A DNA stretch of 64,000 nucleotides from an uncultured Anaerolineae bacterium (GTDB lineage Bacteria; Chloroflexota; Anaerolineae; Aggregatilineales; Phototrophicaceae). Both the position numbers and the translations under genes were made by a program. Every line of letters starts with the position of its first letter. Position 1 is the first letter of the stretch. The notes below the pieces were generated by a model. That model worked only from the letters and a program-made list of their open reading frames with translations, was not told where the DNA came from and ran no database searches. The stretch is taken from positions 62,001-126,000 of the forward strand of contig CALDYP010000017.1 of the NCBI GenBank assembly GCA_937944445.1, in the 5' to 3' direction. Below, piece after piece: positions 1-64,000 of the stretch.

Positions 1-656
1 AAGATGGCGGTGCGCACGTAGGGCTTGTTGAGTTCTTCCAGCGTGCCCGCGCGCGTCAGGCGGGTGATGTAGCCGATCAGCACAAAGCTGGCTGTCAGCG
101 CGGGCAGCCCCAACACCCGCACCCACTGCCCCAGCGTGTAGCCCGGCCGGATGAGGGCAGTCGCTTCGAACCAGCCCAGCCCCAACGCGAACACGTTGAT
201 GAGCACGAGGCCGGTCACAAACTCCGGCAGCCCGACGACCGAGAGCGTTGCCACGCTGATGAGGCCGTCGAGCCACGTGCCCGCGCGCAGCGCAGCGATG
301 ACGCCCAAGAAGATCGCCACTGGCACGCTGATCGCCAGCGTCACGCCCGCTAGCAGCAGCGAGTTGTTGAGCCGTTCGAGCACGATCGGGCGCACAGCAG
401 CGTTGCCCGCGGCGAACGAGCGCCCCCAGTCGCCGCGGATGAAATTGCCCAGCCAGCGCGTGTACTGCTCCAGCGGCGGCAGGTCAAGGCCGTATTGGCG
501 GTTGAAGGCGGCGACGCGCTCCGGCGTGGCCTCACGCCCGAGGATGAGCCGCGCCACGTCGCCCGGCAGAAGCTGCGTCAGGCTGAAGATCAGCGCGCTG
601 GTGACGAGCAGCGTCACGATCAGCAGCAGCAAGCGCCGCACGATGAAGGCGATCAC
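1..656 (-). CDS. Peptide-type ABC transporter permease, DppB/OppB family (3' end outside window)
   Basis: Inner-membrane permease subunit of a dipeptide/oligopeptide-class ABC importer. The visible 218 residues start with a membrane helix ([18 protein letters not shown]), the family's LLPGD motif (about residues 28-32), the R-x-YGLD region and several further hydrophobic segments; the C-terminal part lies beyond base 1. The GTG start at 656 overlaps the stop of the upstream ATPase gene (GTGA), and AAAGGA sits just upstream, so translation is probably coupled. It is the last visible gene of the cluster that begins with the binding protein at 5237. In most clusters this permease comes before the DppC-type subunit. 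Substrate cannot be told from sequence. Confidence 0.9.
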   Translation of the reverse strand, partial: MIAFIVRRLLLLIVTLLVTSALIFSLTQLLPGDVARLILGREATPERVAAFNRQYGLDLPPLEQYTRWLGNFIRGDWGRSFAAGNAAVRPIVLERLNNSLLLAGVTLAISVPVAIFLGVIAALRAGTWLDGLISVATLSVVGLPEFVTGLVLINVFALGLGWFEATALIRPGYTLGQWVRVLGLPALTASFVLIGYITRLTRAGTLEELNKPYVRTAI

Positions 657-2704
657 AGGGCATCCTTTCGGTCAGCAGTTTGCAGCGCGGCCAACTCGTC
701 CAGCGTGTAATGGCAGCGGATTTGATGGCCGTTGGCGCTCACCCGCACAGGCGGGACTTGTTCGACGCAGATCGACCCGATGAAGCGCGGGCAGCGCGTG
801 TGGAACGGGCAGCCGCTGGGCTTGCTGCGCGGGCTGGGCACGTCCCCGTGCAGCCGAATGACGCCGCCCTTGACCGTCGGGTCAGGCACGGGAACCGCCG
901 AGATGAGCGCCTCAGTGTAGGGGTGGGAGGGGATGCCGTAGACGTCAGCGGCCGTTCCCTGTTCGACGATCTCGCCGAGGTACATCACAGCGATCCAATC
1001 GGCCATGTAGACGACCAGTTCTAGATCGTGCGAGATGACGAGGTAGCTCACGCCGGTTTGGTTGCGCAAGTCCTTCAACAGGTTGACGATCACCGCCTGT
1101 ACGGACACGTCGAGGGCGCTCGTCGGTTCATCAGCGATGATCAGGTCTGGGTCGGCGGCGAAGGCGCGCGCGATGGCCACGCGCTGTTTTTCACCGCCGC
1201 TGAGCTGCGACGGGTAGCGGTCGGCGTACTCCGGCGCAAGGCCGACCGCTTGGAGCATCTCGGCAACGCGCTTGCGGATGTCGGTCTGGCGGCCGCGCCG
1301 CTTATCGAGCAGCTGCAAGGTGCGCCCGATGGCCTGCCCCACCGTGTGATGTGGGTTCAGCGCCTCGTTGGGGTTTTGGAACACCAAGCGCAGCCGCCCG
1401 AGCGTCTCAGCCGAGCGCTGGCGCAGCGTGAGGCTGATCGGCTGGCCGAGCAGCGCAATCTCGCCTTGGTCGGCTGGGTCGAGCGCGACGATGGCGCGCG
1501 CGAGCGTCGTCTTGCCGCTGCCGCTCTCGCCGACGACCCCAACGGTGGAGCGCTGGTTGACGTGCAGCGAGACGTCTTCCACGGCGCGCACGCGGCTGGC
1601 TCGCCCGGTGAGGCGGTCGAACAGGCCGCCTTCAACGAAGTGCTTCTGAAGTTGGCGCACTTGCAGGACGGGCGTATCGCGCTGGGGCGGGTCGGCTGGG
1701 GCGGTGGCGATAGGGGGCGTGAGCGCGACTTGGCCGCTCTGCACCTCTGGCCAGCGCCAGCAGCGCGCTTGATGCACGTCATCGACAGCCTCCAGCGGCG
1801 GCTTCTCAGCGTGGCAGCGCTCGACGGCAGCCCGACAGCGATCGGCAAAGACGCAGGCGCTCGTGCGGTGGGCAAGCGAAGGCGCGACCCCCTCGATCGT
1901 CATCAAGCGCGCCTCGCTTTCGGCGTCGGGTTTGGGGATGCTCTGGAGCAGCCCCACCGTGTATGGGTGGACAGGACGGGCGAACAGGCGCTCTACAGGC
2001 GCGGTTTCCATCACCTCGCCGCCGTAGAGGACGGTCACTGTGTCGCAAAGCTGGGCGATCACCCCTAAGTTGTGCGAGACGAACAGCACGGCCGTGTTCT
2101 CACTGCGGACGCGCTCACGGATCAAGTCGAGGATGACGGCTTGGGTGGTCACGTCGAGGGCGGTGGTCGGCTCGTCGAGGATGAGCAGGTCTGGTTGGGT
2201 GCTGAGCGCAGCAGCGATCATGACGCGCTGCTGCATGCCACCTGAAAGCTGGTGCGGGTAGCGCCGCAGCACCTGTTCACCGTCGGCGATGTTGACGCGC
2301 TTGAGGTCGTCGAGCGCTTGCTGGCGCGCTTGCTCGGCGCTGAGGCCGAGGTGCAGCCGCGTTAGCTCGGTCATCTGGGCGGCGATAGTCATGGTCGGGT
2401 TGAGCGCCTCAAGTGGGTTCTGAGGCACAAGCGCGATGCGGCGGCCCCACACGCGCTGCATGTCCGCCTCGCTGAGGTGTGTCAGCTCTTGATCGCCCAG
2501 CCAGATCGAGCCGCCGCTGATGCGGGCGTTGGGCGGCAGGTAGCGCATCAGGGCCAGCGCCAGCGTGGTTTTGCCGCTGCCGCTCTCGCCCACGAGGCCA
2601 TGAATGCGGCGCGGCTCCAGCTTGAGCGTCACGTCCAAAATTGCGCTGACCCACTCACGGCCGATGCGGTAGTCAATCGAAAGGTGACGAGCTTCGACAA
2701 CCAT
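653..2704 (-). CDS. Fused double ATP-binding subunit (DppD-DppF type) of peptide ABC transporter
   Basis: Cytoplasmic ATPase with two complete nucleotide-binding domains in one 683-residue chain. Each half has a Walker A (GESGSGKTT near residue 41 and again near residue 385), a signature (LSGGMQQR and LSGGEKQR) and a Walker B with catalytic Glu ([23 protein letters not shown]). Each is followed by the cysteine-containing oligopeptide-transporter C-terminal segment (CVFADRC; CPFHTRC). Most systems encode these as separate DppD and DppF proteins; fused forms are known. The ATG at 2704, 5 nt after the DppC stop, is preferred because the longer open frame reads back into the DppC gene. It ends in a 4-nt overlap with the DppB-type permease. 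Confidence 0.92.
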
Positions 2705-2709
2705 GAACG

Positions 2710-3699
2710 CTATCTCTCGTTCTCTTGGTACAAACGCTGAAGGCCATCCGCCATCAGGTTCACGCTGATGACGAGCAGGGCAATCGCCCCCACCGGAAAC
2801 CACAGCGCCCACGGGGCGGCGGTGAGCGTCGGGCGGGCGTCTAAGACCATACGGCCCCACTCTGGGATGGGGGGCTGCGCGCCCAACCCGAGGAAGCCGA
2901 GGCTGGCCACGAGGAAGATCGCGTAAGAGAAGCGCAGCGCGCCCTCCACCGCCAGCGCCGGAACCACGCCGGGGAAGATCTCGCGCAGCAGGATGTAGAG
3001 CGTGCTCTCGCCGCGCAGCTTGGCCAGCTCAACATAGCCACGATCGCGCAGGCCGAGGGTGGCCGCGCGGATCACGCGGGCCACAATCGGCGTGTAGAGC
3101 AGGACGATCACCAGCACCAGCGCGATGTTGATCGGGCCGATGGACTGCACGAGCGGGTTTTGGCTGGCGGCCAGCGTCGGCACTACCGTTGACAGGCTCA
3201 CCAGCGCCAAGATGATGGCCGGAATTGACAGCAGGATGTCGATGAAGCGGCTGATGACCTCATCGACTGCGCCGCCTGTGTAGCCGATCAGCAGCCCCAG
3301 CCCCGTTCCCAGTGCAACGGACAGCAGCGTCGCCACCAGCGGCAGGCCGATCGTGTAGCGTGCCCCGTAGAGCAGACGGCTGAGCACATCGCGCCCGTTG
3401 CGGTCTGTGCCGAAGGGGTGGGCCAGCGAGGGCGGCGCGTTGCTCAGCGCAGCGCAGCGCACCGCTTCCCCGCGTGCGACACAGCGATCCGGGTCAGGCT
3501 GGACGGCGTCGTAGGGGTAGGGGGCGATCCAGTGACCGACGATGCTGATCATCATGAAGAAGAGCACGATTAAAGTAGCAGCGAACGCCAGCGGTTGACG
3601 CACTAGACGACGCCAGAAGCGCCAAAACCCCCACCAGCGCCGCTGAAGAACCGCCAGAGGCGAACGCCTCGCCTCTGGCGATGCGGCTGGCGCGGCCAT
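2710..3699 (-). CDS. Peptide-type ABC transporter permease, DppC/OppC family
   Basis: Second permease of the importer, 329 residues. After a proline/arginine-rich cytoplasmic start comes an N-terminal membrane helix (LAFAATLIVLFFMMISIVG), the family hallmark HPFGTDRNGRDVLSRLLYGAR (first part near residue 103), five or so further helices and the EAA-type ATPase contact loop (ELAKLRGES). The periplasmic segment after the first helix contains a Cys pair (DPDRCVARGEAVRC) that may form a loop. The ATG overlaps the stop of the binding-protein gene by one base (TAATG), so the cluster is tightly coupled. Family assignment is safe; substrate class is inferred. Confidence 0.92.
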   Translation of the reverse strand: MAAPAASPEARRSPLAVLQRRWWGFWRFWRRLVRQPLAFAATLIVLFFMMISIVGHWIAPYPYDAVQPDPDRCVARGEAVRCAALSNAPPSLAHPFGTDRNGRDVLSRLLYGARYTIGLPLVATLLSVALGTGLGLLIGYTGGAVDEVISRFIDILLSIPAIILALVSLSTVVPTLAASQNPLVQSIGPINIALVLVIVLLYTPIVARVIRAATLGLRDRGYVELAKLRGESTLYILLREIFPGVVPALAVEGALRFSYAIFLVASLGFLGLGAQPPIPEWGRMVLDARPTLTAAPWALWFPVGAIALLVISVNLMADGLQRLYQENER

Positions 3700-5237
3700 T
3701 AGGACCCAACTTGCACCATGCGCAGATCAGTACGCCCCGGGAACGGGTGCATGTCGAGGCCGCTCACGCGGTCAGTGGTGAAGCCGACGATGGGCGCGAA
3801 GAAGGGCACGATGATCGGGCCGCGCTCGGCGAAGATGATCGCGATCTCACGGTAGAGCGCCGCGCGTTCCTCCACGTCTGCCGTCACGCCCGCCTGTGCT
3901 ACCAGCGCGTCTAGCTCAGGGTCAGACCAGCGCGATTCGTTGAACGATGCGCCCGTTACATAGGCTTCGACGAGGTACTGCTGCGGGGTGGGGCGCGACC
4001 CCCAACCGGTCACCGCTAGATCGACGTTGAGCCATTCGGCAGTGTCGGCGTCACCGGCGTAGTATTCACCCGGCAGGCGCGGCAGCAGCTCAACGAAGAT
4101 GCAGCCTTCCGCCCAATCCTGTTGGAGGAACTCGGCCATCTGTACGTAGTTGAACGAGTCGTCGATGTAGAAGAGGATCGGCTCATCTGCGCCCAGCCCA
4201 TCCGGGTAGCCTGCTTCAGCCAGCAGCTCGCAGCTACGAGCGGGGTCAAACGCTTGATTGGGGATGTCGTCGTGGAAGAAGACGCCGTAGAGCGGGCCGA
4301 TGGGGTCGTTGTTGCCGACTGTGGCCACGCCGTCAAACAGGTTGAGGTTCAGCAGCTCGCGGTCTGTGGCGAACTTGAAGGCCTGCCGCACGCGCACATC
4401 CGCCCCCAGCCCTTGCTCATCCGAGCGCAGGCGGATGACGGGGTGCTGGTTGGTGGCCTTGACGATCGAGACGATGCCCGGGCCGCTCACCTCTTCAAGC
4501 TGCTCATAGGCGATCTTGAAGATGAAGTCCACCGCGCCGGAGCGCAGCGCGTCGATCTGCGCCTGCTGGTCGTTGATGAAGATCAACTCAACGCGGTCGA
4601 GCAGCGGCGCGCCCTCCATCCAGTAGTTGGGGTTGCGCTCGAACAGAGCCGAGACGTTCGGGCTGTAAGCGACCAGCTTGAACGGGCCAGTTCCGTTGAA
4701 GCTGCTGAAGTCGTCAACGCTCTGGCCGATGACGTTCGGCGTGGTTGTGCCGTCTTTGAGGATGAACGCCCAGTTTGAGGCGATGCCGTAGATGAAATCG
4801 GCGTTGGGCTGCGGCAGCGTGAACGTGACGGTCAGCCCGTCGCCCGTGATCTCGAAGTCGCCTAACAAGTTGAGCGCGGGTGAGCCTTGCTCTTTGAGGT
4901 AGTTGTAGCTGAAGACGACATCCGCCGCGCTGAACGGCGAGCCGTCGTGGAACGTCACGCCTTCGCGCAGCGTGAAGGTGTAAGTCAGCCCGTCATCGCT
5001 CACCTCGTAGCCAGTGGCAAGGTTAGGGATCAGCTCGTTGTCGGCGCTCAGGCCGTAGAGGTAGTCATAGATCAAACCGTTGAACATCACTTCGGGGTCA
5101 TTGGAGCCGGTTGCAGGGTTGATGTTCACCACAGCGGGCAGGCCAACGCGCAGCGTTGATTCCTGCGCCGAGACAGCGAGGCCTGTGCCCAGAGAAAGCA
5201 GCAAGCTTAATCCGAGCAAGAATCTCTTTATAAACAT
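3699..5237 (-). CDS. Extracellular solute-binding protein family 5 (peptide-type ABC importer)
   Basis: Periplasmic or surface-anchored receptor that delivers substrate to the permeases encoded downstream. The 512-residue product starts with a secretion signal (MFIKRFLLGLSLLLSLGTGL, cleavage near AVSA-QE; no lipobox cysteine). It then carries SBP_bac_5 hallmarks: the TYTFTLREGVTFHDGSPF motif near residue 85, ADVVFSYNYL, and a FNGTGPFKL segment. The start is supported by GGAGG 6-7 nt before ATG. It is first in its cluster and is preceded by an imperfect hairpin at 5260-5298. Placement next to the leucine operon suggests import of peptides or a related carbon source, but the ligand cannot be deduced. 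Confidence 0.93.
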   Translation of the reverse strand: MFIKRFLLGLSLLLSLGTGLAVSAQESTLRVGLPAVVNINPATGSNDPEVMFNGLIYDYLYGLSADNELIPNLATGYEVSDDGLTYTFTLREGVTFHDGSPFSAADVVFSYNYLKEQGSPALNLLGDFEITGDGLTVTFTLPQPNADFIYGIASNWAFILKDGTTTPNVIGQSVDDFSSFNGTGPFKLVAYSPNVSALFERNPNYWMEGAPLLDRVELIFINDQQAQIDALRSGAVDFIFKIAYEQLEEVSGPGIVSIVKATNQHPVIRLRSDEQGLGADVRVRQAFKFATDRELLNLNLFDGVATVGNNDPIGPLYGVFFHDDIPNQAFDPARSCELLAEAGYPDGLGADEPILFYIDDSFNYVQMAEFLQQDWAEGCIFVELLPRLPGEYYAGDADTAEWLNVDLAVTGWGSRPTPQQYLVEAYVTGASFNESRWSDPELDALVAQAGVTADVEERAALYREIAIIFAERGPIIVPFFAPIVGFTTDRVSGLDMHPFPGRTDLRMVQVGS

Positions 5238-5259
5238 TTTTACCTCCGGGGATTTTGAA

Positions 5260-5298
5260 CAGTAGTAGGCTGGTTGATGAGCCTATCTGTTACTACTG
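5260..5298 (-). promoter_or_regulatory. Imperfect hairpin in the leader of the binding-protein gene
   Basis: CAGTAGTA (5260-5267) is exactly repeated in inverted form as TACTACTG (5291-5298); inside it AGGCT and AGCCT (5267-5271 and 5280-5284) form a second helix. It lies 23 nt upstream of the ABC binding-protein start, between that gene and the end of the biotin carboxylase gene. There is no U-run, so it is more likely an mRNA processing or stability element, or an operator, than an intrinsic terminator. Confidence 0.5.
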
Positions 5299-5363
5299 TA
5301 ACCCATGATGAAAATTATGTCTTTGCTTATAACGGCTTAATTGACTAGATTCTCACCTTATGT

Positions 5364-7297
<1,934 letters not shown>

Positions 7298-7301
<4 letters not shown>

Positions 7302-8098
7302 GCGTCACCTCCAGTTGACCAGCGGGGCGGGCGCTTCTGCATGAACGCCAGCAAGCCCTCTTGTGCTTCGTCGCCCGCTCGCAGCGTGTTCAGCAAGTTA
7401 GCGCGATATTCAACCGTGTCGTCGAGGGGGGCGTCTTTGACAGTGAAGATCAGCGCTTTGGTGGCGGCGATGGCGTTCGGGGCGCAGTGACGCAGCTCGT
7501 TGAGCAGTTCGGCCAGCGCCTCGTCAAGCTGCTCCGGCTCTACTGCGCGGTGCACAAGGCCGTATTCCGCCGCGAGCGCCCCTTTGAAGCGCCGCCCGCT
7601 CAGCATCAGCTCGCGGGCGCGCGTGAGGCCGAGCCGTTCGATCACGAACGGGGAGATGAAAGCCGGGGTGAGGCCCAGCCGTACCTCCGGCAGCCCGAAC
7701 TCAGCGGTGGTGGCGGCCAGCGCGATGTCGCTCACGCAGGCCAGCCCGAAGCCGCCGCCGAGCGCCGCGCCTTCGATCACGCTGATGATGACTTGATCGG
7801 CGGTGTTGAACGCGCGCAGCATCGCGTCGAGGTTGACGCGGCTGCCGTTGCCGGGGATGTTGTTCTCACGCATCTCTTTGAGGTCGCCGCCGGCGCAGAA
7901 CGTGCCGTTGGCCCCGCGCAGCACAATCGCGCGCACGTCGCGCCGCCCGCGCAGCCCCTCCGCCGCGTGGTAGAGTTCCTCCACCATGCGGAAGTTCATC
8001 GCGTTGCGTGCTTCGGGGCGGTTCAGCGTGATGTGGGCGTAGTCGAGGGTGTGATCAACCTCGTAGAGCAGGGTTTCAAACGATACAGGTTCGGTCAT
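7298..8098 (-). CDS. liuC: Enoyl-CoA hydratase/isomerase family (methylglutaconyl-CoA hydratase type)
   Basis: Crotonase-fold enzyme, 266 residues. The oxyanion-hole segments are visible (GTFCAGGDLKEM near residue 66; GAALGGGFGLACVSDIALAA near 110), followed by FGLPEVRLGL carrying the expected active-site Glu. Between a carboxylase and an acyl-CoA dehydrogenase, the natural role is hydration of 3-methylglutaconyl-CoA to HMG-CoA in leucine breakdown, or the isohexenyl homologue in acyclic terpene breakdown. AGGA lies 6 nt before the ATG. Its stop overlaps the liuD start. Sequence alone does not separate it from other crotonases; the pathway role rests on context. Confidence 0.82.
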
Positions 8099-8137
8099 AA
8101 AGCGTCCTATTCGGGCAGTAAGGCAAAATGTGCTGTG

Positions 8138-8470
8138 TCAGTTTTCTAACTGCGGCGCGTCCTCAGGCAGTTCGATATACAATACCGCCCCAGCCAGCGA
8201 CTTGCCAAGTGGGTCGATCCGCAACGAGCGCGTGCCGCCCCCGTCGAGCGCCTCGTAGCACACGAAGTTGAACGCTTCGAGGTTGTCGAGGTCATAGCGC
8301 ACGACGCGCCCCCTGACCAGATCGCCCAGCGCTGCCTTGACGCGCTCCGCGCTCAGCCACCCTTTGAGGAACTGATAGGCCTGCGGGCTGCGGGCGATGA
8401 CGCTGATGTTAGCGATGTTGCCCTTGTCGCCTGCGCGCCCGTAGGCCAAATCGTACACACGGCGCATCAT
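8138..8470 (-). CDS. Stand-alone AtuA C-terminal (ferredoxin-fold-like) domain protein
   Basis: Small 110-residue protein beginning MMRRVYDLAYGRAGDKGNI, which resembles the C-terminal domain that in Pseudomonas AtuA is joined to the DUF1446 part. Here the domain is its own gene, whose start overlaps the stop of the DUF1446 gene by 4 nt (ATGA). The two products probably assemble into one AtuA-like complex. The biochemical role of AtuA is not settled, so only participation in the leucine / acyclic-terpene pathway is proposed. The start could also be the second Met three bases later. Confidence 0.8.
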   Translation of the reverse strand: MMRRVYDLAYGRAGDKGNIANISVIARSPQAYQFLKGWLSAERVKAALGDLVRGRVVRYDLDNLEAFNFVCYEALDGGGTRSLRIDPLGKSLAGAVLYIELPEDAPQLEN

Positions 8471-9828
8471 TCCACCTCCAGATAGGTCACCTGCGGCTGT
8501 ACGTGCTCGCGGCGGATCAGCGTGGGGAACAAGCCGAGGATGATGCGCGGGTCGCCGCCAAGCGACGCGCCGCTGACGCTGATGCCTGCCGGGCCGCTTA
8601 GGCCGTGGTTCATTAAGGCGCGAACGGCGTTCTTGAGCGTGGCTTCGTCGTCCGCGGTAAACACCACGCGCACCACCAGCTCCAACGGGTCAGGTGGGCG
8701 GGGCGCGACGGAGCCGTACAGGCTGTCGATGCCGAGCAGGTGATACTCTACGCGGCGGATCGGCAGGCCTTTGAGCGTGTTGTTGACCATCGTCTTGAGC
8801 TGTTCCAGCTTGTCGTAGGCGCGCGGCCAGCCGAACGTGTAGATGATCTCGCGCACGTAGCCCTCGATGCGCCCAAAGTTGAGCTTGAGCGTGTCGGGGC
8901 GCGGCTTGCCCGTCACCCCGCGCACGCGCACGCGGTTGTGCCCAACTTGTTCCAGCGCAAGCGTCGTCATGTCCACAACGACGTCTGGCGTGACGTAGCG
9001 GCTCGGGTCGTGAATCTCGTAGAGAAGCTGTTCCTTGACTGTGCCAACGGTGACGAGGCCGCCCAGCCCCGGCGTGTTCGTCACGACGAACGAGCCGTCT
9101 TCTTCCACCTCAGCGATAGGATAGCCGAGCCGATGCAAGTCGTTCGGGTCGATCTCGTCGAGGACGGCGAGGCTGTTGCCGCCGACGACCTGCGCGGTGC
9201 ACTCCAGCAGATGCCCAGCCACGATGCCGCTCGCTAGCCGATCCCAGTCGTCCCACGCCCAGCCATAGTGGGCGATCAGCGGGGCGAGGTAGAGGCAGGG
9301 GTCAGCCACGCGGCCCGTTACGACCATGTGCGCGCCGGCCTTCAGCGCCTCGACGATGGGTTCTGCCCCCAAGTAGACGTTGGCGTTGGTGAGCTGGTGC
9401 TCGGATGGGTTGAGCGGCGTGCCGTCCTCAACGTGGAGCAGCGCCTCGCCCGCCTCGTTGAGGTCTTCTAAGCGCTGGAACAGGTCATCGCCCGTCACCG
9501 CGGCGATCTTCAGCCCCTTGAGGCCGAGCTTGCTGGCCGTCTCGTGGATCATGCGGGCGGCCCCCAACGGGTTGAGGCCGCCGCCGTTGCTGATGAGGGG
9601 CACCCCGCGCTTGTAGGCCTCCGGCAAGATTTTGCTGGCGATGATGGCAAGGTCAAAGGTGTAGCCGCGGGTGGGGTCTTTGAGTTTGTCCTTCTGCAAG
9701 ATCGCCAGCGTGAGTTCAGCCAGCGCCTCAAAGCAGACGACGTCCACGTGGCCGCCCTGAATCATCGGCAGGGCGGCCAGCACGTTGTCCCCGTAGAACC
9801 CCTCTGCGGAGCCGATACGGTAGGTCAT
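8467..9828 (-). CDS. AtuA family protein (DUF1446), acyclic terpene utilisation / leucine catabolism
   Basis: 453 residues with typical DUF1446 features: MTYRIGSAEGFYGDN at the start, VDVVCFEALAELTLAILQ near residue 30, LISNGGGLNP, and GRVADPCLYLAPL near residue 170. AtuA proteins are encoded with geranyl-CoA or methylcrotonyl-CoA carboxylases, and that is the case here, but the catalysed step is unknown. Compared with the roughly 600-residue Pseudomonas form the C-terminal domain is missing and is supplied by the next gene (8138-8470). It starts 2 nt after the acyl-CoA dehydrogenase stop, with no clear ribosome-binding site, implying coupled translation. Confidence 0.88.
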   Translation of the reverse strand: MTYRIGSAEGFYGDNVLAALPMIQGGHVDVVCFEALAELTLAILQKDKLKDPTRGYTFDLAIIASKILPEAYKRGVPLISNGGGLNPLGAARMIHETASKLGLKGLKIAAVTGDDLFQRLEDLNEAGEALLHVEDGTPLNPSEHQLTNANVYLGAEPIVEALKAGAHMVVTGRVADPCLYLAPLIAHYGWAWDDWDRLASGIVAGHLLECTAQVVGGNSLAVLDEIDPNDLHRLGYPIAEVEEDGSFVVTNTPGLGGLVTVGTVKEQLLYEIHDPSRYVTPDVVVDMTTLALEQVGHNRVRVRGVTGKPRPDTLKLNFGRIEGYVREIIYTFGWPRAYDKLEQLKTMVNNTLKGLPIRRVEYHLLGIDSLYGSVAPRPPDPLELVVRVVFTADDEATLKNAVRALMNHGLSGPAGISVSGASLGGDPRIILGLFPTLIRREHVQPQVTYLEVE

Positions 9829-9830
9829 AG

Positions 9831-11024
9831 CTAGAACTTATCCATCCCTTCGAGGCGGCTGATGATCTGGAGCATGACCTCATCCGCGCCGCCGCCGATG
9901 CTAGCCAAGCGGCTGTCGCGGAAGTAGCGGCTGATGGGCGTTTCCTCCATGTAGCCCATGCCGCCGTAGAACTGTAGGCACGTGTCGGCCACTTGGCGCA
10001 TCAAACGGCCTGCCTTGAGCTTGCACATGCTGGCTACGCGCGTGACCTCCGTCGTGGAGGCCTTGCTCTCAATCAGCGACGCACAGTAGTAGTTCAACTG
10101 GCGCAGCGCCTCGACCTCGGTCAGCAGCTCGCTGAGCTTGAACTGAATCCACTGGTTGGCCAGCAGCGGCTTGCCGAAAGCGTGGCGCTCACGGGTGTAC
10201 TTGATCGTGTCGCGGATGGCCTTTTCTGCGCCGGCGACGCCGCCCAGCGCGCCCACCAGCCGCTCGATCTGGAACTGCTCCATCTGGTAGTAGAAGCCGC
10301 GCCCTTCCTCGCCGATGCGATGGTCAACGGGCACGCGCATGTTCTCAAACGTCAGCACGGCGGTGTCGCTGCTGAGGTTGCCCAGCTTCTTGAGCTTGCG
10401 GCTGACGACGAAGCCGGGCGTGTTGGTGGGCACGACGATGAGCGACATGCCGCGGTAGTCGTCGCCTTCACTGGTGCGAGCCAACAGGCAGATCCAATCG
10501 GCTTGTGTGCCGTTGGTGATGTACATCTTGCTGCCGTTGATGACGTACTCATCGCCGTCGCGGCGGGCGGTGGTGCGGATGCGAGCGACGTCGCTGCCGG
10601 CGTCTGGCTCCGTCACAGCGATGCTGCACACCATGTCGCCTTGAATGGCAGGCTTGAGGTAGCGCTGTTTGAGCATCTCGCTGCCGTAGTGGGCTAGCGC
10701 CGGCGTCGCCATGTCGGCCTGCACGCCGATGGCCATCGGCACACCGCCGGCGTTGGCCTTGCCGAGTTCCTCGTGCAGGCACACCGTGAACCAGATGTCG
10801 GCGTTGGCCCCGCCGTACTCCTCAGGGTAGTTCAACCCGAGGAAGCCCAACTGTGCCATCTTCTTGAGGATGTCGTGCAGGGGAGCTTCGCCGCGCTCTT
10901 CCCACTCGTCGCAGTAGGGGTTGATCTCCTTCTCGACAAAGGCACGCACGCTGCGGCGGAACATCTCATGCTCTTCGGTGAACGGGTTGAACAAATTCGG
11001 GCGGGAAGTCATTTCAGCAACCAT
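9831..11024 (-). CDS. liuA: Acyl-CoA dehydrogenase, isovaleryl-CoA / citronellyl-CoA dehydrogenase type
   Basis: FAD-dependent dehydrogenase, 397 residues, introducing the alpha-beta double bond in a branched acyl-CoA. Family motifs are clear: YPEEYGG, the flavin-contact segment CSIAVTEPDAGSD (133-145) and YGGMGYMEE near the C-terminus. At the place where medium-chain enzymes carry the catalytic Glu, this protein has glycine (ASIGGGADEV). Instead it has a Glu at residue 254 in QIERLV, the position used by isovaleryl-CoA dehydrogenase. This supports a LiuA/AtuD-like role together with the downstream carboxylase and hydratase. The ATG at 11024 follows GAGGAG by 8 nt. Confidence 0.88.
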   Translation of the reverse strand: MVAEMTSRPNLFNPFTEEHEMFRRSVRAFVEKEINPYCDEWEERGEAPLHDILKKMAQLGFLGLNYPEEYGGANADIWFTVCLHEELGKANAGGVPMAIGVQADMATPALAHYGSEMLKQRYLKPAIQGDMVCSIAVTEPDAGSDVARIRTTARRDGDEYVINGSKMYITNGTQADWICLLARTSEGDDYRGMSLIVVPTNTPGFVVSRKLKKLGNLSSDTAVLTFENMRVPVDHRIGEEGRGFYYQMEQFQIERLVGALGGVAGAEKAIRDTIKYTRERHAFGKPLLANQWIQFKLSELLTEVEALRQLNYYCASLIESKASTTEVTRVASMCKLKAGRLMRQVADTCLQFYGGMGYMEETPISRYFRDSRLASIGGGADEVMLQIISRLEGMDKF

Positions 11025-11061
11025 GATGTAAACTCCTCAAAACAAACTGACAACACTTGAT

Positions 11062-12657
11062 CTAATCAGGCACGTTGGCCTGTAACACCTGTGGGAACTG
11101 CGGCGCGATGGCTTGGGCGATACGCTCCGCGATGGTGCGGTTGCCCAACTCGTTCACGTGGATGATGTCGTAGAAAATGGCGCGCTCGTCGCCGTTGAAC
11201 AGGTCGTGCAGGGTCAAAAAGGGCGGCAGATCGCCCGCGCTGGCCAGTTGAACAGTGAAGGCAGCGTGCGCGTCGCGGTAGAAGGCGTCAAAGCGCGGGC
11301 GACGCGCCAACATGTCGGCGTAGGCCGTGGCCTCCACGCCGACGAGGTTTTCCTTGAAAGCCAGCCCCGGCTGCCAGACGAAGAGCACGCGCACGCCGTA
11401 AGCCGCCCCGATCTGCGCGGCTAGGCGCGCGTTGGCGAGGTAGCGGCGGATGATCGCGTCGGCAGTGGCTGCGTCAGGGGCGACTACCGACAAGTCGCGC
11501 ATGCCGAGGTCAGCGCTCAGCGGGCGCAGCACGGGCTGGCCGCTGCGCAGCAGACGTCCCGTTTCGCTGTCAGCGATGCGCTGGCCCTCTTGCAGCGTCA
11601 GCCCGACGATCCCTTGATCGTAAGCGGACAGCACATCGTTGAAGCCGCCGTAGAACACTGCTATATCTGGCTTTTGGCCGTTAACGAGCAGCATCTGAAA
11701 CGTAATGAGGTCTTGCGTGCTGACGTAGCCGGTCTGCGCGTAGCTGACGACGCGGGCAGGCGTGCCGTTGGCGTGCAGCAGCGCCGCAAGCTGGGAGGGG
11801 ATCGTGTAGCGGTCGCGCGCGCCTTCACCCCACGCCGTGCTGCCGCCGAAGAAAGCGATCAGCGGCGCGTCGTCGGTCAGGCCGGGCGGGGTGTAGGTTT
11901 GGCGCAGCCCGTCCTTGCCGACGTTGATGAATTTCCCGTGAATCTCGTCGACGACCCAGTAAACGTAGGGCTGCCAGCGGACGCGCGTCCGCGATTGTTC
12001 CTGCCAGAAGGTGGCGCTGGTGGGGGCGCTGCCGTCGTCGATGAAGGTCAATTCGCGATAGTCGAAGCCGCCGCGCAGTTGATCGTTGACCCCGCTGCGT
12101 TCGATCAGCGTCGTGGTGACGAATGCGAGCAGCGCTAGCCCAGCGCCGCCCGTGACGAGCACGCCGACCGCAGCCCACGTGGGGGCGCTGGCGCGCCCGA
12201 ACGCCCGCAGCCGTTCCCAGTGCAGGGTAGCAGCCACCAGCGCGAGGACGAAGCTCCACCCCGCAAGCAAGAAGCGGAACGGCCCGATGATGGCCGGAGC
12301 GACGTCGCGCAGGGCAGGCCCCAGCGCAAGGTTGATCGTCAGTAGGCCGATCAGCAGCGCCAGCGCCAGCGGCCACGGCGTCAGCAGGCGGCTGAGCAGC
12401 GCCGCGACGATGTGCAGCCGCGGTTGGCTCGCACGGAATGCCCCCACGCACAGCGCGACTGCCCCTGCTTGCAGCACGCTGAAGCCGACCAAGATCGCAA
12501 CTCGTGCTTGTTCCAGCCCGGCGTTAGGGGACGGCGTCGAGCGCAGCAGCGCGATCCACGCTGCTGCGCTCAGCAGGCAGGCCAAGAGCGCAAACCCGAA
12601 CAGGCTGCGCGCAAGCCGTGCGATGGGGGATTCCGTGGGGGCGTTGGCGCTGGTCAA
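11062..12657 (-). CDS. Membrane-anchored SGNH/GDSL-type hydrolase
   Basis: 531 residues: about 180 residues with four or five membrane helices, then an extracytoplasmic SGNH-hydrolase-like domain. The catalytic elements are visible: GGSTAWGEG with Ser273 (block I), YGGFND with Asn340 (block III), and a late DIIHVNELGN giving the Asp/His pair (block V). Members hydrolyse esters or acetyl groups on carbohydrates or lipids. It starts at a TTG preceded by TAGGG and lies 9 nt after the carboxyltransferase stop, so it is co-transcribed with the leucine genes, an unexpected partner. Substrate unknown; an extracytoplasmic esterase feeding the pathway or an envelope deacylase are both possible. Confidence 0.75.
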   Translation of the reverse strand: MTSANAPTESPIARLARSLFGFALLACLLSAAAWIALLRSTPSPNAGLEQARVAILVGFSVLQAGAVALCVGAFRASQPRLHIVAALLSRLLTPWPLALALLIGLLTINLALGPALRDVAPAIIGPFRFLLAGWSFVLALVAATLHWERLRAFGRASAPTWAAVGVLVTGGAGLALLAFVTTTLIERSGVNDQLRGGFDYRELTFIDDGSAPTSATFWQEQSRTRVRWQPYVYWVVDEIHGKFINVGKDGLRQTYTPPGLTDDAPLIAFFGGSTAWGEGARDRYTIPSQLAALLHANGTPARVVSYAQTGYVSTQDLITFQMLLVNGQKPDIAVFYGGFNDVLSAYDQGIVGLTLQEGQRIADSETGRLLRSGQPVLRPLSADLGMRDLSVVAPDAATADAIIRRYLANARLAAQIGAAYGVRVLFVWQPGLAFKENLVGVEATAYADMLARRPRFDAFYRDAHAAFTVQLASAGDLPPFLTLHDLFNGDERAIFYDIIHVNELGNRTIAERIAQAIAPQFPQVLQANVPD

Positions 12658-12666
12658 ATGGCTGCC

Positions 12667-14274
12667 CTACATCCTAAAGTTGCCATAGCGCGGCGCGCCC
12701 TCGCTCACCCAGTCGCGGTTATAGGACATGCTGATGCCCACGATGAGCGCTTGGCGGGTGTCGCGTGGGTCGAGCAGGCCGTCATCCCACAGCCGCGCCG
12801 AGCCGTAGTACGGGTCGCTCTCTTTTTCGAACGTGTAGCGCACCATCTGCTTCATCTGCTCGATGGCTTCCATGTCTGGCTCAACGCCTTTGCGGCGCAG
12901 GCTGGCCTCTTGGACGATGCCCAAGACGCCGGCGGCCTGTTCTGCGCCCATGACTGCCGTTCGGCTGGTGGGCCAACTGAAGATCAGGCGTGGGTCGTAG
13001 GATCGCCCGCACATGGCGTAGTAGCCCGCGCCATACGCGCCGCCGACAAGCACGGTGAACTGCGGCACGGTGCTGTTGGCAACGGCGTTGATCATCTTCG
13101 CGCCGTCCTTGATGATGCCGCCGTGTTCGGCCTTCTTGCCCACCATGAAGCCGGTGATGTTCTGAAGGTAAAGGATCGGGATGCGGCTGTGGTTGCAGAG
13201 CTGGATGAACTGCGCGGCTTTGTTGGCGCTCTCGCTGAACAGCACGCCGTTGTTGGCGATCACGCCCACCAAGAAGCCGCCGAGGCGTACATGCCCGCAC
13301 ACCAGCGTGTCGCCGTAGTCCGGCTTGAACTCGTCCATCTCAGAGCCGTCCACCAGCCGCGCGATCACCTCGCGCATGTCGAGCGGCTTGCGGATGGTGT
13401 CGATCGGGATGATGCCGAGCAGCTCATCCGGGTCGTAGAGCGGGTCGCGCGCGGGGGCGAGGTCAGCGCGGATCGTCTTGCGCCAGTTGAGGTTGGCGAC
13501 GATGCGGCGGCCAATGCGGAGTGCGTCGGCGTCGTCCTCGGCCACGTAGTCCGCGAGGCCAGAGATGCGGGCGTGCATGTCCGTCCCGCCCAGCGTCTCC
13601 TCGTCGATCTCCTCGCCAGTCGCCATCTTGACCAGCGGCGGCCCGCCGAGGAAGGCCAGCGCCTTGCCGCGGACGAACACGGTGTAATCGCTCAGGCCCG
13701 GCACATATGCGCCGCCGGCGGTGCTGTTGCCGAACACGAGCGAGATCTGCGGCAGGCCGAGCGCGCTCATCTGAGCTTGATTGGCGAAGCCGCGCCCGCC
13801 CTTGACGAACAGTTCGGCTTGGTGGGGCAGGTTAGCGCCGCCGCTCTCAGTGAGGTAGATCGTCGGCAGGTGGTTCACGCGGGCGATCTCTTGGGCGCGC
13901 AGGGACTTATCGACGCTGATCGGATAGCTCGTGCCGCCTTTGATGGCGGGGTTGTTGGCGCTGATCATGACCTCCACGCCGCTCACCGTGCCGATGCCGC
14001 AGATGATGCCCGCGCCGGGCGTCTCGTTGTCGTACATGTCGTGGGCGGCCAGCGTGGACAGCTCCAGAAAGGGCGTGCCCTCGTCCAGTAGCAGTTCGAC
14101 GCGCTCACGAGCGGGGAGCTTGCCCTGTTCGCGCATGCGCGCCTCGTTTTTCGCCCCCGCTTGGCGCACTGCCTGCTGCCGCTCATGCAGGGTCTGCATC
14201 AGCTTGCAGTTGTGATCGTAGTAAGCTTTAAACTCGTCGCTGCGTGGGTTGATACGCGTGGCAATAACTGACAT
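12667..14274 (-). CDS. liuB: Acyl-CoA carboxylase carboxyltransferase subunit (methylcrotonyl-CoA carboxylase beta type)
   Basis: Transfers the carboxyl group from biotin on LiuD to the acyl-CoA. 535 residues from ATG 14274, the usual LiuB/MccB length. Visible hallmarks: GIGTVSGVEVMISANNPAIKGG (first part near residue 90), YPISVDKSLRAQEIA, LVFGNSTAGGAYVPGLSDY and, in the C-terminal half, GAGYYAMCGRSYDPRL, together with the MGAEQAAGVL carboxyltransferase signature. A TTG 18 nt further upstream is an alternative start. First gene of the leftward operon, behind the promoter at 14336-14365. Methylcrotonyl- versus geranyl-CoA preference cannot be decided by eye. Confidence 0.88.
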   Translation of the reverse strand: MSVIATRINPRSDEFKAYYDHNCKLMQTLHERQQAVRQAGAKNEARMREQGKLPARERVELLLDEGTPFLELSTLAAHDMYDNETPGAGIICGIGTVSGVEVMISANNPAIKGGTSYPISVDKSLRAQEIARVNHLPTIYLTESGGANLPHQAELFVKGGRGFANQAQMSALGLPQISLVFGNSTAGGAYVPGLSDYTVFVRGKALAFLGGPPLVKMATGEEIDEETLGGTDMHARISGLADYVAEDDADALRIGRRIVANLNWRKTIRADLAPARDPLYDPDELLGIIPIDTIRKPLDMREVIARLVDGSEMDEFKPDYGDTLVCGHVRLGGFLVGVIANNGVLFSESANKAAQFIQLCNHSRIPILYLQNITGFMVGKKAEHGGIIKDGAKMINAVANSTVPQFTVLVGGAYGAGYYAMCGRSYDPRLIFSWPTSRTAVMGAEQAAGVLGIVQEASLRRKGVEPDMEAIEQMKQMVRYTFEKESDPYYGSARLWDDGLLDPRDTRQALIVGISMSYNRDWVSEGAPRYGNFRM

Positions 14275-14306
14275 AGTCAAGCGTCTCTTCAAAAATGACG
14301 GTCAGA

Positions 14307-14340
14307 ATAATCTAAGTCCCATTAGATTGTAGTAGATTAT
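14307..14340. promoter_or_regulatory. Candidate operator: TAGATTAT inverted repeat with a third half-site
   Basis: ATAATCTA (14307-14314) and TAGATTAT (14333-14340) form an exact 8-bp inverted repeat, with a further TAGATT half-site between them (14323-14328). One arm overlaps the liu -10 hexamer and the others lie over the likely transcription start. A transcription factor dimer or tetramer binding here would block the operon. The divergent HTH gene at 14567 is the nearest candidate regulator, but no direct evidence links them. Confidence 0.5.
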
Positions 14341-14365
14341 AACGGCTTGGGGGGATAAGTGACAA
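14336..14365 (-). promoter_or_regulatory. Sigma70-like promoter of the leftward liu operon
   Basis: On the minus strand TTGTCA (14365-14360), an 18-bp spacer and a perfect TATAAT (14341-14336) lie 62 nt upstream of the liuB ATG. The -10 hexamer overlaps one arm of the inverted repeat 14307-14340, so repressor control is plausible. Confidence 0.7.
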
Positions 14366-14379
14366 TGGGGGGAGTATCT

Positions 14380-14402
14380 AAATTCGAACAGAGGCCCCAT
14401 CC
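14380..14402 (+). repeat. Degenerate dispersed repeat, copy 1
   Basis: A 23-nt stretch (AAATTCGAACAGAGGC followed by CCCATCC) matches 36368-36390 at 20 of 23 positions. Both copies lie in intergenic DNA. The GAGGCCYCATCC core resembles the short intergenic repeats common in Chloroflexota and cyanobacteria. Confidence 0.5.
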
Positions 14403-14427
14403 AGCCCCCTTCAGGGTGCGCGCCCTA

Positions 14428-14441
14428 GCCGAGCGCTCGGC
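14428..14441. repeat. Perfect 14-bp palindrome GCCGAGCGCTCGGC
   Basis: Self-complementary over its full length and directly preceded by a near-palindrome GGGTGCGCGCCC (14414-14425). Located between the divergent liu and HTH promoters. May be a protein-binding site or a transcript-end hairpin; no poly-U follows. Confidence 0.35.
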
Positions 14442-14508
14442 GCGACTGTCTGTTTATCTTTAGACACTCCCAGCGATGAGTGAGCATGCAGCGCCCCGGG
14501 CTGCGTAA

Positions 14509-14537
14509 TTGCGCGTGCACTTTAATCTGCTTATAAT
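14509..14537 (+). promoter_or_regulatory. Sigma70-like promoter of the HTH-TPR-glycosyltransferase operon
   Basis: TTGCGC (14509-14514), a 17-bp spacer and a perfect TATAAT (14532-14537), giving a leader of about 22 nt before the GTG start at 14567. Confidence 0.7.
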
Positions 14538-14566
14538 TTGCAAGAAATTCACTGCGGGAGGTGGCC

Positions 14567-15316
14567 GTGACGCTCGGTGATTTTGGAGCACGGTTCAAAC
14601 AAGCTAAAGCGGCGCAGGCAGGCGCAGACGAGGCCAAGCCCTATAACTTTGAGGAATCATACCGGCTGCGGGCGCGCATGCTGGGCGTGCTGATCCGCGA
14701 TGCGCGGGTGAGCGCAGCCCGCACGCTGGAAGACTGCGCCCGGCTGCTCAGCGTGCCAGTGGAGGTGTTTGAAGCGTGGGAGCTGGGCGACGACGCGCCC
14801 GATCTGCCACAGTTAGAGCTGTTAGCGTACTTTTTAGAAATCCCTGTCAGCCACTTTTGGGGGCAGGATGTCATCGCGCACGACCCCACCACCGCGACGG
14901 CCGTCAAGCAGGATTATCTGAGCTTACGCCACCGTATGATTGGGGCGCTGCTGCGCCAAGCGCGCGAGGAAGCCAACCTCAGCTTGGCGCAGGTGGCCGA
15001 GGCTGCTGGGCTTAGCCCTGAGCGGCTCGAACTGTACGAACTGGGCGAGATGGCCATCCCGATGAGCGAGCTGCACGTGCTGGGCAGCGCGGTGCGCCGC
15101 AACATGGATTACTTTGTGGAGATGAGCGGGTACATCGGTGAACTGCTGCGCATCCGTGAGGACTGGAAGCAGTTCCAAAGCATGGATGAAGATGTGCGCC
15201 GCTTCGCCGCGAACCCGAGCAACCTCGCGTTTCTTCGGATCGCCATGATGTTCAGTGAGATGCCGACCGAGCAGCTGCGCAAGATCGCGGCTGGGCTGGC
15301 AGACATCACCATGTAG
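14567..15316 (+). CDS. Transcriptional regulator with two tandem XRE-type helix-turn-helix domains
   Basis: 249-residue cytoplasmic DNA-binding protein. Two similar HTH_3-like units are visible: the first starts at YRLRARMLGVLIRDAR and continues through the TLEDCARLLSVPVEVFEAWELG helix pair; the second starts at LRHRMIGALLRQAREEANL and has SLAQVAEAAGLSPERLELYELG. The second better fits the canonical XRE consensus. The C-terminal 70 residues have no recognisable effector domain. GTG 14567 is chosen because GGAGG lies 5 nt upstream; GTG 14561 would overlap that site. It heads an operon with the TPR gene and a membrane glycosyltransferase, and is divergent from the liu operon. Targets are unknown. 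Confidence 0.78.
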   Translation: MTLGDFGARFKQAKAAQAGADEAKPYNFEESYRLRARMLGVLIRDARVSAARTLEDCARLLSVPVEVFEAWELGDDAPDLPQLELLAYFLEIPVSHFWGQDVIAHDPTTATAVKQDYLSLRHRMIGALLRQAREEANLSLAQVAEAAGLSPERLELYELGEMAIPMSELHVLGSAVRRNMDYFVEMSGYIGELLRIREDWKQFQSMDEDVRRFAANPSNLAFLRIAMMFSEMPTEQLRKIAAGLADITM

Positions 15317-15344
15317 TAGTCTTTCGGATAGTCAGGAGCGTAGC

Positions 15345-15902
15345 ATGGCAAGTGGGGCAGAATTGCAAGCGCAAGGCATCAGCTTGTTTGAGCGAAACGA
15401 CTATGAGGGTGCGGCACGCGCTTTTCATCAGGCTGAAGAGGCTTTCGCACAGGCCAATCAACCCGACATGGTGGCCGAGATGAAGGTCAATCAAGGGCTG
15501 GTGCATCGCGCTCTCGGTGAGTATCAGCAGGCGCTCGACATGATGGAGGCAGCGCTGCCCGCGTTCCAATCCATGAACGACACGCTGCGCACCGCGCAGG
15601 TGCTAGGCAACATGGGCGGGGTCTACATGGCGCTCAACGACCTCGACAAGGCATTCCATGCTTACCGCCAAGCCGCGGATTCGTTCCGCGACCTAGGTGA
15701 AACGCAGATGTACGCCCACACGTTGATCGCGCTGGGCGGGCTGCAGCTGCGCGCCGGGAAGATCTTTGAAGGCGCGGCGACGTTCGAGGCTGCGTATGAT
15801 CTGCTGGACAAGCTCACGCTGCCGCAAAAAATCGGGCGCTTCATGTATCGCATCATTCACGGGATCGGGCGCGCTGCGGGGGCTGTGCCGCGCCTACGCT
15901 AG
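15345..15902 (+). CDS. Tetratricopeptide-repeat protein
   Basis: 185 residues with about four TPR-like helix pairs spaced about 40 residues apart (AQGISLFERNDYEGAARAFHQA; VNQGLVHRALGEYQQALDMM; LGNMGGVYMALNDLDKAFHAY; IALGGLQLRAGKIFEGAATF), so a protein-protein scaffold. It ends in a basic tail (GRFMYRIIHGIGRAAG). No signal peptide, so probably cytoplasmic. AGGAG precedes the ATG by 6 nt, and the stop is immediately followed by the ATG of the next gene (TAGATG), so it is coupled with the glycosyltransferase-like gene. Partner unknown. Confidence 0.8.
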   Translation: MASGAELQAQGISLFERNDYEGAARAFHQAEEAFAQANQPDMVAEMKVNQGLVHRALGEYQQALDMMEAALPAFQSMNDTLRTAQVLGNMGGVYMALNDLDKAFHAYRQAADSFRDLGETQMYAHTLIALGGLQLRAGKIFEGAATFEAAYDLLDKLTLPQKIGRFMYRIIHGIGRAAGAVPRLR

Positions 15903-18260
15903 ATGACTCTGACTGCCAACCCACTGCACAGACGGCTCGCGGCGGCGCTTTTCCTGCTGCTGCTGAGCGTCTACCTCGTCACTTACAGCGGCAGACCAAC
16001 CAGCAGCGACGAGCTGCGCATCATGGACGGCCTCACCAGCTTCTACCACTTTGGCGATTGGCTGCTGGATGAGACGCTGTACCTATCCGTGCCTCAGCCG
16101 CTTCTGCCCACGCCCTATCCAGCGCACACCCTGCCACCTGACGAGCGCAGCCTTGCATGGTACGCGCTGCCTCTCTATGCGCTGGCGCATGCTCTGCCCG
16201 CGTTGGGGATGGTGCACGTCGTCTGGCTGCTGAACGTATTTGCGATGGCCGCGGCGGGGGTTGTCATGTTCTGGCTGGCGCTGGGGCTAAATTACTCGCG
16301 CGGGGCGGCGGTGGCTGCGGCGCTGGCGTTGGGGCTGGGCACGCTCGTCTGGCCGTACAGCAAGACGCTGTTTCGTGATCCGCTGCTGCTGCTGTTTTTG
16401 AGCACGGCGGCGTTGGGCGTGGTGAACGCGCGCGCGGCAGTGCAGCATCAACGTTGGGCGTGGTGGGGCGTGGCGGCGGGGGCGTTTGCGCTGGCAGCTG
16501 CGACGAAAGTCGCGGCGTGGTTTGCGCTGCCCGCGCTGTTGGTGTGGGCGTGGCCGCGCCCTGTGCCGCGGTGGGCGGCGCTGCTGCTGGGGGGGCTGCC
16601 GCTGCTAGCGATCATGGCGATCATGCTCATCGCCCCGCTGCATGAGGCGCTGCTGGCGCTCGCCATGCAGATCTTCGGCCAGAGCGGGGATCGCATGGCG
16701 TTTGCCCCTGAGGCGCTCTACGCCTACCTCGTCAGCCCGACTGCCAGCTTGTGGGCGACCTCGCCTGTGCTGCTGCTGGGGCTGCCGGGCGCGGTCGCGC
16801 TGTGGCGGCGCGGCGAGGGACGCGTCTTGCTCACCGTTGCTTGGATGGTGTCGGCGTTTGCGCTGGGGCACGCGCTCACTACTGCGCACCACTGGTTCGG
16901 TGGGTTTTCGTATCCGCCGCGCTTTCTGCTGCCGGTTGTGCCGTTCGCGCTGCTGCTAACGCTGCCCGTGTGGCAGGTGGCGCTGAAACAGCGGGGCATG
17001 ATCGGCGCGATTGCCGCGCTTTGGCTGATTGCGAGCGCCTCAGCCCAGTGGACGCACGCTGCGTCGTTCATCCACGAATATTCGAAACTGCTGCCGCCGG
17101 AGTCGTTCGGGGCGCTAGAGTGGCCGCCAGTGCTGCAAGACGTGGCCTACAGCCGCTGGTGGTTGCTGCCGCAGACGTGGGGGGCGCTGGGCTTCGACGT
17201 AGCGTGGTGGCGCGCGACGCTTGACGGGTGGCTTGTGGGAATTGCGTTCGTTGGCGTGGTCGCTGGCGGCATGGTGGGGTGGCTGGCGCGGGGGCGCGCG
17301 CTGCGTTGGGGCTGGCTGTTGGGCGCTTGTGCTGCGTGGAGCGTGGCGCTCGGCGGGCTGCTCGTCACGCTCAACCAACACGACGGCGTGATGTTCAGCG
17401 CATCGACCGGCGCAGCCGAGGCGTATGCCGTGCTTGAGGCCGAGGCGCAAGCGGGCGATGTGCTGCTCACCCCGTTCAGCGCGATGACGCTCTATGTGCT
17501 CAACCACAACCGCTTGTCTGAGGTGCGCCCGTTCACCCTGCCCATCCCGCGCTTGGGCGCGCTTGACGTGGGCACGTCTGCTGACCAGTTCGACCCGCTG
17601 GACACGGTGCATGTGTGGCTGCCGCAGGTGATGGGGCACTTGGCGGCACGGCAGGATCGCGCGTGGTTCTTCACCAACAGCGCGCCGTTTCAACTGCGTG
17701 CCCCCCGCGCTGATGAGCACTACCTCTCCACGCGCTTCTACCTCGTGCGCGAGTACCCGACTGCGGACATCGACATCCGCCTGCTGCACTACATCCTCGA
17801 GCCGAACCCGCCTTATGCGGACTTTCAGCCCCCTGCTTTCCCTGCGCAGATCGCGTTTGGGGACGTGATTGCATTGGAAGGGGTGACACTGCCGCGCGGG
17901 ATGGACTACCGCGGCGGTGACGCGCTGCCGGTGATGCTGCACTGGCGGGCGCTGCGCCCAGTGGAGCGGGACTACACGATCGCCTTGTTCGTGGCCAACG
18001 CGGCAGGCGAGGTCGTTGCGCAGGGCGGAGATGGCCCAGCCGTGGGCGGCTGGATGCCTACGCGCCGCTGGCCGGCTCAGCAGCTTGTTCCGGATCGGCG
18101 CGGCGTGCTGCTGCCGAACGGGCTGCCCCCCGGGGCCTATCAACTGTGGGTAGTGCTGTACGAGTTCGCAGACGGCCAGATCGTGCGGCTGCCCGTGACG
18201 CAGGGCGCAAACGTGGACGGAACGATCGCCGTGCTGCCAGTGGAACTGCGCATTAGATAA
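15903..18260 (+). CDS. Polytopic GT-C/GT39-like membrane glycosyltransferase with C-terminal beta module
   Basis: 785 residues: an N-terminal membrane helix (LAAALFLLLLSVYLVTY), an acidic first extracytoplasmic loop (SSDELRIMDG) as in GT-C enzymes that use lipid-linked sugars, about a dozen helices, then from about residue 500 a soluble extracytoplasmic part. The last 110 residues contain the module seen in other genes here (LHWRALRPVERDYTIALFV ... PPGAYQLWVVLYEF). The likely job is sugar transfer on the outer face of the membrane, but donor and acceptor are not evident. Third gene of the HTH-TPR operon. Confidence 0.7.
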   Translation: MTLTANPLHRRLAAALFLLLLSVYLVTYSGRPTSSDELRIMDGLTSFYHFGDWLLDETLYLSVPQPLLPTPYPAHTLPPDERSLAWYALPLYALAHALPALGMVHVVWLLNVFAMAAAGVVMFWLALGLNYSRGAAVAAALALGLGTLVWPYSKTLFRDPLLLLFLSTAALGVVNARAAVQHQRWAWWGVAAGAFALAAATKVAAWFALPALLVWAWPRPVPRWAALLLGGLPLLAIMAIMLIAPLHEALLALAMQIFGQSGDRMAFAPEALYAYLVSPTASLWATSPVLLLGLPGAVALWRRGEGRVLLTVAWMVSAFALGHALTTAHHWFGGFSYPPRFLLPVVPFALLLTLPVWQVALKQRGMIGAIAALWLIASASAQWTHAASFIHEYSKLLPPESFGALEWPPVLQDVAYSRWWLLPQTWGALGFDVAWWRATLDGWLVGIAFVGVVAGGMVGWLARGRALRWGWLLGACAAWSVALGGLLVTLNQHDGVMFSASTGAAEAYAVLEAEAQAGDVLLTPFSAMTLYVLNHNRLSEVRPFTLPIPRLGALDVGTSADQFDPLDTVHVWLPQVMGHLAARQDRAWFFTNSAPFQLRAPRADEHYLSTRFYLVREYPTADIDIRLLHYILEPNPPYADFQPPAFPAQIAFGDVIALEGVTLPRGMDYRGGDALPVMLHWRALRPVERDYTIALFVANAAGEVVAQGGDGPAVGGWMPTRRWPAQQLVPDRRGVLLPNGLPPGAYQLWVVLYEFADGQIVRLPVTQGANVDGTIAVLPVELRIR

Positions 18261-18316
18261 TTCTCATTAATGCGAATAACTGCATATTTGGTACTAGGAT
18301 GGGTTGGCGTTCGGCG

Positions 18317-18322
18317 TATAAT
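18317..18322 (+). promoter_or_regulatory. Probable -10 element of the ABC exporter operon
   Basis: Perfect TATAAT 36 nt before the ATG at 18358. No convincing -35 at 16-18 bp (CTAGGA at 17 bp), so strength or activator dependence is uncertain. Confidence 0.45.
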
Positions 18323-18357
18323 GGCCGCGTATATCGACCTTCAAGGCGTTCGCAGCA

Positions 18358-20139
18358 ATGACTTCAGAATTTACTGTCACGCATCGCTACCAGAGTGACA
18401 CGCGCAGCCCCTATCGCTATGTGTGGTCGCATGTGCGGCGGCACAAGCTGACGGGCATCGGCATGATCTTTGGCGGCTTCACCAACGCGGCGCTGGCCTC
18501 TCTCGTGCCAGTCTACACGGGCATGGCCTTCAACGTGTTGGAAGAACGCCCAGCAGATGTGGAGCTGCGCATCGTGCAGCTTGTGCTAGCTGTCATCATC
18601 AGCCAACTGCTGCGCATGATGCTGCAATTGATGCGCAACTTCAGTTCGGAGCTGTTCGCGCAGCGCATCGAGCGCGACGTGCGCGATGAGGTCTACGCCA
18701 GCCTGCTGGGCAAGAGCATGACCTTCCACGACATGCACCCCGTTGGCGAGATCATGGCGCGCGTGACGAACGACGTGCGCGAGATGAACTTCATGATGAA
18801 CCCGGGCTTCAACCTGCTGATCGGCAGCGGCTTCTTCTTGCTCACGCCGCTGCTCGTCACGCCGACGATTTACCCGAGTTTGATCTTGATCCCGCTGGTG
18901 TTCGTCGTCTTGTATGCGTGGATGCAGTGGTACTTCGTCATGCGGCTGAACCCGCTGGCGGAGCAGGTGCGCGCCAGCTTCGGCGTTATGAACGCGCGCC
19001 TTGCCGAATCGCTCGACGGCTTGCAGGTCGTCAAGGGCACGGCACAGGAAGAAGCCGAGATGAGCCGCTTCCTCGCGTTGGTCAACCGCTATCGGGACAA
19101 CTACATCCGTCAGGGGGGCGTTGAGGCGCGCTATCTGCCGTTCTTGTGGCTGAACGCGGCCATCGCGTTGGGCGTGATCCAGTGCATCGATCTGTTCAAC
19201 GCTGGCCGCATCAACACTGGCGACATCGTGAACTACGTGGGGCAGGTGTCGCTGTTTGGGTTTCCGGTGTTCACGTCGGTGTTTTCGCTCTCGCGCATTT
19301 CTTCGGGGCTGGCGGGGGCCAAGCGCATCATCGACATCATCAACACCCACGCTGAGCTTGACCAGCCGCATGACGGCTACAACCAGCCGATGCGCGGGGA
19401 CATCACGTTCGAGAACGTCAGCTTTGGCTATCGTGATGGGCGGACGGTGCTGCACAACCTGAGTTTCAGCGTCAAAGCGGGGCAGACGCTGGCCATCGTC
19501 GGCCAGACGGGCAGCGGCAAGACGACGCTCACCAAGCTCATCAACCGCATCTACGACGCGACGGAAGGCCGCGTGCTGATCGACGGGGTGGACGTGCGCG
19601 AGTGGGATTTGGGGGCGCTGCGCCAGCAGATCAGCGTGATCGAGCAGGACATCTTCCTGTTCAGCCGGTCGGTCACGGGCAACATCGCCTTCGGGGTGGA
19701 CGAGCTAGACATGGCGCGGGTGGAGGACGCCGCCCGCAAGGCGCAGGCCTACGATTTCATCATGGACATGCCCGACGGCTTTGAAACGGTGGTCGGGCAG
19801 CGCGGTGTGACGCTCAGCGGCGGCCAGCGCCAGCGCTTGGCGATTGCGCGCGCCTTCCAGAGCGACCCGCCCGTTTTGATCCTCGACGACAGCACATCCG
19901 CCATCGACAGCGCCACCGAGGATCGCATTCAGCGCGCGATCTGGTCGGCGGCCAAAGGGCGCACGACGATTTTGATCACGCATCGTTTGTCGCAAATCCG
20001 TTGGGCGGATCACATCATCGTGCTCAAGCAGGGGCGCATCGTGGCACAGGGCACACACGACGATTTGTTGAGCAGCAGCGAGGCTTACCGCCGCATCTTC
20101 GCCCGCTACGAAGCGCCGCGCGCGGTCGAGACCACTTAG
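18358..20139 (+). CDS. ABC exporter half-transporter with degenerate ATP site (heterodimer subunit A)
   Basis: 593 residues: six-helix exporter transmembrane domain (about 30-320) followed by an ATPase domain. Walker A GQTGSGKTT, an intact signature LSGGQ (486-490) and Walker B LILDDST, where Asp511 stands at the usual catalytic glutamate. Heterodimeric exporters such as TM287/288 and BmrCD have this kind of split: one subunit with a degenerate Walker B, the other with a degenerate signature, which is what the next gene shows. Probably exports a lipid, peptide or glycolipid. The neighbouring GT-C-like genes make an envelope substrate plausible but not proven. Confidence 0.88.
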   Translation: MTSEFTVTHRYQSDTRSPYRYVWSHVRRHKLTGIGMIFGGFTNAALASLVPVYTGMAFNVLEERPADVELRIVQLVLAVIISQLLRMMLQLMRNFSSELFAQRIERDVRDEVYASLLGKSMTFHDMHPVGEIMARVTNDVREMNFMMNPGFNLLIGSGFFLLTPLLVTPTIYPSLILIPLVFVVLYAWMQWYFVMRLNPLAEQVRASFGVMNARLAESLDGLQVVKGTAQEEAEMSRFLALVNRYRDNYIRQGGVEARYLPFLWLNAAIALGVIQCIDLFNAGRINTGDIVNYVGQVSLFGFPVFTSVFSLSRISSGLAGAKRIIDIINTHAELDQPHDGYNQPMRGDITFENVSFGYRDGRTVLHNLSFSVKAGQTLAIVGQTGSGKTTLTKLINRIYDATEGRVLIDGVDVREWDLGALRQQISVIEQDIFLFSRSVTGNIAFGVDELDMARVEDAARKAQAYDFIMDMPDGFETVVGQRGVTLSGGQRQRLAIARAFQSDPPVLILDDSTSAIDSATEDRIQRAIWSAAKGRTTILITHRLSQIRWADHIIVLKQGRIVAQGTHDDLLSSSEAYRRIFARYEAPRAVETT

Positions 20140-20150
20140 GACAAAGCGCT

Positions 20151-21971
20151 ATGGGATTCTTAGGCAACCTCCAAGCAGACAAATACGACCGCAGCTACAG
20201 CGACAGCTACCTAGCCGCGCGCCTGTGGCGTTACATCAGCGCCTATCGTCTGTACGTATTTGGGATCGTGAGCGCGTTTACGCTGGTGGCGATTGTCTCT
20301 GCGCTGCGCACGGTGTGGATCGCGGCGGCGGTCGATCAGCTCGTCAACCCTGACGGCAGCCTGACCATCCTGCTGATCGCGCTGTTGATCTCACCGTTCA
20401 TCGAGTACTACATCAACGCGCTGCGGCGGTGGTGGCTCTCGGTGGTGATCGGCAACTTGATCGCCAAGATGCGCGAGGACGCCTTCCGCGCGGCCATCAA
20501 CCGTGACCTGTCGTTCTACGACACGAACAAGACGGGCAAGATCGTCAGCCGCATCACAAGCGACACGCAGGAATTCGGGGACATCATGCTGGCCACGAGC
20601 GATGTCGTCTCGCAGTTGATTGCCGTCGTGTTCTTGACCGGGGTGCTGCTTCAGCGCTCGATCGAGTTGAGCGTGGTGCTGTTCTTGACGCTGCCGATGT
20701 ACATCGTCGCGGTGCGGGTGTTCCGCTGGTTGGCGCGGCGGGCGACGCGGCAGGGGTCACGGGCGATGGCGCTGGTCAACGACAACATCCAAGAGAGCGT
20801 GACGGGCATCAGCGTCGCCAAGAACTTCCGCCGCGAGGCGATGATCTACGACGAGTTTTCAGAGATCAACCGCACGAGCTACCAGATCAACGTGCGGCGC
20901 GGCTTTGTGCTGGCGATGGTGTTCCCGGTGCTGAACGGTCTGGTGGGCCTCTCGATCGGCGCGGTGCTGTTCGTTGGGGCGCGCTTGGTGCTGAACTTCA
21001 GCATGGGGCCGGGCGACCTGTTCTTGTTCATGCAGGCGGTCGATCGCTTCTTCTTCCCTGTCATCAACCTTGCGTCGTTCTGGAGCCAATTTCAGCAGGG
21101 CCTCAGCGCGCTAGAGCGGGTGTTCGCCCTCATCGACGTGGAGAACACCATCCAACAGACGGATGACCGCCCTGCGGACGACCTGCGCGGGCAGATTGAG
21201 TTCCGCGGCGTGGACTTCGCCTACGTCGGAAGCCAGTACGTGCTCAAAGACTTCAACTTGTCGATCCGCGCGGGCGAGACGGTGGCGTTTGTCGGCCACA
21301 CCGGCAGCGGCAAGAGCACGATCGCCAAGCTGGTGACGCGCTTTTACGAGTTTCAAGGTGGCCAGATCTTGATCGATGGGCAGGACATCCGCTCGTTTAA
21401 CCTGCGGTCGTATCGGGCGCGGTTGGGGATCGTGCCCCAGCAGCCGTTCTTGTTCAGCGGCACGATCCTTGAGAACATCCGCTTTGCGCGGCCTGACGCC
21501 ACTGATGAAGAGATCGAAGCGCTGGCGCGCAGCGTGGGCGATGGCGAATGGCTCGAGACGCTGCCGGATGGCCTCTACAGCGACGTAGGCGAGCGCGGCA
21601 GCCGCCTGAGCATGGGGCAGCGCCAACTGGTGAGCTTGCTGCGGGTGATGGTGCAGCGCCCGGCCATCTTCATCCTCGACGAGGCCACCGCCAGCATCGA
21701 CCCGTTCACAGAGATGCAAATTCAGGACGCGGTGGATCGACTGCTCGCGCAATCCACGTCGATCTTGATCGCACACCGCTTGAGCACAGTGCGCCGCGCA
21801 GATCGCATCATCGTGCTGCGCGAGGGACAGATCATCGAGCAGGGCAATCACGATTCGTTGATGGCGGCGGGTGGCCACTACGCTGAGCTGTATGACACCT
21901 ACTTCCGCCATCAGAGCTTGGACTACGTCGAGCGCGCCCGCGAGACGCTGAGCGCTGTTCCGGGCGATTAA
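20151..21971 (+). CDS. ABC exporter half-transporter with catalytic Walker B (heterodimer subunit B)
   Basis: 606 residues: six-helix exporter domain, then an ATPase domain with Walker A GHTGSGKST, Walker B FILDEATASID with catalytic Glu511, but a deviant signature LSMGQ (486-490). It therefore complements subunit A: the good site pairs its Walker motifs with subunit A's LSGGQ, while the other site is degenerate on both sides. The ATG at 20151 is 11 nt after the subunit A stop; a longer open frame reading back into that gene is not credible. The pair forms a two-gene operon. Confidence 0.88.
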   Translation: MGFLGNLQADKYDRSYSDSYLAARLWRYISAYRLYVFGIVSAFTLVAIVSALRTVWIAAAVDQLVNPDGSLTILLIALLISPFIEYYINALRRWWLSVVIGNLIAKMREDAFRAAINRDLSFYDTNKTGKIVSRITSDTQEFGDIMLATSDVVSQLIAVVFLTGVLLQRSIELSVVLFLTLPMYIVAVRVFRWLARRATRQGSRAMALVNDNIQESVTGISVAKNFRREAMIYDEFSEINRTSYQINVRRGFVLAMVFPVLNGLVGLSIGAVLFVGARLVLNFSMGPGDLFLFMQAVDRFFFPVINLASFWSQFQQGLSALERVFALIDVENTIQQTDDRPADDLRGQIEFRGVDFAYVGSQYVLKDFNLSIRAGETVAFVGHTGSGKSTIAKLVTRFYEFQGGQILIDGQDIRSFNLRSYRARLGIVPQQPFLFSGTILENIRFARPDATDEEIEALARSVGDGEWLETLPDGLYSDVGERGSRLSMGQRQLVSLLRVMVQRPAIFILDEATASIDPFTEMQIQDAVDRLLAQSTSILIAHRLSTVRRADRIIVLREGQIIEQGNHDSLMAAGGHYAELYDTYFRHQSLDYVERARETLSAVPGD

Positions 21972-22001
21972 CCTATCCTACAAGACGCGCGCCCGCACTT
22001 T

Positions 22002-22018
22002 CACGTATAATATACGTG
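22002..22018. promoter_or_regulatory. Palindrome CACGTATAATATACGTG containing the -10 hexamer
   Basis: An exact 8-bp inverted repeat with one central base; the TATAAT at 22006-22011 is embedded in it, 27 nt before the next start codon. No good -35 is seen. Candidate operator and promoter of the gene at 22038. Confidence 0.5.
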
Positions 22019-22037
22019 TTAACAGTGAGGGAAACAC

Positions 22038-24575
22038 ATGGAAAAGTTCCGAAACTACGCGCTGCGGGCTGCTCGCCGCTTGGGGCAGTTGGTCGTCAAG
22101 GGCGGTGAGTGGCTTTACCTGCGGTTAGAGCGGCTGTTGGCAGTCCTGTATCAACTGCTGGCGCGAATTCCGCTGACGCCGCTTCAGTGGGTGCTCGTAA
22201 TCTACCTCCTGTTGGGCGTTGTGTATGCGCTGGCGACGCCGCCGTTTGAAGCGTCTGATGAGCTTCAGCATGTAGCGTATGTCGATGCGCTGCGCCGTGG
22301 CGAGCTGCCAACGCTGCAAGCGGGGTCGCTCGTGGGCGAGCAGGCGGCGCAGCCTCCAGCGTACTACGCGCTCGCGGCAGTGCTGACGCTGCCGTTTGAG
22401 CCGTTCCGGCTGCAAGAGCAGATCGTGCTGAACCCGTTCGTCGCGCGGGATGACCCGTTCGCGTTTGGCAACAAGAACCTGCTGCTGCCGACGCCGCAGC
22501 CGCCCGACGCTGCGCCGGTGCTGCTGCTGCGCTTGGTGAACGTGCTGCTGGGCGTGGTCACGATCTGGGGCGCGTGGCAGGCTGGCAAGCTGCTGAACGC
22601 GCGGCGGCCTGCGATTGCGCTGCTGGCGGCTTCTCTGACGGCTTTCAACCCGATGTTCATCTTCGTCAGCGCGTCGGTCGGCAATCTGCCGCTGGCGATG
22701 GCGCTCAACGCGCTGCTGATTGCGGGGATGATGTACACGCTGCGCGATGGGCTGCGGCTGCCGCTGGCGGTGGGGGGCGGTGTGCTGATCGGCGTGGCAG
22801 CAGCAGTGCATCTGAGCGCCTTGCTGGTAGGCGTGGTGTGGCTGCTGGTGGGCGTGTATGTCTCGGTGCGGGGGCAAACGTGGCGAGCGCTGGCGGCGTT
22901 TGTGCTGGCAACAGCGGCGGCGGTGCTCGTCGTGTTGGGTTGGTGGGCAGCGCGCAACGTTGACCTCTACGGCGACCTGCTCGGCTGGCAGGCGTGGCAG
23001 ATGTTGTTTGCCACGCGAACGAGCGCGCCGGGCCTCGACAGCGTGCTGTTCGAGTGGGCGCACTTCCGCCGTTCGTTCTGGGGCATATTTGGCGTGGGCA
23101 ACATCGCACTGGGCGATTTCGCCTATGCACTGCTCGACCTGCTGGTTTTTATCGCGCTGGCGGGGGTGGGCTTCATGGTGATGCAGCTCTACGCCATTCG
23201 TGATTTTGCCCATGCGCGCCGCGAGCTGTTCAACGTGACGGCGCTGCTTGGGGTGGTGCTGCTGGCCGTGGCGACGTATTGGGTGCAGTCTGGCGCGCAG
23301 CGCTTCGTCAGCGGAACGGTGGTGTTCCCTGTCATGGCGGCCATCATGCCGGTGCTGGCTGTGGGCTTCATCGAGGTGGTGTGGTGGCTGCTCTTCCTGC
23401 TGACGCCGCCCGATCGCTCTTACGTGCGGGCGGGGGATGCTGTCCCCAACGAGGCGCTTGAACCCAATTCGGTGTGGTCGGCGCGTCTGCTGATGTTCGT
23501 GGCGGTGATCACCCCGTTCATCACGATTGCGCCGACGTATGCGCCGATTACGCCCGTCGTGAACGTCGCGCCCGGCGCGCGCGAGGTCTACGCCCGCTAT
23601 GGCGATGTAGAGTTGATCGCCTACGACACGGACTTCACGCGGTTCTTGCCCGGCCAGCTCGTGCCTGTCACGCTTTACTGGCGAGTAATCGAGCCGTCCG
23701 ACACGGATTGGATGATCACGCTGGCGCTGCTGCCGCCGGATGGGAACCAACTCAGCCGCCTTGACACCTTCCCCGGGTGGGGTCGCCTGCGCACGAGCAC
23801 ATGGCAACCCGGCAGCGTCTACGCGGACACGTACTATCTGCGGCTTGACCCGTTCTTGGGCGGCAACTTCCAACTGAAGCTGTACGTTCAATGGTGGGAC
23901 ACGGCTGCTGCGCGTCACATCCCGCCTGTGAACGGCGCAGGGGAGCCGATCCCGTCGGTGCTGCTGGAGATGGGCGCACTGACCTTCCCGCGCGTGGGGA
24001 TGGACGCGCTGGCGACGCTCACCATGATCGAGCCGCGCCTGCGCGAGTTCGGCGGTCTGCTGCGCCTCGATCAGTTCGACTTCGACCGTGAGACCTATCA
24101 GACGGCGCTCATCTGGGAGGCGATGCGCCCGATGGAGGTCGATTACACGATGTTCGTGCAAATCCTCAACAGCGACAATCAGATCGTCGGCCAGCACGAC
24201 ACGCGCCCTGCCCTGCCCACGCGCTATTGGAACTTCGGCGAGCGCCACTTGACGGATCACATCCTCTTGACGGATGGGCCGCTGCCGCCCGGCCCGTATC
24301 GCGTGATCGTGGGGGTGTATCAGCTTGAGACGATGGAGCGGCTGCCGGTGGGCTTCAACCCTGAAGCCGAGGTAGAAGAACCGCACGATTACGTGCTGCT
24401 GTTCGAATTTGAGATCACTGAAGATGGCCAGCTCGTGTCAGAGCGGTTAGATCAACTGCTGCCCGCGCCAGCAGCGCCCACGCTTGAGACCACCCCTGAC
24501 GAGGACAGCGACCTAGCGCCAGCGTCCGACGCAGACGCCATCGCTGCGCCGCTTGCGCCGACGGACGCGCCCTAG
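22038..24575 (+). CDS. Polytopic GT-C-like (DUF2142/GT39-like) membrane protein with two beta modules
   Basis: 845 residues. After an amphipathic N-terminus come a membrane helix and a first loop with PFEASDELQHVAYVDALRRG and AQPPAYYAL, the acidic-loop pattern of GT-C enzymes and DUF2142 proteins. About ten more helices run to residue 500. The C-terminal 340 residues are extracytoplasmic and contain two copies of the module shared with neighbouring genes (PVTLYWRVIEPSDTDW; ALIWEAMRPMEVDYT ... PPGPYRVIVGVYQL), ending in a Pro/Asp/Ala-rich tail. GAGGGA precedes the ATG. Its stop shares the CTAG with the convergent next gene. A role in surface glycan transfer is inferred from the fold pattern only. 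Confidence 0.68.
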   Translation: MEKFRNYALRAARRLGQLVVKGGEWLYLRLERLLAVLYQLLARIPLTPLQWVLVIYLLLGVVYALATPPFEASDELQHVAYVDALRRGELPTLQAGSLVGEQAAQPPAYYALAAVLTLPFEPFRLQEQIVLNPFVARDDPFAFGNKNLLLPTPQPPDAAPVLLLRLVNVLLGVVTIWGAWQAGKLLNARRPAIALLAASLTAFNPMFIFVSASVGNLPLAMALNALLIAGMMYTLRDGLRLPLAVGGGVLIGVAAAVHLSALLVGVVWLLVGVYVSVRGQTWRALAAFVLATAAAVLVVLGWWAARNVDLYGDLLGWQAWQMLFATRTSAPGLDSVLFEWAHFRRSFWGIFGVGNIALGDFAYALLDLLVFIALAGVGFMVMQLYAIRDFAHARRELFNVTALLGVVLLAVATYWVQSGAQRFVSGTVVFPVMAAIMPVLAVGFIEVVWWLLFLLTPPDRSYVRAGDAVPNEALEPNSVWSARLLMFVAVITPFITIAPTYAPITPVVNVAPGAREVYARYGDVELIAYDTDFTRFLPGQLVPVTLYWRVIEPSDTDWMITLALLPPDGNQLSRLDTFPGWGRLRTSTWQPGSVYADTYYLRLDPFLGGNFQLKLYVQWWDTAAARHIPPVNGAGEPIPSVLLEMGALTFPRVGMDALATLTMIEPRLREFGGLLRLDQFDFDRETYQTALIWEAMRPMEVDYTMFVQILNSDNQIVGQHDTRPALPTRYWNFGERHLTDHILLTDGPLPPGPYRVIVGVYQLETMERLPVGFNPEAEVEEPHDYVLLFEFEITEDGQLVSERLDQLLPAPAAPTLETTPDEDSDLAPASDADAIAAPLAPTDAP

Positions 24576-26491
24576 TCTAACCGCACGCTGATGAGCTGGC
24601 CGCCCGCGTTGCCGAGCGCGTCCAGCCAGTCGAGGTTGACGTACTCGCCCGCGCGCGCACCGAGCTGATACAGCCCCACGCGCAGCTCGGCCGTGCCAGC
24701 GGGCAGGCGCAGCGGCACGTCGATCAGCAGCAGGTCGCCCGCGCACCAGTGAACCCCGTGCAAGAAGCGGCCATCGCGCTGCCCCAACGCCGAGCCGTCG
24801 GCAGCGTAGGCTTGCACGGTGTACTGAAAGTCCGCCCCGCGGGTGGGTGGGCTGGTGATGCGCCAGTGGAGCGTGACCTGCTCCTCGCCCACGTCGAGGC
24901 CGAGGAAGGCCGCCCCCTCGCTGAAGCGCGTCTCGCCTGCGTCATAGGCGGGCGATGGCCGCAGCAGGGGCGGCAGGCGCAGCACGGTAAACGGCTCGGT
25001 GCGGCGCGCGGTGAGCGTGAACCCACCCTGAGCAGCAGCCAAATAGAACGCTGCGTTTTGGCTCGCACGTCCATCAGGCGCGATGAGCACTGCTGTATCG
25101 CCTGATGGGTAGAGCCGATAGCCATCACTGAGGGTGCGCGTGCAGGTGGTGCGCTCGCGCAGCAGCGTGTGCCACACCGCTACGTCGTGCTTGAGATCCC
25201 ACGCCATGCCGTCGCTGACGACGAGGGCGCTGTCTGATTCAGCGAGCGCGTCGCGCACGGTCAGCAAGTAGGCGAGGGGCGTCGTGAAGTCCGGGTAGCT
25301 GAACGGGTGGCTGCTGGTGACCGTCAGCGTGTGTGCCCAGTGGCCGGCTGGCAGCAGCAGCAGCGCCCCGAGCAGGGCGCGGCGCAGCGGGGCAGCGGGC
25401 AATCGCTCCAGCACTGTGACGACGCCGCAGGCGGTTAACGCTGCCAGCGCGGGCAGCGACGCCACGTAGTAATGGACGTAAGAGGGCGTGAGGGGGATCG
25501 TCAGCAGCAGGGCCGGGCCACCCCCCCACCAGAGCAGCGCCCAGCGCAGCGGGTGGCGTTGGCGCATGAGCGCGACCGCTCCCACCGCGGCCAAAGCGAC
25601 CCACGGCGCGCCGAACAGCAGCAGCACAAGCGGCGCGGGCGCGGCGCGGTTGGCGGTCTCAACGTCGATCTGGCCGCTAGCGAGGGTCAGGATTTGCGCG
25701 AGCGCGAGGCCGAGCGGCAGGTCATCGGCGCTGTGCGGGGCGCGGTTGAGGGCATCGGTGATGCGCGTGGGGTCTGTTTGCAGCGTATCCCATAGGCCGA
25801 GCGCGTAAGGCGTGACCACGGCGGCGCTTAGCAGCAGGCCGCTGAACAGCGCTCGCCACGAGAGGCTGCGTCGATAGGCGATCAGGGCGAGGGGGTAGAT
25901 CGGCAGCAGCGCCCACGCCGCAAAGTGGATCTGCACGGCGAACACGCCGACGGGCAGCGCCAGTGCTTGCAGCCAGCGGTGGCGCGTCGTCAGCCCATAG
26001 AGCAGCAGCACGAGGCTGAGCAGCAAGAACGGCGTGTGAAAATCCTGCGCCCAAATCTTGCGGCTGTACCAGATCGCCCACGGGCTGACAGCGTAGAGCG
26101 CCGCCCCAGTCAGCGCAGCGCTGAGCGGCAGAACGCGCCGCAGCAGCGCGTAGAGCAGCCCGACCCCCGCAACGTTGAGCAGCATCACGTAGATCACGGC
26201 AAGCGCAGGGTCAGGGCTGAGCGCGAAAGGCACGGCCATCGCGTAGACGCTGGCGGGCGGGTTCGGGATGCCCGTGCTGGAGAGGATGCCCGTCAGCGGC
26301 AGGCGGCCCTCGCGCGCCATCTCCTGCGCTAGCGTGACGAGCATCGCGTCATCGTGGAAGTACTCAACGTAGGTGGGATAGGCTAACCGCAGCGCCGCCG
26401 CTGTGAACAGCACCGCCGCCAATGCGACCCACTCCCACCGCAGGCGTGCCAGATCACTCAAGTTCAACGGCCATCGCCACCGCTTCCCCAC
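24572..26491 (-). CDS. GT39-family-like polytopic membrane glycosyltransferase
   Basis: 639 residues resembling ArnT/PMT-type GT-C proteins: first helix WVALAAVLFTAAALRLAYP, a first loop with the acidic pair YFHDDAMLVTLAQEMAREG, a proline-rich GIPNPPASVY segment and about ten helices. A C-terminal extracytoplasmic part has the shared beta module (VTLHWRITSPP ... LRVGLYQLG). The start is uncertain: GTG 26491 gives a 38-nt overlap with the thiolase gene, but no good ribosome-binding site is visible and a start nearer 26461 is possible. It would be co-transcribed with the thiolase. Stop codon TAG at 24574-24572 overlaps that of the convergent gene. Confidence 0.72.
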   Translation of the reverse strand: MGKRWRWPLNLSDLARLRWEWVALAAVLFTAAALRLAYPTYVEYFHDDAMLVTLAQEMAREGRLPLTGILSSTGIPNPPASVYAMAVPFALSPDPALAVIYVMLLNVAGVGLLYALLRRVLPLSAALTGAALYAVSPWAIWYSRKIWAQDFHTPFLLLSLVLLLYGLTTRHRWLQALALPVGVFAVQIHFAAWALLPIYPLALIAYRRSLSWRALFSGLLLSAAVVTPYALGLWDTLQTDPTRITDALNRAPHSADDLPLGLALAQILTLASGQIDVETANRAAPAPLVLLLFGAPWVALAAVGAVALMRQRHPLRWALLWWGGGPALLLTIPLTPSYVHYYVASLPALAALTACGVVTVLERLPAAPLRRALLGALLLLPAGHWAHTLTVTSSHPFSYPDFTTPLAYLLTVRDALAESDSALVVSDGMAWDLKHDVAVWHTLLRERTTCTRTLSDGYRLYPSGDTAVLIAPDGRASQNAAFYLAAAQGGFTLTARRTEPFTVLRLPPLLRPSPAYDAGETRFSEGAAFLGLDVGEEQVTLHWRITSPPTRGADFQYTVQAYAADGSALGQRDGRFLHGVHWCAGDLLLIDVPLRLPAGTAELRVGLYQLGARAGEYVNLDWLDALGNAGGQLISVRLD

Positions 26492-27665
26492 CGCCGAGGC
26501 AGAGCGCCGCGACGCCGCGCTTGAGGCCGCGGTCTTTCAGCGCGTGGATCAGCGTTACGAGCACGCGCGAGCCGCTTGAGCCGAGCGGATGCCCTAGCGC
26601 GATTGCGCCGCCGTGGACGTTGATTTTCTCCAGCGGGATGTTGTGCCCCTCGCTCGCCAGCCCGCGCATGTCCGCCAGTACCTGCGCGGCGAACGCCTCG
26701 TTGAACTCGTATAAATCGACGTCCTCGGCGCGCCAGCCGGCTTTTTGCAGCACGACTGGCACGGCTTTCACCGGCGCGTAAAAGATCCACTTAGGATCCA
26801 CCGCAGCGTGGCCGTAGGCGACGATGCGGGCGAGTGGGGCATGGCCATGTGCTTCGGCATAGGCGCGGCTGCTGACCACCACCGCGGACGCGCCGTCGTT
26901 CATGCCGGGGGCGTTGCCCGCCGTGACGCGGCCATCGGCTTCAAAGGCGGGTTTGAGCGCCGCCAGCGCCTCGATCGACGTGTCCGGGCGGATCGCCTCG
27001 TCGCGGTCGATAACAGTGTCACCCTTGCGGCCTTTGATCACCACCGGTGCGATCTCGGCGCTGAACTTGCCGCCCTCCGTGGCGGCGTGGGCGAGGTGAT
27101 GGCTGCGGGCGGCGAAGGCGTCCATCTCCGCGCGGGTGACTTCCATCTCGCGGGCGATGAACTCAGCGGCGTTGCCCATGCCCCAATTGACCAGCGAGCA
27201 CCACAAGCCGTCTGTGTGCAGGGCGTCGCGCAGTTGGATCGGGCCGTATTTGTGGCCGCTGCGCACGCTGTCATTGAGGTAGGGCGCGCGGCTCATGCTC
27301 TCGACGCCGCCTGCTAGGTACAGGTCGCCGTCGTCGGCACGGATGGCCTGCGCGGCGGACATCACCGCGCGTAGGCCGCTCCCGCAGACCTTGTTCACGG
27401 TGTAGCCGCCCACGGCATCCGGCAGGCCAGCCGCGAGGCTGATCTGCCGCGGCAGGGCTTGACCTGTGCCAGCGCTGACGACGTTGCCAACGATCACCTC
27501 GTTCACGTCGGCGGCGGATGCGCCGCTGCGTTCCAACGCCGCGCGGAAGGCGACTGCCCCCAGCTCGGCGGCGCTCAAGCCGGCCAGCGCCCCCAGAAAT
27601 TTGCCTTGTGGCGTGCGCGCTCCGCTCAAGATGAGCGCGTCGCGGGGTGTTTTGTCGGGTGTCAT
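26454..27665 (-). CDS. Acetyl-CoA C-acyltransferase (thiolase)
   Basis: 403-residue thiolase-fold enzyme catalysing reversible Claisen condensation or cleavage between acyl-CoAs. Active-site residues are all present: nucleophile Cys94 in NKVCGSGLRAV, the NEAF motif (EFNEAFAAQ), His in GGAIALGHPLGSSG, and the second Cys in ALCLGGGEA. Acetoacetyl-CoA thiolase (AtoB/PhaA) length and motifs fit; it could take the acetoacetate arising from HMG-CoA at the end of leucine catabolism, though it lies 12 kb from that operon. ATG 27665 follows AAGGAT by about 7 nt. No downstream 3-hydroxyacyl-CoA dehydrogenase is present. Confidence 0.88.
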   Translation of the reverse strand: MTPDKTPRDALILSGARTPQGKFLGALAGLSAAELGAVAFRAALERSGASAADVNEVIVGNVVSAGTGQALPRQISLAAGLPDAVGGYTVNKVCGSGLRAVMSAAQAIRADDGDLYLAGGVESMSRAPYLNDSVRSGHKYGPIQLRDALHTDGLWCSLVNWGMGNAAEFIAREMEVTRAEMDAFAARSHHLAHAATEGGKFSAEIAPVVIKGRKGDTVIDRDEAIRPDTSIEALAALKPAFEADGRVTAGNAPGMNDGASAVVVSSRAYAEAHGHAPLARIVAYGHAAVDPKWIFYAPVKAVPVVLQKAGWRAEDVDLYEFNEAFAAQVLADMRGLASEGHNIPLEKINVHGGAIALGHPLGSSGSRVLVTLIHALKDRGLKRGVAALCLGGGEAVAMAVELE

Positions 27666-27738
27666 CAATCGATCCTTTAAAATAATCTTGTTTGTTGGGC
27701 CATTATAGCGGTGATGCTGCCTGCGCGACTATGACCGT

Positions 27739-27766
27739 TTGTGAGGCGCGAGGCCGCTGCTACAAT
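27739..27766 (+). promoter_or_regulatory. Sigma70-like promoter of the biotin-ligase gene
   Basis: TTGTGA (27739-27744), a 16-bp spacer and TACAAT (27761-27766), 27 nt before the birA ATG. Divergent from the thiolase gene. Confidence 0.5.
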
Positions 27767-27793
27767 GAGCACACGATACACGAAAGGTCAGCG

Positions 27794-28528
27794 ATGCTCA
27801 ACGAGGAGACGCTGCGGGCGGCATTGGGGCCGCGCCCGTTTCAATTTCATCAATCGGTCGCCAGCACGAACGACCTCGCGGCGGAGTGGCTGCGGGCGGG
27901 CGTGCCGACGGGGGCCGTGGTGATCGCCGATGAGCAGCGCGCAGGGCGGGGCCGCCACGGGCGCACATGGCACACGCCGCCCGGCGCGGCGCTGGCGCTT
28001 TCGGTGGTGCTGCGGCCTGATGAAGACCGCGCGTTCCTCTCCAGCATGATTGGGGCGCTGGCGGTGGCTGACTTGTGCAGCGGCCTCGGCCTGCGGCCGC
28101 TCATCAAGTGGCCCAACGACGTGCAGATCAACGGCTTGAAGGTGTCGGGCGTCCTGCCGGAGGCCATCTGGTCAGAGCGGCGTCTGTTGGGCGTGGTGCT
28201 GGGAATTGGCGTCAACGTGCGCGTGCAGTTCGAGGGTGAGTTGGCGCAGCAGGCGGTGAGCTTGGAGGCTGCGTTGGGGAGGCGGCTGGCACGCGCAGCG
28301 CTCATCGCGGAGATCGTGCAGCAGGTCGATCACTACAGCCAGCAGCCCCCAGCGGACGTGTTGGGGTGCTGGCGCGCGCAGCTCGGCACGTTGGGGCAGC
28401 GCGTCCGCGTGGGGGCGATCAGCGGCGTGGCGGTGGACACAGACCCGACGGGCGCGCTGCTCGTCCGCACTGACACCGGCCGCGTGGAGCGCGTCATCGC
28501 CGGAGATGTCGCCCTCGTCAAGGAGTGA
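27794..28528 (+). CDS. birA: Biotin-[acyl-CoA-carboxylase] ligase, short form without DNA-binding domain
   Basis: 244 residues that attach biotin to the lysine of biotin carrier proteins, for example Lys605 of the carboxylase encoded at 7301-5364. Core motifs: STNDLAAEW near residue 22, the biotinyl-AMP loop GRGRHGRTWHTPPG near residue 50, KWPNDVQINGLKVSGVLPE and a GIGVNV segment. It lacks the N-terminal winged-helix found in the E. coli repressor form, so it is not expected to regulate transcription. ATG 27794 is preceded by AAAGG; the longer open frame has no support. The next gene starts 7 nt after its stop. Confidence 0.92.
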   Translation: MLNEETLRAALGPRPFQFHQSVASTNDLAAEWLRAGVPTGAVVIADEQRAGRGRHGRTWHTPPGAALALSVVLRPDEDRAFLSSMIGALAVADLCSGLGLRPLIKWPNDVQINGLKVSGVLPEAIWSERRLLGVVLGIGVNVRVQFEGELAQQAVSLEAALGRRLARAALIAEIVQQVDHYSQQPPADVLGCWRAQLGTLGQRVRVGAISGVAVDTDPTGALLVRTDTGRVERVIAGDVALVKE

Positions 28529-28535
28529 GCAGATC

Positions 28536-29906
28536 GTGAAGCTTGAGTGGCAAATTGAATCTGACCATTATCGCGGCAGCGGTCAGCAGCATCTTGAAGA
28601 CCCCGAGTTCCGTCGGCAGCGTCGGCGTCGCACGCGCCGCATTCTGCTAACCGTGCTAGCGATGTTCGCAGTAGTAGCGGCAGTCTTGTGGTTCATCCAG
28701 CATCGGCTGAACGAGGCGGATGAGCGTGTGCGGCTGCTGCTGGAGAACACCGTGCGCGCGGAGATCACCGCGCTCAACCTCGGCGAGCAGGTTACCTTTG
28801 AGCGCATCCAGCGCAGCGCGTCGGACGAGTGGCTGCGCACACAGGCCGAATGGTATCTGCAATATCAGGCGGACAAAGTCATCACCGATCGCGTCTTGAC
28901 GGGGCGCATCCTCAGCATGACGGTTGAACGCCAGCGGGGCCGCGTGCAGGTAGAGGAGATCGAGAACGGCGTGCCCTACGTGCGCACATGGTTCTATTGG
29001 AACTACGACGCAGTCCGCGATGAGGCGGGCAACGTCCTCCAGCCTGCTGGTTGGTATCACGTCCCGCCGGATTACACGTTTTGGGGCGAGCCGCGCGCCA
29101 TCCAACGCGAGCGCTTCGTGGTGCGCTATCAGGCATTGGATGCGCCCTTCGCTGCCAGCCTTGTGGCGCAGTTGAGCGGCTGGTATGACCTGTTGTGCGC
29201 CGCGCTCGATTGCAGTCGATTGTCCTATCTGACGGTGGATGTCGTCCCGAACCCGGGCGGGCGGGTGACGTGGCAATCGGAGGCAGATTGGCAGTTGATC
29301 GTCCCGTCCCCCTACACGACACGCGCGCGCTACGATCAGCCGTTCTATGGCGCGCTGGCGCGTGAGGTGGCCAACCTGCTGGCGCAGCGGGCTGTAAGCA
29401 CCGTGAGCTTGACGCCGGATCGTGAGCTGGATTCACAGTTCGTCAAGGAAAGCGCTGAGCGGTGGTTGGTGGGGCGCTGGTTGCAGGTGGACAACGGCGC
29501 TTATCTGATCGAGAGCATCGTGCAGCAGTACGGCGCGGCCAGCATCAGCCGCCTGCTGGCAGAGATGCGACCAAACAGCGCCATCAGCCTTGTGAGCCGC
29601 GCGCTGCAAATCGACCTCGGCAGCGCGCCGCTCGACTGGCGCGATTTTCTCTCGTATCGCTTGGCAGTGGAGGAACAGGCGGCGCGCCGTGGTGACTTGC
29701 AGACGCTCGCCCGCCTCTATGAGCCGACGCCGCAGGGCCAGCAGCGGGCAGCTGAGCGGCTGATGGCCACGGGCGGCGCGACGGTTGTTGTGAGCGTCAC
29801 ACGCGAGACCTCACCGCAGGGGCTGCCGCAGTTGTTCGCGGTGACCGCCGACGGTCAGGCTGTGATCTTCCGCTTGGTAGACGGGATCTGGGTGCGCGCG
29901 GGCTGA
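28536..29906 (+). CDS. Single-pass membrane protein with degenerate peptidase-MA-like region, unknown function
   Basis: 456 residues. A basic cytoplasmic N-terminus (RRQRRRRTRRILL) precedes one membrane helix (LTVLAMFAVVAAVLWFI); the rest is extracytoplasmic. The middle contains RFVVRYQALDAPFAASLVAQLSGWYD and, about 60 residues on, FYGALAREVANLLAQR, followed by a helix-rich stretch. This layout resembles peptidase-MA-like gluzincin domains in which a catalytic HExxH would sit at the REVAN position, so if the relationship is real the protease centre is lost. GTG 28536 is chosen for the AGGAG 10 nt upstream. It follows birA by 7 nt. Function unknown. Confidence 0.62.
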   Translation: MKLEWQIESDHYRGSGQQHLEDPEFRRQRRRRTRRILLTVLAMFAVVAAVLWFIQHRLNEADERVRLLLENTVRAEITALNLGEQVTFERIQRSASDEWLRTQAEWYLQYQADKVITDRVLTGRILSMTVERQRGRVQVEEIENGVPYVRTWFYWNYDAVRDEAGNVLQPAGWYHVPPDYTFWGEPRAIQRERFVVRYQALDAPFAASLVAQLSGWYDLLCAALDCSRLSYLTVDVVPNPGGRVTWQSEADWQLIVPSPYTTRARYDQPFYGALAREVANLLAQRAVSTVSLTPDRELDSQFVKESAERWLVGRWLQVDNGAYLIESIVQQYGAASISRLLAEMRPNSAISLVSRALQIDLGSAPLDWRDFLSYRLAVEEQAARRGDLQTLARLYEPTPQGQQRAAERLMATGGATVVVSVTRETSPQGLPQLFAVTADGQAVIFRLVDGIWVRAG

Positions 29907-29958
29907 GCCGCGCCGTGCTACAATGTGAGGCAGACCATGACAAGCGGAGGTCAAAGCG

Positions 29959-30168
29959 ATGAGCAACTTGGACGATCTGCGCCAAACTCTTGACGATTTC
30001 GACGATGATCTGCCGCAGACACGCATCATCGACGAGGAGCCTGCGCCGGAGAGGCGCTTCTTGGGGCTGAAAGCCAGCGAGCGCGCCGTGCTGGCGGTGC
30101 TGCTGTTCTTGGCGTCGCTGCTGTTGGGCGCAGGCGTGTTGATCGTGACTGGGCGGGTGGTGCTGTGA
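29959..30168 (+). CDS. Small membrane protein, unknown
   Basis: 69 residues: an acidic N-terminal half (DDLRQTLDDFDDDLPQ), a basic stretch, and one C-terminal membrane helix (AVLAVLLFLASLLLGAGVLIV). GGAGG lies upstream of the ATG, and a TACAAT hexamer at 29919-29924 may be its -10. Topology suggests a cytoplasmic N-terminus anchored at the membrane. No family recognised. A hairpin follows 9 nt after the stop. Confidence 0.6.
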   Translation: MSNLDDLRQTLDDFDDDLPQTRIIDEEPAPERRFLGLKASERAVLAVLLFLASLLLGAGVLIVTGRVVL

Positions 30169-30177
30169 CGCAGCGAT

Positions 30178-30199
30178 GGGGCAAGGCGTGCCTTGCCCC
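30178..30199. terminator. Hairpin between convergent genes
   Basis: GGGGCAAGG (30178-30186), loop CGTG, CCTTGCCCC (30191-30199): a perfect 9-bp stem between the plus-strand gene ending at 30168 and the minus-strand gene ending at 30209. No U-run follows on either strand, so termination may be weak or factor-assisted. Confidence 0.55.
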
Positions 30200-30208
30200 A
30201 ACTGGGCG

Positions 30209-32761
30209 CTAGCGCGGCAGCAGCACGAGGGTAGACGCTGCCGCAGCTTGCACGGCTTCACGGGTGAAGAGCATCGGGTTGTACTCGGTGCGGCTCCAGC
30301 GGTTGAGCATGCTCGTGTAGTGGGGGCTGGCGGGGTGGCCGCTCTGGCCGGTGGTTTGGATCGACAGGCTGCTGTCTGGGCTGCTCAGGTCAACGATCAT
30401 GCGCATGCTGGGCGAAGAGCGGACGCTGAAGTTGCTGATGCGGAAGTCAATCGCGTTGACGATCTCTGTGCCGCCGCTCAAGCCGATAGGGGCGCTGTTG
30501 ACGAAGTTCTCAATCAGGCCGATGCCGCTCAGGCCGAGTGGGTTGCTGACGAACGTCGCCTTGTGGAGCGTCCCCCAGCGCCAAACCTGCCGATTGCTGC
30601 CCAGCAGGCGCGGCGCTTCTTCAGCGGCGGCGCGGAAAGCAGCGATCAAGATGTCATCGCGCGTCTCGACCACGTCAGTGGCGATGTCGTCCCACCAGAT
30701 GTTTTCTGGCTCTTGCATCAAGTTGTAGATGGCGGCTTGCTCGTTGGTTCCGCCGGTGGCTTCACCTTCAGCCAGCGCTAGTTGATCGTTGAACGTCCGC
30801 TGGACGACCTGCCGCCAGAAGAGGGCGAAGAGGGCGGCTTGGCCGCTGTCGGCGTTCATCTGATAGTTCCAGTTGAGCATCCAATCGCGCAGCTCATTCG
30901 TGGCGGCGTCGCCCATGTCGAGCGCTTGTAGGAAGGGGGCCATGTCGCGCGCGATGCCGAATTGATTGTCCCCGTGGATGGCGCGGAACGTCTCAACCGA
31001 GTGTTGGGGCGTCTCTTCGATCAAGTCAACGATGCGCTGGCCGCGGTAGCCGCTGGCCCAATCGTAGCTGAACACGTAGTGAGCGTCTGAGCCGAATTGG
31101 TCGCCCAGCCCTTCCGCCAGCGAGGCGTAGTATTCCATCGGCACGAGCGCTTGGTTGGCGCTGGCGATGTAGTCGCGCTCGGGGTTGAAGACGCTCGGCA
31201 GGAACTCATAGGGCACGTAGCCGCGCCACTCGAAGGCGTCGGTTGTGCCGTCGACGGGCAGCAGGCCGTTGTGCCCGGGCGCGCGGACGGGCATGCGTCC
31301 GGGGGTTTGATAGCCGATGTTGCCGTCACGATCGGCGTAGACGACGTTCTGCGAGGGTGAATCCCAGTAGAACAGCGCCGCGCGGAACTCGTCCCAGTTT
31401 TGGGCTTGGTTGAGCATGATAACGGATTGGAACAACGTGCCGATCTCGCGTTCGCCTGCCCAGCGCAGCGCCATCGGTTGTTCAGTCTCATAGCCGCCGA
31501 CCGAGCTATCTTCTTGTATGGCGAAGTCGTTGATGACTGGGCCAAGGTGCGTGATGCGGACGATCAGCTCCAGCGGCGCTCTGCCGTCGCCAAAGTTGAT
31601 GACCTCGCGGCGGGTGGTCATGTCGCGCCACTGTCCGTTCCACTCGTACTGAAGCGGGTTCTCTGGGTTGATCTTAAGCAGGTAGAGATCCTGCGTGTCC
31701 CAGCCGACGTTGGTCACGCCCCATGCAATCTGCCCATTGTGCCCGACGACGACGCCCGGGCTGGGCGTTAGAGCAAAACCGCGCACGTTGATTGGACACT
31801 CCGCGCTGACGGGCTGGCAGTGCAGCCCGATTTGATACCAGATCGACGGCATGCTGATGGTCAGATGGGTGTCGTTGGCCAGCAGCGGTTGATTCGTGGC
31901 GGTGCGGCTGCCGCCCACGACCCAATTGTTGCTGCCGATGCCACTGCTGCGCTCGGTGATGAGGTCGTCTCGAAGCGCCCAACTGGCGGCGTCATACCGC
32001 AGCCCGCGGATGCCGGCGGTGTCGAGGGGTGGGGCGAACGGCGCGCCAAAGGGGGGCAGGTCTTCGGGTTGAACGATGGTCGTGTGGCGCTCAAATGGGA
32101 AGTCCGGCGCGTACTGCTCGGTCATGGCCTCGCCCAGCGCGTCGTAGAGCGCAGAGCGGTACAGCTCGTAGCCATAGTTGCTGCTGAGGTTCCACGCCAT
32201 GACTTTTGACCAAACGACTGTGTCAATCGGCGTCCACGGCTTCAAGGGGATGTTGACGCCTGTTAAGCCCAACACGTTGTACTCAAAGGCGAGTTGACTC
32301 GTCCCGCGCGGCAGGATATAGGCGTTCACGCCGTCAGCGAACCACTGCAAGTACTGCTGGTATTCGTCGGGCAGGGCGGCGAAGTCGCGTTCTGCTGCCG
32401 CAGACCAGCCGATCTTGCGGATGAAAACATCGTTGCCGATGACTGCTCGGCTGTAGCCGGTCAGCTCCATGATGCGCCCGTGGCCGGTGTGCCGCGAGAA
32501 CTCCATCTGCCACCAGCGGTCTTGGGCTTGGGTGTAGCCCTGCGCGAAAAACAAATCTTGCAGGTTACTAGCGTAGATGTGTGGCACGCCGTAGGCGTCG
32601 CGGATGATCTCCACGCGGTCGCGCAGGCCTGCCACGCGCAGCTCGCCGCTGTGCTGCGGCAGCGGCCCGTTGACCCAGTTGTTGACTGTGACAGCCACCA
32701 CCACCCCGACGCCGATCACGATAACCAGCGCGGCCAACAAAACATATCGGACGACTTTCAT
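30209..32761 (-). CDS. Penicillin acylase family (peptidase S45) amidohydrolase
   Basis: 850-residue Ntn-hydrolase precursor with an N-terminal signal/anchor (MKVVRYVLLAALVIVIGVGVV), placing it outside the cytoplasmic membrane. It should self-cleave before Ser277 in IGSNNWVVGG, which then becomes the N-terminal nucleophile of the beta chain. Alpha-chain hallmarks are VEIIRDAYGVPHIYA and AQGYTQAQDRWWQMEFSRH; the beta chain has LLANDTHL and a late AWRWG-like VWRWGTLHKATF. The family includes penicillin, acyl-homoserine-lactone and other amide acylases; the natural substrate here is unknown. Transcribed alone, divergent from gyrA. Confidence 0.9.
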   Translation of the reverse strand: MKVVRYVLLAALVIVIGVGVVVAVTVNNWVNGPLPQHSGELRVAGLRDRVEIIRDAYGVPHIYASNLQDLFFAQGYTQAQDRWWQMEFSRHTGHGRIMELTGYSRAVIGNDVFIRKIGWSAAAERDFAALPDEYQQYLQWFADGVNAYILPRGTSQLAFEYNVLGLTGVNIPLKPWTPIDTVVWSKVMAWNLSSNYGYELYRSALYDALGEAMTEQYAPDFPFERHTTIVQPEDLPPFGAPFAPPLDTAGIRGLRYDAASWALRDDLITERSSGIGSNNWVVGGSRTATNQPLLANDTHLTISMPSIWYQIGLHCQPVSAECPINVRGFALTPSPGVVVGHNGQIAWGVTNVGWDTQDLYLLKINPENPLQYEWNGQWRDMTTRREVINFGDGRAPLELIVRITHLGPVINDFAIQEDSSVGGYETEQPMALRWAGEREIGTLFQSVIMLNQAQNWDEFRAALFYWDSPSQNVVYADRDGNIGYQTPGRMPVRAPGHNGLLPVDGTTDAFEWRGYVPYEFLPSVFNPERDYIASANQALVPMEYYASLAEGLGDQFGSDAHYVFSYDWASGYRGQRIVDLIEETPQHSVETFRAIHGDNQFGIARDMAPFLQALDMGDAATNELRDWMLNWNYQMNADSGQAALFALFWRQVVQRTFNDQLALAEGEATGGTNEQAAIYNLMQEPENIWWDDIATDVVETRDDILIAAFRAAAEEAPRLLGSNRQVWRWGTLHKATFVSNPLGLSGIGLIENFVNSAPIGLSGGTEIVNAIDFRISNFSVRSSPSMRMIVDLSSPDSSLSIQTTGQSGHPASPHYTSMLNRWSRTEYNPMLFTREAVQAAAASTLVLLPR

Positions 32762-32796
32762 AAAAAGGCTCTTTCAACAAGATTTCATTTTAGTTT

Positions 32797-32825
32797 ACTT
32801 TAACTCACGACTGACGATTTAGCAA
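32797..32825 (-). promoter_or_regulatory. Candidate promoter of the penicillin-acylase-family gene
   Basis: On the minus strand TTGCTA (32825-32820), a 17-bp spacer and TAAAGT (32802-32797), 36 nt before the start codon. Reasonable but not perfect hexamers. Confidence 0.4.
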
Positions 32826-32890
32826 CACCATGCGAACATTTGAGCGACTCGTTTGGATGCGTTCTGCTGGAAAAGTAGGCCGCCGTTCGG

Positions 32891-32896
32891 TATAAT
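32891..32896 (+). promoter_or_regulatory. Probable -10 element of gyrA
   Basis: Perfect TATAAT 27 nt before the GTG start at 32923; the -35 region (TGGAAA at 17 bp) is weak. Confidence 0.45.
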
Positions 32897-32922
32897 AAAT
32901 GCCAATTTACTGAAGGAGTAAG

Positions 32923-35445
32923 GTGCGCAGCAGCGCAACCCCGAGTATGGAAAACGACGAATTGGAAGGGTCCAATCTGGGCATCATTCGCCCAGTCAAC
33001 ATCAATGAGGAGATGCGCGGTAGCTTTCTCGATTACGCGATGAGCGTGATCGTAGCGCGCGCGCTGCCAGATGCGCGTGACGGCCTCAAGCCGGTGCATC
33101 GGCGGGTTTTGTATGCCATGTACGACATGGGGATCCGCCCGAACACGGCGTACAAGAAGAGCGCGCGTATTGTGGGCGAGGTGCTCGGTAAGTATCACCC
33201 ACACGGCGACGCCTCGGTCTACGATGCAATGGCGCGCATGGTGCAGGACTTCAGCTTGCGCTACCCGCTCGTGGATGGGCAGGGCAACTTCGGCTCGCTG
33301 GACGGCGACAGCCCCGCCGCCATGCGCTACACCGAGGCGCGGCTGGCGCAGATCGCAGGCGAGCTGCTGGCCGACATCAACATGAACACGGTCGATTTTG
33401 TCGAGAACTACGATGGCAGCCAGATGGAGCCGACCGTGCTGCCCGCGCGGATGCCCAACTTGCTGCTGAACGGCGCGACGGGCATCGCCGTTGGCATGGC
33501 GACCAACATCCCGCCGCACAACATGCGCGAGCTAGCGGGGGCGATCAACTACATCATCGACAACATCGATCGCGTCGATGACATCAGCGTGGACGAGCTG
33601 ATGCAGTTCGTCAAAGGGCCAGACTTCCCGACCGGGGCCAAGATCTTGGTGGGCGATGAGCTGCGCGAGGCCTACGCCACGGGTAAGGGGCGTGTGATCG
33701 TCCGCGCGACGGTGCACGAGGAAGAACACCGCAACGGCCACCGCTTGATCGTCACGTCAATCCCGTATCAGGTCAGCAAGCAGTCGGTCATTGAACGCAT
33801 CGTCCAACTAGTGAAAGAAGGCAAGATCGACACGATCCGCGACCTGCGCGACGAAAGCGACCGCAGCGGGATGCGCCTCGTGGTGGAGATCAAGCCCACT
33901 GCCAGCTTCCGCACGGTGCGCAACCAACTGTACAAGTACACTCAACTGCAAACGTTCTACAGCATCCAGATGTTGGCGCTAGTGGGCGGGGAACCGCGCA
34001 ACCTCTCGCTGAAGCGGGCGCTGCAAATCTTCATCGAGCACCGCTACGATGTGATCGTCCGCCGCAGTGAGTTTGAGCTAGAAAAGCAGCGCGCGCGGGC
34101 GCACATTCTGATGGGCTTGTTGAAGGCTGTCTCAGCGATTGACGACGTGATCCGCATCATCCGCAACGCGGACGACGTGGACGACGCGCGCCAGAAGCTG
34201 ATGGCTTTCCTTGACCTGAGCGAGGCGCAGGCCAACGCCATCCTTGACATGCAGCTTCGTCGTCTGGCCGCGCTGGAGCGGCAGAAGCTGCAAGACGAGT
34301 ACAACGAGGTGCAGGCTCGCATTGAATACCTAGAAGACCTGCTCGCCAGCCCTAAGAAGATCCTGCAAGTGGTGCGCGACGACGTGAACGAAATCGCTGA
34401 GAAGTACGGCGACGAGCGTAAGACGGTCATCGATGAAGAGTCGGCGCATCTCAACGAGGAAGACCTCTATGAGCGCGAGGAGATGGTCATCACGCTGACG
34501 AGCAAGGGCTACATCAAGCGCGTGCCGTCGCGTTACTACCGCGCGCAGAGGCGGGGCGGCAAGGGCGTCCGCGGGATGGAGACCAAAGACGACGACACCC
34601 TGTTAGAGATCGTCGGCGTGAACAACCTCGACACGATCCTGTTCTTCAGCGACAAGGGCAAAGTCTACAGCGAACGCGCTTTCCGCATCCCAGAGGGGCA
34701 GCGCCATACGCGCGGCGTGCTGACGCAGACGATCATCAACACGACGATGGACGAGCGCATCACAGCAATTTTGCCCGTGAGAAGCTTTGAAAACCGTGAC
34801 GCCGTGTTCGTGATGGCGACGCGGCAGGGGCGCATCAAGCGCGTGGCGCTGGAAGAGTTCGAGGCGGTGCGCCCCAGCGGCCTGATCGCTATCACCTTGC
34901 AAGAGGGTGATGAACTGGGCTGGGTGCGCATGAGCAGCGGCCGTCAGCACATCGTGATGGTGACGGAAGGTGGCCAGAGCATCGTCTTCAACGAGGAAGA
35001 GGTGCGCGTGATGGGGCGCACTGCCGGCGGCGTCAACGCGATGCGCTTGATTGACGGGGATGTGATCGCGGGCATGGACGTGATCGACCCGCAGCAGCAC
35101 ACCCATATCTTTGTGGTGACGCAGAACGGGTATGGGAAGCGCACTCAGATCGAGGATTACACGGTTCAATCGCGCTACGGCATGGGCATCCGCACGCTGG
35201 CGCGCAACGACAAGACGGGGCCGATTGTGGCCATGCGCTGCATCAGCGAGCGCGACGGCATCTTGTTGATCACGCGCAGCGGCATCGTCCTGCGCACGGA
35301 TCTCTCGGAGGTGCGCGAGACGCGGCGCAGCACGATGGGCGTCACGATCATGGACTTGTCGGATGGGGATGAAGTCGTTGGGATCGCCTTGCTGAGCAAC
35401 GGCAGCGGCGAGGGCGACGAGGGCGAACTCAACGGCGAGGGGTAG
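32923..35445 (+). CDS. gyrA: DNA gyrase subunit A
   Basis: Breakage-reunion subunit of type IIA topoisomerase, 840 residues, introducing negative supercoils with GyrB (not in this window). The DNA-cleaving Tyr136 lies in [29 protein letters not shown] precedes it. The C-terminal beta-pinwheel contains the GyrA-box QRRGGKG (542-548), which identifies gyrase rather than topoisomerase IV. The GTG at 32923 is chosen because AAGGAG lies just upstream; ATG 32947 is an alternative without a ribosome-binding site. The C-terminus ends in an acidic Gly/Glu tail. Transcription ends at a strong terminator 8 bases downstream. Confidence 0.96.
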
Positions 35446-35452
35446 GTAGCAA

Positions 35453-35487
35453 AAACGGGTGACCGAAAAGTCACCCGTTTGTTTTTG
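35453..35487. terminator. Bidirectional intrinsic terminator between gyrA and rplY
   Basis: AAACGGGTGAC (35453-35463), loop CGAAAA, GTCACCCGTTT (35470-35480): an 11-bp perfect stem followed by GTTTTTG on the plus strand and by a TTTTTG tract on the minus strand, so it can serve both convergent genes. Confidence 0.9.
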
Positions 35488-35500
35488 CGGGGGCAGCAGC

Positions 35501-36103
35501 CTAGTTGGCAGCCGCGGCTTCGGCTTCTTTGGCGGCGGCGGCGCGCTGTGCGCCGGTCTGGATGGCCTTTGCGACGATCTCATCGCCTTCGTTGAGGATG
35601 GTCACGCCGGGCGGCGGGGTGATGTCCTTGATGTAAATCGTGGAGCCGATGGCCGTCAGCGGCGCAAGGCTCACCTCAATCTTGTTCACAAGGTCGCGCG
35701 GCAGCGTCTCGATGCGGATCGTGCTCGTGCCCGCCATCAGGATTGCCTTGCGCGTGGCGATGATTTGGCTCTCGCCCACCAGCATGACCGGCACTTCAGC
35801 GCGAATCTTGCTATTTTCGTCCACAGCGAAGAAGTCCACGTGCTTGATCGTGCTCTTGAGGATGTCGCGCTGCACGTCACGGGCGAGCGCGCGGATGGTT
35901 TGGCCGTTGAAGTGAATATCAATGATGTTGGTGCTGCCAGCGGCGCGCAGCAGCAGCTCCAGTTCACGATAGGCAAACTGAACCGTTATCGGCTGCGTTT
36001 TGGGGCCGTAGATCGTGCCCGGCACCAGCCCTTGATTGCGAAGGCTAGATACCTTCTTGCCAGTGATAGCGCGCTCTTGCGCGTTGAGGACAAATTCAGA
36101 CAC
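35501..36103 (-). CDS. rplY: 50S ribosomal protein L25 (TL5/CTC family)
   Basis: 200-residue 5S-rRNA-binding protein of the long TL5/CTC class. The N-terminal L25 domain is seen in FVLNAQERAITGKKVSSLRNQG and VPGTIYGPKTQPITVQF, continuing with DIHFNGQTIRALARDVQRD; the C-terminal TL5 domain includes VPVMLVGES and LPRDLVNKIEVSLAPL. It ends in an Ala/Glu-rich tail. GTG 36103 is chosen because AGGAG lies 8 nt upstream; the open frame extends 20 codons further without support. It is monocistronic and converges on gyrA. Confidence 0.93.
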   Translation of the reverse strand: MSEFVLNAQERAITGKKVSSLRNQGLVPGTIYGPKTQPITVQFAYRELELLLRAAGSTNIIDIHFNGQTIRALARDVQRDILKSTIKHVDFFAVDENSKIRAEVPVMLVGESQIIATRKAILMAGTSTIRIETLPRDLVNKIEVSLAPLTAIGSTIYIKDITPPPGVTILNEGDEIVAKAIQTGAQRAAAAKEAEAAAAN

Positions 36104-36203
36104 CTTGCTCACTCCTGCTTTAGCCCACTTGGGCGCATAGTCTCGCTTGACAAAACTTCGCAATCATAGCGGTGAGCGGGGCGTTCGTCAATCCAGCGCC
36201 CAA

Positions 36204-36231
36204 ACAAAAAAGCTCATCGCTTGACGAGCTT
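36204..36231 (-). terminator. Intrinsic terminator of tRNA-Gly
   Basis: On the minus strand a 9-bp stem (AAGCTCGTC / GATGAGCTT, one G-U pair, loop AAGC) is followed directly by a T-run just after the tRNA 3' end. Confidence 0.85.
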
Positions 36232-36234
36232 CTG

Positions 36235-36306
36235 AGCGGGCGATGGGACTCGAACCCACGACGTTTTGCTTGGGAAGCAAACATTCTACCACTGAATTAC
36301 ACCCGC
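36235..36306 (-). tRNA. tRNA-Gly, anticodon CCC
   Basis: A full cloverleaf can be folded: acceptor stem GCGGGTG/CGCCCGC, D-arm ATTC-AGTGGTA-GAAT, anticodon arm TTTGC-TTCCCAA-GCAAA with CCC at positions 34-36, variable ACGTC, and a T-arm with the TTCGAGT loop. It decodes GGG. CCA is not encoded (TCA follows), so it must be added enzymatically. Confidence 0.95.
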
Positions 36307-36367
36307 ATCTAATCAAATTTTACTCTACGCCCGCGTCGTGTCAATACAGATTTAACGGCGAGCGTTG

Positions 36368-36390
36368 AAATTCAAACGGAGGCCTCATCC
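36368..36390 (+). repeat. Degenerate dispersed repeat, copy 2
   Basis: AAATTCAAACGGAGGC followed by CTCATCC: 20 of 23 positions identical to 14380-14402. Lies in the 240-nt gap between the tRNA and the glycosylation operon. No open frame or other repeat is seen in the rest of that gap except the promoter near its end. Confidence 0.5.
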
Positions 36391-36503
36391 CCTAACTTGT
36401 GGAGGTCTGAACATTCCTTATGAGAGTGATCAACTTACCCTACGATTAAATGACGCGCATGCCAAGCGTCGGGTGACCGCTTCTGTAGCTTGCGGAAAAA
36501 CCA

Positions 36504-36512
36504 TGCTAGAAT
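36504..36512 (+). promoter_or_regulatory. Extended -10 promoter candidate of the glycosylation operon
   Basis: TGC-TAGAAT is an extended -10 (TGn + hexamer, 36507-36512) 34 nt before the first gene; TTGCGG at 36490-36495 is too close to act as -35. It is the only promoter-like sequence noticed in front of the whole 21-kb gene run. Confidence 0.45.
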
Positions 36513-36546
36513 AGCCTGTCGATGTCTAGCATCTTGAGGGAGACGC

Positions 36547-37569
36547 TTGGAACAGTCTCGTCGTATGCGCGTGGGGCTGCTGGGAATCGTCATCAGCGGC
36601 CTCGCAATTGCGTTTATTGCGTCACAAATTCAGCTTGAGGCCTTCGGTCAAGCGCTGCTAAAAGCCAATTACGTTTATGTCATCCCGTGTTTGCTGTTTT
36701 TGCTGCTGGGGTTGGTGGCGCGGGCACTGCGCTGGCGTGCCCTGCTGGCGGAGCGGCTGCCGCTGCTGCGCGTGTTCAGCATCATGAACGTGGCGTACTT
36801 GGTGAATGGTGTGCTGCCGCTGCGCTTGGGCGAGGTGGCGCGCGTCTTTTTGATGTCGCAGGTCGAGGACGGCAAGGTCCCCCCGATGCGGATCATCAGT
36901 TCAATCGTCGTCGAGCGTCTGCTAGACTTGCTAGCCGTGGTGCTGATGGTGCTGGTAGGGTTGGCGTTTGCGCCCGTGCCGGACGAGCTGCGCGCAGCGG
37001 GCGGCGTAGGTGCGGCGATGGTGACAGTCGGCTTTTGTGGGTTGATCGTCGCGGCGGCCAACCGCCGCTGGCTGCACCGCTTGCACGATTGGCTGGCGCG
37101 GGGCGTGCCGCCGTTGGGGCGGGAGCGCCTGCGCGTGTGGCTCGATCAGTTTCTTGATGGCGTCGCGCCGCTAACGCAGTGGCGTTCCGCGCTGCGCTTG
37201 GTGGGCTGGACGGCGCTGAGCTGGTCGCTCTCGATCGTGGCTGGGTATTTCCTGATGGTGGCGGTGTTCGGCGCGGGCGATTGGTTGGCGACAGCGCTTT
37301 ACATTGCGGCGGCGGCCTTTGCGATTGCTGTGCCGGCCGTGCCGGGCAATTTGGGAACGTATGAGTGGTCAATCGTGGTGGCGCTGCAAGCGCTCGGCTA
37401 TGGCGACTTTAGTCGGCTGGCGGCGTTTGCGCTGCTCGTCCACGCGGTAAATGTGTTGGTGCATGCGGCGACTGGCGTCGTGGGCATGTTCCAAGAAGGG
37501 GTAACGCTGGGGCAGCTCCAGCGCGGCGTGCGGCAGATGCGCGGCGCAAAGGGTGAATATGCAGGCTAA
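36547..37569 (+). CDS. LPG-synthase-TM / AglD-like flippase-related membrane protein
   Basis: 340 residues with seven or eight helices and the hallmark pattern of the lysylphosphatidylglycerol-synthase TM family (UPF0104): LLLGLVARALRWRALL, VAYLVNGVLPLRLGEVARVFLM, SSIVVERLLDLLAVVLMVLVG and, late, VPAVPGNLGTYEWSIV. There is no aminoacyl-transferase domain. Related proteins are archaeal AglD and bacterial proteins encoded near glycolipid genes; a role in moving or adding lipid-linked sugars is inferred. TTG 36547 follows GAGGGAG by 4 nt; ATG 36565 is an alternative. First gene of the glycosylation operon, overlapping the next by 11 nt. Confidence 0.8.
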   Translation: MEQSRRMRVGLLGIVISGLAIAFIASQIQLEAFGQALLKANYVYVIPCLLFLLLGLVARALRWRALLAERLPLLRVFSIMNVAYLVNGVLPLRLGEVARVFLMSQVEDGKVPPMRIISSIVVERLLDLLAVVLMVLVGLAFAPVPDELRAAGGVGAAMVTVGFCGLIVAAANRRWLHRLHDWLARGVPPLGRERLRVWLDQFLDGVAPLTQWRSALRLVGWTALSWSLSIVAGYFLMVAVFGAGDWLATALYIAAAAFAIAVPAVPGNLGTYEWSIVVALQALGYGDFSRLAAFALLVHAVNVLVHAATGVVGMFQEGVTLGQLQRGVRQMRGAKGEYAG

Positions 37570-38722
37570 ACGTCGTTTGAAAATTCTCATCAGCTTGTTG
37601 TACTACTATCCGCACCGCACCGGCCTCACAATCCACGTGCAGAGCGTGGCGGAGGAACTGGCGCGGCGCGGCCACGAGGTGACCGTGCTCACGGCGCGCT
37701 ATCACCCGAGCTTGCCGCGCGATGAGGTCGTGCACAACGGTGTGCGCATCATCCGCTTGTGGGCCCCTATCCAGATCAGTCGTGGGATGCTCATGCCGGC
37801 CTTCCCGTGGGCGGCGTACTTCGCCATGCGGCAGGCCGACGTGGTCAGCATCCACACGCCAATGTTGGAGACGGCGCTCGTGGCCGTGTTGGCGCAGCTT
37901 GCAGGGGTGAAGATCGTGGCGACGCATCACGGCGATCTGGTGCTGCCGGAGGGGCGCTTCAACCGCTTCATCCGCGATGTGATGTTCCTGTTCTACCAAT
38001 TCATGGCGCGGCGGGCAGGCCAGCTCATCGGCTACAGCCAAGACTACGCCGAGAACTCGTACTACCTCAAGCCGTTTCTGGACAAGACGACGGTGATCTA
38101 CCCGCCGATTTTCATGCCGCCACCGCGCCCGGAGCGGGTGGCAGCGTTGCGCGCGGAGTGGGGCGCGGGTGGCCCGATCATCGGCTACCCCGGTCGCTTC
38201 GTCGAGGAAAAACGGCCTGACCTTGCGATCCGCGCGCTGGAGGTTGTCAATCAACACTGTCGCAACGCGCGGCTGGTGTTCGCTGGGCAGTACGATATCC
38301 CTTATGAGAACACGTGGCAGCGCTTGCAGCCGCTGGTGCAGCAGCACCGCGAGCAGTTGGTCTTCTTGGGGCTGCTGAGCGACCCGCAGGACATGGCCGA
38401 TTTCTACGCCGCGTGCGATGTGATGGTGCTGCCGAGCGACACGGAATGCTTTGCGCTGGCGCAGGTGGAATCGATGTTGTGCGGCACGCCGATGGTCATG
38501 ACGGACATCCCGGGCGGGCGTGTGCCGGTCACGGTCACGGGCATGGGCAAGCTCGCCAAACAAGGGGATGCACACGCCATCGGCGAGGCGATTGTGGAGG
38601 TGCTGCGCAACCGCGAGGCTTACGTCAAGCCGCGCGAGTTCATCGAGCAGTGTTTTTCGTTCAGCGAGACGGTGGATCGCTATGAAGAGGTGCTGCTGGC
38701 GCACGCGCGGAGGCGCTCATGA
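37559..38722 (+). CDS. GT4-family glycosyltransferase
   Basis: 387-residue cytoplasmic GT-B enzyme that transfers a sugar from a nucleotide donor. The N-terminal domain has LISLLYYYPHRTGLTIHVQSVAEELARRGHEVTVL (first part near residue 10). The donor domain has GYPGRFVEEKRPDLAIRALE and the classical nucleotide-sugar region LPSDTECFALAQVESMLCGTP, containing the E-x7-E motif. The glycine-rich GGAE-like loop seen in many GT4 enzymes is replaced by HRTGLTIH. ATG 37559 is spaced 6 nt from AAGGG; GTG 37553 is an alternative. It probably builds the lipid-linked glycan in the cytoplasm. Overlaps the methyltransferase gene by 4 nt. Confidence 0.88.
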   Translation: MQAKRRLKILISLLYYYPHRTGLTIHVQSVAEELARRGHEVTVLTARYHPSLPRDEVVHNGVRIIRLWAPIQISRGMLMPAFPWAAYFAMRQADVVSIHTPMLETALVAVLAQLAGVKIVATHHGDLVLPEGRFNRFIRDVMFLFYQFMARRAGQLIGYSQDYAENSYYLKPFLDKTTVIYPPIFMPPPRPERVAALRAEWGAGGPIIGYPGRFVEEKRPDLAIRALEVVNQHCRNARLVFAGQYDIPYENTWQRLQPLVQQHREQLVFLGLLSDPQDMADFYAACDVMVLPSDTECFALAQVESMLCGTPMVMTDIPGGRVPVTVTGMGKLAKQGDAHAIGEAIVEVLRNREAYVKPREFIEQCFSFSETVDRYEEVLLAHARRRS

Positions 38723-39573
38723 TCGACCCGCAGGTGATCGCCCACATGACGCGCAACGAGGCCGACATGGCCTTCAAGAAGCGTGTGCAGACGATCTTCG
38801 AGTGGGTGAACCCGACCGACGATATGACGATCCTTGATATGCCGTGCGGGCGCGGGTTCTACTTGAACATGTTTCGCTATGTGAGCCAGTGCCGCATCGT
38901 CGGCGCGGATCTGGATTGGAGCGTGCTGCAGAAGGCGCAGCGCAACGTCGGGCATCTCGATATTCCGATCCACAACGCCAACATCTACGCGCTGCCCTAT
39001 GCGGATGAGACCTTCGACGCGGTGATCTACAGCGAAGTGCTGGAGCACGTCGAGGACGATCAACAGGCGCTGCGCGAGGCCTATCGCGTGCTGAAGCCCG
39101 GGGGCGTGCTGGCTATCACCGTGCCGCACGCTGACTACCCGTTCTGGTGGGATCCGATCAATAAGACGCTGGAGTTTCTGTTCAATCGGCACATCGAGCG
39201 TGGGATGTTCGCGGGCATCTGGGCGAATCACGTGCGCCTTTACACGATGGACGAGCTGCGCTATCAGGTGCAATCGGCGGGGTTTGCGGTGGAAGCCGAA
39301 CGGCGCTTCACGCATTATTCGTTTCCGTTTATCCACAATCTGGTGTATGGTATCGGTATGCCGCTGCTGGAGCGGGGGGCGCTGCCAGCCAGCATGGCTA
39401 CAGCAGCCAACCGCCTGACGTTCGATCAAAACCGTGGAAGCCTGCTGAACCCGATCAACTTCGGGCTGGCGATCTTCAACTTGTTTGACCGTCCGAACAA
39501 ACTTGACGAGCCGGAAGGGCGTTCAACTGTCAACTTGGCGATGAAAGGGCGCAAGCCACATGCTGGACGATGA
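38719..39573 (+). CDS. Class I SAM-dependent methyltransferase
   Basis: 284 residues. SAM-binding motif I is ILDMPCGRGFYLNMF (about residue 36), the acidic end of strand 2 is VGADLDW, motif II region is FDAVIYSEVLEHVEDDQQAL, and post-II is VLKPGGVLAITVP: a Methyltransf_11-type fold. The C-terminal 90 residues are hydrophobic in part (FPFIHNLVYGIGMPLLERG) and may contact the membrane. Sandwiched between a GT4 enzyme and GT-C proteins with 4- and 14-nt overlaps, it may methylate a sugar or lipid carrier; ubiquinone/menaquinone-type or other small-molecule substrates are not excluded. Confidence 0.85.
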   Translation: MIDPQVIAHMTRNEADMAFKKRVQTIFEWVNPTDDMTILDMPCGRGFYLNMFRYVSQCRIVGADLDWSVLQKAQRNVGHLDIPIHNANIYALPYADETFDAVIYSEVLEHVEDDQQALREAYRVLKPGGVLAITVPHADYPFWWDPINKTLEFLFNRHIERGMFAGIWANHVRLYTMDELRYQVQSAGFAVEAERRFTHYSFPFIHNLVYGIGMPLLERGALPASMATAANRLTFDQNRGSLLNPINFGLAIFNLFDRPNKLDEPEGRSTVNLAMKGRKPHAGR

Positions 39574-42367
39574 CCGTCCAATCAGTGACATCCCCCTTGA
39601 GGATGACCAATTCGACACGCGCGAGAACGTAGCGCGGGTTGAACTCGTCGACGCGGCGGCGGCGCTGCGCGACTTTGAAGAGCTTGACCTCACGGTGGTG
39701 TTGGGGCAGTTTTTGCGGCGGCCCCGCGCCACAGCCGCCGCCCTGCGCCACGTGATTGCGCCGCAGTCCGCCCGCCGCGCTGAGCCGTTTGCGTGGGAGA
39801 TGCCGCCCGCTGCGCCAAGCCTGCCCGCTGCGCCCGCAGCAGAGGAAGCTGATCAGGCTGCAGCGCGGGATCGCCTTGCGCAGTTGGGGTTGTTCGGGCT
39901 GGCGTTTGGGTTGGCGCTGCGCGGGGCGCTGGTGATGGTGGCCAATCACCCGTTTCGCACAGAAAACCCGCAGCTCGTCGAAGGCGCGGGCTGGTTCCTG
40001 ATGGCGGCGCTGGTGTGGCTGATCGGTGAGCTGCTGCCGCATCGCCGGGCGATCTGGCAGCGGGCGCGCGCTAGCACGTGGCGCGGGCGTCTGCTGGTCG
40101 TGTGTTGGGTGCTGGTGGGGTGGTTAACGCTGCACGGCTTGAGCTTCTGGGCGGACGCGAGCGACGAAATTCTTGTGCTTCAGCGTGATACGACGTACAT
40201 CACTGCGATGATCCGGCAGGGGGCGCTCACGCTGCTGCTGGCAGGGGTGGCCGCGTTGATCGTCTGGGCGCGGCAGCGGCAGTGGTTCCCACCAGCGCCG
40301 ACCGCTGCCAATGAGATCCTCAGCGCGGAGTGGGATGTGCCGTGGTACATGCGCATTCACCCGCTGCGCCCGTTTTTGCTGCTCATCGGCAGCGCGCTGT
40401 GCGTCGTGACGTGGCTCAACACGGCCAACAACTTCATCACGGATGTTGGGATCGCGGCGTGGCTGAGCAGCGTGGGGACGGTGACGATGGCGTTTGCGCC
40501 GCGCCGCTGGTGGAACCTGCCTGCGCGCATCGCGGACAAGGCGCGAGCCGTGCGCCACGCCGAGTACAAGCGCTATGCGTGGGCTATCCTCGCGCTGAGC
40601 TTGATCGTGGCGGTGGGCGCGTTCTATCGGCTGCACAACCTGAACGGCTCACCTGAGAACTTGACGGCCATCCCACCCGAGATGACCAGCGACCACGTGG
40701 AGAAAATCCTCGACGCGCAGCGCGTGCGCGAGGGCAGCCGCAACATCTTCTTCGCCAACAACGGCGGGCGCGAGCCGTTCCAGATGTACGCGATGGCGGC
40801 GTTTGCGTCGCTGCCGGGGCAGGGGATGACCTACGAATCGCTCAAGCTGCTCAAGGTGATCGAAAGCATCCTCATCCTGCCGTTCATGTTCTGGCTGGGC
40901 TATGATCTGATGCGCACGGAGCGACCGCGCCTGCGCGTCCTCATCGGTCTGGCGCTGGCGGGGCTGACGGCGGTGAGCTTCTGGGATGTGACGATCACAC
41001 GGCTGGGGCTGCGGATCGTCTTGACGCCGCTCGTGGCGGCGGCGCTTCTGGTCTATCTGGCGCGGGCGATGCGCTCGAACGACATCGGCGACTACCTCAA
41101 GGTCGGGCTGGTGCTGGGCTTCGGGCTGTATACTTATCAGGCCGTGCGGATGATGCCAGTGGTGGTCGTGCTGGGGGCGGCGATGGCGCTGCTCTTCATC
41201 TGGAAGCACCGTCGGGCGCGGCTGCAGGTGGTCACTAACTTGGCGGCGCTGGTGGTCGTCTCTGCGGTGGCCTTCTTGCCGATGATCCACTACACGACGC
41301 AGTATCCGGAGCAGTTCCTGCAGCGCACCTTTGGCCGCCTGCTAGGGGACGACGTGATCGAGGAGCGGCTGCCAAATGGGCTTTTGGTGCTGCGCGAGGC
41401 AACTGTGGAAGAGCGCTTCAACGCCTTTGTTGAAAATCTGCCGGTGCTGTTCGGCAACGTGCGCAACGCGCTGTTGATGTTCCACTGGAAGGGCGATGTT
41501 GCGTGGATCAACAACTACCCCAACTATCCAGCGTTGGACGCATGGAGCGGGGCGCTGCTGCTGGTGGGGACGGTGGGTTGGCTGGCGCTGGCGTGGCGGC
41601 GACGAGACGTCGTTTACGCTATGATCCCGCTGGCGTTGGGGGTGATGCTGCTGCCGAGCGCGCTGTCCATCGCCTACCCGATCGAGAACCCGAGTTTTAC
41701 CCGCACGTCAGGCGCAATGCCGATGACGTACCTCATCGCGGCGCTGCCGCTGGCGCTCATGGCCGACGGGTTGGCGCGCCTGCGCGAATCTTCAGTCACG
41801 CGGATGTTAGGCGCAGTCGTGTTCATCGTGCCGCTGGCTGCCAGTTACACCCTCAACTTTGACGTGTACATGAACCGCTTTCCAGAGAGCTACCTCAACA
41901 ACTCGCTGCCGCACAGCGAGGGCGGGCGCATCGTGCGCGACTTCGTGGCGAGCGGCGGCTCGTTCGGCAACGCTTTCCTGATCGCCTACCCCAACTGGTG
42001 GGATCATCGCGCAGTGGGGCTGGCCGCGGGCATGGAAGACCGCTGGCCGAACGGCGTCTATGACCTCAACTTGAACGACAACCGCACGCGCGACGTGGAC
42101 TACGTGCCGGATTTCATCCAGACCGCGCTCAACGCGCCGCCCAAGTTCCGCTTTGACCCGAACCGCCCGATGCTCTTCTTCTACCATCGGGATGACCGCG
42201 CCACGAGCGAGCAGCTTCAGGCGTGGTTCCCACAGGGGCGGGAGGTCTTGCACGTCTCGTATCAGGTCGGTGACGACTTCAGGTACTTCGTCGCGCCGCC
42301 ATTGGGGGTGGACGGCCTGCAAGCGTTCTTGACAACTGCCACTAGCGTTGAGGAAACTCGCCCGTGA
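39560..42367 (+). CDS. GT39-like polytopic membrane glycosyltransferase with long cytoplasmic N-terminus
   Basis: 935 residues. The first 110 are soluble and acidic/Ala-Pro-rich; four helices follow, and then a GT-C core starting near YKRYAWAILALSLIVAVGAFYRL. The core loop has PPEMTSDHVEKILDAQRV followed by GREPFQMY, an arrangement typical of PMT_2/GT39 proteins of Chloroflexota. Eight or more helices and a C-terminal extracytoplasmic domain (YLNNSLPHSEGGRIVRDFV ... FYHRDDRATSEQLQAWFP) complete it. Expected to transfer a sugar from a polyprenyl phosphate on the outer face. Overlaps the methyltransferase gene by 14 nt. Confidence 0.75.
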   Translation: MLDDDRPISDIPLEDDQFDTRENVARVELVDAAAALRDFEELDLTVVLGQFLRRPRATAAALRHVIAPQSARRAEPFAWEMPPAAPSLPAAPAAEEADQAAARDRLAQLGLFGLAFGLALRGALVMVANHPFRTENPQLVEGAGWFLMAALVWLIGELLPHRRAIWQRARASTWRGRLLVVCWVLVGWLTLHGLSFWADASDEILVLQRDTTYITAMIRQGALTLLLAGVAALIVWARQRQWFPPAPTAANEILSAEWDVPWYMRIHPLRPFLLLIGSALCVVTWLNTANNFITDVGIAAWLSSVGTVTMAFAPRRWWNLPARIADKARAVRHAEYKRYAWAILALSLIVAVGAFYRLHNLNGSPENLTAIPPEMTSDHVEKILDAQRVREGSRNIFFANNGGREPFQMYAMAAFASLPGQGMTYESLKLLKVIESILILPFMFWLGYDLMRTERPRLRVLIGLALAGLTAVSFWDVTITRLGLRIVLTPLVAAALLVYLARAMRSNDIGDYLKVGLVLGFGLYTYQAVRMMPVVVVLGAAMALLFIWKHRRARLQVVTNLAALVVVSAVAFLPMIHYTTQYPEQFLQRTFGRLLGDDVIEERLPNGLLVLREATVEERFNAFVENLPVLFGNVRNALLMFHWKGDVAWINNYPNYPALDAWSGALLLVGTVGWLALAWRRRDVVYAMIPLALGVMLLPSALSIAYPIENPSFTRTSGAMPMTYLIAALPLALMADGLARLRESSVTRMLGAVVFIVPLAASYTLNFDVYMNRFPESYLNNSLPHSEGGRIVRDFVASGGSFGNAFLIAYPNWWDHRAVGLAAGMEDRWPNGVYDLNLNDNRTRDVDYVPDFIQTALNAPPKFRFDPNRPMLFFYHRDDRATSEQLQAWFPQGREVLHVSYQVGDDFRYFVAPPLGVDGLQAFLTTATSVEETRP

Positions 42368-42440
42368 CGGTGTATTTAACTACAGTAAATCATCTGCCCA
42401 CAAGCGCAGAAAGAGCGATGATTTGACGACGACAGCCAAC

Positions 42441-45400
42441 ATGACCACCTCGTTTTGGTCACGCCGCGCCGTGGTGTACCCTCTGCTGGCGCTGGTGGTG
42501 CTGTTGGGGGGGTATCTGCGCTACGTCGGCTTGAACTGGGACGACTTCAGCGGCAGCCACCCCGACGAGCGCTTCTTGACGATGAACCTGCTGCCGCTGG
42601 TGGGCGGTGGCCTTGAGTTCACCAACGACCCCAACAACTTCCCCGCGCAGCGCCTGCTCACGCGCGCCAACGGCAACGTGAGCCGCGCCTCGCTCATGAG
42701 CGACCCTGATCTGACGTTGGGCGTGCTGCGCGGCTCCAAAAGCGAGTCGTTCGCGCGCTACCTCGTTCAGAGTGGGCGGGTGATGGTTTACAACGACCCT
42801 GATTCAGCCGTGGCTGACGTGGCCGCCGGACGCGTCGATGCGCTGCTAGTGGACGTGGGCGTGCCGCTCAACCTGCTGCCGATTACGGATGGGACGGTCA
42901 ACAGCTTTGAGCAGCTCACATCGGAAGAGATTCAGCGCATGCGCTGCCTGACGCTGCACCCGTCCACGGGCGGCGTGGGCGGCTTCTTTGACGCTCGCTG
43001 TTCGAACCTCAACCCGCACAACAGCGGGGCGGGCTTCTACGCTTACGGCACGCTGCCGCTGTTCATGGCCTACGCGGGGGTGCAGGCGCACCGCGAGTTG
43101 GAGCAAATCGCGCCCAACCTTTTCGAGTGGCCCGGTCAGGCGGTGATCTGGCGCTTCTTGAGCGCGTTCTTCGACGTGGGGACGATCATCTTTGTGTTCT
43201 TCACAGGGTCGCGGCTGCACAACCGCTGGGCGGGGCTGGTGGCGGCGCTGCTCTACGCGGTCGCCCCGCTGGCGATTCAAAAGGCGCACTTCGGCACGGT
43301 GAACGCCATCACTGCCTTTTGGGTGGCGCTGGCGCTGTGGGCAGCGGTCGGCGTGCAGGATCGCGGGCGGTACTTCTACTATGCGGTGTTTGGCGTAGCG
43401 TTCGGCTTCGCGCTGGCGGGGCGGATCAACCTGCTGCCGCTGGTGGGCGTGGTCGGGCTGGCGATGATCGTCTACACGCTGCCTGCGCTGGATCGAGCGC
43501 TGCCGGCCACGATCCGCACGCGGATGATCTCGCGGGCGGTGAGTGGGCTGCTGCTGGCGGGCTTCATGACGGTGCTCGCGTTCCGATTGGCCAACCCGTA
43601 TGCGTTTCAGGGGCCGAGCTTCTTCGGCCTGCTGCCCAACGATCGCTTCTTGGCTGACATCGCCAGCGCCCAATTCGGCGTGAGCGGGGCCAGCGACGCG
43701 CCGCCCAACTACCAGTGGGTGGGACGAATGGACTATCTCTACCCCCTCAAAGACATCTTCCTGTGGGGGATGGGGATCGCGCCCGCGCTGCTGGCGTGGT
43801 TCGGCTGGGCGTGGGCGGGCTGGCAGTTGATCGCGCGGCGGCTCGGCTCCACGCGCAACTTGTTCCTGTTCGCGTGGGTGCTGGTGTACTTCGGCTTCAT
43901 GGGCCAGCAGTGGGTGATGACCATGCGCTACTTCCTGCCGCTCTACTCAGCGCTGGCGCTGCTGGGCGGCTGGGCAATTGTCGAACTTGTCCGCCGTGCC
44001 CACCACGAGCCGATGGCGATCACGCGCTGGCTGTTAGGGGCGTTGAGCGTGACGCTGCTGCTCATCCCGACGTACTACGCGGTCAACGGGCTGGCGTTTG
44101 ATCAAACCGTTGTGACGGCGGGTGCGCTGGGCGCATTGTTGGGTGTGGGGGCGCTGCTGCCGATGGCTGTCTGGCGAGCGCGGCTGTTGGGGGCGTTCAC
44201 GGTAGGGTTTGCGGCGCTGTGGGGGCTGATGTTCACCAACATCTACCGCAACGACCTCACGCGCGTGGAGGCCAGCCGCTGGGTCTTCGAGCAGATCTCT
44301 TCAGACTTTTCGATGCGGATCGAGGGCGCGCCTGAGGGCACGCCGCTGATCAACATCGCCATCCCGAACATGAACCCGAACAGCGCCTTGAACGCCGCCG
44401 ACTTGTTGAACGGGGCGTCGCGCTTGTTCGTGAACCAGCCCTACTTGATGGAGTTCGTCGCGCCCGCCGACGGCGTGATCTTGGAGGTGTTTGCGCCGCA
44501 CATCGGCGCAGTCAACGACAACGGCGAGCCGCGCAGCTTGTACGTGTCGCTCTCCAAGCGCGACGAGCGCGGCGACATGGTGCTGCTCTCAGAGGAAATC
44601 CTGACCAGCCCGTTCCTGCGCGATCACCACGTCTTGGGCGATGCCTACACGATCACGCTGACGCAGCCGGTCGTCGTCACGCGCGGGCAGGCCTACACCT
44701 TCAAAGTCGAGGCGCTGACGGACGCGCTCGTGACGGGGCAGGTGGTCGTCACGGAAGGCGACTGGGACGACCGCATCACGACGATCATGGTGTGTCGTCT
44801 GCCGTTCGAGGTCACCGAGCGGGCGAACTTGCCGTCAGGGCTGGTGAGCTTTAACGAGTGTAACGGAATGCGCTCGGCCAATGCGCACGTCGATTCCTAC
44901 GACACGGCGATGTCCTACCCCATCGACGACGCGCAGAAGCGCGACAGCATGCGCTTCGGGCTGCACAACGGCGATTACTTCATCTCGACGAGCAACCGCT
45001 TCTACGACACGACCGCGCGCAACGACTTCCGCTTCCCGCTGACCAACCGTTTTTACCGCGCGTTGTTCGCGGGCGAGTTGGGCTATGAGGTGGTGGCAGT
45101 CTTCCGTGAGGGGTATGCATTTGCAGGGCTAGAGGTGTCGGATCAACACCTGCCCACGTTCCGCTCGCCGCTGTGGTTCAACGAGTTTGAACCGGATGAG
45201 GCGTTCCACGTGTACGATCACCCGGTGGTGTACGTGCTCAAGAAGCGCGCCGACTACGATCCGGCGCTGGTGGACGCCTTCTTCGACAGCTACCCGCTGA
45301 CGCAGAGCAATCAGCTCGTCTTCGACAGCGACCCGGGCGCGCAGATCATCGGCGTCGTCTACTGGGACAGCTTGACGATGGACGCCGCCCCCAACGGCTT

Positions 45401-48044
45401 GATGCAAGCGCCAGATCAATACGACATCAACCAAGCAGGCGGCACGTGGTCAGAGCGGTTCAGCGTTCACAGCCTGCTGAACACCAACCAAGTCGTCGGG
45501 ACGGGCGTTTGGTGGCTGGTGATCGCGCTGTATGGGCTGTTGGCGTTTCCGGTGATGTTCGTCATCTTCCATCGGATGCCAGATCGGGGGTACGCCTTCG
45601 CACGGCTGATGGGCTTGTTCCTCGTCGCGTGGGTGACGTGGTTCGCGGCGGGGTTGAAAGTGCCGTTGTGGTCACAGGCAGGGGTCATCATCGGGCTGGG
45701 GCTGCTGGGGGCTTTTAGCGCCGTCATGATCTGGAGCCGTCGCGCCGAGTTCGCGGCGTGGGTGCGGGCGCACTGGCGCTACGTGCTGGGCGTGGAAGGG
45801 CTGGCGCTGGCGCTGTTCCTCATCATGGCCTTCGTGCGTTTGACCAACCCCGACCTGTGGCATCACCCCAAAGGCGGCGAGAAGCCGATGGACTTCGCCA
45901 TGTTCAACGCCGTGCTGCGCGCGACGACCTTCCCGGCGCAGGATGTGTGGTTCGCGGGCGGCAACTTGAACTACTACTACTGGGGCTACGCGCTGTTCGG
46001 GACGCCTGTGCTGCTCACGCAGATCGTGCCGTCGTTCGCCTACAACCTCGTGATCTGCACAGTGTTCATGACGACGGGTCTAGGGGCGTTCGGGGCGGCC
46101 TACAACGTCATCGCCCACTGGGGGCGTGAGCCGCACAGCCAGCAGCGCCGCGCGAACCCTGTGCTGGCGGGGGTGGCGGCGGTCTTGCTCTGCATCGTGC
46201 TGGGCAACCTCGACACGATCCGCGTGCTGGGCAACGGGATCGCTGTGCTGGGCGGCTATCAGCAGCCGCAGGGCTTGCAGGATTGGCTGCTGCGGCGTTA
46301 CCTTGACCCAGACAGCCCCACGTCGCAAGAAGCGATCATCCTGCGCGCCCAGCAAAACCTGTTGGTGGATCGCATTGCGTATGAGGTGGAGAGCAGCCTG
46401 TCGCTCATCAGCGGGCTGGTGAGCGGGACGATGCGCGCGCTGGGCGGCGCGCCGCTGCCCATCGGCACGGATCGCTGGTATTGGGGACCGTCGCGCGTGC
46501 TAGCGGAGACGCCCGGCGTGGGCGGCAACGCCATCACCGAGATGCCTGCCTTCACCTTCATCTATGGCGACCTGCACGCCCACATGATGAGCTTCCCCGT
46601 GCTGCTGTTTGTGATCGCGTTCATCTTCAGCGAGCTGATCCACGCGCGCGAGGATCGCCGCACCTTCCGCGAGCTGATCGTTAGCCTTGCGCTGGGCGGG
46701 GCGATGGTGGGGATGATCGAGGCCATCAACACGTGGGACTGGCCGGGCTATCTGCTGTTTGCGGTGGTTGGGCTGGGGTATGCGTGCTGGCTGCGCTTTG
46801 AGACGATCTCGCGCGCGTATCTGGCGTTCACGGGCTTCGCAGTGGGCGGGATGATCGTGGCGAGCTTGGGCGCGTCGCTGCCCTATCGCACGTGGTACGC
46901 GGCGACCTATGGCAGCGTTGAGCTGTGGCAGGGCGGCAAGACGCCGCTTTGGGCGTACTTCGACATCTGGGGCTTGTTCCTCTTCTTGATCGTCTCGCTC
47001 TTCATCTGGGAAGCGCACCACTGGCTGCGCGCGATCAAAGTCAAGGATCTGCGTGGCAAGGGGCTGCATGTGACGGTCGTCTTGCTGGTCGTGATCGGCA
47101 CGCTGCTCGTCAGCCTCGTGGCGGCCATGATGGGCTATCAGGTGGCGCTGTACGTGCTGCCGCTGGTGGTGTGGATCGCCTTCTTGTTCTTCCGCCCGAT
47201 GCAGTCGCTGGCGATGCAGTTCGTGTTGGTGTGCGTCGGGCTAGCGCTGATGATGACGCTGGGGGTGGAGATCGTGGTGCTGGGGGGCGACATTGGCCGC
47301 CAGAACACGGTGTTCAAGTTCTACTTGCAGGCGTGGATGTTGATGAGCGTGGCGGGCGGGTGCGCGCTGGCATGGCTTGTCGCGGCGGCGGAGCGCTGGG
47401 GCGGGCGGTTGAACGCGCTGTGGTACGGCTTCTTGGTGCTGTTGGTGGTGATCGCAGCGATGTTCCCCGTCATGGCCACGCGCGGGCGCAGCTTCGACCG
47501 GCTCGACCCGGCGCTGCCGCTGACGCTCAACGGCATGGACTACATGGCCAGCTCGGCCCATCAATTGCTCTACACGCCAGCGCGCATTGACTTGAGCGAG
47601 GACTACGGCATCATCCGCTGGCTGCAAGACAACGTGCAGGGCACGCCGACGATCCTTGAAGGGCGTGAACCGGCCAGCGAGTACACATGGACGGCGCGCA
47701 TCGGCATCAACACCGGGCTGCCGACGGTGCTCGGCTGGCGCTTCCATCAGACGCAGCAGCGCACCTTCCCCCAGATGGGCAGCTTGATCGTTCAGCGCGA
47801 GGCGAACGTCAAGACCTTCTACAACACGACAGAGATTGACGTGGCGGTGAACATTCTGCGCTTCTATGACGTGCGCTATGTCATCTTGAGCGGGCTGGAA
47901 CGCGCGACGAGCGACCTGCAAGGGCTGGCTAAGTTTGACACGATGGTCGAGATGGGGCTGCTGCGCGTGGTCTATGAGGCGGGCGAGGCGCGCATCTTTG
48001 AAGTCAATCAGGCGGCGATTGATCCGCTGCGGCGAGAGGGATGA
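42441..48044 (+). CDS. Giant fusion: GT39-like N-half with inserted SBP-like segment + DUF2298 C-half
   Basis: 1867 residues, one of the largest genes here. The N-terminal half is a GT-C protein: first helix VVYPLLALVVLLGGYLRYV, first loop SGSHPDERFLTM, then NPHNSGAGFYAYGTLPLF. Between these lies an unusual insertion (about residues 60-180) with LTLGVLRGSKSES and VADVAAGRVDALLVD, which looks like a lobe of a family-3 periplasmic binding protein. A soluble extracytoplasmic beta-rich part spans about 650-1000. From about residue 1020 a DUF2298 (Chlor_Arch_YYY) half begins: RMPDRGYAFARLMG, GGEKPMDF near 1146, GGNLNYYYWGY, GDLHAH (1376-1381), INTWDWPGY, NTVFKFYLQAW. ATG 42441 is chosen by alignment with the first helix; no strong ribosome-binding site. 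Overlaps the next gene by 4 nt. Confidence 0.8.
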   Translation: MTTSFWSRRAVVYPLLALVVLLGGYLRYVGLNWDDFSGSHPDERFLTMNLLPLVGGGLEFTNDPNNFPAQRLLTRANGNVSRASLMSDPDLTLGVLRGSKSESFARYLVQSGRVMVYNDPDSAVADVAAGRVDALLVDVGVPLNLLPITDGTVNSFEQLTSEEIQRMRCLTLHPSTGGVGGFFDARCSNLNPHNSGAGFYAYGTLPLFMAYAGVQAHRELEQIAPNLFEWPGQAVIWRFLSAFFDVGTIIFVFFTGSRLHNRWAGLVAALLYAVAPLAIQKAHFGTVNAITAFWVALALWAAVGVQDRGRYFYYAVFGVAFGFALAGRINLLPLVGVVGLAMIVYTLPALDRALPATIRTRMISRAVSGLLLAGFMTVLAFRLANPYAFQGPSFFGLLPNDRFLADIASAQFGVSGASDAPPNYQWVGRMDYLYPLKDIFLWGMGIAPALLAWFGWAWAGWQLIARRLGSTRNLFLFAWVLVYFGFMGQQWVMTMRYFLPLYSALALLGGWAIVELVRRAHHEPMAITRWLLGALSVTLLLIPTYYAVNGLAFDQTVVTAGALGALLGVGALLPMAVWRARLLGAFTVGFAALWGLMFTNIYRNDLTRVEASRWVFEQISSDFSMRIEGAPEGTPLINIAIPNMNPNSALNAADLLNGASRLFVNQPYLMEFVAPADGVILEVFAPHIGAVNDNGEPRSLYVSLSKRDERGDMVLLSEEILTSPFLRDHHVLGDAYTITLTQPVVVTRGQAYTFKVEALTDALVTGQVVVTEGDWDDRITTIMVCRLPFEVTERANLPSGLVSFNECNGMRSANAHVDSYDTAMSYPIDDAQKRDSMRFGLHNGDYFISTSNRFYDTTARNDFRFPLTNRFYRALFAGELGYEVVAVFREGYAFAGLEVSDQHLPTFRSPLWFNEFEPDEAFHVYDHPVVYVLKKRADYDPALVDAFFDSYPLTQSNQLVFDSDPGAQIIGVVYWDSLTMDAAPNGLMQAPDQYDINQAGGTWSERFSVHSLLNTNQVVGTGVWWLVIALYGLLAFPVMFVIFHRMPDRGYAFARLMGLFLVAWVTWFAAGLKVPLWSQAGVIIGLGLLGAFSAVMIWSRRAEFAAWVRAHWRYVLGVEGLALALFLIMAFVRLTNPDLWHHPKGGEKPMDFAMFNAVLRATTFPAQDVWFAGGNLNYYYWGYALFGTPVLLTQIVPSFAYNLVICTVFMTTGLGAFGAAYNVIAHWGREPHSQQRRANPVLAGVAAVLLCIVLGNLDTIRVLGNGIAVLGGYQQPQGLQDWLLRRYLDPDSPTSQEAIILRAQQNLLVDRIAYEVESSLSLISGLVSGTMRALGGAPLPIGTDRWYWGPSRVLAETPGVGGNAITEMPAFTFIYGDLHAHMMSFPVLLFVIAFIFSELIHAREDRRTFRELIVSLALGGAMVGMIEAINTWDWPGYLLFAVVGLGYACWLRFETISRAYLAFTGFAVGGMIVASLGASLPYRTWYAATYGSVELWQGGKTPLWAYFDIWGLFLFLIVSLFIWEAHHWLRAIKVKDLRGKGLHVTVVLLVVIGTLLVSLVAAMMGYQVALYVLPLVVWIAFLFFRPMQSLAMQFVLVCVGLALMMTLGVEIVVLGGDIGRQNTVFKFYLQAWMLMSVAGGCALAWLVAAAERWGGRLNALWYGFLVLLVVIAAMFPVMATRGRSFDRLDPALPLTLNGMDYMASSAHQLLYTPARIDLSEDYGIIRWLQDNVQGTPTILEGREPASEYTWTARIGINTGLPTVLGWRFHQTQQRTFPQMGSLIVQREANVKTFYNTTEIDVAVNILRFYDVRYVILSGLERATSDLQGLAKFDTMVEMGLLRVVYEAGEARIFEVNQAAIDPLRREG

Positions 48045-50731
48045 TGTTATTCGAATGGTTGGCCCGTGAAGGGGCAGGGCTGTTTGTCAGTTGGTGGCTG
48101 TTGATCGCGGCGGCGGGGGCGGCGGCCTTCCCGCTGTGCTATCGGCTGCTGGGGGGGCTGCCAGATCGCGGCTACACGGTGGCGCGCATGGTTGGCGTGC
48201 TGCTGACGGCGTTCGTCTTCTGGCTGCTGGCCAGCTTGGGGCTGCTGGCGAACACTGCAGGCGCGATGCTGCTCGCGTGGTTGATCGTGTTGGGGGTGGG
48301 CGGGCTGGCCTTCATGCGCATGCCTGAGCGCCCCAACTGGCGGCTCTACTGGCGCGAGAACCGCGCGGCCATCCTCACAGCAGAAGCGCTCTTCGCGGCG
48401 CTGCTGCTGGGCTGGATGATTTTCCGCGCGCAGTACCCCGACACAGGTTCGACTGAGAAGCCAATGGACTTGATGTTCATCACCAGCATCATGACCAGCC
48501 CGACCTTCCCGCCCAACGACGGCTGGATGGCGGGCTACAGCATCAGCTACTACTACTTCGGCTACGTTATGGCGGCCATGCTCTCCACGCTCAGCGGGGT
48601 GAGCAGCACCGTCGGCTTCAGCATGACGCTGGCGAGCTGGTTCGCGCTGACGGGGCTGGGGGCGTTCGGCGTGGCGTACAACTTGGTGCGGGCGCGGCGC
48701 AGCGGCCTTGACCACGTGGAAGAGAGCGTGCCGAGCCGTCGGCCAGCGCTGGCGACGGGCCTGCTGGCGGTTTTCTTCGTGCTCATCATGAGCAACTGGC
48801 AGTTCGTCGCGGTTGAACTGCCGTGGCAGGCGGGGCAGGGCAGCGCAGCCTACTTCGACTTCTGGGCGACCCAAGCGCGCATGGGCGACCCGCCACGGCC
48901 CGCCAGCGCGGAGGCGCTCTCGCCCGATCGCTGGGACAATTGGTGGTGGTTCCGCGCGAGCCGCGTGCTGAACGACTTCCAACTCGACGGCTCGTTGCCG
49001 CCTGCGTGGTATGCTCAGCCGATTGACGAGTTCCCCGCGTTCAGCTTCCTGCTGGGGGACTCGCATCCGCACGTGTTGGCGCTGCCGTTCGGCATGCTGG
49101 CGCTGGCGTTGGCGCTCAACGTGCTGCTGGCGCGGCGCAACCCATCGCTTTACGAGATCGTGTTCTACGCGATTACGATTGGGTCGATGGTGTTCCTCAA
49201 CACGTGGGACGTGCTGGCGTATGTTGGGGCGTTCGTCGGGGCGGGCGCAGTGCGCCGCATGATGCGCAGCGACACGGGCCGCCTGAGCTGGGAAGATATC
49301 ATCAGCCTCGTCGGCGATGTGGTCGTGTTCGTCGTCGTGACGCTGCTGGCGTATGGGATGTTCTTGTACAGCTTCCGCTCACAAGCGGGCGGGATCACGC
49401 TCAACCTGCTCTATCCGACGTACTTCCCGCACTTCATCTTGATGTTCGGAACGTTTGCGCTCATCTTGCTGGCTTACCTGCTGTTGGAAGCGCGACGCGG
49501 CAGGCGGCGCATGGCGTGGCGCAGCGGCTTTGGCGCGGCGGGCTTGTTCATGGCGGTGGTGCTGGCCGTGATGTGCGTCGGTGCGGTGGTGCTGGCGCTG
49601 CGGCCTGACATCCAGAACTTGAGCCGCCAGTTCATCAACGACGCGGGCGGGCTGCAAGCGGTGCTGGGCGATCTGATCGTGCGCCGCGTGACCTACCTGC
49701 CGGTGACGCTGCTGATGTTGGCCTTCATCGTGTTGATTGTGGCGCGGCTCTTCGCTCGTTGGGGGACGTATGACGGGCAGCCTACGCTCACGTACAGCCG
49801 CAGCGGCGCGTTTGCCATGCTGCTGACGGGCATCGGCGCGGTGTTGGTCATCACACCGGAGTTCATCTATCTGGTGGACGTGTTCTCGTCGCGGATCAAC
49901 ACGATCTTCAAGTTCTACTATCAGGCGTGGGCGGTGTGGGGGGTGGCGAGCGCGTTCGCCTGCTACAGCCTGCTGGCCGAGGCGGAGGCCATCCGCCCAC
50001 CCAAGTGGGCGCGCGCGGCGATGTCGGTCGTGCTGGTCGGGTTCATCGTGAGCGGGTCGCTTTACTTGGCGTTCGGCCTCTATGCGCGGGCGGTCGTGGA
50101 GCCGTTCACGACGGGCAACGGCGCGCGCTTCTACGGCGCAGCGGGCGCGGAGGCGGTCGTCACGGCGGGGCAGCGCGTGCGCGCGGGCGACGTGCTGGCG
50201 CAGTCGGCCAGCGGCGCGGCGACCACCTCACAGCAGGATGGCGTAGTGGTGGTGCGCGATGGGAGGCTGTTCGTGCGTTCGGACTGGACAGTAGACGGCG
50301 CGCGGTTTATGGTGACGCCGGACGATTATCGCGTGTTGCAGTGTCTGCAAGCGCAGGCCCTGCCGGGCGAGATTGCGGTGGAGGCCATTGGGCAAGCGTA
50401 CAACCCGCAGTATGGGCGAGTGGCGGGCATCGCGGGCGTGCCTGTGCTGCTGGGCTGGGAGAACCATCAGCGGCAGTGGCGCGGGCCGACTTACGGCGAG
50501 ATCGTCGGGACGCGGCCACAGGACATCGCGCGCTTGTACACGGATCCGCGGTGGGACGTAGCGGCGGAGGTCATCGCCCGCTATGGAATTGATTACGTAG
50601 TCTACGGTTCGACGGAGATACGGCAGTACGGGCTGGACGGGCGCGAGAAGTTCGTTGAAACGCTGCCGACGGCGTGCGTGAGCGGCGAGAGCGTCATCTT
50701 CCGCGTGCCGCCGCGGCTGCAACTGCGGTGA
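48041..50731 (+). CDS. DUF2298 (Chlor_Arch_YYY) polytopic membrane protein
   Basis: 896 residues with some 20 helices, paralogous to the C-terminal half of the preceding protein: LPDRGYTVARMVGVLLTAF, STEKPMDLMFI, GYSISYYYFGYVMAAML, FSFLLGDSHPHVLALP (GDSHPH at 339-344), VFLNTWDVLAYVG, NTIFKFYYQAWAVW. The repeated G-D-x-H-x-H and TWD motifs face the same side and are candidate active-site residues. A short extracytoplasmic tail (from about 680) follows. The family is uncharacterised; GT-C-like membrane enzyme is the best guess. ATG overlaps the previous stop (ATGATG; the second Met is also possible). Confidence 0.82.
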   Translation: MMLFEWLAREGAGLFVSWWLLIAAAGAAAFPLCYRLLGGLPDRGYTVARMVGVLLTAFVFWLLASLGLLANTAGAMLLAWLIVLGVGGLAFMRMPERPNWRLYWRENRAAILTAEALFAALLLGWMIFRAQYPDTGSTEKPMDLMFITSIMTSPTFPPNDGWMAGYSISYYYFGYVMAAMLSTLSGVSSTVGFSMTLASWFALTGLGAFGVAYNLVRARRSGLDHVEESVPSRRPALATGLLAVFFVLIMSNWQFVAVELPWQAGQGSAAYFDFWATQARMGDPPRPASAEALSPDRWDNWWWFRASRVLNDFQLDGSLPPAWYAQPIDEFPAFSFLLGDSHPHVLALPFGMLALALALNVLLARRNPSLYEIVFYAITIGSMVFLNTWDVLAYVGAFVGAGAVRRMMRSDTGRLSWEDIISLVGDVVVFVVVTLLAYGMFLYSFRSQAGGITLNLLYPTYFPHFILMFGTFALILLAYLLLEARRGRRRMAWRSGFGAAGLFMAVVLAVMCVGAVVLALRPDIQNLSRQFINDAGGLQAVLGDLIVRRVTYLPVTLLMLAFIVLIVARLFARWGTYDGQPTLTYSRSGAFAMLLTGIGAVLVITPEFIYLVDVFSSRINTIFKFYYQAWAVWGVASAFACYSLLAEAEAIRPPKWARAAMSVVLVGFIVSGSLYLAFGLYARAVVEPFTTGNGARFYGAAGAEAVVTAGQRVRAGDVLAQSASGAATTSQQDGVVVVRDGRLFVRSDWTVDGARFMVTPDDYRVLQCLQAQALPGEIAVEAIGQAYNPQYGRVAGIAGVPVLLGWENHQRQWRGPTYGEIVGTRPQDIARLYTDPRWDVAAEVIARYGIDYVVYGSTEIRQYGLDGREKFVETLPTACVSGESVIFRVPPRLQLR

Positions 50732-50793
50732 GGAACGCGCAGGAATCGGGGGTATATAGGGTAGTGTCTGAACAACGCAGCGTTGAGTATTTT

Positions 50794-52755
50794 ATGCAGT
50801 CAACTTTTCCAGCAGAGCCAGTTCCATCAACGGAGCGCGTTCGCGCAGTGGCCGTGCCGATGGAGTGGCTCGTCTACGTGGTGCTGATCGTGGGCATGGT
50901 GGCGCTGCGCTTTGCGGAGTTGGACACTGCGCCGATGAGCGACGTCGAGGCATCGCAGGCGCTGATTGCGTGGGATGCGGTCTATGGGCGCGATGCCGCT
51001 GTGGCGCGCCCCTCTGATCAGCCGCTGACCTTCTACGCGCAGGTGCTGGGGCTGTCGACTGGCAGCACGGGCGAGACAGGCGCGCGGGCGGGCGGCGCTG
51101 TGGCAGGGGTCGCGCTGGCGCTGTTGGCGCTGCTGTTCCGCCGTCGGATCGGGCGCGTGCAGACGCTGCTCTTGACGCTGCTGTGGGGCTTCTCGCCGGT
51201 GGCGCTGGCGGCCTCGCGCACGTCCGACCCCGCGATCTGGTCGGCGATGTTCGGCGTCCTCGCGCTGTGGGCGGGGTGGAACTTCCACGAGCGGCGGCGC
51301 ATCGTAGATGGCACGGCGGCGCTGGTTTTCGTTTGCATATTGGTGTTCCTGTCTGGCCCCTACGGCCTGATGGCAGCGCTGATTTTGGCGGCGGCGCTGG
51401 CTGTGAGCGTCTACCTCACGGCGCTGAACGCCCCCATCGACGAGCAGCGCCCCGGCGAAGAAGTGCTGGAGGCGGCGCGCGCCGCATTTTGGGAACTGCC
51501 GTTTCGGCGCGGGCTGGGGCTGGGTGTGCTGTTAGTAGTGTTGACGGCGACGGCGTTCCTGCTCCAGCCGGATGGGCTGACGATGGTTGGCGCGTCGTTG
51601 GAGAGCGCGCTGCGCGGCCTGACGCAGCCGCCGTTGGGGCCGGCTGTGCCTGCGCCGGCGCTGTTGGCGGTGGCGCTGTACGAACTGGGCGCGGTGGTGC
51701 TGGGCATAGGCGGGTATATCCTGCTCCAGCGCTTTGAGCGCGTTCACTTTGCAGATCGATTTGCCCTGATGGTGGTGGTCATCGCTGCGCTGGTGGCGCT
51801 GCTCTATCGCGGGGCGGGGCCGGGCTTTGCGCTGTTCATGGCGCTGCCGCTGGGCTGGCTGTGCGCGCGCGTGGTGGCGCGCATGCTGGTCGACGAGAGC
51901 GCCATCACGTACTGGGATCTGGTGAGCGACAGCGCGGCGGTGAGCGAGGCGCGGCATGGCTGGGTGAAGTGGATGCTGGCGCTCGTGCTGATCGGCCTGC
52001 TGGCGATGATCGGCACGCACTGGCAAGAAGTCGCCCGCAGCTTGTTGAGCTTTTCCCCGGCGGTGTCGCTGTTCGACAACTTGCCGCGTTTCTTCACGTT
52101 CCCATCGAACGGGGTGCGCAGCCTCGTGTGGGTGGTGATGTCGCTGTTGTTTACGGTGGTGGGCGCGTTCCTCGTGGCGAGCATCTGGGGCAATCGGATC
52201 ACGCTGCAAGGGGTGGCGCTGGGGCTGTTTGGCTTCACGTTGGTGTCGGGCGTGGGCGGCGGCTGGAACGCGGTCGTCGTTCGGGCGCACCAGCCGGTAG
52301 AGATCTGGCAGGCGAGCTATGTGCAGCCGAATGCTCAGCTGCTGCGCGAGACGCTGCATGAGGTGGCGCGGTTCACCGCGCGCGGAGAACCGGTGCTGCG
52401 CGTAGCAGTGGTGCAAGACCCCGACATCGGCCTTGTGAACGATGGGGTGGTGGGGTGGTTGCTGCGCGAGTTTCGCTATGCGCGGTTTGTGCAGTCGATT
52501 CCAGAGGCCGCACGCGAGGAAATCATCATCGCACGGCGCACCGCGGAGGAAATTGATCTGGGCGGCAGCTACGTTGGCCAGAGCTTTACCCTGCGGCGCG
52601 GCCAGCAGCTTCTCAATGTGCCCGTCTACGACTGGGCGGCGTGGCTGGCGCAGCGGCGGACGCGCGACATGACCCCCGCGCGCGACAGCGTCATCTTGTG
52701 GGTGCGGCTTGACCTGTACAATTCGGTTCCTGTTGATTTGGCACAGCGACGTTGA
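50794..52755 (+). CDS. Polytopic membrane protein, GT39-like, unknown
   Basis: 653 residues, about ten helices. The first helix (WLVYVVLIVGMVALRFAEL) and first loop with MSDVEASQALIAWDAVYG keep the acidic residue pattern of GT-C proteins, followed by QPLTFYAQVLGLS and a helix pair with LLLTLLWGFSPVALAASRTSDP. The C-terminal 180 residues are extracytoplasmic and carry no recognised domain. The start is uncertain: ATG 50794 has only a weak GAG-type site, GTG 50764 gives 10 more residues. Directly upstream of the ECF sigma gene (19 nt) in the same transcription unit. Confidence 0.62.
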   Translation: MQSTFPAEPVPSTERVRAVAVPMEWLVYVVLIVGMVALRFAELDTAPMSDVEASQALIAWDAVYGRDAAVARPSDQPLTFYAQVLGLSTGSTGETGARAGGAVAGVALALLALLFRRRIGRVQTLLLTLLWGFSPVALAASRTSDPAIWSAMFGVLALWAGWNFHERRRIVDGTAALVFVCILVFLSGPYGLMAALILAAALAVSVYLTALNAPIDEQRPGEEVLEAARAAFWELPFRRGLGLGVLLVVLTATAFLLQPDGLTMVGASLESALRGLTQPPLGPAVPAPALLAVALYELGAVVLGIGGYILLQRFERVHFADRFALMVVVIAALVALLYRGAGPGFALFMALPLGWLCARVVARMLVDESAITYWDLVSDSAAVSEARHGWVKWMLALVLIGLLAMIGTHWQEVARSLLSFSPAVSLFDNLPRFFTFPSNGVRSLVWVVMSLLFTVVGAFLVASIWGNRITLQGVALGLFGFTLVSGVGGGWNAVVVRAHQPVEIWQASYVQPNAQLLRETLHEVARFTARGEPVLRVAVVQDPDIGLVNDGVVGWLLREFRYARFVQSIPEAAREEIIIARRTAEEIDLGGSYVGQSFTLRRGQQLLNVPVYDWAAWLAQRRTRDMTPARDSVILWVRLDLYNSVPVDLAQRR

Positions 52756-52774
52756 GGGGCGAGAGTAACGCACG

Positions 52775-53383
52775 ATGAACCCTGTTGACCCGACACTGCA
52801 CGAAGAAGAGCCGACGCTCAGCCAGATTGCCAGCGCGATCAAAGGCGATCAAGCGGCTTATCACGCGCTGTATGAGCGCTTTGCCAGCGGCGTCTATCGG
52901 TTGTGCTTCAGCCTTGTGCTGGACGAGGCGGATGCCGAGGACGTGACACAAGAATCGTTTGTGTATGCTTTCCGCAATTTGAAGAAGTATGACCCGCGCA
53001 AGGCCGCGTTCAAGACGTGGCTGTACACGATTGCTGTCAGCCGCTGTCGCAACGTCTACCGTCGGCGCAGCCTGTCGCTGGTGGGCCTGTCGCAGATCTT
53101 GTTCGATGTGCCCGCGCCTGAATCAGAAGCGCCGGAGGCTTGTGCTGCGCGCAAAGCCGCTGCCGAGGCGATCACGGAGGCGCTGGCGCGGCTGTCCCCG
53201 CAGCTGCGCGAGGCGGTGGTGCTGCGCTATGGGCACGGGCTGACGTACCGTGAAATTGCTGAGGTGATGGGCTGCCCGCCTAAAACCGCCGAGAGCCGCG
53301 TGCGCGTGGCGCAGGAACAGCTGCGGCATTTGCTGCGTGGCAATGGGCCGAGCTTGCTGGATGAACTGTTGAGGTTGGCTTAA
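52775..53383 (+). CDS. ECF-type RNA polymerase sigma factor
   Basis: 202 residues with region 2 (YHALYERFASGVYRLCFSLVLDEADAEDVTQESFVYAFRNLKKYDPRKAAFKTWLY, around residues 26-82; the DAEDVTQE core polymerase contact is clear) and region 4 (LSPQLREAVVLRYGHGLTYREIAEVMGCPPKTAESRVRVAQEQL, around 140-185, a helix-turn-helix for the -35). It directs RNA polymerase to its own regulon in response to an envelope signal. The next gene, abutting it, encodes the zinc-finger anti-sigma factor. Its position inside the glycosylation operon suggests it controls surface-glycan genes, possibly including its own operon. Confidence 0.93.
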   Translation: MNPVDPTLHEEEPTLSQIASAIKGDQAAYHALYERFASGVYRLCFSLVLDEADAEDVTQESFVYAFRNLKKYDPRKAAFKTWLYTIAVSRCRNVYRRRSLSLVGLSQILFDVPAPESEAPEACAARKAAAEAITEALARLSPQLREAVVLRYGHGLTYREIAEVMGCPPKTAESRVRVAQEQLRHLLRGNGPSLLDELLRLA

Positions 53384-53887
53384 ATGTGGAATGGGTGGAA
53401 GATCCGGTGTCGCTTCACGCGGGTGTGGCTGGGCAGCTACATTCGGCGCGAACTACCTGCTGCGCCGCGCGCGTATGTGGCGCGCCACCTGCGGGATTGT
53501 CCACAGTGTCGGGCGCGTTATGAAGAGCAGGCACAGGCAGTGCGCGAGCTGTCGCAGGATTTGACAGCGCTGGGGCGGCCAAAGCGGCCACGTCTAGAAT
53601 CGATCTGGCGCGGCGTTCAGCATAACCTCGCCCAGCCCGCGCCGACGGTAGGCCTGTCACAGGTGTACACGGCGATTGCGGTGACGACGTTCTTGATGAT
53701 GATTTTGGTGGGCAGCAGCCGCCACGGCATGCCCGCTCTGCGGCTAGCCAACGATCCGCCGCCTGTGGCGCGCCTCGCGCTGACGCCGACGCCCAACAGC
53801 TTGCCTGAAATGCCACTTGAAGCGCCTAGCACCCTGCCCGCGCGGCTGGTGCTCCAAAACACGCCGAACACGTCTCAATCTGAATAA
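53384..53887 (+). CDS. Zinc-finger (zf-HC2) transmembrane anti-sigma factor
   Basis: 167 residues: an N-terminal cytoplasmic zinc-binding anti-sigma domain with Cys9 and the H-x3-C-x2-C motif in ARHLRDCPQC, one membrane helix (VYTAIAVTTFLMMILVG) near residue 100, and a short Pro/Thr-rich extracytoplasmic tail. It should hold the sigma factor encoded just upstream (its ATG abuts that stop, TAAATG) until a signal from outside the membrane releases it. The small extracytoplasmic part suggests that another protein, or membrane state, provides the signal. Confidence 0.85.
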   Translation: MWNGWKIRCRFTRVWLGSYIRRELPAAPRAYVARHLRDCPQCRARYEEQAQAVRELSQDLTALGRPKRPRLESIWRGVQHNLAQPAPTVGLSQVYTAIAVTTFLMMILVGSSRHGMPALRLANDPPPVARLALTPTPNSLPEMPLEAPSTLPARLVLQNTPNTSQSE

Positions 53888-53898
53888 GAGGGTTGTGC

Positions 53899-56800
53899 AT
53901 GTCCTATCATCCTGTAGAAACTGATCAAAACCCCGTGGACACTTGGCTGGGGCGGCGGTTGCAAATTAACTGGGAAGTGGCGATCTACATCCTCATCTTG
54001 GTGATCGCCATCCTGACGCGCTTCATGCACTTGGGCGACCGCGTGATGAGCCACGACGAGAGCTTGCACACGCGCTTCTCGTGGAACCTCTACCACAGCG
54101 GCAACTTTCAACACACGCCGTTGATGCACGGGCCGATCCTGTTCCATATGGTGGCGTTGAGCTATTCGATCTTCGGGGACAGTGACTTCTCCGCGCGCGT
54201 GTACACCGCTGTCGTGGGCGTGATGATGGTCATGTCGCCGCTGCTGTTCCGCTACTGGCTCAAGCCGTGGGGGACGATCCTCGTCTCAATCGGCATCTTG
54301 ATCTCGCCGCTGCTGATGTACTACCACCGCTACATCCGAGAAGACACGCCCACGATCATGGCGGGGATCCTCATGCTCTGGGCGATTTTGATGTACTTGA
54401 GCGGGCCGCCAAGCGTGCGCCACAAACCGTACTGGTACTACGTGCTGGCGTTCGGGATGATCTGGAACCTCGGCACGAAAGAGACGGCCTTCATGGACGT
54501 GGCCATCCTTGGCATCTTCCTTGCGCTGTTCTGGTTCGTGCGGATGGGCCAGTACTTCATGGCACAGCGCCAGCTCGTCTTTAACGCCAAGCGGGCGTTC
54601 TTGCTGCTGGCGTTCGGGGGGATGTTGGGCGCGGTGATGTCGCTGGGGACGTATATCGTGCTGGATGTGATCCAGTTCGATATGTTCAACCCGCCGCCCG
54701 GAACGGCTTTTCACGAGATGCCCGCTGTTCAGCAAACCACCTACTTCCTGTGGACGGGGCTAGTGGTGCTGGTGATGCTCTTCACCATCATCTCAACCGC
54801 TGCATGGGGCTACTTCAAAGCGGGGCGGCGCGGCTTGCCGTGGGGGCAGATCGCCTTCATGGCCGGGATCATGCTGGCCAGCGGCTTTGCGCTGGTGATC
54901 GTGGAGGAACTCTCGCACACGACGCAAGGCCGACCGGACGCCGTCGCGCAGCCGCTGCGGTGGTTCCCGCTAGTGGCGACGTGGGTAATCTGTATCTTGG
55001 CCTGCGCGTTTTTCATCGTGTTCCGTCGGCGGCCCGGCGATGTGCCTGCTGACCGCACCACGCAAACGCGCGGCACGGGCTTGTGGGGCTTCCTCGATCT
55101 GTTCCCTGAGTTCAGCCTCATGGTCGTCATCGGCACGCTGATTCTGCCGTGGGCGGCAGCGCTCATCCCTTACGTGATGAGCGGCACAACGGACGACTTT
55201 GCGGTGATTGGCCGCTCATTAGAGCCGCTGGCAAGCGTCGTGCGCACGCTGCCCAACCCATCGATTAGCTCCGGGGAGAATATCTGGCAGGATTATCAAG
55301 TGGGGCAGGTGCTGTTGGGCTTCATGGCGTGGCTGCCGCTGTTCATCACGATGATCGTGATCGGTGTGTCGTGGAACGCGCGGCAGTGGCTCATCACGGC
55401 GGCGATCTTCCACACAATCTTTGTCTTCTTCTTTACGACGATGTTCACCAACTTGTACGGCCTGATGACGGGCATGTACTACAGCTTGGGCTACTGGCTG
55501 GAGCAGCAAGGCGTGCGCCGCGGCAGCCAACCGCAGTACTATTACCTGCTCGTCGTCATGCCAATTTATGAGTTCTTGGCGATTGCAGGCAGTGTGGGCG
55601 CGATGTTCGCCGGGTTGACGATCTTCTGGAGGCGCGCCGCCGAGGAGGACAAAGCTGAGGACGAGCTGGAAGAACAGATCGTCAAAGAAGCGGGCAAGAG
55701 CAAGCGTCAACCCCTCGCTTATGAGGCTGATACCGAGGAGTGGCGGGCAGATGAGCTAATTGAACACGCCTCACCGTCATCGGATGAAGCGCCTTCAGAC
55801 GAAGCGCTGGACACGATCGACCCGCGGGTGATGGCGCGCGCGGAGACGCTCGCTGAGACGGGCAGCGCGGCCCACTCCATCGACAGCATCGAGCGTCTGT
55901 ACGCCCTGCGCGAGTCGCAGCGGCTGGAAGAGCTGCCCTTCCTCATCACGTGGGGCTGGGTGGCGGTGTTCAACTTGATTCTGCTCACGCTGGCGGGTGA
56001 GAAGATGCCGTGGCTGGCCACGCACATGACGCTGCCCATGCTCTTCATCACTGGTTGGTTTGTGAGTCGGATTGTGGTCAAGCTCGACTTGAAGGAGTTC
56101 ATCCAGCGCGGTTGGGTGCAGGTGCTGCTCATCGTGGTGATCATCATCGCGGGCTTGCGCGTGATCGGGCCGTTCGTCATCGGTGATGCGCCGTTCCGCG
56201 GCTTGGAGACGGCTCAACTGCGCGCCACGAACAACTGGCTGCTGGCGGTGGCTGGGTTGGCGGTGGCGTCGATCTTGCTAACGCGGCTTTCCGTCAGTTG
56301 GGCGGCCACGCGGCGGCTGATCGCGGTGGGCTTCTTTGGGTTCCTCGCGTTCCTGACGGCGCGCTCGGCGTGGATGGCCAGCTTCATCAACTACGACCAT
56401 CCAACTGAGTATCTGGTTTACGCGCACAGCGCCCCAGCGGTGAAGACGGTGCTCGACATGATCGACGAACTCAGCCTGCGCATCACCGACGGCAATGAGC
56501 TGGTGTTCGCCTACGACAATGAGGTGTCGTGGCCGTACAGTTGGTACTTCCGCAACTATCCGCGGGCTGTCTTCTTCGACACCACGCCGACGATCCAGCG
56601 CTTGCAGGATGCGATCGTCGTCATCGCTGGGGATGGCAACCGCGCCCGTGTGGAGGCGATCATCGAGGATCGCTACCAGCACTATCGTTTCGTGCGCATG
56701 TGGTGGCCGACTGAGGACTACAAGTTCCTGACGGTGGATCGGATCAACAACTTGTTCGACTTCGACCCGGCCAACGCAGCAGCGGCACAGGTGCGGCGCG

Positions 56801-58035
56801 GCATCTTCGACATCTGGTGGGCGCGGGATTACACGCAGTTCGGCTTGGCCGTGGGCAAGGACTTTAGCCTGCCGCGCTGGCCGGTGCAGAACGCGATGAA
56901 CGTGTGGATCCGCAAAGACGTGGTGGCGCAGATTTGGGCCTTTGGCACGGGCGATGGCACAGTGGAGAATCCGCTCGATAACCTGCCGGTGAATCAATGC
57001 AACGCCAACTTCCAAGACTTGCAGCCGATCCAAGTGCTAACAAGCGCGCCGATCCCGTTAGCGCGCCCGCTGGCGATGGCTTTTGGCCCGGATGGCAACC
57101 TCTACGTGGCAGAAGAGGGCAACCATCGCATCAGCGTGTTCGACCCGAGGACAGGCGCGTATCTGACGAGCTACGGCACGGCGGGGTCATCCCTTGACAG
57201 CTTGGAGTTGAACCGCCCCAACAGCCTCACCTTTGACCAGAACGGCAGCCCGATCATCGTTGACACGTGGAACTTCCGCATCAAGCAGCTGTCGCCGGAC
57301 TTCTCAGAGATTGGGACTGTGTGGGGGCAGATGGGCTTGTACGGCTTGAACGCGCCGACCGTGCCAACGGACGGCTTCTGGGGGCCGCGCGATGCCAAAG
57401 TGGACGCGCGCGGGCGCGTGCTGGTGATGGACACAGGCAACAAGCGCCTGCGCGTGTACGAGATCGTCGACGGGGTGGCTGTGTGGAGCTTCGACATTGG
57501 GCGCGGCGGCAGCGGCCCCGGCGAGCTGGACGAGCCGACGAGCTTGGTGATCCATCCGGTGGATGGGCGCATCTTCATCGCCGACATGTGGAACCAGCGG
57601 ATTGCCGTGTTCACCGCCGATGGCCAGTTCTTGACGAACTATCCGGTGCGGGCGTGGTCGCAGAAGACGGGCAACGCGCCATATCTAGCGCTGGACGTGA
57701 ACCGCAACCTGCTCTACGCGACTGACCCGGACGCGGGGCGGGTGCTGGTCTACACGATCGACGGCGAATGCGTCGGCTCGTTCGGGTCGCTCGCGCTGAC
57801 TTCGGGCGTGTCTAATCAGTTTGGGTTGGCCAGCGGCATTGCGGTGGACGATCAAGGCTTTGTATACGTGTCAGATGCGGCGCTGGGGCGCATCCTCAAG
57901 TTCCAGCCGTTCCCTGTGCAAGGGGCAGCCGCTGAACCCATAATCGTGCCGTTGATGCTGGAAGACGTTATGCCCCCCATAGAGGAGGCGACTGCCGAGC
58001 TGACCGCTGAGGCTCAGGCAACGGCAGCCGAGTAA
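53899..58035 (+). CDS. TIGR03663/Agl23-like GT-C membrane protein fused to a six-bladed NHL propeller
   Basis: 1378 residues. The N-terminal half has the TIGR03663 pattern: helix EVAIYILILVIAILTRFMHL, first loop RVMSHDESLHTRFSWNLYHSG with the acidic GT-C residues, HTPLMHGPILFHM, and some ten helices. A charged cytoplasmic linker (about 575-670) and further helices follow. The C-terminal 320 residues hold six NHL blades (starts near LARPLAMAF at 1055, LNRPNSLTF, FWGPRDAKV, LDEPTSLVI, APYLALDV, FGLASGIAV), enough for a closed propeller, then an Ala/Glu/Thr tail. The propeller would lie outside the membrane and could bind protein or glycan. ATG 53899 is spaced 6 nt from AGAGGG. Last gene of the operon. 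Confidence 0.82.
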   Translation: MSYHPVETDQNPVDTWLGRRLQINWEVAIYILILVIAILTRFMHLGDRVMSHDESLHTRFSWNLYHSGNFQHTPLMHGPILFHMVALSYSIFGDSDFSARVYTAVVGVMMVMSPLLFRYWLKPWGTILVSIGILISPLLMYYHRYIREDTPTIMAGILMLWAILMYLSGPPSVRHKPYWYYVLAFGMIWNLGTKETAFMDVAILGIFLALFWFVRMGQYFMAQRQLVFNAKRAFLLLAFGGMLGAVMSLGTYIVLDVIQFDMFNPPPGTAFHEMPAVQQTTYFLWTGLVVLVMLFTIISTAAWGYFKAGRRGLPWGQIAFMAGIMLASGFALVIVEELSHTTQGRPDAVAQPLRWFPLVATWVICILACAFFIVFRRRPGDVPADRTTQTRGTGLWGFLDLFPEFSLMVVIGTLILPWAAALIPYVMSGTTDDFAVIGRSLEPLASVVRTLPNPSISSGENIWQDYQVGQVLLGFMAWLPLFITMIVIGVSWNARQWLITAAIFHTIFVFFFTTMFTNLYGLMTGMYYSLGYWLEQQGVRRGSQPQYYYLLVVMPIYEFLAIAGSVGAMFAGLTIFWRRAAEEDKAEDELEEQIVKEAGKSKRQPLAYEADTEEWRADELIEHASPSSDEAPSDEALDTIDPRVMARAETLAETGSAAHSIDSIERLYALRESQRLEELPFLITWGWVAVFNLILLTLAGEKMPWLATHMTLPMLFITGWFVSRIVVKLDLKEFIQRGWVQVLLIVVIIIAGLRVIGPFVIGDAPFRGLETAQLRATNNWLLAVAGLAVASILLTRLSVSWAATRRLIAVGFFGFLAFLTARSAWMASFINYDHPTEYLVYAHSAPAVKTVLDMIDELSLRITDGNELVFAYDNEVSWPYSWYFRNYPRAVFFDTTPTIQRLQDAIVVIAGDGNRARVEAIIEDRYQHYRFVRMWWPTEDYKFLTVDRINNLFDFDPANAAAAQVRRGIFDIWWARDYTQFGLAVGKDFSLPRWPVQNAMNVWIRKDVVAQIWAFGTGDGTVENPLDNLPVNQCNANFQDLQPIQVLTSAPIPLARPLAMAFGPDGNLYVAEEGNHRISVFDPRTGAYLTSYGTAGSSLDSLELNRPNSLTFDQNGSPIIVDTWNFRIKQLSPDFSEIGTVWGQMGLYGLNAPTVPTDGFWGPRDAKVDARGRVLVMDTGNKRLRVYEIVDGVAVWSFDIGRGGSGPGELDEPTSLVIHPVDGRIFIADMWNQRIAVFTADGQFLTNYPVRAWSQKTGNAPYLALDVNRNLLYATDPDAGRVLVYTIDGECVGSFGSLALTSGVSNQFGLASGIAVDDQGFVYVSDAALGRILKFQPFPVQGAAAEPIIVPLMLEDVMPPIEEATAELTAEAQATAAE

Positions 58036-58040
58036 CGTGC

Positions 58041-58070
58041 TTGACACTGCCGCTTGCTGCGTGTTAAAAT
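58041..58070 (+). promoter_or_regulatory. Strong sigma70-like promoter of the nusA-infB operon
   Basis: Perfect TTGACA (58041-58046), an 18-bp spacer and TAAAAT (58065-58070), directly after the end of the preceding gene. Predicted start near 58077 gives a leader of about 90 nt. Confidence 0.78.
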
Positions 58071-58092
58071 TCAGTCAATCGTAGATCAACGT

Positions 58093-58120
58093 CGAGAAGT
58101 GGGCTAACCCCCACTTTTCG
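58093..58120 (+). promoter_or_regulatory. Leader hairpin of the nusA operon
   Basis: CGAGAAGTGGG (58093-58103), loop CTAACC, CCCACTTTTCG (58110-58120): an 11-bp stem with one G-U pair, followed by TTTTAG. It is about 15 nt into the predicted transcript and 47 nt before nusA. It may be an attenuator/terminator sensing NusA, or simply a transcript-stabilising hairpin. Confidence 0.65.
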
Positions 58121-58166
58121 TTTTAGTAGAGGTAGATGCACGAGGAATTAGTGCGAGAGAGTTCAA

Positions 58167-60017
<1,851 letters not shown>

Positions 60018-60027
60018 AGGCGCAGCG

Positions 60028-60291
60028 ATGAACAGCCGCCCCAAACATACGCCAATTCGCACGTGCGTTGTGTGCCGTGAGAAGAGCGGCAAACGCACGC
60101 TGACGCGGGTCGTGTACAGCGAGACAGGCCTTGTAATTGATCTGACGGGCAAAGCGCATGGCAGAGGGGCGTATCTGTGTGATAACCCTGACTGCTGGCA
60201 GCGAGCCGCGACAACGGACGTGCTGGCGCACGCGCTGCGAGTGCGGCTGACCGCCGACGACCGCGAGCGGATACGGCAGCGCGTCGTATGA
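60028..60291 (+). CDS. rnpM: YlxR/RnpM family RNA-binding protein
   Basis: 87 residues with the family pattern: HTPIRTCVVCREKSGKRTL (CxxC pair), VDL-like VIDLTGKAHGRGAYLC and a helical end. In Bacillus this protein binds RNase P and modulates its activity; here it occupies its usual place between nusA and infB. The longer symbol ylxR is an accepted alias. A 28-nt hairpin separates it from infB. Confidence 0.92.
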   Translation: MNSRPKHTPIRTCVVCREKSGKRTLTRVVYSETGLVIDLTGKAHGRGAYLCDNPDCWQRAATTDVLAHALRVRLTADDRERIRQRVV

Positions 60292-60312
60292 ACCACCGAA
60301 TCTATTACGCAC

Positions 60313-60340
60313 GGTAAGCAGGGCGGTTGCCTTGCTTACC
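60313..60340 (+). promoter_or_regulatory. Long hairpin between rnpM and infB
   Basis: GGTAAGCAGGGC (60313-60324), loop GGTT, GCCTTGCTTACC (60329-60340): a 12-bp stem with one G-U pair and a tetraloop, ending 31 nt before the infB ATG. No U-run follows, so control of infB translation or mRNA processing is more likely than termination. Confidence 0.65.
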
Positions 60341-60371
60341 TCCTGCTGAAACAGCAATGGAGAAGGAAAGC

Positions 60372-62177
60372 ATGGCAACTGAGAAGCAGCAAGTATTGAT
60401 CCCCGATTATGTAACCGTTCGTGATCTTGCTGGGATCATCAAAGCTAGCCCGCTTGAGGTGATGAAGAAGCTCATCGCCAACGGCATCATGGTGTCGATC
60501 AATCAGCAGATCGACTTTGACACAGCCGCCATCGTGGTGGAAGATATGGGGTTTGAGGCCGTCTCAGCTACGGCAGTGGCCCAGCAGGAGAAGGAACAAG
60601 CCCGCGCGAAGGAAATCAGCAAGAAATTTGAAGAGATCTATCAGGGGGAGGATGCGTCGAACCTCGTGCCGCGCCCGCCAGTGGTGACGATCCTAGGGCA
60701 CGTTGACCACGGCAAGACGACGCTGCTTGATACGATTCGCTCAACGTCGGTGGCGGCGGGCGAGGCCGGCGGCATCACCCAGCACATCGGCGCATATCGC
60801 GTCCAGCATGAAGGGCGGTCGATCACCTTCCTCGACACCCCCGGCCATCAAGCGTTTACCGCGATGCGCGCACGCGGCTCGAACAGCGCGGACATTGCTG
60901 TGCTGGTGGTCGCGGCAGATGACGGCGTGATGCCGACGACGCGCGAGGCGCTCAACCACGTGCGCGCCGCCAATTTGCCGGTCATCGTCGCCATTACGAA
61001 GGTGGACAAGCACAACGCGAACGTTGACCGCGTAAAGCAGCAGCTTGCCCAGTTGGGGCTTCAGCCTGATGACTGGGATGGCGACACGCTGATGATTCCG
61101 GTCAACTCGCTCAAGAAGGAGGGCATCCCTGACCTGCTGGAGGCGATTCTGCTGGTAGCGGACAGCAACAACTTCGTCGCTAACCCGAAAGGCTCGCCGC
61201 GCGGGGTTGTGTTGGAGGCGCGGATGGATCGCCACCGTGGCACAATGGCCACGCTGCTGGTTCAGAATGGCACGCTGCGCATCGGCGATTATGTGCTCTC
61301 TGGGACGAGCCACGGGCGCATCAAGGCGATGTACGATGACCGCGGCAAATCGATCAAGGAAGCGACGCCCTCGACGCCGGTCGAAGTGCTGGGCTTGAAC
61401 GAGCCGCCTACCCCCGGCGACCGCTGGGAGACGGTCAAGAACGAACGCGAAGCGCGCGCCATCGTCCAAGATCGGCTGAACGACGAGAAAGCCCGCAGCC
61501 AAGCGCCCACCCGCACCTTCACGCTCGAAGACCTCTACGCCAACCTTGAGTCGAGCGAGCGCAAAGAGATTAACCTCATCATCAAGGTGGACGTGCAAGG
61601 CTCGATCCAGCCGATCGTGGACACGATCAAAGACCTGAGCGAGAACAACCCCGAAAAGGTGCGGATTCGCGTGCTGGCGGCAGAAGTCGGCAACGTGAGC
61701 GAGGCCGACGTGATGCTGGCCAGCGCGTCCAAAGCGATCATTATGGCGTTCAACACCGATGTGCCCGCCAGCGTAGAGCGCTCGGCCTCGTCCCAGCGTG
61801 TTGAGATTCGCAAGTACAACATCATCTACAAGCTCTTTGAAGACCTCGAGATGGCGCTCAAGGGCATGCTTGATCCCAAGTACGAACCGAAGACCATCGG
61901 CAAGGCGGAAGTGCGCGCTGTGTTCAAAATCTCGCGCGTGGGGGCGATTGCGGGCTGCTACCTGCTCGAAGGCGAGGCACGGCGCAACGCGAAGGCGCGC
62001 GTTTATCGCCAAGACAAGGTGCTGGCGGAGAACGTGCCGGTGTCGTCGCTCAAGCGCTTCAACGAGGACGTGCGCGAGGTGCGCACCGGCTATGAGTGCG
62101 GCGTGGGGCTGGACGGCTTCAGCGACTTTGCCGAGGGCGACGTGATCGAGTTCTTTGTGATGGAGCGTGTCAACTAG
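60372..62177 (+). CDS. infB: Translation initiation factor IF-2
   Basis: 601-residue GTPase that brings initiator tRNA to the 30S subunit; a short-N-terminus form. A small IF2_N-like helical domain ([29 protein letters not shown]) precedes the G domain: G1 GHVDHGKT (109-116), DTPGHQAF for G3, and G4 written ITKVDK with Thr209 where most IF-2 proteins have Asn (NKxD). Domains II-IV follow ([43 protein letters not shown]). ATG 60372 is chosen for the AAGGA just upstream. ATG 60357 lacks one. Directly followed by rbfA. Confidence 0.95.
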
Positions 62178-62178
62178 C

Positions 62179-62565
62179 ATGGGTGTCAAACAACAACGCA
62201 TGAACGAGCGGATCCGCGAGATCCTGAGCGAATTGGTGCGGCGCGACGTCGCCGACCCGCGCTTGCAGCAGGTCACCATTACTGAGGTCAGCCTTGACCC
62301 TGAGATGGTGTATGCGACGGTGTACGTCAATGCGCTGGGCGACGAAAGCCGCCAGAGCGACGTGATGGACGGGCTGAAGCGCGCATCAGGCTTTTTGAGA
62401 CGGGAGACGGGCAAGCGTATTCGCCTGCGCAACACGCCGGAATTGATCTTCCGTTGGGACACTACGCTCGAAACCGGTGAACACATCAACCGACTGCTGG
62501 ACGATTTGGAGATTCCACCCCCTGACCCTGAAGATATGATCGAGGATGATGATGAATTGGACTGA
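62179..62565 (+). CDS. rbfA: Ribosome-binding factor A
   Basis: 128-residue 30S maturation factor with the KH-type pattern RMNERIREILSELVRRDVADPRL, VTITEVSLDPEMVYATVYVN, GFLRRETGKRIRLRNTPEL and FRWDTTLETGEHINRLL. It ends in a strongly acidic tail (DPEDMIEDDDELD). Starts 1 nt after infB stops and overlaps nrnA by 14 nt, so it is translationally coupled on both sides. Confidence 0.94.
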   Translation: MGVKQQRMNERIREILSELVRRDVADPRLQQVTITEVSLDPEMVYATVYVNALGDESRQSDVMDGLKRASGFLRRETGKRIRLRNTPELIFRWDTTLETGEHINRLLDDLEIPPPDPEDMIEDDDELD

Positions 62566-63526
62566 AACATATGAGACGCTGCTGGCCGCTGAGCGGATTG
62601 TGGTCGTCTCGCACCCCAGCCCAGACGGCGACGCCATCGGCTCGCTGCTAGGGATGACGAATCAACTGCGCGCGCTGGGGAAAGACGTCACCTGCGCGGT
62701 GGACAAAGGCGTGCCAGAGTTCTTGCAGTTCTTGCCCGGCGCGGAGACAGTGCTGCCGAGCTTGGAAAGCGGCGATTGGGATCTGATGGTGTTTGTGGAC
62801 GCGGGCGACATCGACCGCGCGGGCGAGGTGGGCGCGTATGCGCTGGCGCACACGCAACGCATCATCAACATCGACCACCACCCCACCAACCCACGCTTTG
62901 GCGATGTCGCGCTGGTCGTACCCGAGTCGCCCAGCGCGGCGGAGATCATCTGCGAACTGTGGGAGCGCGTCGGCTTGACTGATTACGGCCCAAACGTGGC
63001 TGTGCCCCTGCTAACAGGGATGGTGACGGACACGCTGGGCTTCCGCACGAGCAGCACCACCCCGCGCACGCTCGAATTGGCGATGAAGCTCATGCAGCGC
63101 GGCGCGTCGCTGACGGAGATCACCGCGCGCACGCTCGACGTGATGGAAGCGGACGAGCTGGAGCTGTGGAAGCGCGTGCTGCCGCGGGTAGTGGTTGAAG
63201 ATCAGCTGGCGTATGTCAGCGTGCGCGCGGAGGATGTCGCTGCGGTCGGGCTGGACGACACAACAGACGCAGGACTCGTGCAGTTTCTCGTGCGCGTGAG
63301 TCAAGTGATGGTGGCGTGCGTGTTGAAAGAGTACGAGGACGAGGTGCGGCTGAGCTTGCGCGCCAAGCGCGGCTATGACGTGGCCAGCGTTGCCAAGTCG
63401 TTGGGCGGGGGCGGGCACTTGCAGGCCTCGGGCGCAACGCTCCACATGAGCCTTGCGGAAGCGGAGGCGCTGGTGCTGCCGCTGGTGCGTGACGTCGTGC
63501 GCAAAGGCAAGCTTGAGATTGTTTAA
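62552..63526 (+). CDS. nrnA: DHH-family oligoribonuclease / pAp phosphatase, NrnA type
   Basis: 324 residues. The DHH domain has SHPSPDGDAIGS, VFVDAGDIDRAG and NIDHHPTNPRFGD, which together bind two metal ions; the C-terminal DHHA1 domain has the GGGGHLQASGA motif. Such enzymes degrade 2-5-nt RNA oligomers and pAp. Among three consecutive ATGs (62546, 62549, 62552), the third has the best distance from GAGG. Sits between rbfA and truB, the usual place in Gram-positive-like operons. Its end overlaps the truB start by 14 nt. Confidence 0.92.
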   Translation: MNWTETYETLLAAERIVVVSHPSPDGDAIGSLLGMTNQLRALGKDVTCAVDKGVPEFLQFLPGAETVLPSLESGDWDLMVFVDAGDIDRAGEVGAYALAHTQRIINIDHHPTNPRFGDVALVVPESPSAAEIICELWERVGLTDYGPNVAVPLLTGMVTDTLGFRTSSTTPRTLELAMKLMQRGASLTEITARTLDVMEADELELWKRVLPRVVVEDQLAYVSVRAEDVAAVGLDDTTDAGLVQFLVRVSQVMVACVLKEYEDEVRLSLRAKRGYDVASVAKSLGGGGHLQASGATLHMSLAEAEALVLPLVRDVVRKGKLEIV

Positions 63527-64000
63527 CGGATTTCTCAACGTCAACAAGCCCTCTGGCGTGACGAGCCATGACGTAGTGAATCAGGTGCGGCGGATGCTGC
63601 GCGGGGTCGATCGCAAGTTGAAGGTCGGCCACGCTGGCACGCTCGACCCGCTGGCCGATGGCGTGTTGATCGTCTGCCTCGGCAGCGCCACGCGGCTGAG
63701 CGACTACGTGATGCACGCGGACAAGGGCTACCAAGTGGTGGCGCGGCTGGGCCAAACGACCGACACCTACGACGCGGACGGCACAGTGCTCGATGAGCGG
63801 CCGATCGACCACGTCACCGCGCGCGATATCACGGCGCTGCTGCCCGAGTTCACCGGCGCGCTGATGCAGCACCCGCCAGCCTACAGCGCGATTAAGCAGG
63901 ACGGGCGCAAGCTCTACGAGCTGGCACGCAGCGGCCAAGCGGTCAAGACGGAGCCGCGCGCGGTGCAAATTGACAAGTTGGAGTTGGTGGCGTTTGACTC
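63513..64000 (+). CDS. truB: tRNA pseudouridine(55) synthase (3' end outside window)
   Basis: Modifies U55 in the T-loop of tRNAs. 162 residues are visible, beginning LRLFNGFLNVNKPSGVTSHD. The catalytic Asp lies in GHAGTLDPLADGVL; YDADGTV and QHPPAYSAIKQDGRKLYELAR, typical of the family, follow. There is no ATG: TTG 63513 (5 nt after AAAGG) or TTG 63519 must serve as the start, both inside the end of nrnA. The gene continues past the window. Confidence 0.93.
   Translation, partial: MRLFNGFLNVNKPSGVTSHDVVNQVRRMLRGVDRKLKVGHAGTLDPLADGVLIVCLGSATRLSDYVMHADKGYQVVARLGQTTDTYDADGTVLDERPIDHVTARDITALLPEFTGALMQHPPAYSAIKQDGRKLYELARSGQAVKTEPRAVQIDKLELVAFD

Follow-up and report, generated by a model that had tools for sequence, protein, structure and literature searches.

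The ten-gene cluster described here probably serves the assembly of a surface glycan that depends on polyprenyl phosphate, with an ECF sigma factor encoded in the cluster driving parts of the machinery together with uppS, the gene of the polyprenyl-carrier synthase. It occupies positions 36547-58035 of the window, the 64,000-nucleotide stretch of DNA from an uncultured Anaerolineae bacterium that was analysed as a whole. In the pathway that we envisage, a GT4 enzyme and a methyltransferase would make or modify lipid-linked sugars in the cytoplasm, and an LPG_synthase_TM protein, Agl23 or both would help to carry them over the membrane. At the outer face a 935-aa protein, a giant protein with two GT-C modules, a DUF2298 protein, a divergent Agl23 and an Agl23-NHL protein would then add sugars from polyprenyl-phosphate donors. 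The sigma factor, held by a membrane-anchored anti-sigma factor, would recognise the motif T[G/A]AGGA[A/T]-N14-GTGTA and, once freed, activate the giant-gene segment and the segment that runs from the divergent Agl23 gene through sigma and anti-sigma to the Agl23-NHL gene, its own gene included. It would also activate uppS, so that the lipid carrier would be made alongside the glycan machinery. We infer the pathway, its enzymatic activities, the donor and the identity of the product as a surface glycan from the genes described below. Chloroflexota is a phylum with a poorly understood cell surface, and a GT-C fold for DUF2298 together with a sigma regulon that includes uppS would replace a conserved unknown by a concrete model of envelope glycan synthesis that can be tested.

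Gene layout and conservation of the neighbourhood

The earlier note had described ten closely packed genes on one strand, and this layout holds: ten forward-strand open reading frames span 36547-58035 at the coordinates first given, and their junctions are overlaps or gaps of at most 73 nt when the giant gene is started at ATG 42441. An alternative TTG start of the giant gene at 42348 lies upstream of a promoter-like site at 42349-42379, and the gene called from 50674 probably begins at ATG 50791. The cluster is flanked on one side by gyrA (32923-35445) and, on the minus strand, by the gene of ribosomal protein L25 (35504-36163, PF01386) and a tRNA-Gly (36234-36306), and on the other by nusA (from 58167) and infB (from 60327), which together cover 58167-62177. 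A forward-strand open reading frame at 35459-36169 was discarded as spurious; the minus strand there codes for the L25 protein with its PF01386 match. The placing of nusA 131 nt past the end of the cluster, followed by infB, is shared by many relatives from the same family; elsewhere in the order nusA lies several kb away or was not seen.

Many genomes share this arrangement of genes, with proteins that are about 40-50% identical, which indicates that the layout is not due to chance. The order compared is probably the Aggregatilineales of the Anaerolineae, since the named relatives are Anaerolineae and two of them are labelled Aggregatilineales. Within this order the giant gene lies just upstream of the DUF2298 gene in 15 of 16 loci, a gene of the 50791 type comes next in 17 of 18, and the genes for sigma, anti-sigma and Agl23 are contiguous in 13 of 16. 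The corresponding counts for the named loci (L103-L154) are 41/41, 41/42 and 34/37. The earlier note had set a neighbourhood comparison as the test that could overturn its proposal, and the genes were found to travel together, both within the order and, for the core, across the class. Outside the order the giant-DUF2298 pair is kept in 13 of 14 loci and followed by a 50791-type gene in 11 of 14, and no orthologous sigma gene was found near this core in the loci compared, suggesting that the sigma switch is a lineage-level addition and not part of the ancestral pathway.

Both TIGR03662 (Chlor_Arch_YYY, the DUF2298 family) and TIGR03663 (Agl23) score above their cut-offs in the cluster, and the two co-occur far beyond it. 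Of 150 genomes of the class, 147 carry TIGR03662, among them all 102 good-quality ones, and in a sample of 91 genomes of the phylum strong matches to both families occur in 60 and to neither in 31, a perfect co-occurrence. The two are found together in all near-complete genomes sampled of the class and also in some archaea, as seen in the control genomes Haloferax and Methanosarcina, and DUF2298 is functionally unassigned in the literature that we found, a search for a functional paper on DUF2298 or TIGR03662 having returned none. What is new for this family is the model-based evidence on its fold and the evidence on its regulation. Proteins of 2500-2700 aa with two TIGR03662 regions were also seen in the phylum sample (for example in G250, G282 and G258).

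Proteins encoded by the cluster

Profile searches of the proteins against Pfam and NCBIfam bore out the names given to the LPG_synthase_TM, GT4, methyltransferase, ECF sigma, anti-sigma and Agl23-NHL proteins and to the two DUF2298 regions. The first gene (36547..37569, forward strand, like all ten) encodes the LPG_synthase_TM or AglD-like, flippase-like membrane protein (PF03706, 3.5e-43; TIGR00374, 62 bits against a cut-off of 43). It is followed by the gene of the cytoplasmic GT4 glycosyltransferase (37553..38722; Glyco_trans_1_4, Glyco_trans_4_4) and that of the SAM-dependent methyltransferase (38719..39573; Methyltransf_11, 1.2e-22). Neither a GT-A synthase of C55-P-sugars nor a flippase of the GtrA or Wzx kind was found within the cluster.

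Most of the remaining proteins are of the GT-C type, a view on which structural and profile-profile comparison agree. The 935-aa protein (39560..42367), previously named as GT39-like, has no Pfam or NCBIfam match of its own, as is also true of the N-terminal half of the giant protein; the name is nevertheless supported by its family, in which 40 of the 45 aligned members match PMT_2, and by its structural model. An AlphaFold2 model built from an alignment of the window protein and related proteins has a mean pLDDT of 85.7, and all 14 of its Foldseek matches in the PDB with E<=0.001 are GT-C enzymes, among them yeast Stt3, ArnT, AglB, PglB and Pmt4, with Emb proteins just below this threshold. 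The giant gene (42441..48044) encodes a fusion of an N-terminal GT-C module with a C-terminal DUF2298/TIGR03662 module (TIGR03662, 448 bits), and is followed by the gene of the DUF2298/TIGR03662 protein proper (48041..50731; 425 bits). The AlphaFold2 model of the latter, from the same kind of alignment, reaches a mean pLDDT of 92.8 and matches only GT-C enzymes at E<=0.001 (STT3, DPY19), with AftA and ArnT at weaker E values. As the Foldseek TM-scores are low for both models (0.3-0.5), these comparisons support the fold class and not the reaction: the DUF2298 and 935-aa proteins are supported by their models as having a GT-C glycosyltransferase fold, and sugar transfer by them is predicted.

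The protein of the gene at 50791..52755, which had been left as another polytopic protein, could be resolved as a divergent, GT-C-type paralogue of Agl23. Its direct scores are below cut-off (TIGR03663, 17.1 bits against 126.25; PMT_2 also weak), and hhalign aligns it to the Agl23 profile at 99.9% (8.6e-35). The last gene (53893..58035) encodes Agl23 (TIGR03663, 178.4 bits against 126.25) joined to an NHL beta-propeller (PF01436). A sequence search of the PDB gave no informative match for the DUF2298, 935-aa, giant and 50791 proteins; only the NHL part was matched. Profile-profile comparison further shows that the six GT-C-type modules of the cluster form three paralogous pairs: the 935-aa protein and the giant N-half (hhalign 97.7%, 2.5e-12), the giant C-half and the DUF2298 protein (100%), and the 50791 protein and Agl23 (99.9%).

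The conserved acids of these modules sit in the first outer loop. Invariant are D378, E381 and D385 of the 935-aa protein (45 sequences), the HPDE motif of the N-terminal and E1147 of the C-terminal module of the giant protein, E139 of the DUF2298 protein and the HDES motif of Agl23-NHL, and E53 of the 50791 protein is conserved in at least 90%. D160 of the DUF2298 protein is invariant as well. GT-C enzymes with acidic outer-loop motifs act on surface polymers in the multi-component transmembrane glycosylation systems of Gram-positive bacteria (PMC8035078), and the cluster resembles these three-component systems in its polyprenyl-phosphate-sugar donors, flippase and acidic-loop GT-C transferases, which are here predicted from the genes. 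It differs from them in having six GT-C-type modules, the DUF2298 family and the two-module giant protein included, in lacking a GT-A synthase and a GtrA flippase within the cluster, and in having a dedicated ECF switch.

Transfer, transport or N-glycosylation

Agl23 of Haloarcula restores and performs the translocation of lipid-linked oligosaccharides, as shown in vitro (PMC11182771), so that both transfer and transport are possible for this family. Several of the GT-C-like proteins, Agl23 above all, might accordingly be flippases or scramblases of lipid-linked sugars, and the cluster mainly a transport hub; the divergent paralogue of Agl23 at 50791 and the flippase-like LPG_synthase_TM protein that opens the cluster would both suit such a role. 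We consider this unlikely: a GT-C transferase requires just such acids as are invariant in the outer loops here (HDES, HPDE, EKPM, SDHVE), and no flippase activity is reported for the DUF2298 and PMT_2-like modules.

The earlier note had also spoken of archaeal-type parts. This part of it stands in that Agl23 (TIGR03663) and DUF2298 (TIGR03662) are shared with archaea, Haloferax and Methanosarcina included, and the AglD-like protein and the likeness in fold of the GT-C modules to STT3/AglB could likewise be read as signs of an Agl pathway for protein N-glycosylation in the archaeal style, either transferred to Chloroflexota or shared with them, and ending in an oligosaccharyltransferase. No such enzyme was found, however: the STT3/AglB family PF02516 has 0 matches in the bacterium's own genome, which is 81% complete, and among 28 good genomes of the order only partial, marginal matches of at most 34 bits were seen, as cross-hits from GT-C proteins would give. 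A strict archaeal-type N-glycosylation is therefore not supported, and we regard it as quite unlikely. The likeness to the Agl22/Agl23 genes of Haloarcula hispanica lies in the Agl23 family itself, to which the protein at 53893 belongs by its above-cut-off TIGR03663 score; the differences are the C-terminal NHL propeller of Agl23, its place beside DUF2298 and ECF genes, and the lack of a detected AglB. For assembly of a surface glycan by GT-C transferases, which we prefer to both of these readings, the next line of evidence comes from the regulatory genes.

The ECF sigma factor and its predicted promoters

The sigma gene (52775..53383) encodes an ECF sigma factor with regions 2 and 4 (PF04542, PF08281; TIGR02937, 100 bits against a cut-off of 43), whose orthologs form a set at E<1e-45 that is well apart from other sigma factors. 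The anti-sigma gene follows at 53384..53887, and its product combines a zf-HC2 domain (HLRDCPQC; PF13490, 7.9e-07) with one predicted transmembrane segment (residues 89-112); the zinc motif is lost in some relatives. In the literature we found nothing that directly links ECF sigma factors, Chloroflexi and glycosyltransferases.

Inspection by eye of the regions upstream of the relatives' sigma genes revealed the two-box motif T[G/A]AGGA[A/T]-N14-GTGTA, which often begins on the preceding stop codon. A position weight matrix (PWM) was built from 25 of these sigma-gene sites, the sites before the giant, LPG_synthase_TM and uppS genes being outside the training set. It found sites before the sigma gene in 48 of 53 loci (a count that includes the 25 training sites), before the giant gene in 27 of 90 (20 of 44 where the sigma gene is in the locus) and before the LPG_synthase_TM gene in 3 of 14, compared to 2 of 262 control genes of the same loci. 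At scores of at least 15 the forward strand gave 94 matches, the reverse strand 7 and reversed sequence 3; since the genomes are related, these counts are not independent.

In the window, one predicted ECF-type promoter, TGAGGAAACTCGCCCGTGACGGTGTATTTAA (42349..42379, forward strand; PWM 22.4), precedes the giant gene. A second, TGAGGAACGCGCAGGAATCGGGGGTATATAG (50729..50759, forward strand; PWM 17.9), stands before the segment of the 50791, sigma, anti-sigma and Agl23-NHL genes, and its TGA is the stop codon of the DUF2298 gene. No site lies directly before the sigma gene in the window; the site is displaced to 50729, ahead of the 50791 gene that immediately precedes sigma, and would make the sigma factor autoregulatory.

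From co-location and co-absence we predict that the motif is the target promoter of the cluster's ECF sigma, which would bind it directly. An alternative is that the motif is a housekeeping promoter or serves a different regulator, with the ECF pair a passenger, as might be read from genomes in which the pair is found elsewhere: L173 has it between the giant and DUF2298 genes, and in family f55 it is separated from DUF2298. It is precisely in such genomes that the motif moves with the relocated sigma gene (G153 and G185, and L173 with a weaker first box). The motif is also rare genome-wide, it is missing from the cluster and from uppS in G177 and G192, where the cluster is kept and the sigma and anti-sigma genes are absent, and its two-box shape and spacing suit an ECF sigma factor. 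We therefore hold the passenger explanation to be very unlikely and retain the cluster's own sigma as the probable reader of the motif.

The proposal of one sigma-controlled operon stands only in part. Predicted sigma target promoters do lie inside the cluster, and a single ten-gene operon would fit the layout, but the sites at 42349 and 50729 are internal and the sigma-anti-sigma-Agl23 unit is relocated in family f55, which speaks against a single transcript as the full account and hence against one simple operon. Relocation of this unit to a locus apart from DUF2298 was seen in G154, G185, G199 and G153 (families f55 and f54), and in L173 (8779-9895, a Chloroflexi contig) the pair lies between the giant and DUF2298 genes and not before Agl23.

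Sites at uppS and beyond the cluster

Genome-wide searches were made with exact motif patterns. Two such patterns have one match each in the bacterium's own 3.2-Mb genome, one before the giant gene, which is the sole exact match to GAGGAA-N14-GTGTA, and one before uppS (locus L250), where the site lies three bases past the frr stop codon and about 40 nt before uppS; the identity of frr was profile-checked in this locus only. Among 30 genomes a forward site stands before uppS (7) or, assigned by distance, before the frr-uppS pair (11), that is in 18 of the 30, and in their uppS loci no other forward match scored at least 9, compared to five on the reverse strand. The uppS site does not have the same position in all lineages, and several of its scores, at 10-14, are modest. 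With a stricter exact pattern, 61 genomes gave 41 matches against 5 for a reversed-pattern control, and a good part of the 41 adjoin the sigma or giant gene.

The presence of the motif both at the cluster and at uppS points to a sigma-linked regulon that would join glycan assembly to carrier supply, not to one simple operon. The claim of a sigma switch is in this way strengthened by the motif and also changed, as the predicted regulon extends past the cluster. A homeostatic control of undecaprenyl phosphate is known from Bacillus subtilis, where SigM promotes recycling of the carrier and releases it from polymers that are not essential (PMC11081497). SigM-YhdLK is similar in that an ECF sigma factor with a membrane-anchored anti-sigma is tied to the lipid carrier of surface glycans (PMC11081497); its regulon layout is unrelated, the predicted targets here being uppS itself and the glycan enzymes. 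The cluster would be another, independently arranged case of ECF control over the lipid-carrier economy. More tentatively, we suggest that DUF2298 may be a new GT-C family that builds a conserved outer glycan of Chloroflexota together with Agl23 and PMT_2-like partners, and that the ECF pair of one order may form a compact regulon with uppS which senses glycan or carrier status as its signal and matches polyprenyl-phosphate supply to demand.

A wider regulon was considered and rejected: in 17 genomes the exact matches outside the cluster numbered 14, near the control number of 9. Among these genomes the only outside matches that looked meaningful were at uppS (twice) and, in G127, at an LPG_synthase_TM gene and a UDP-sugar dehydrogenase gene. 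In that genome (L184, L217; contig G127:C5) the motif precedes a second LPG_synthase_TM gene, and another copy lies 149 nt before the UDP-sugar dehydrogenase gene about 4 kb away. G157 has a site similar to the first of these, the one before the LPG_synthase_TM gene.
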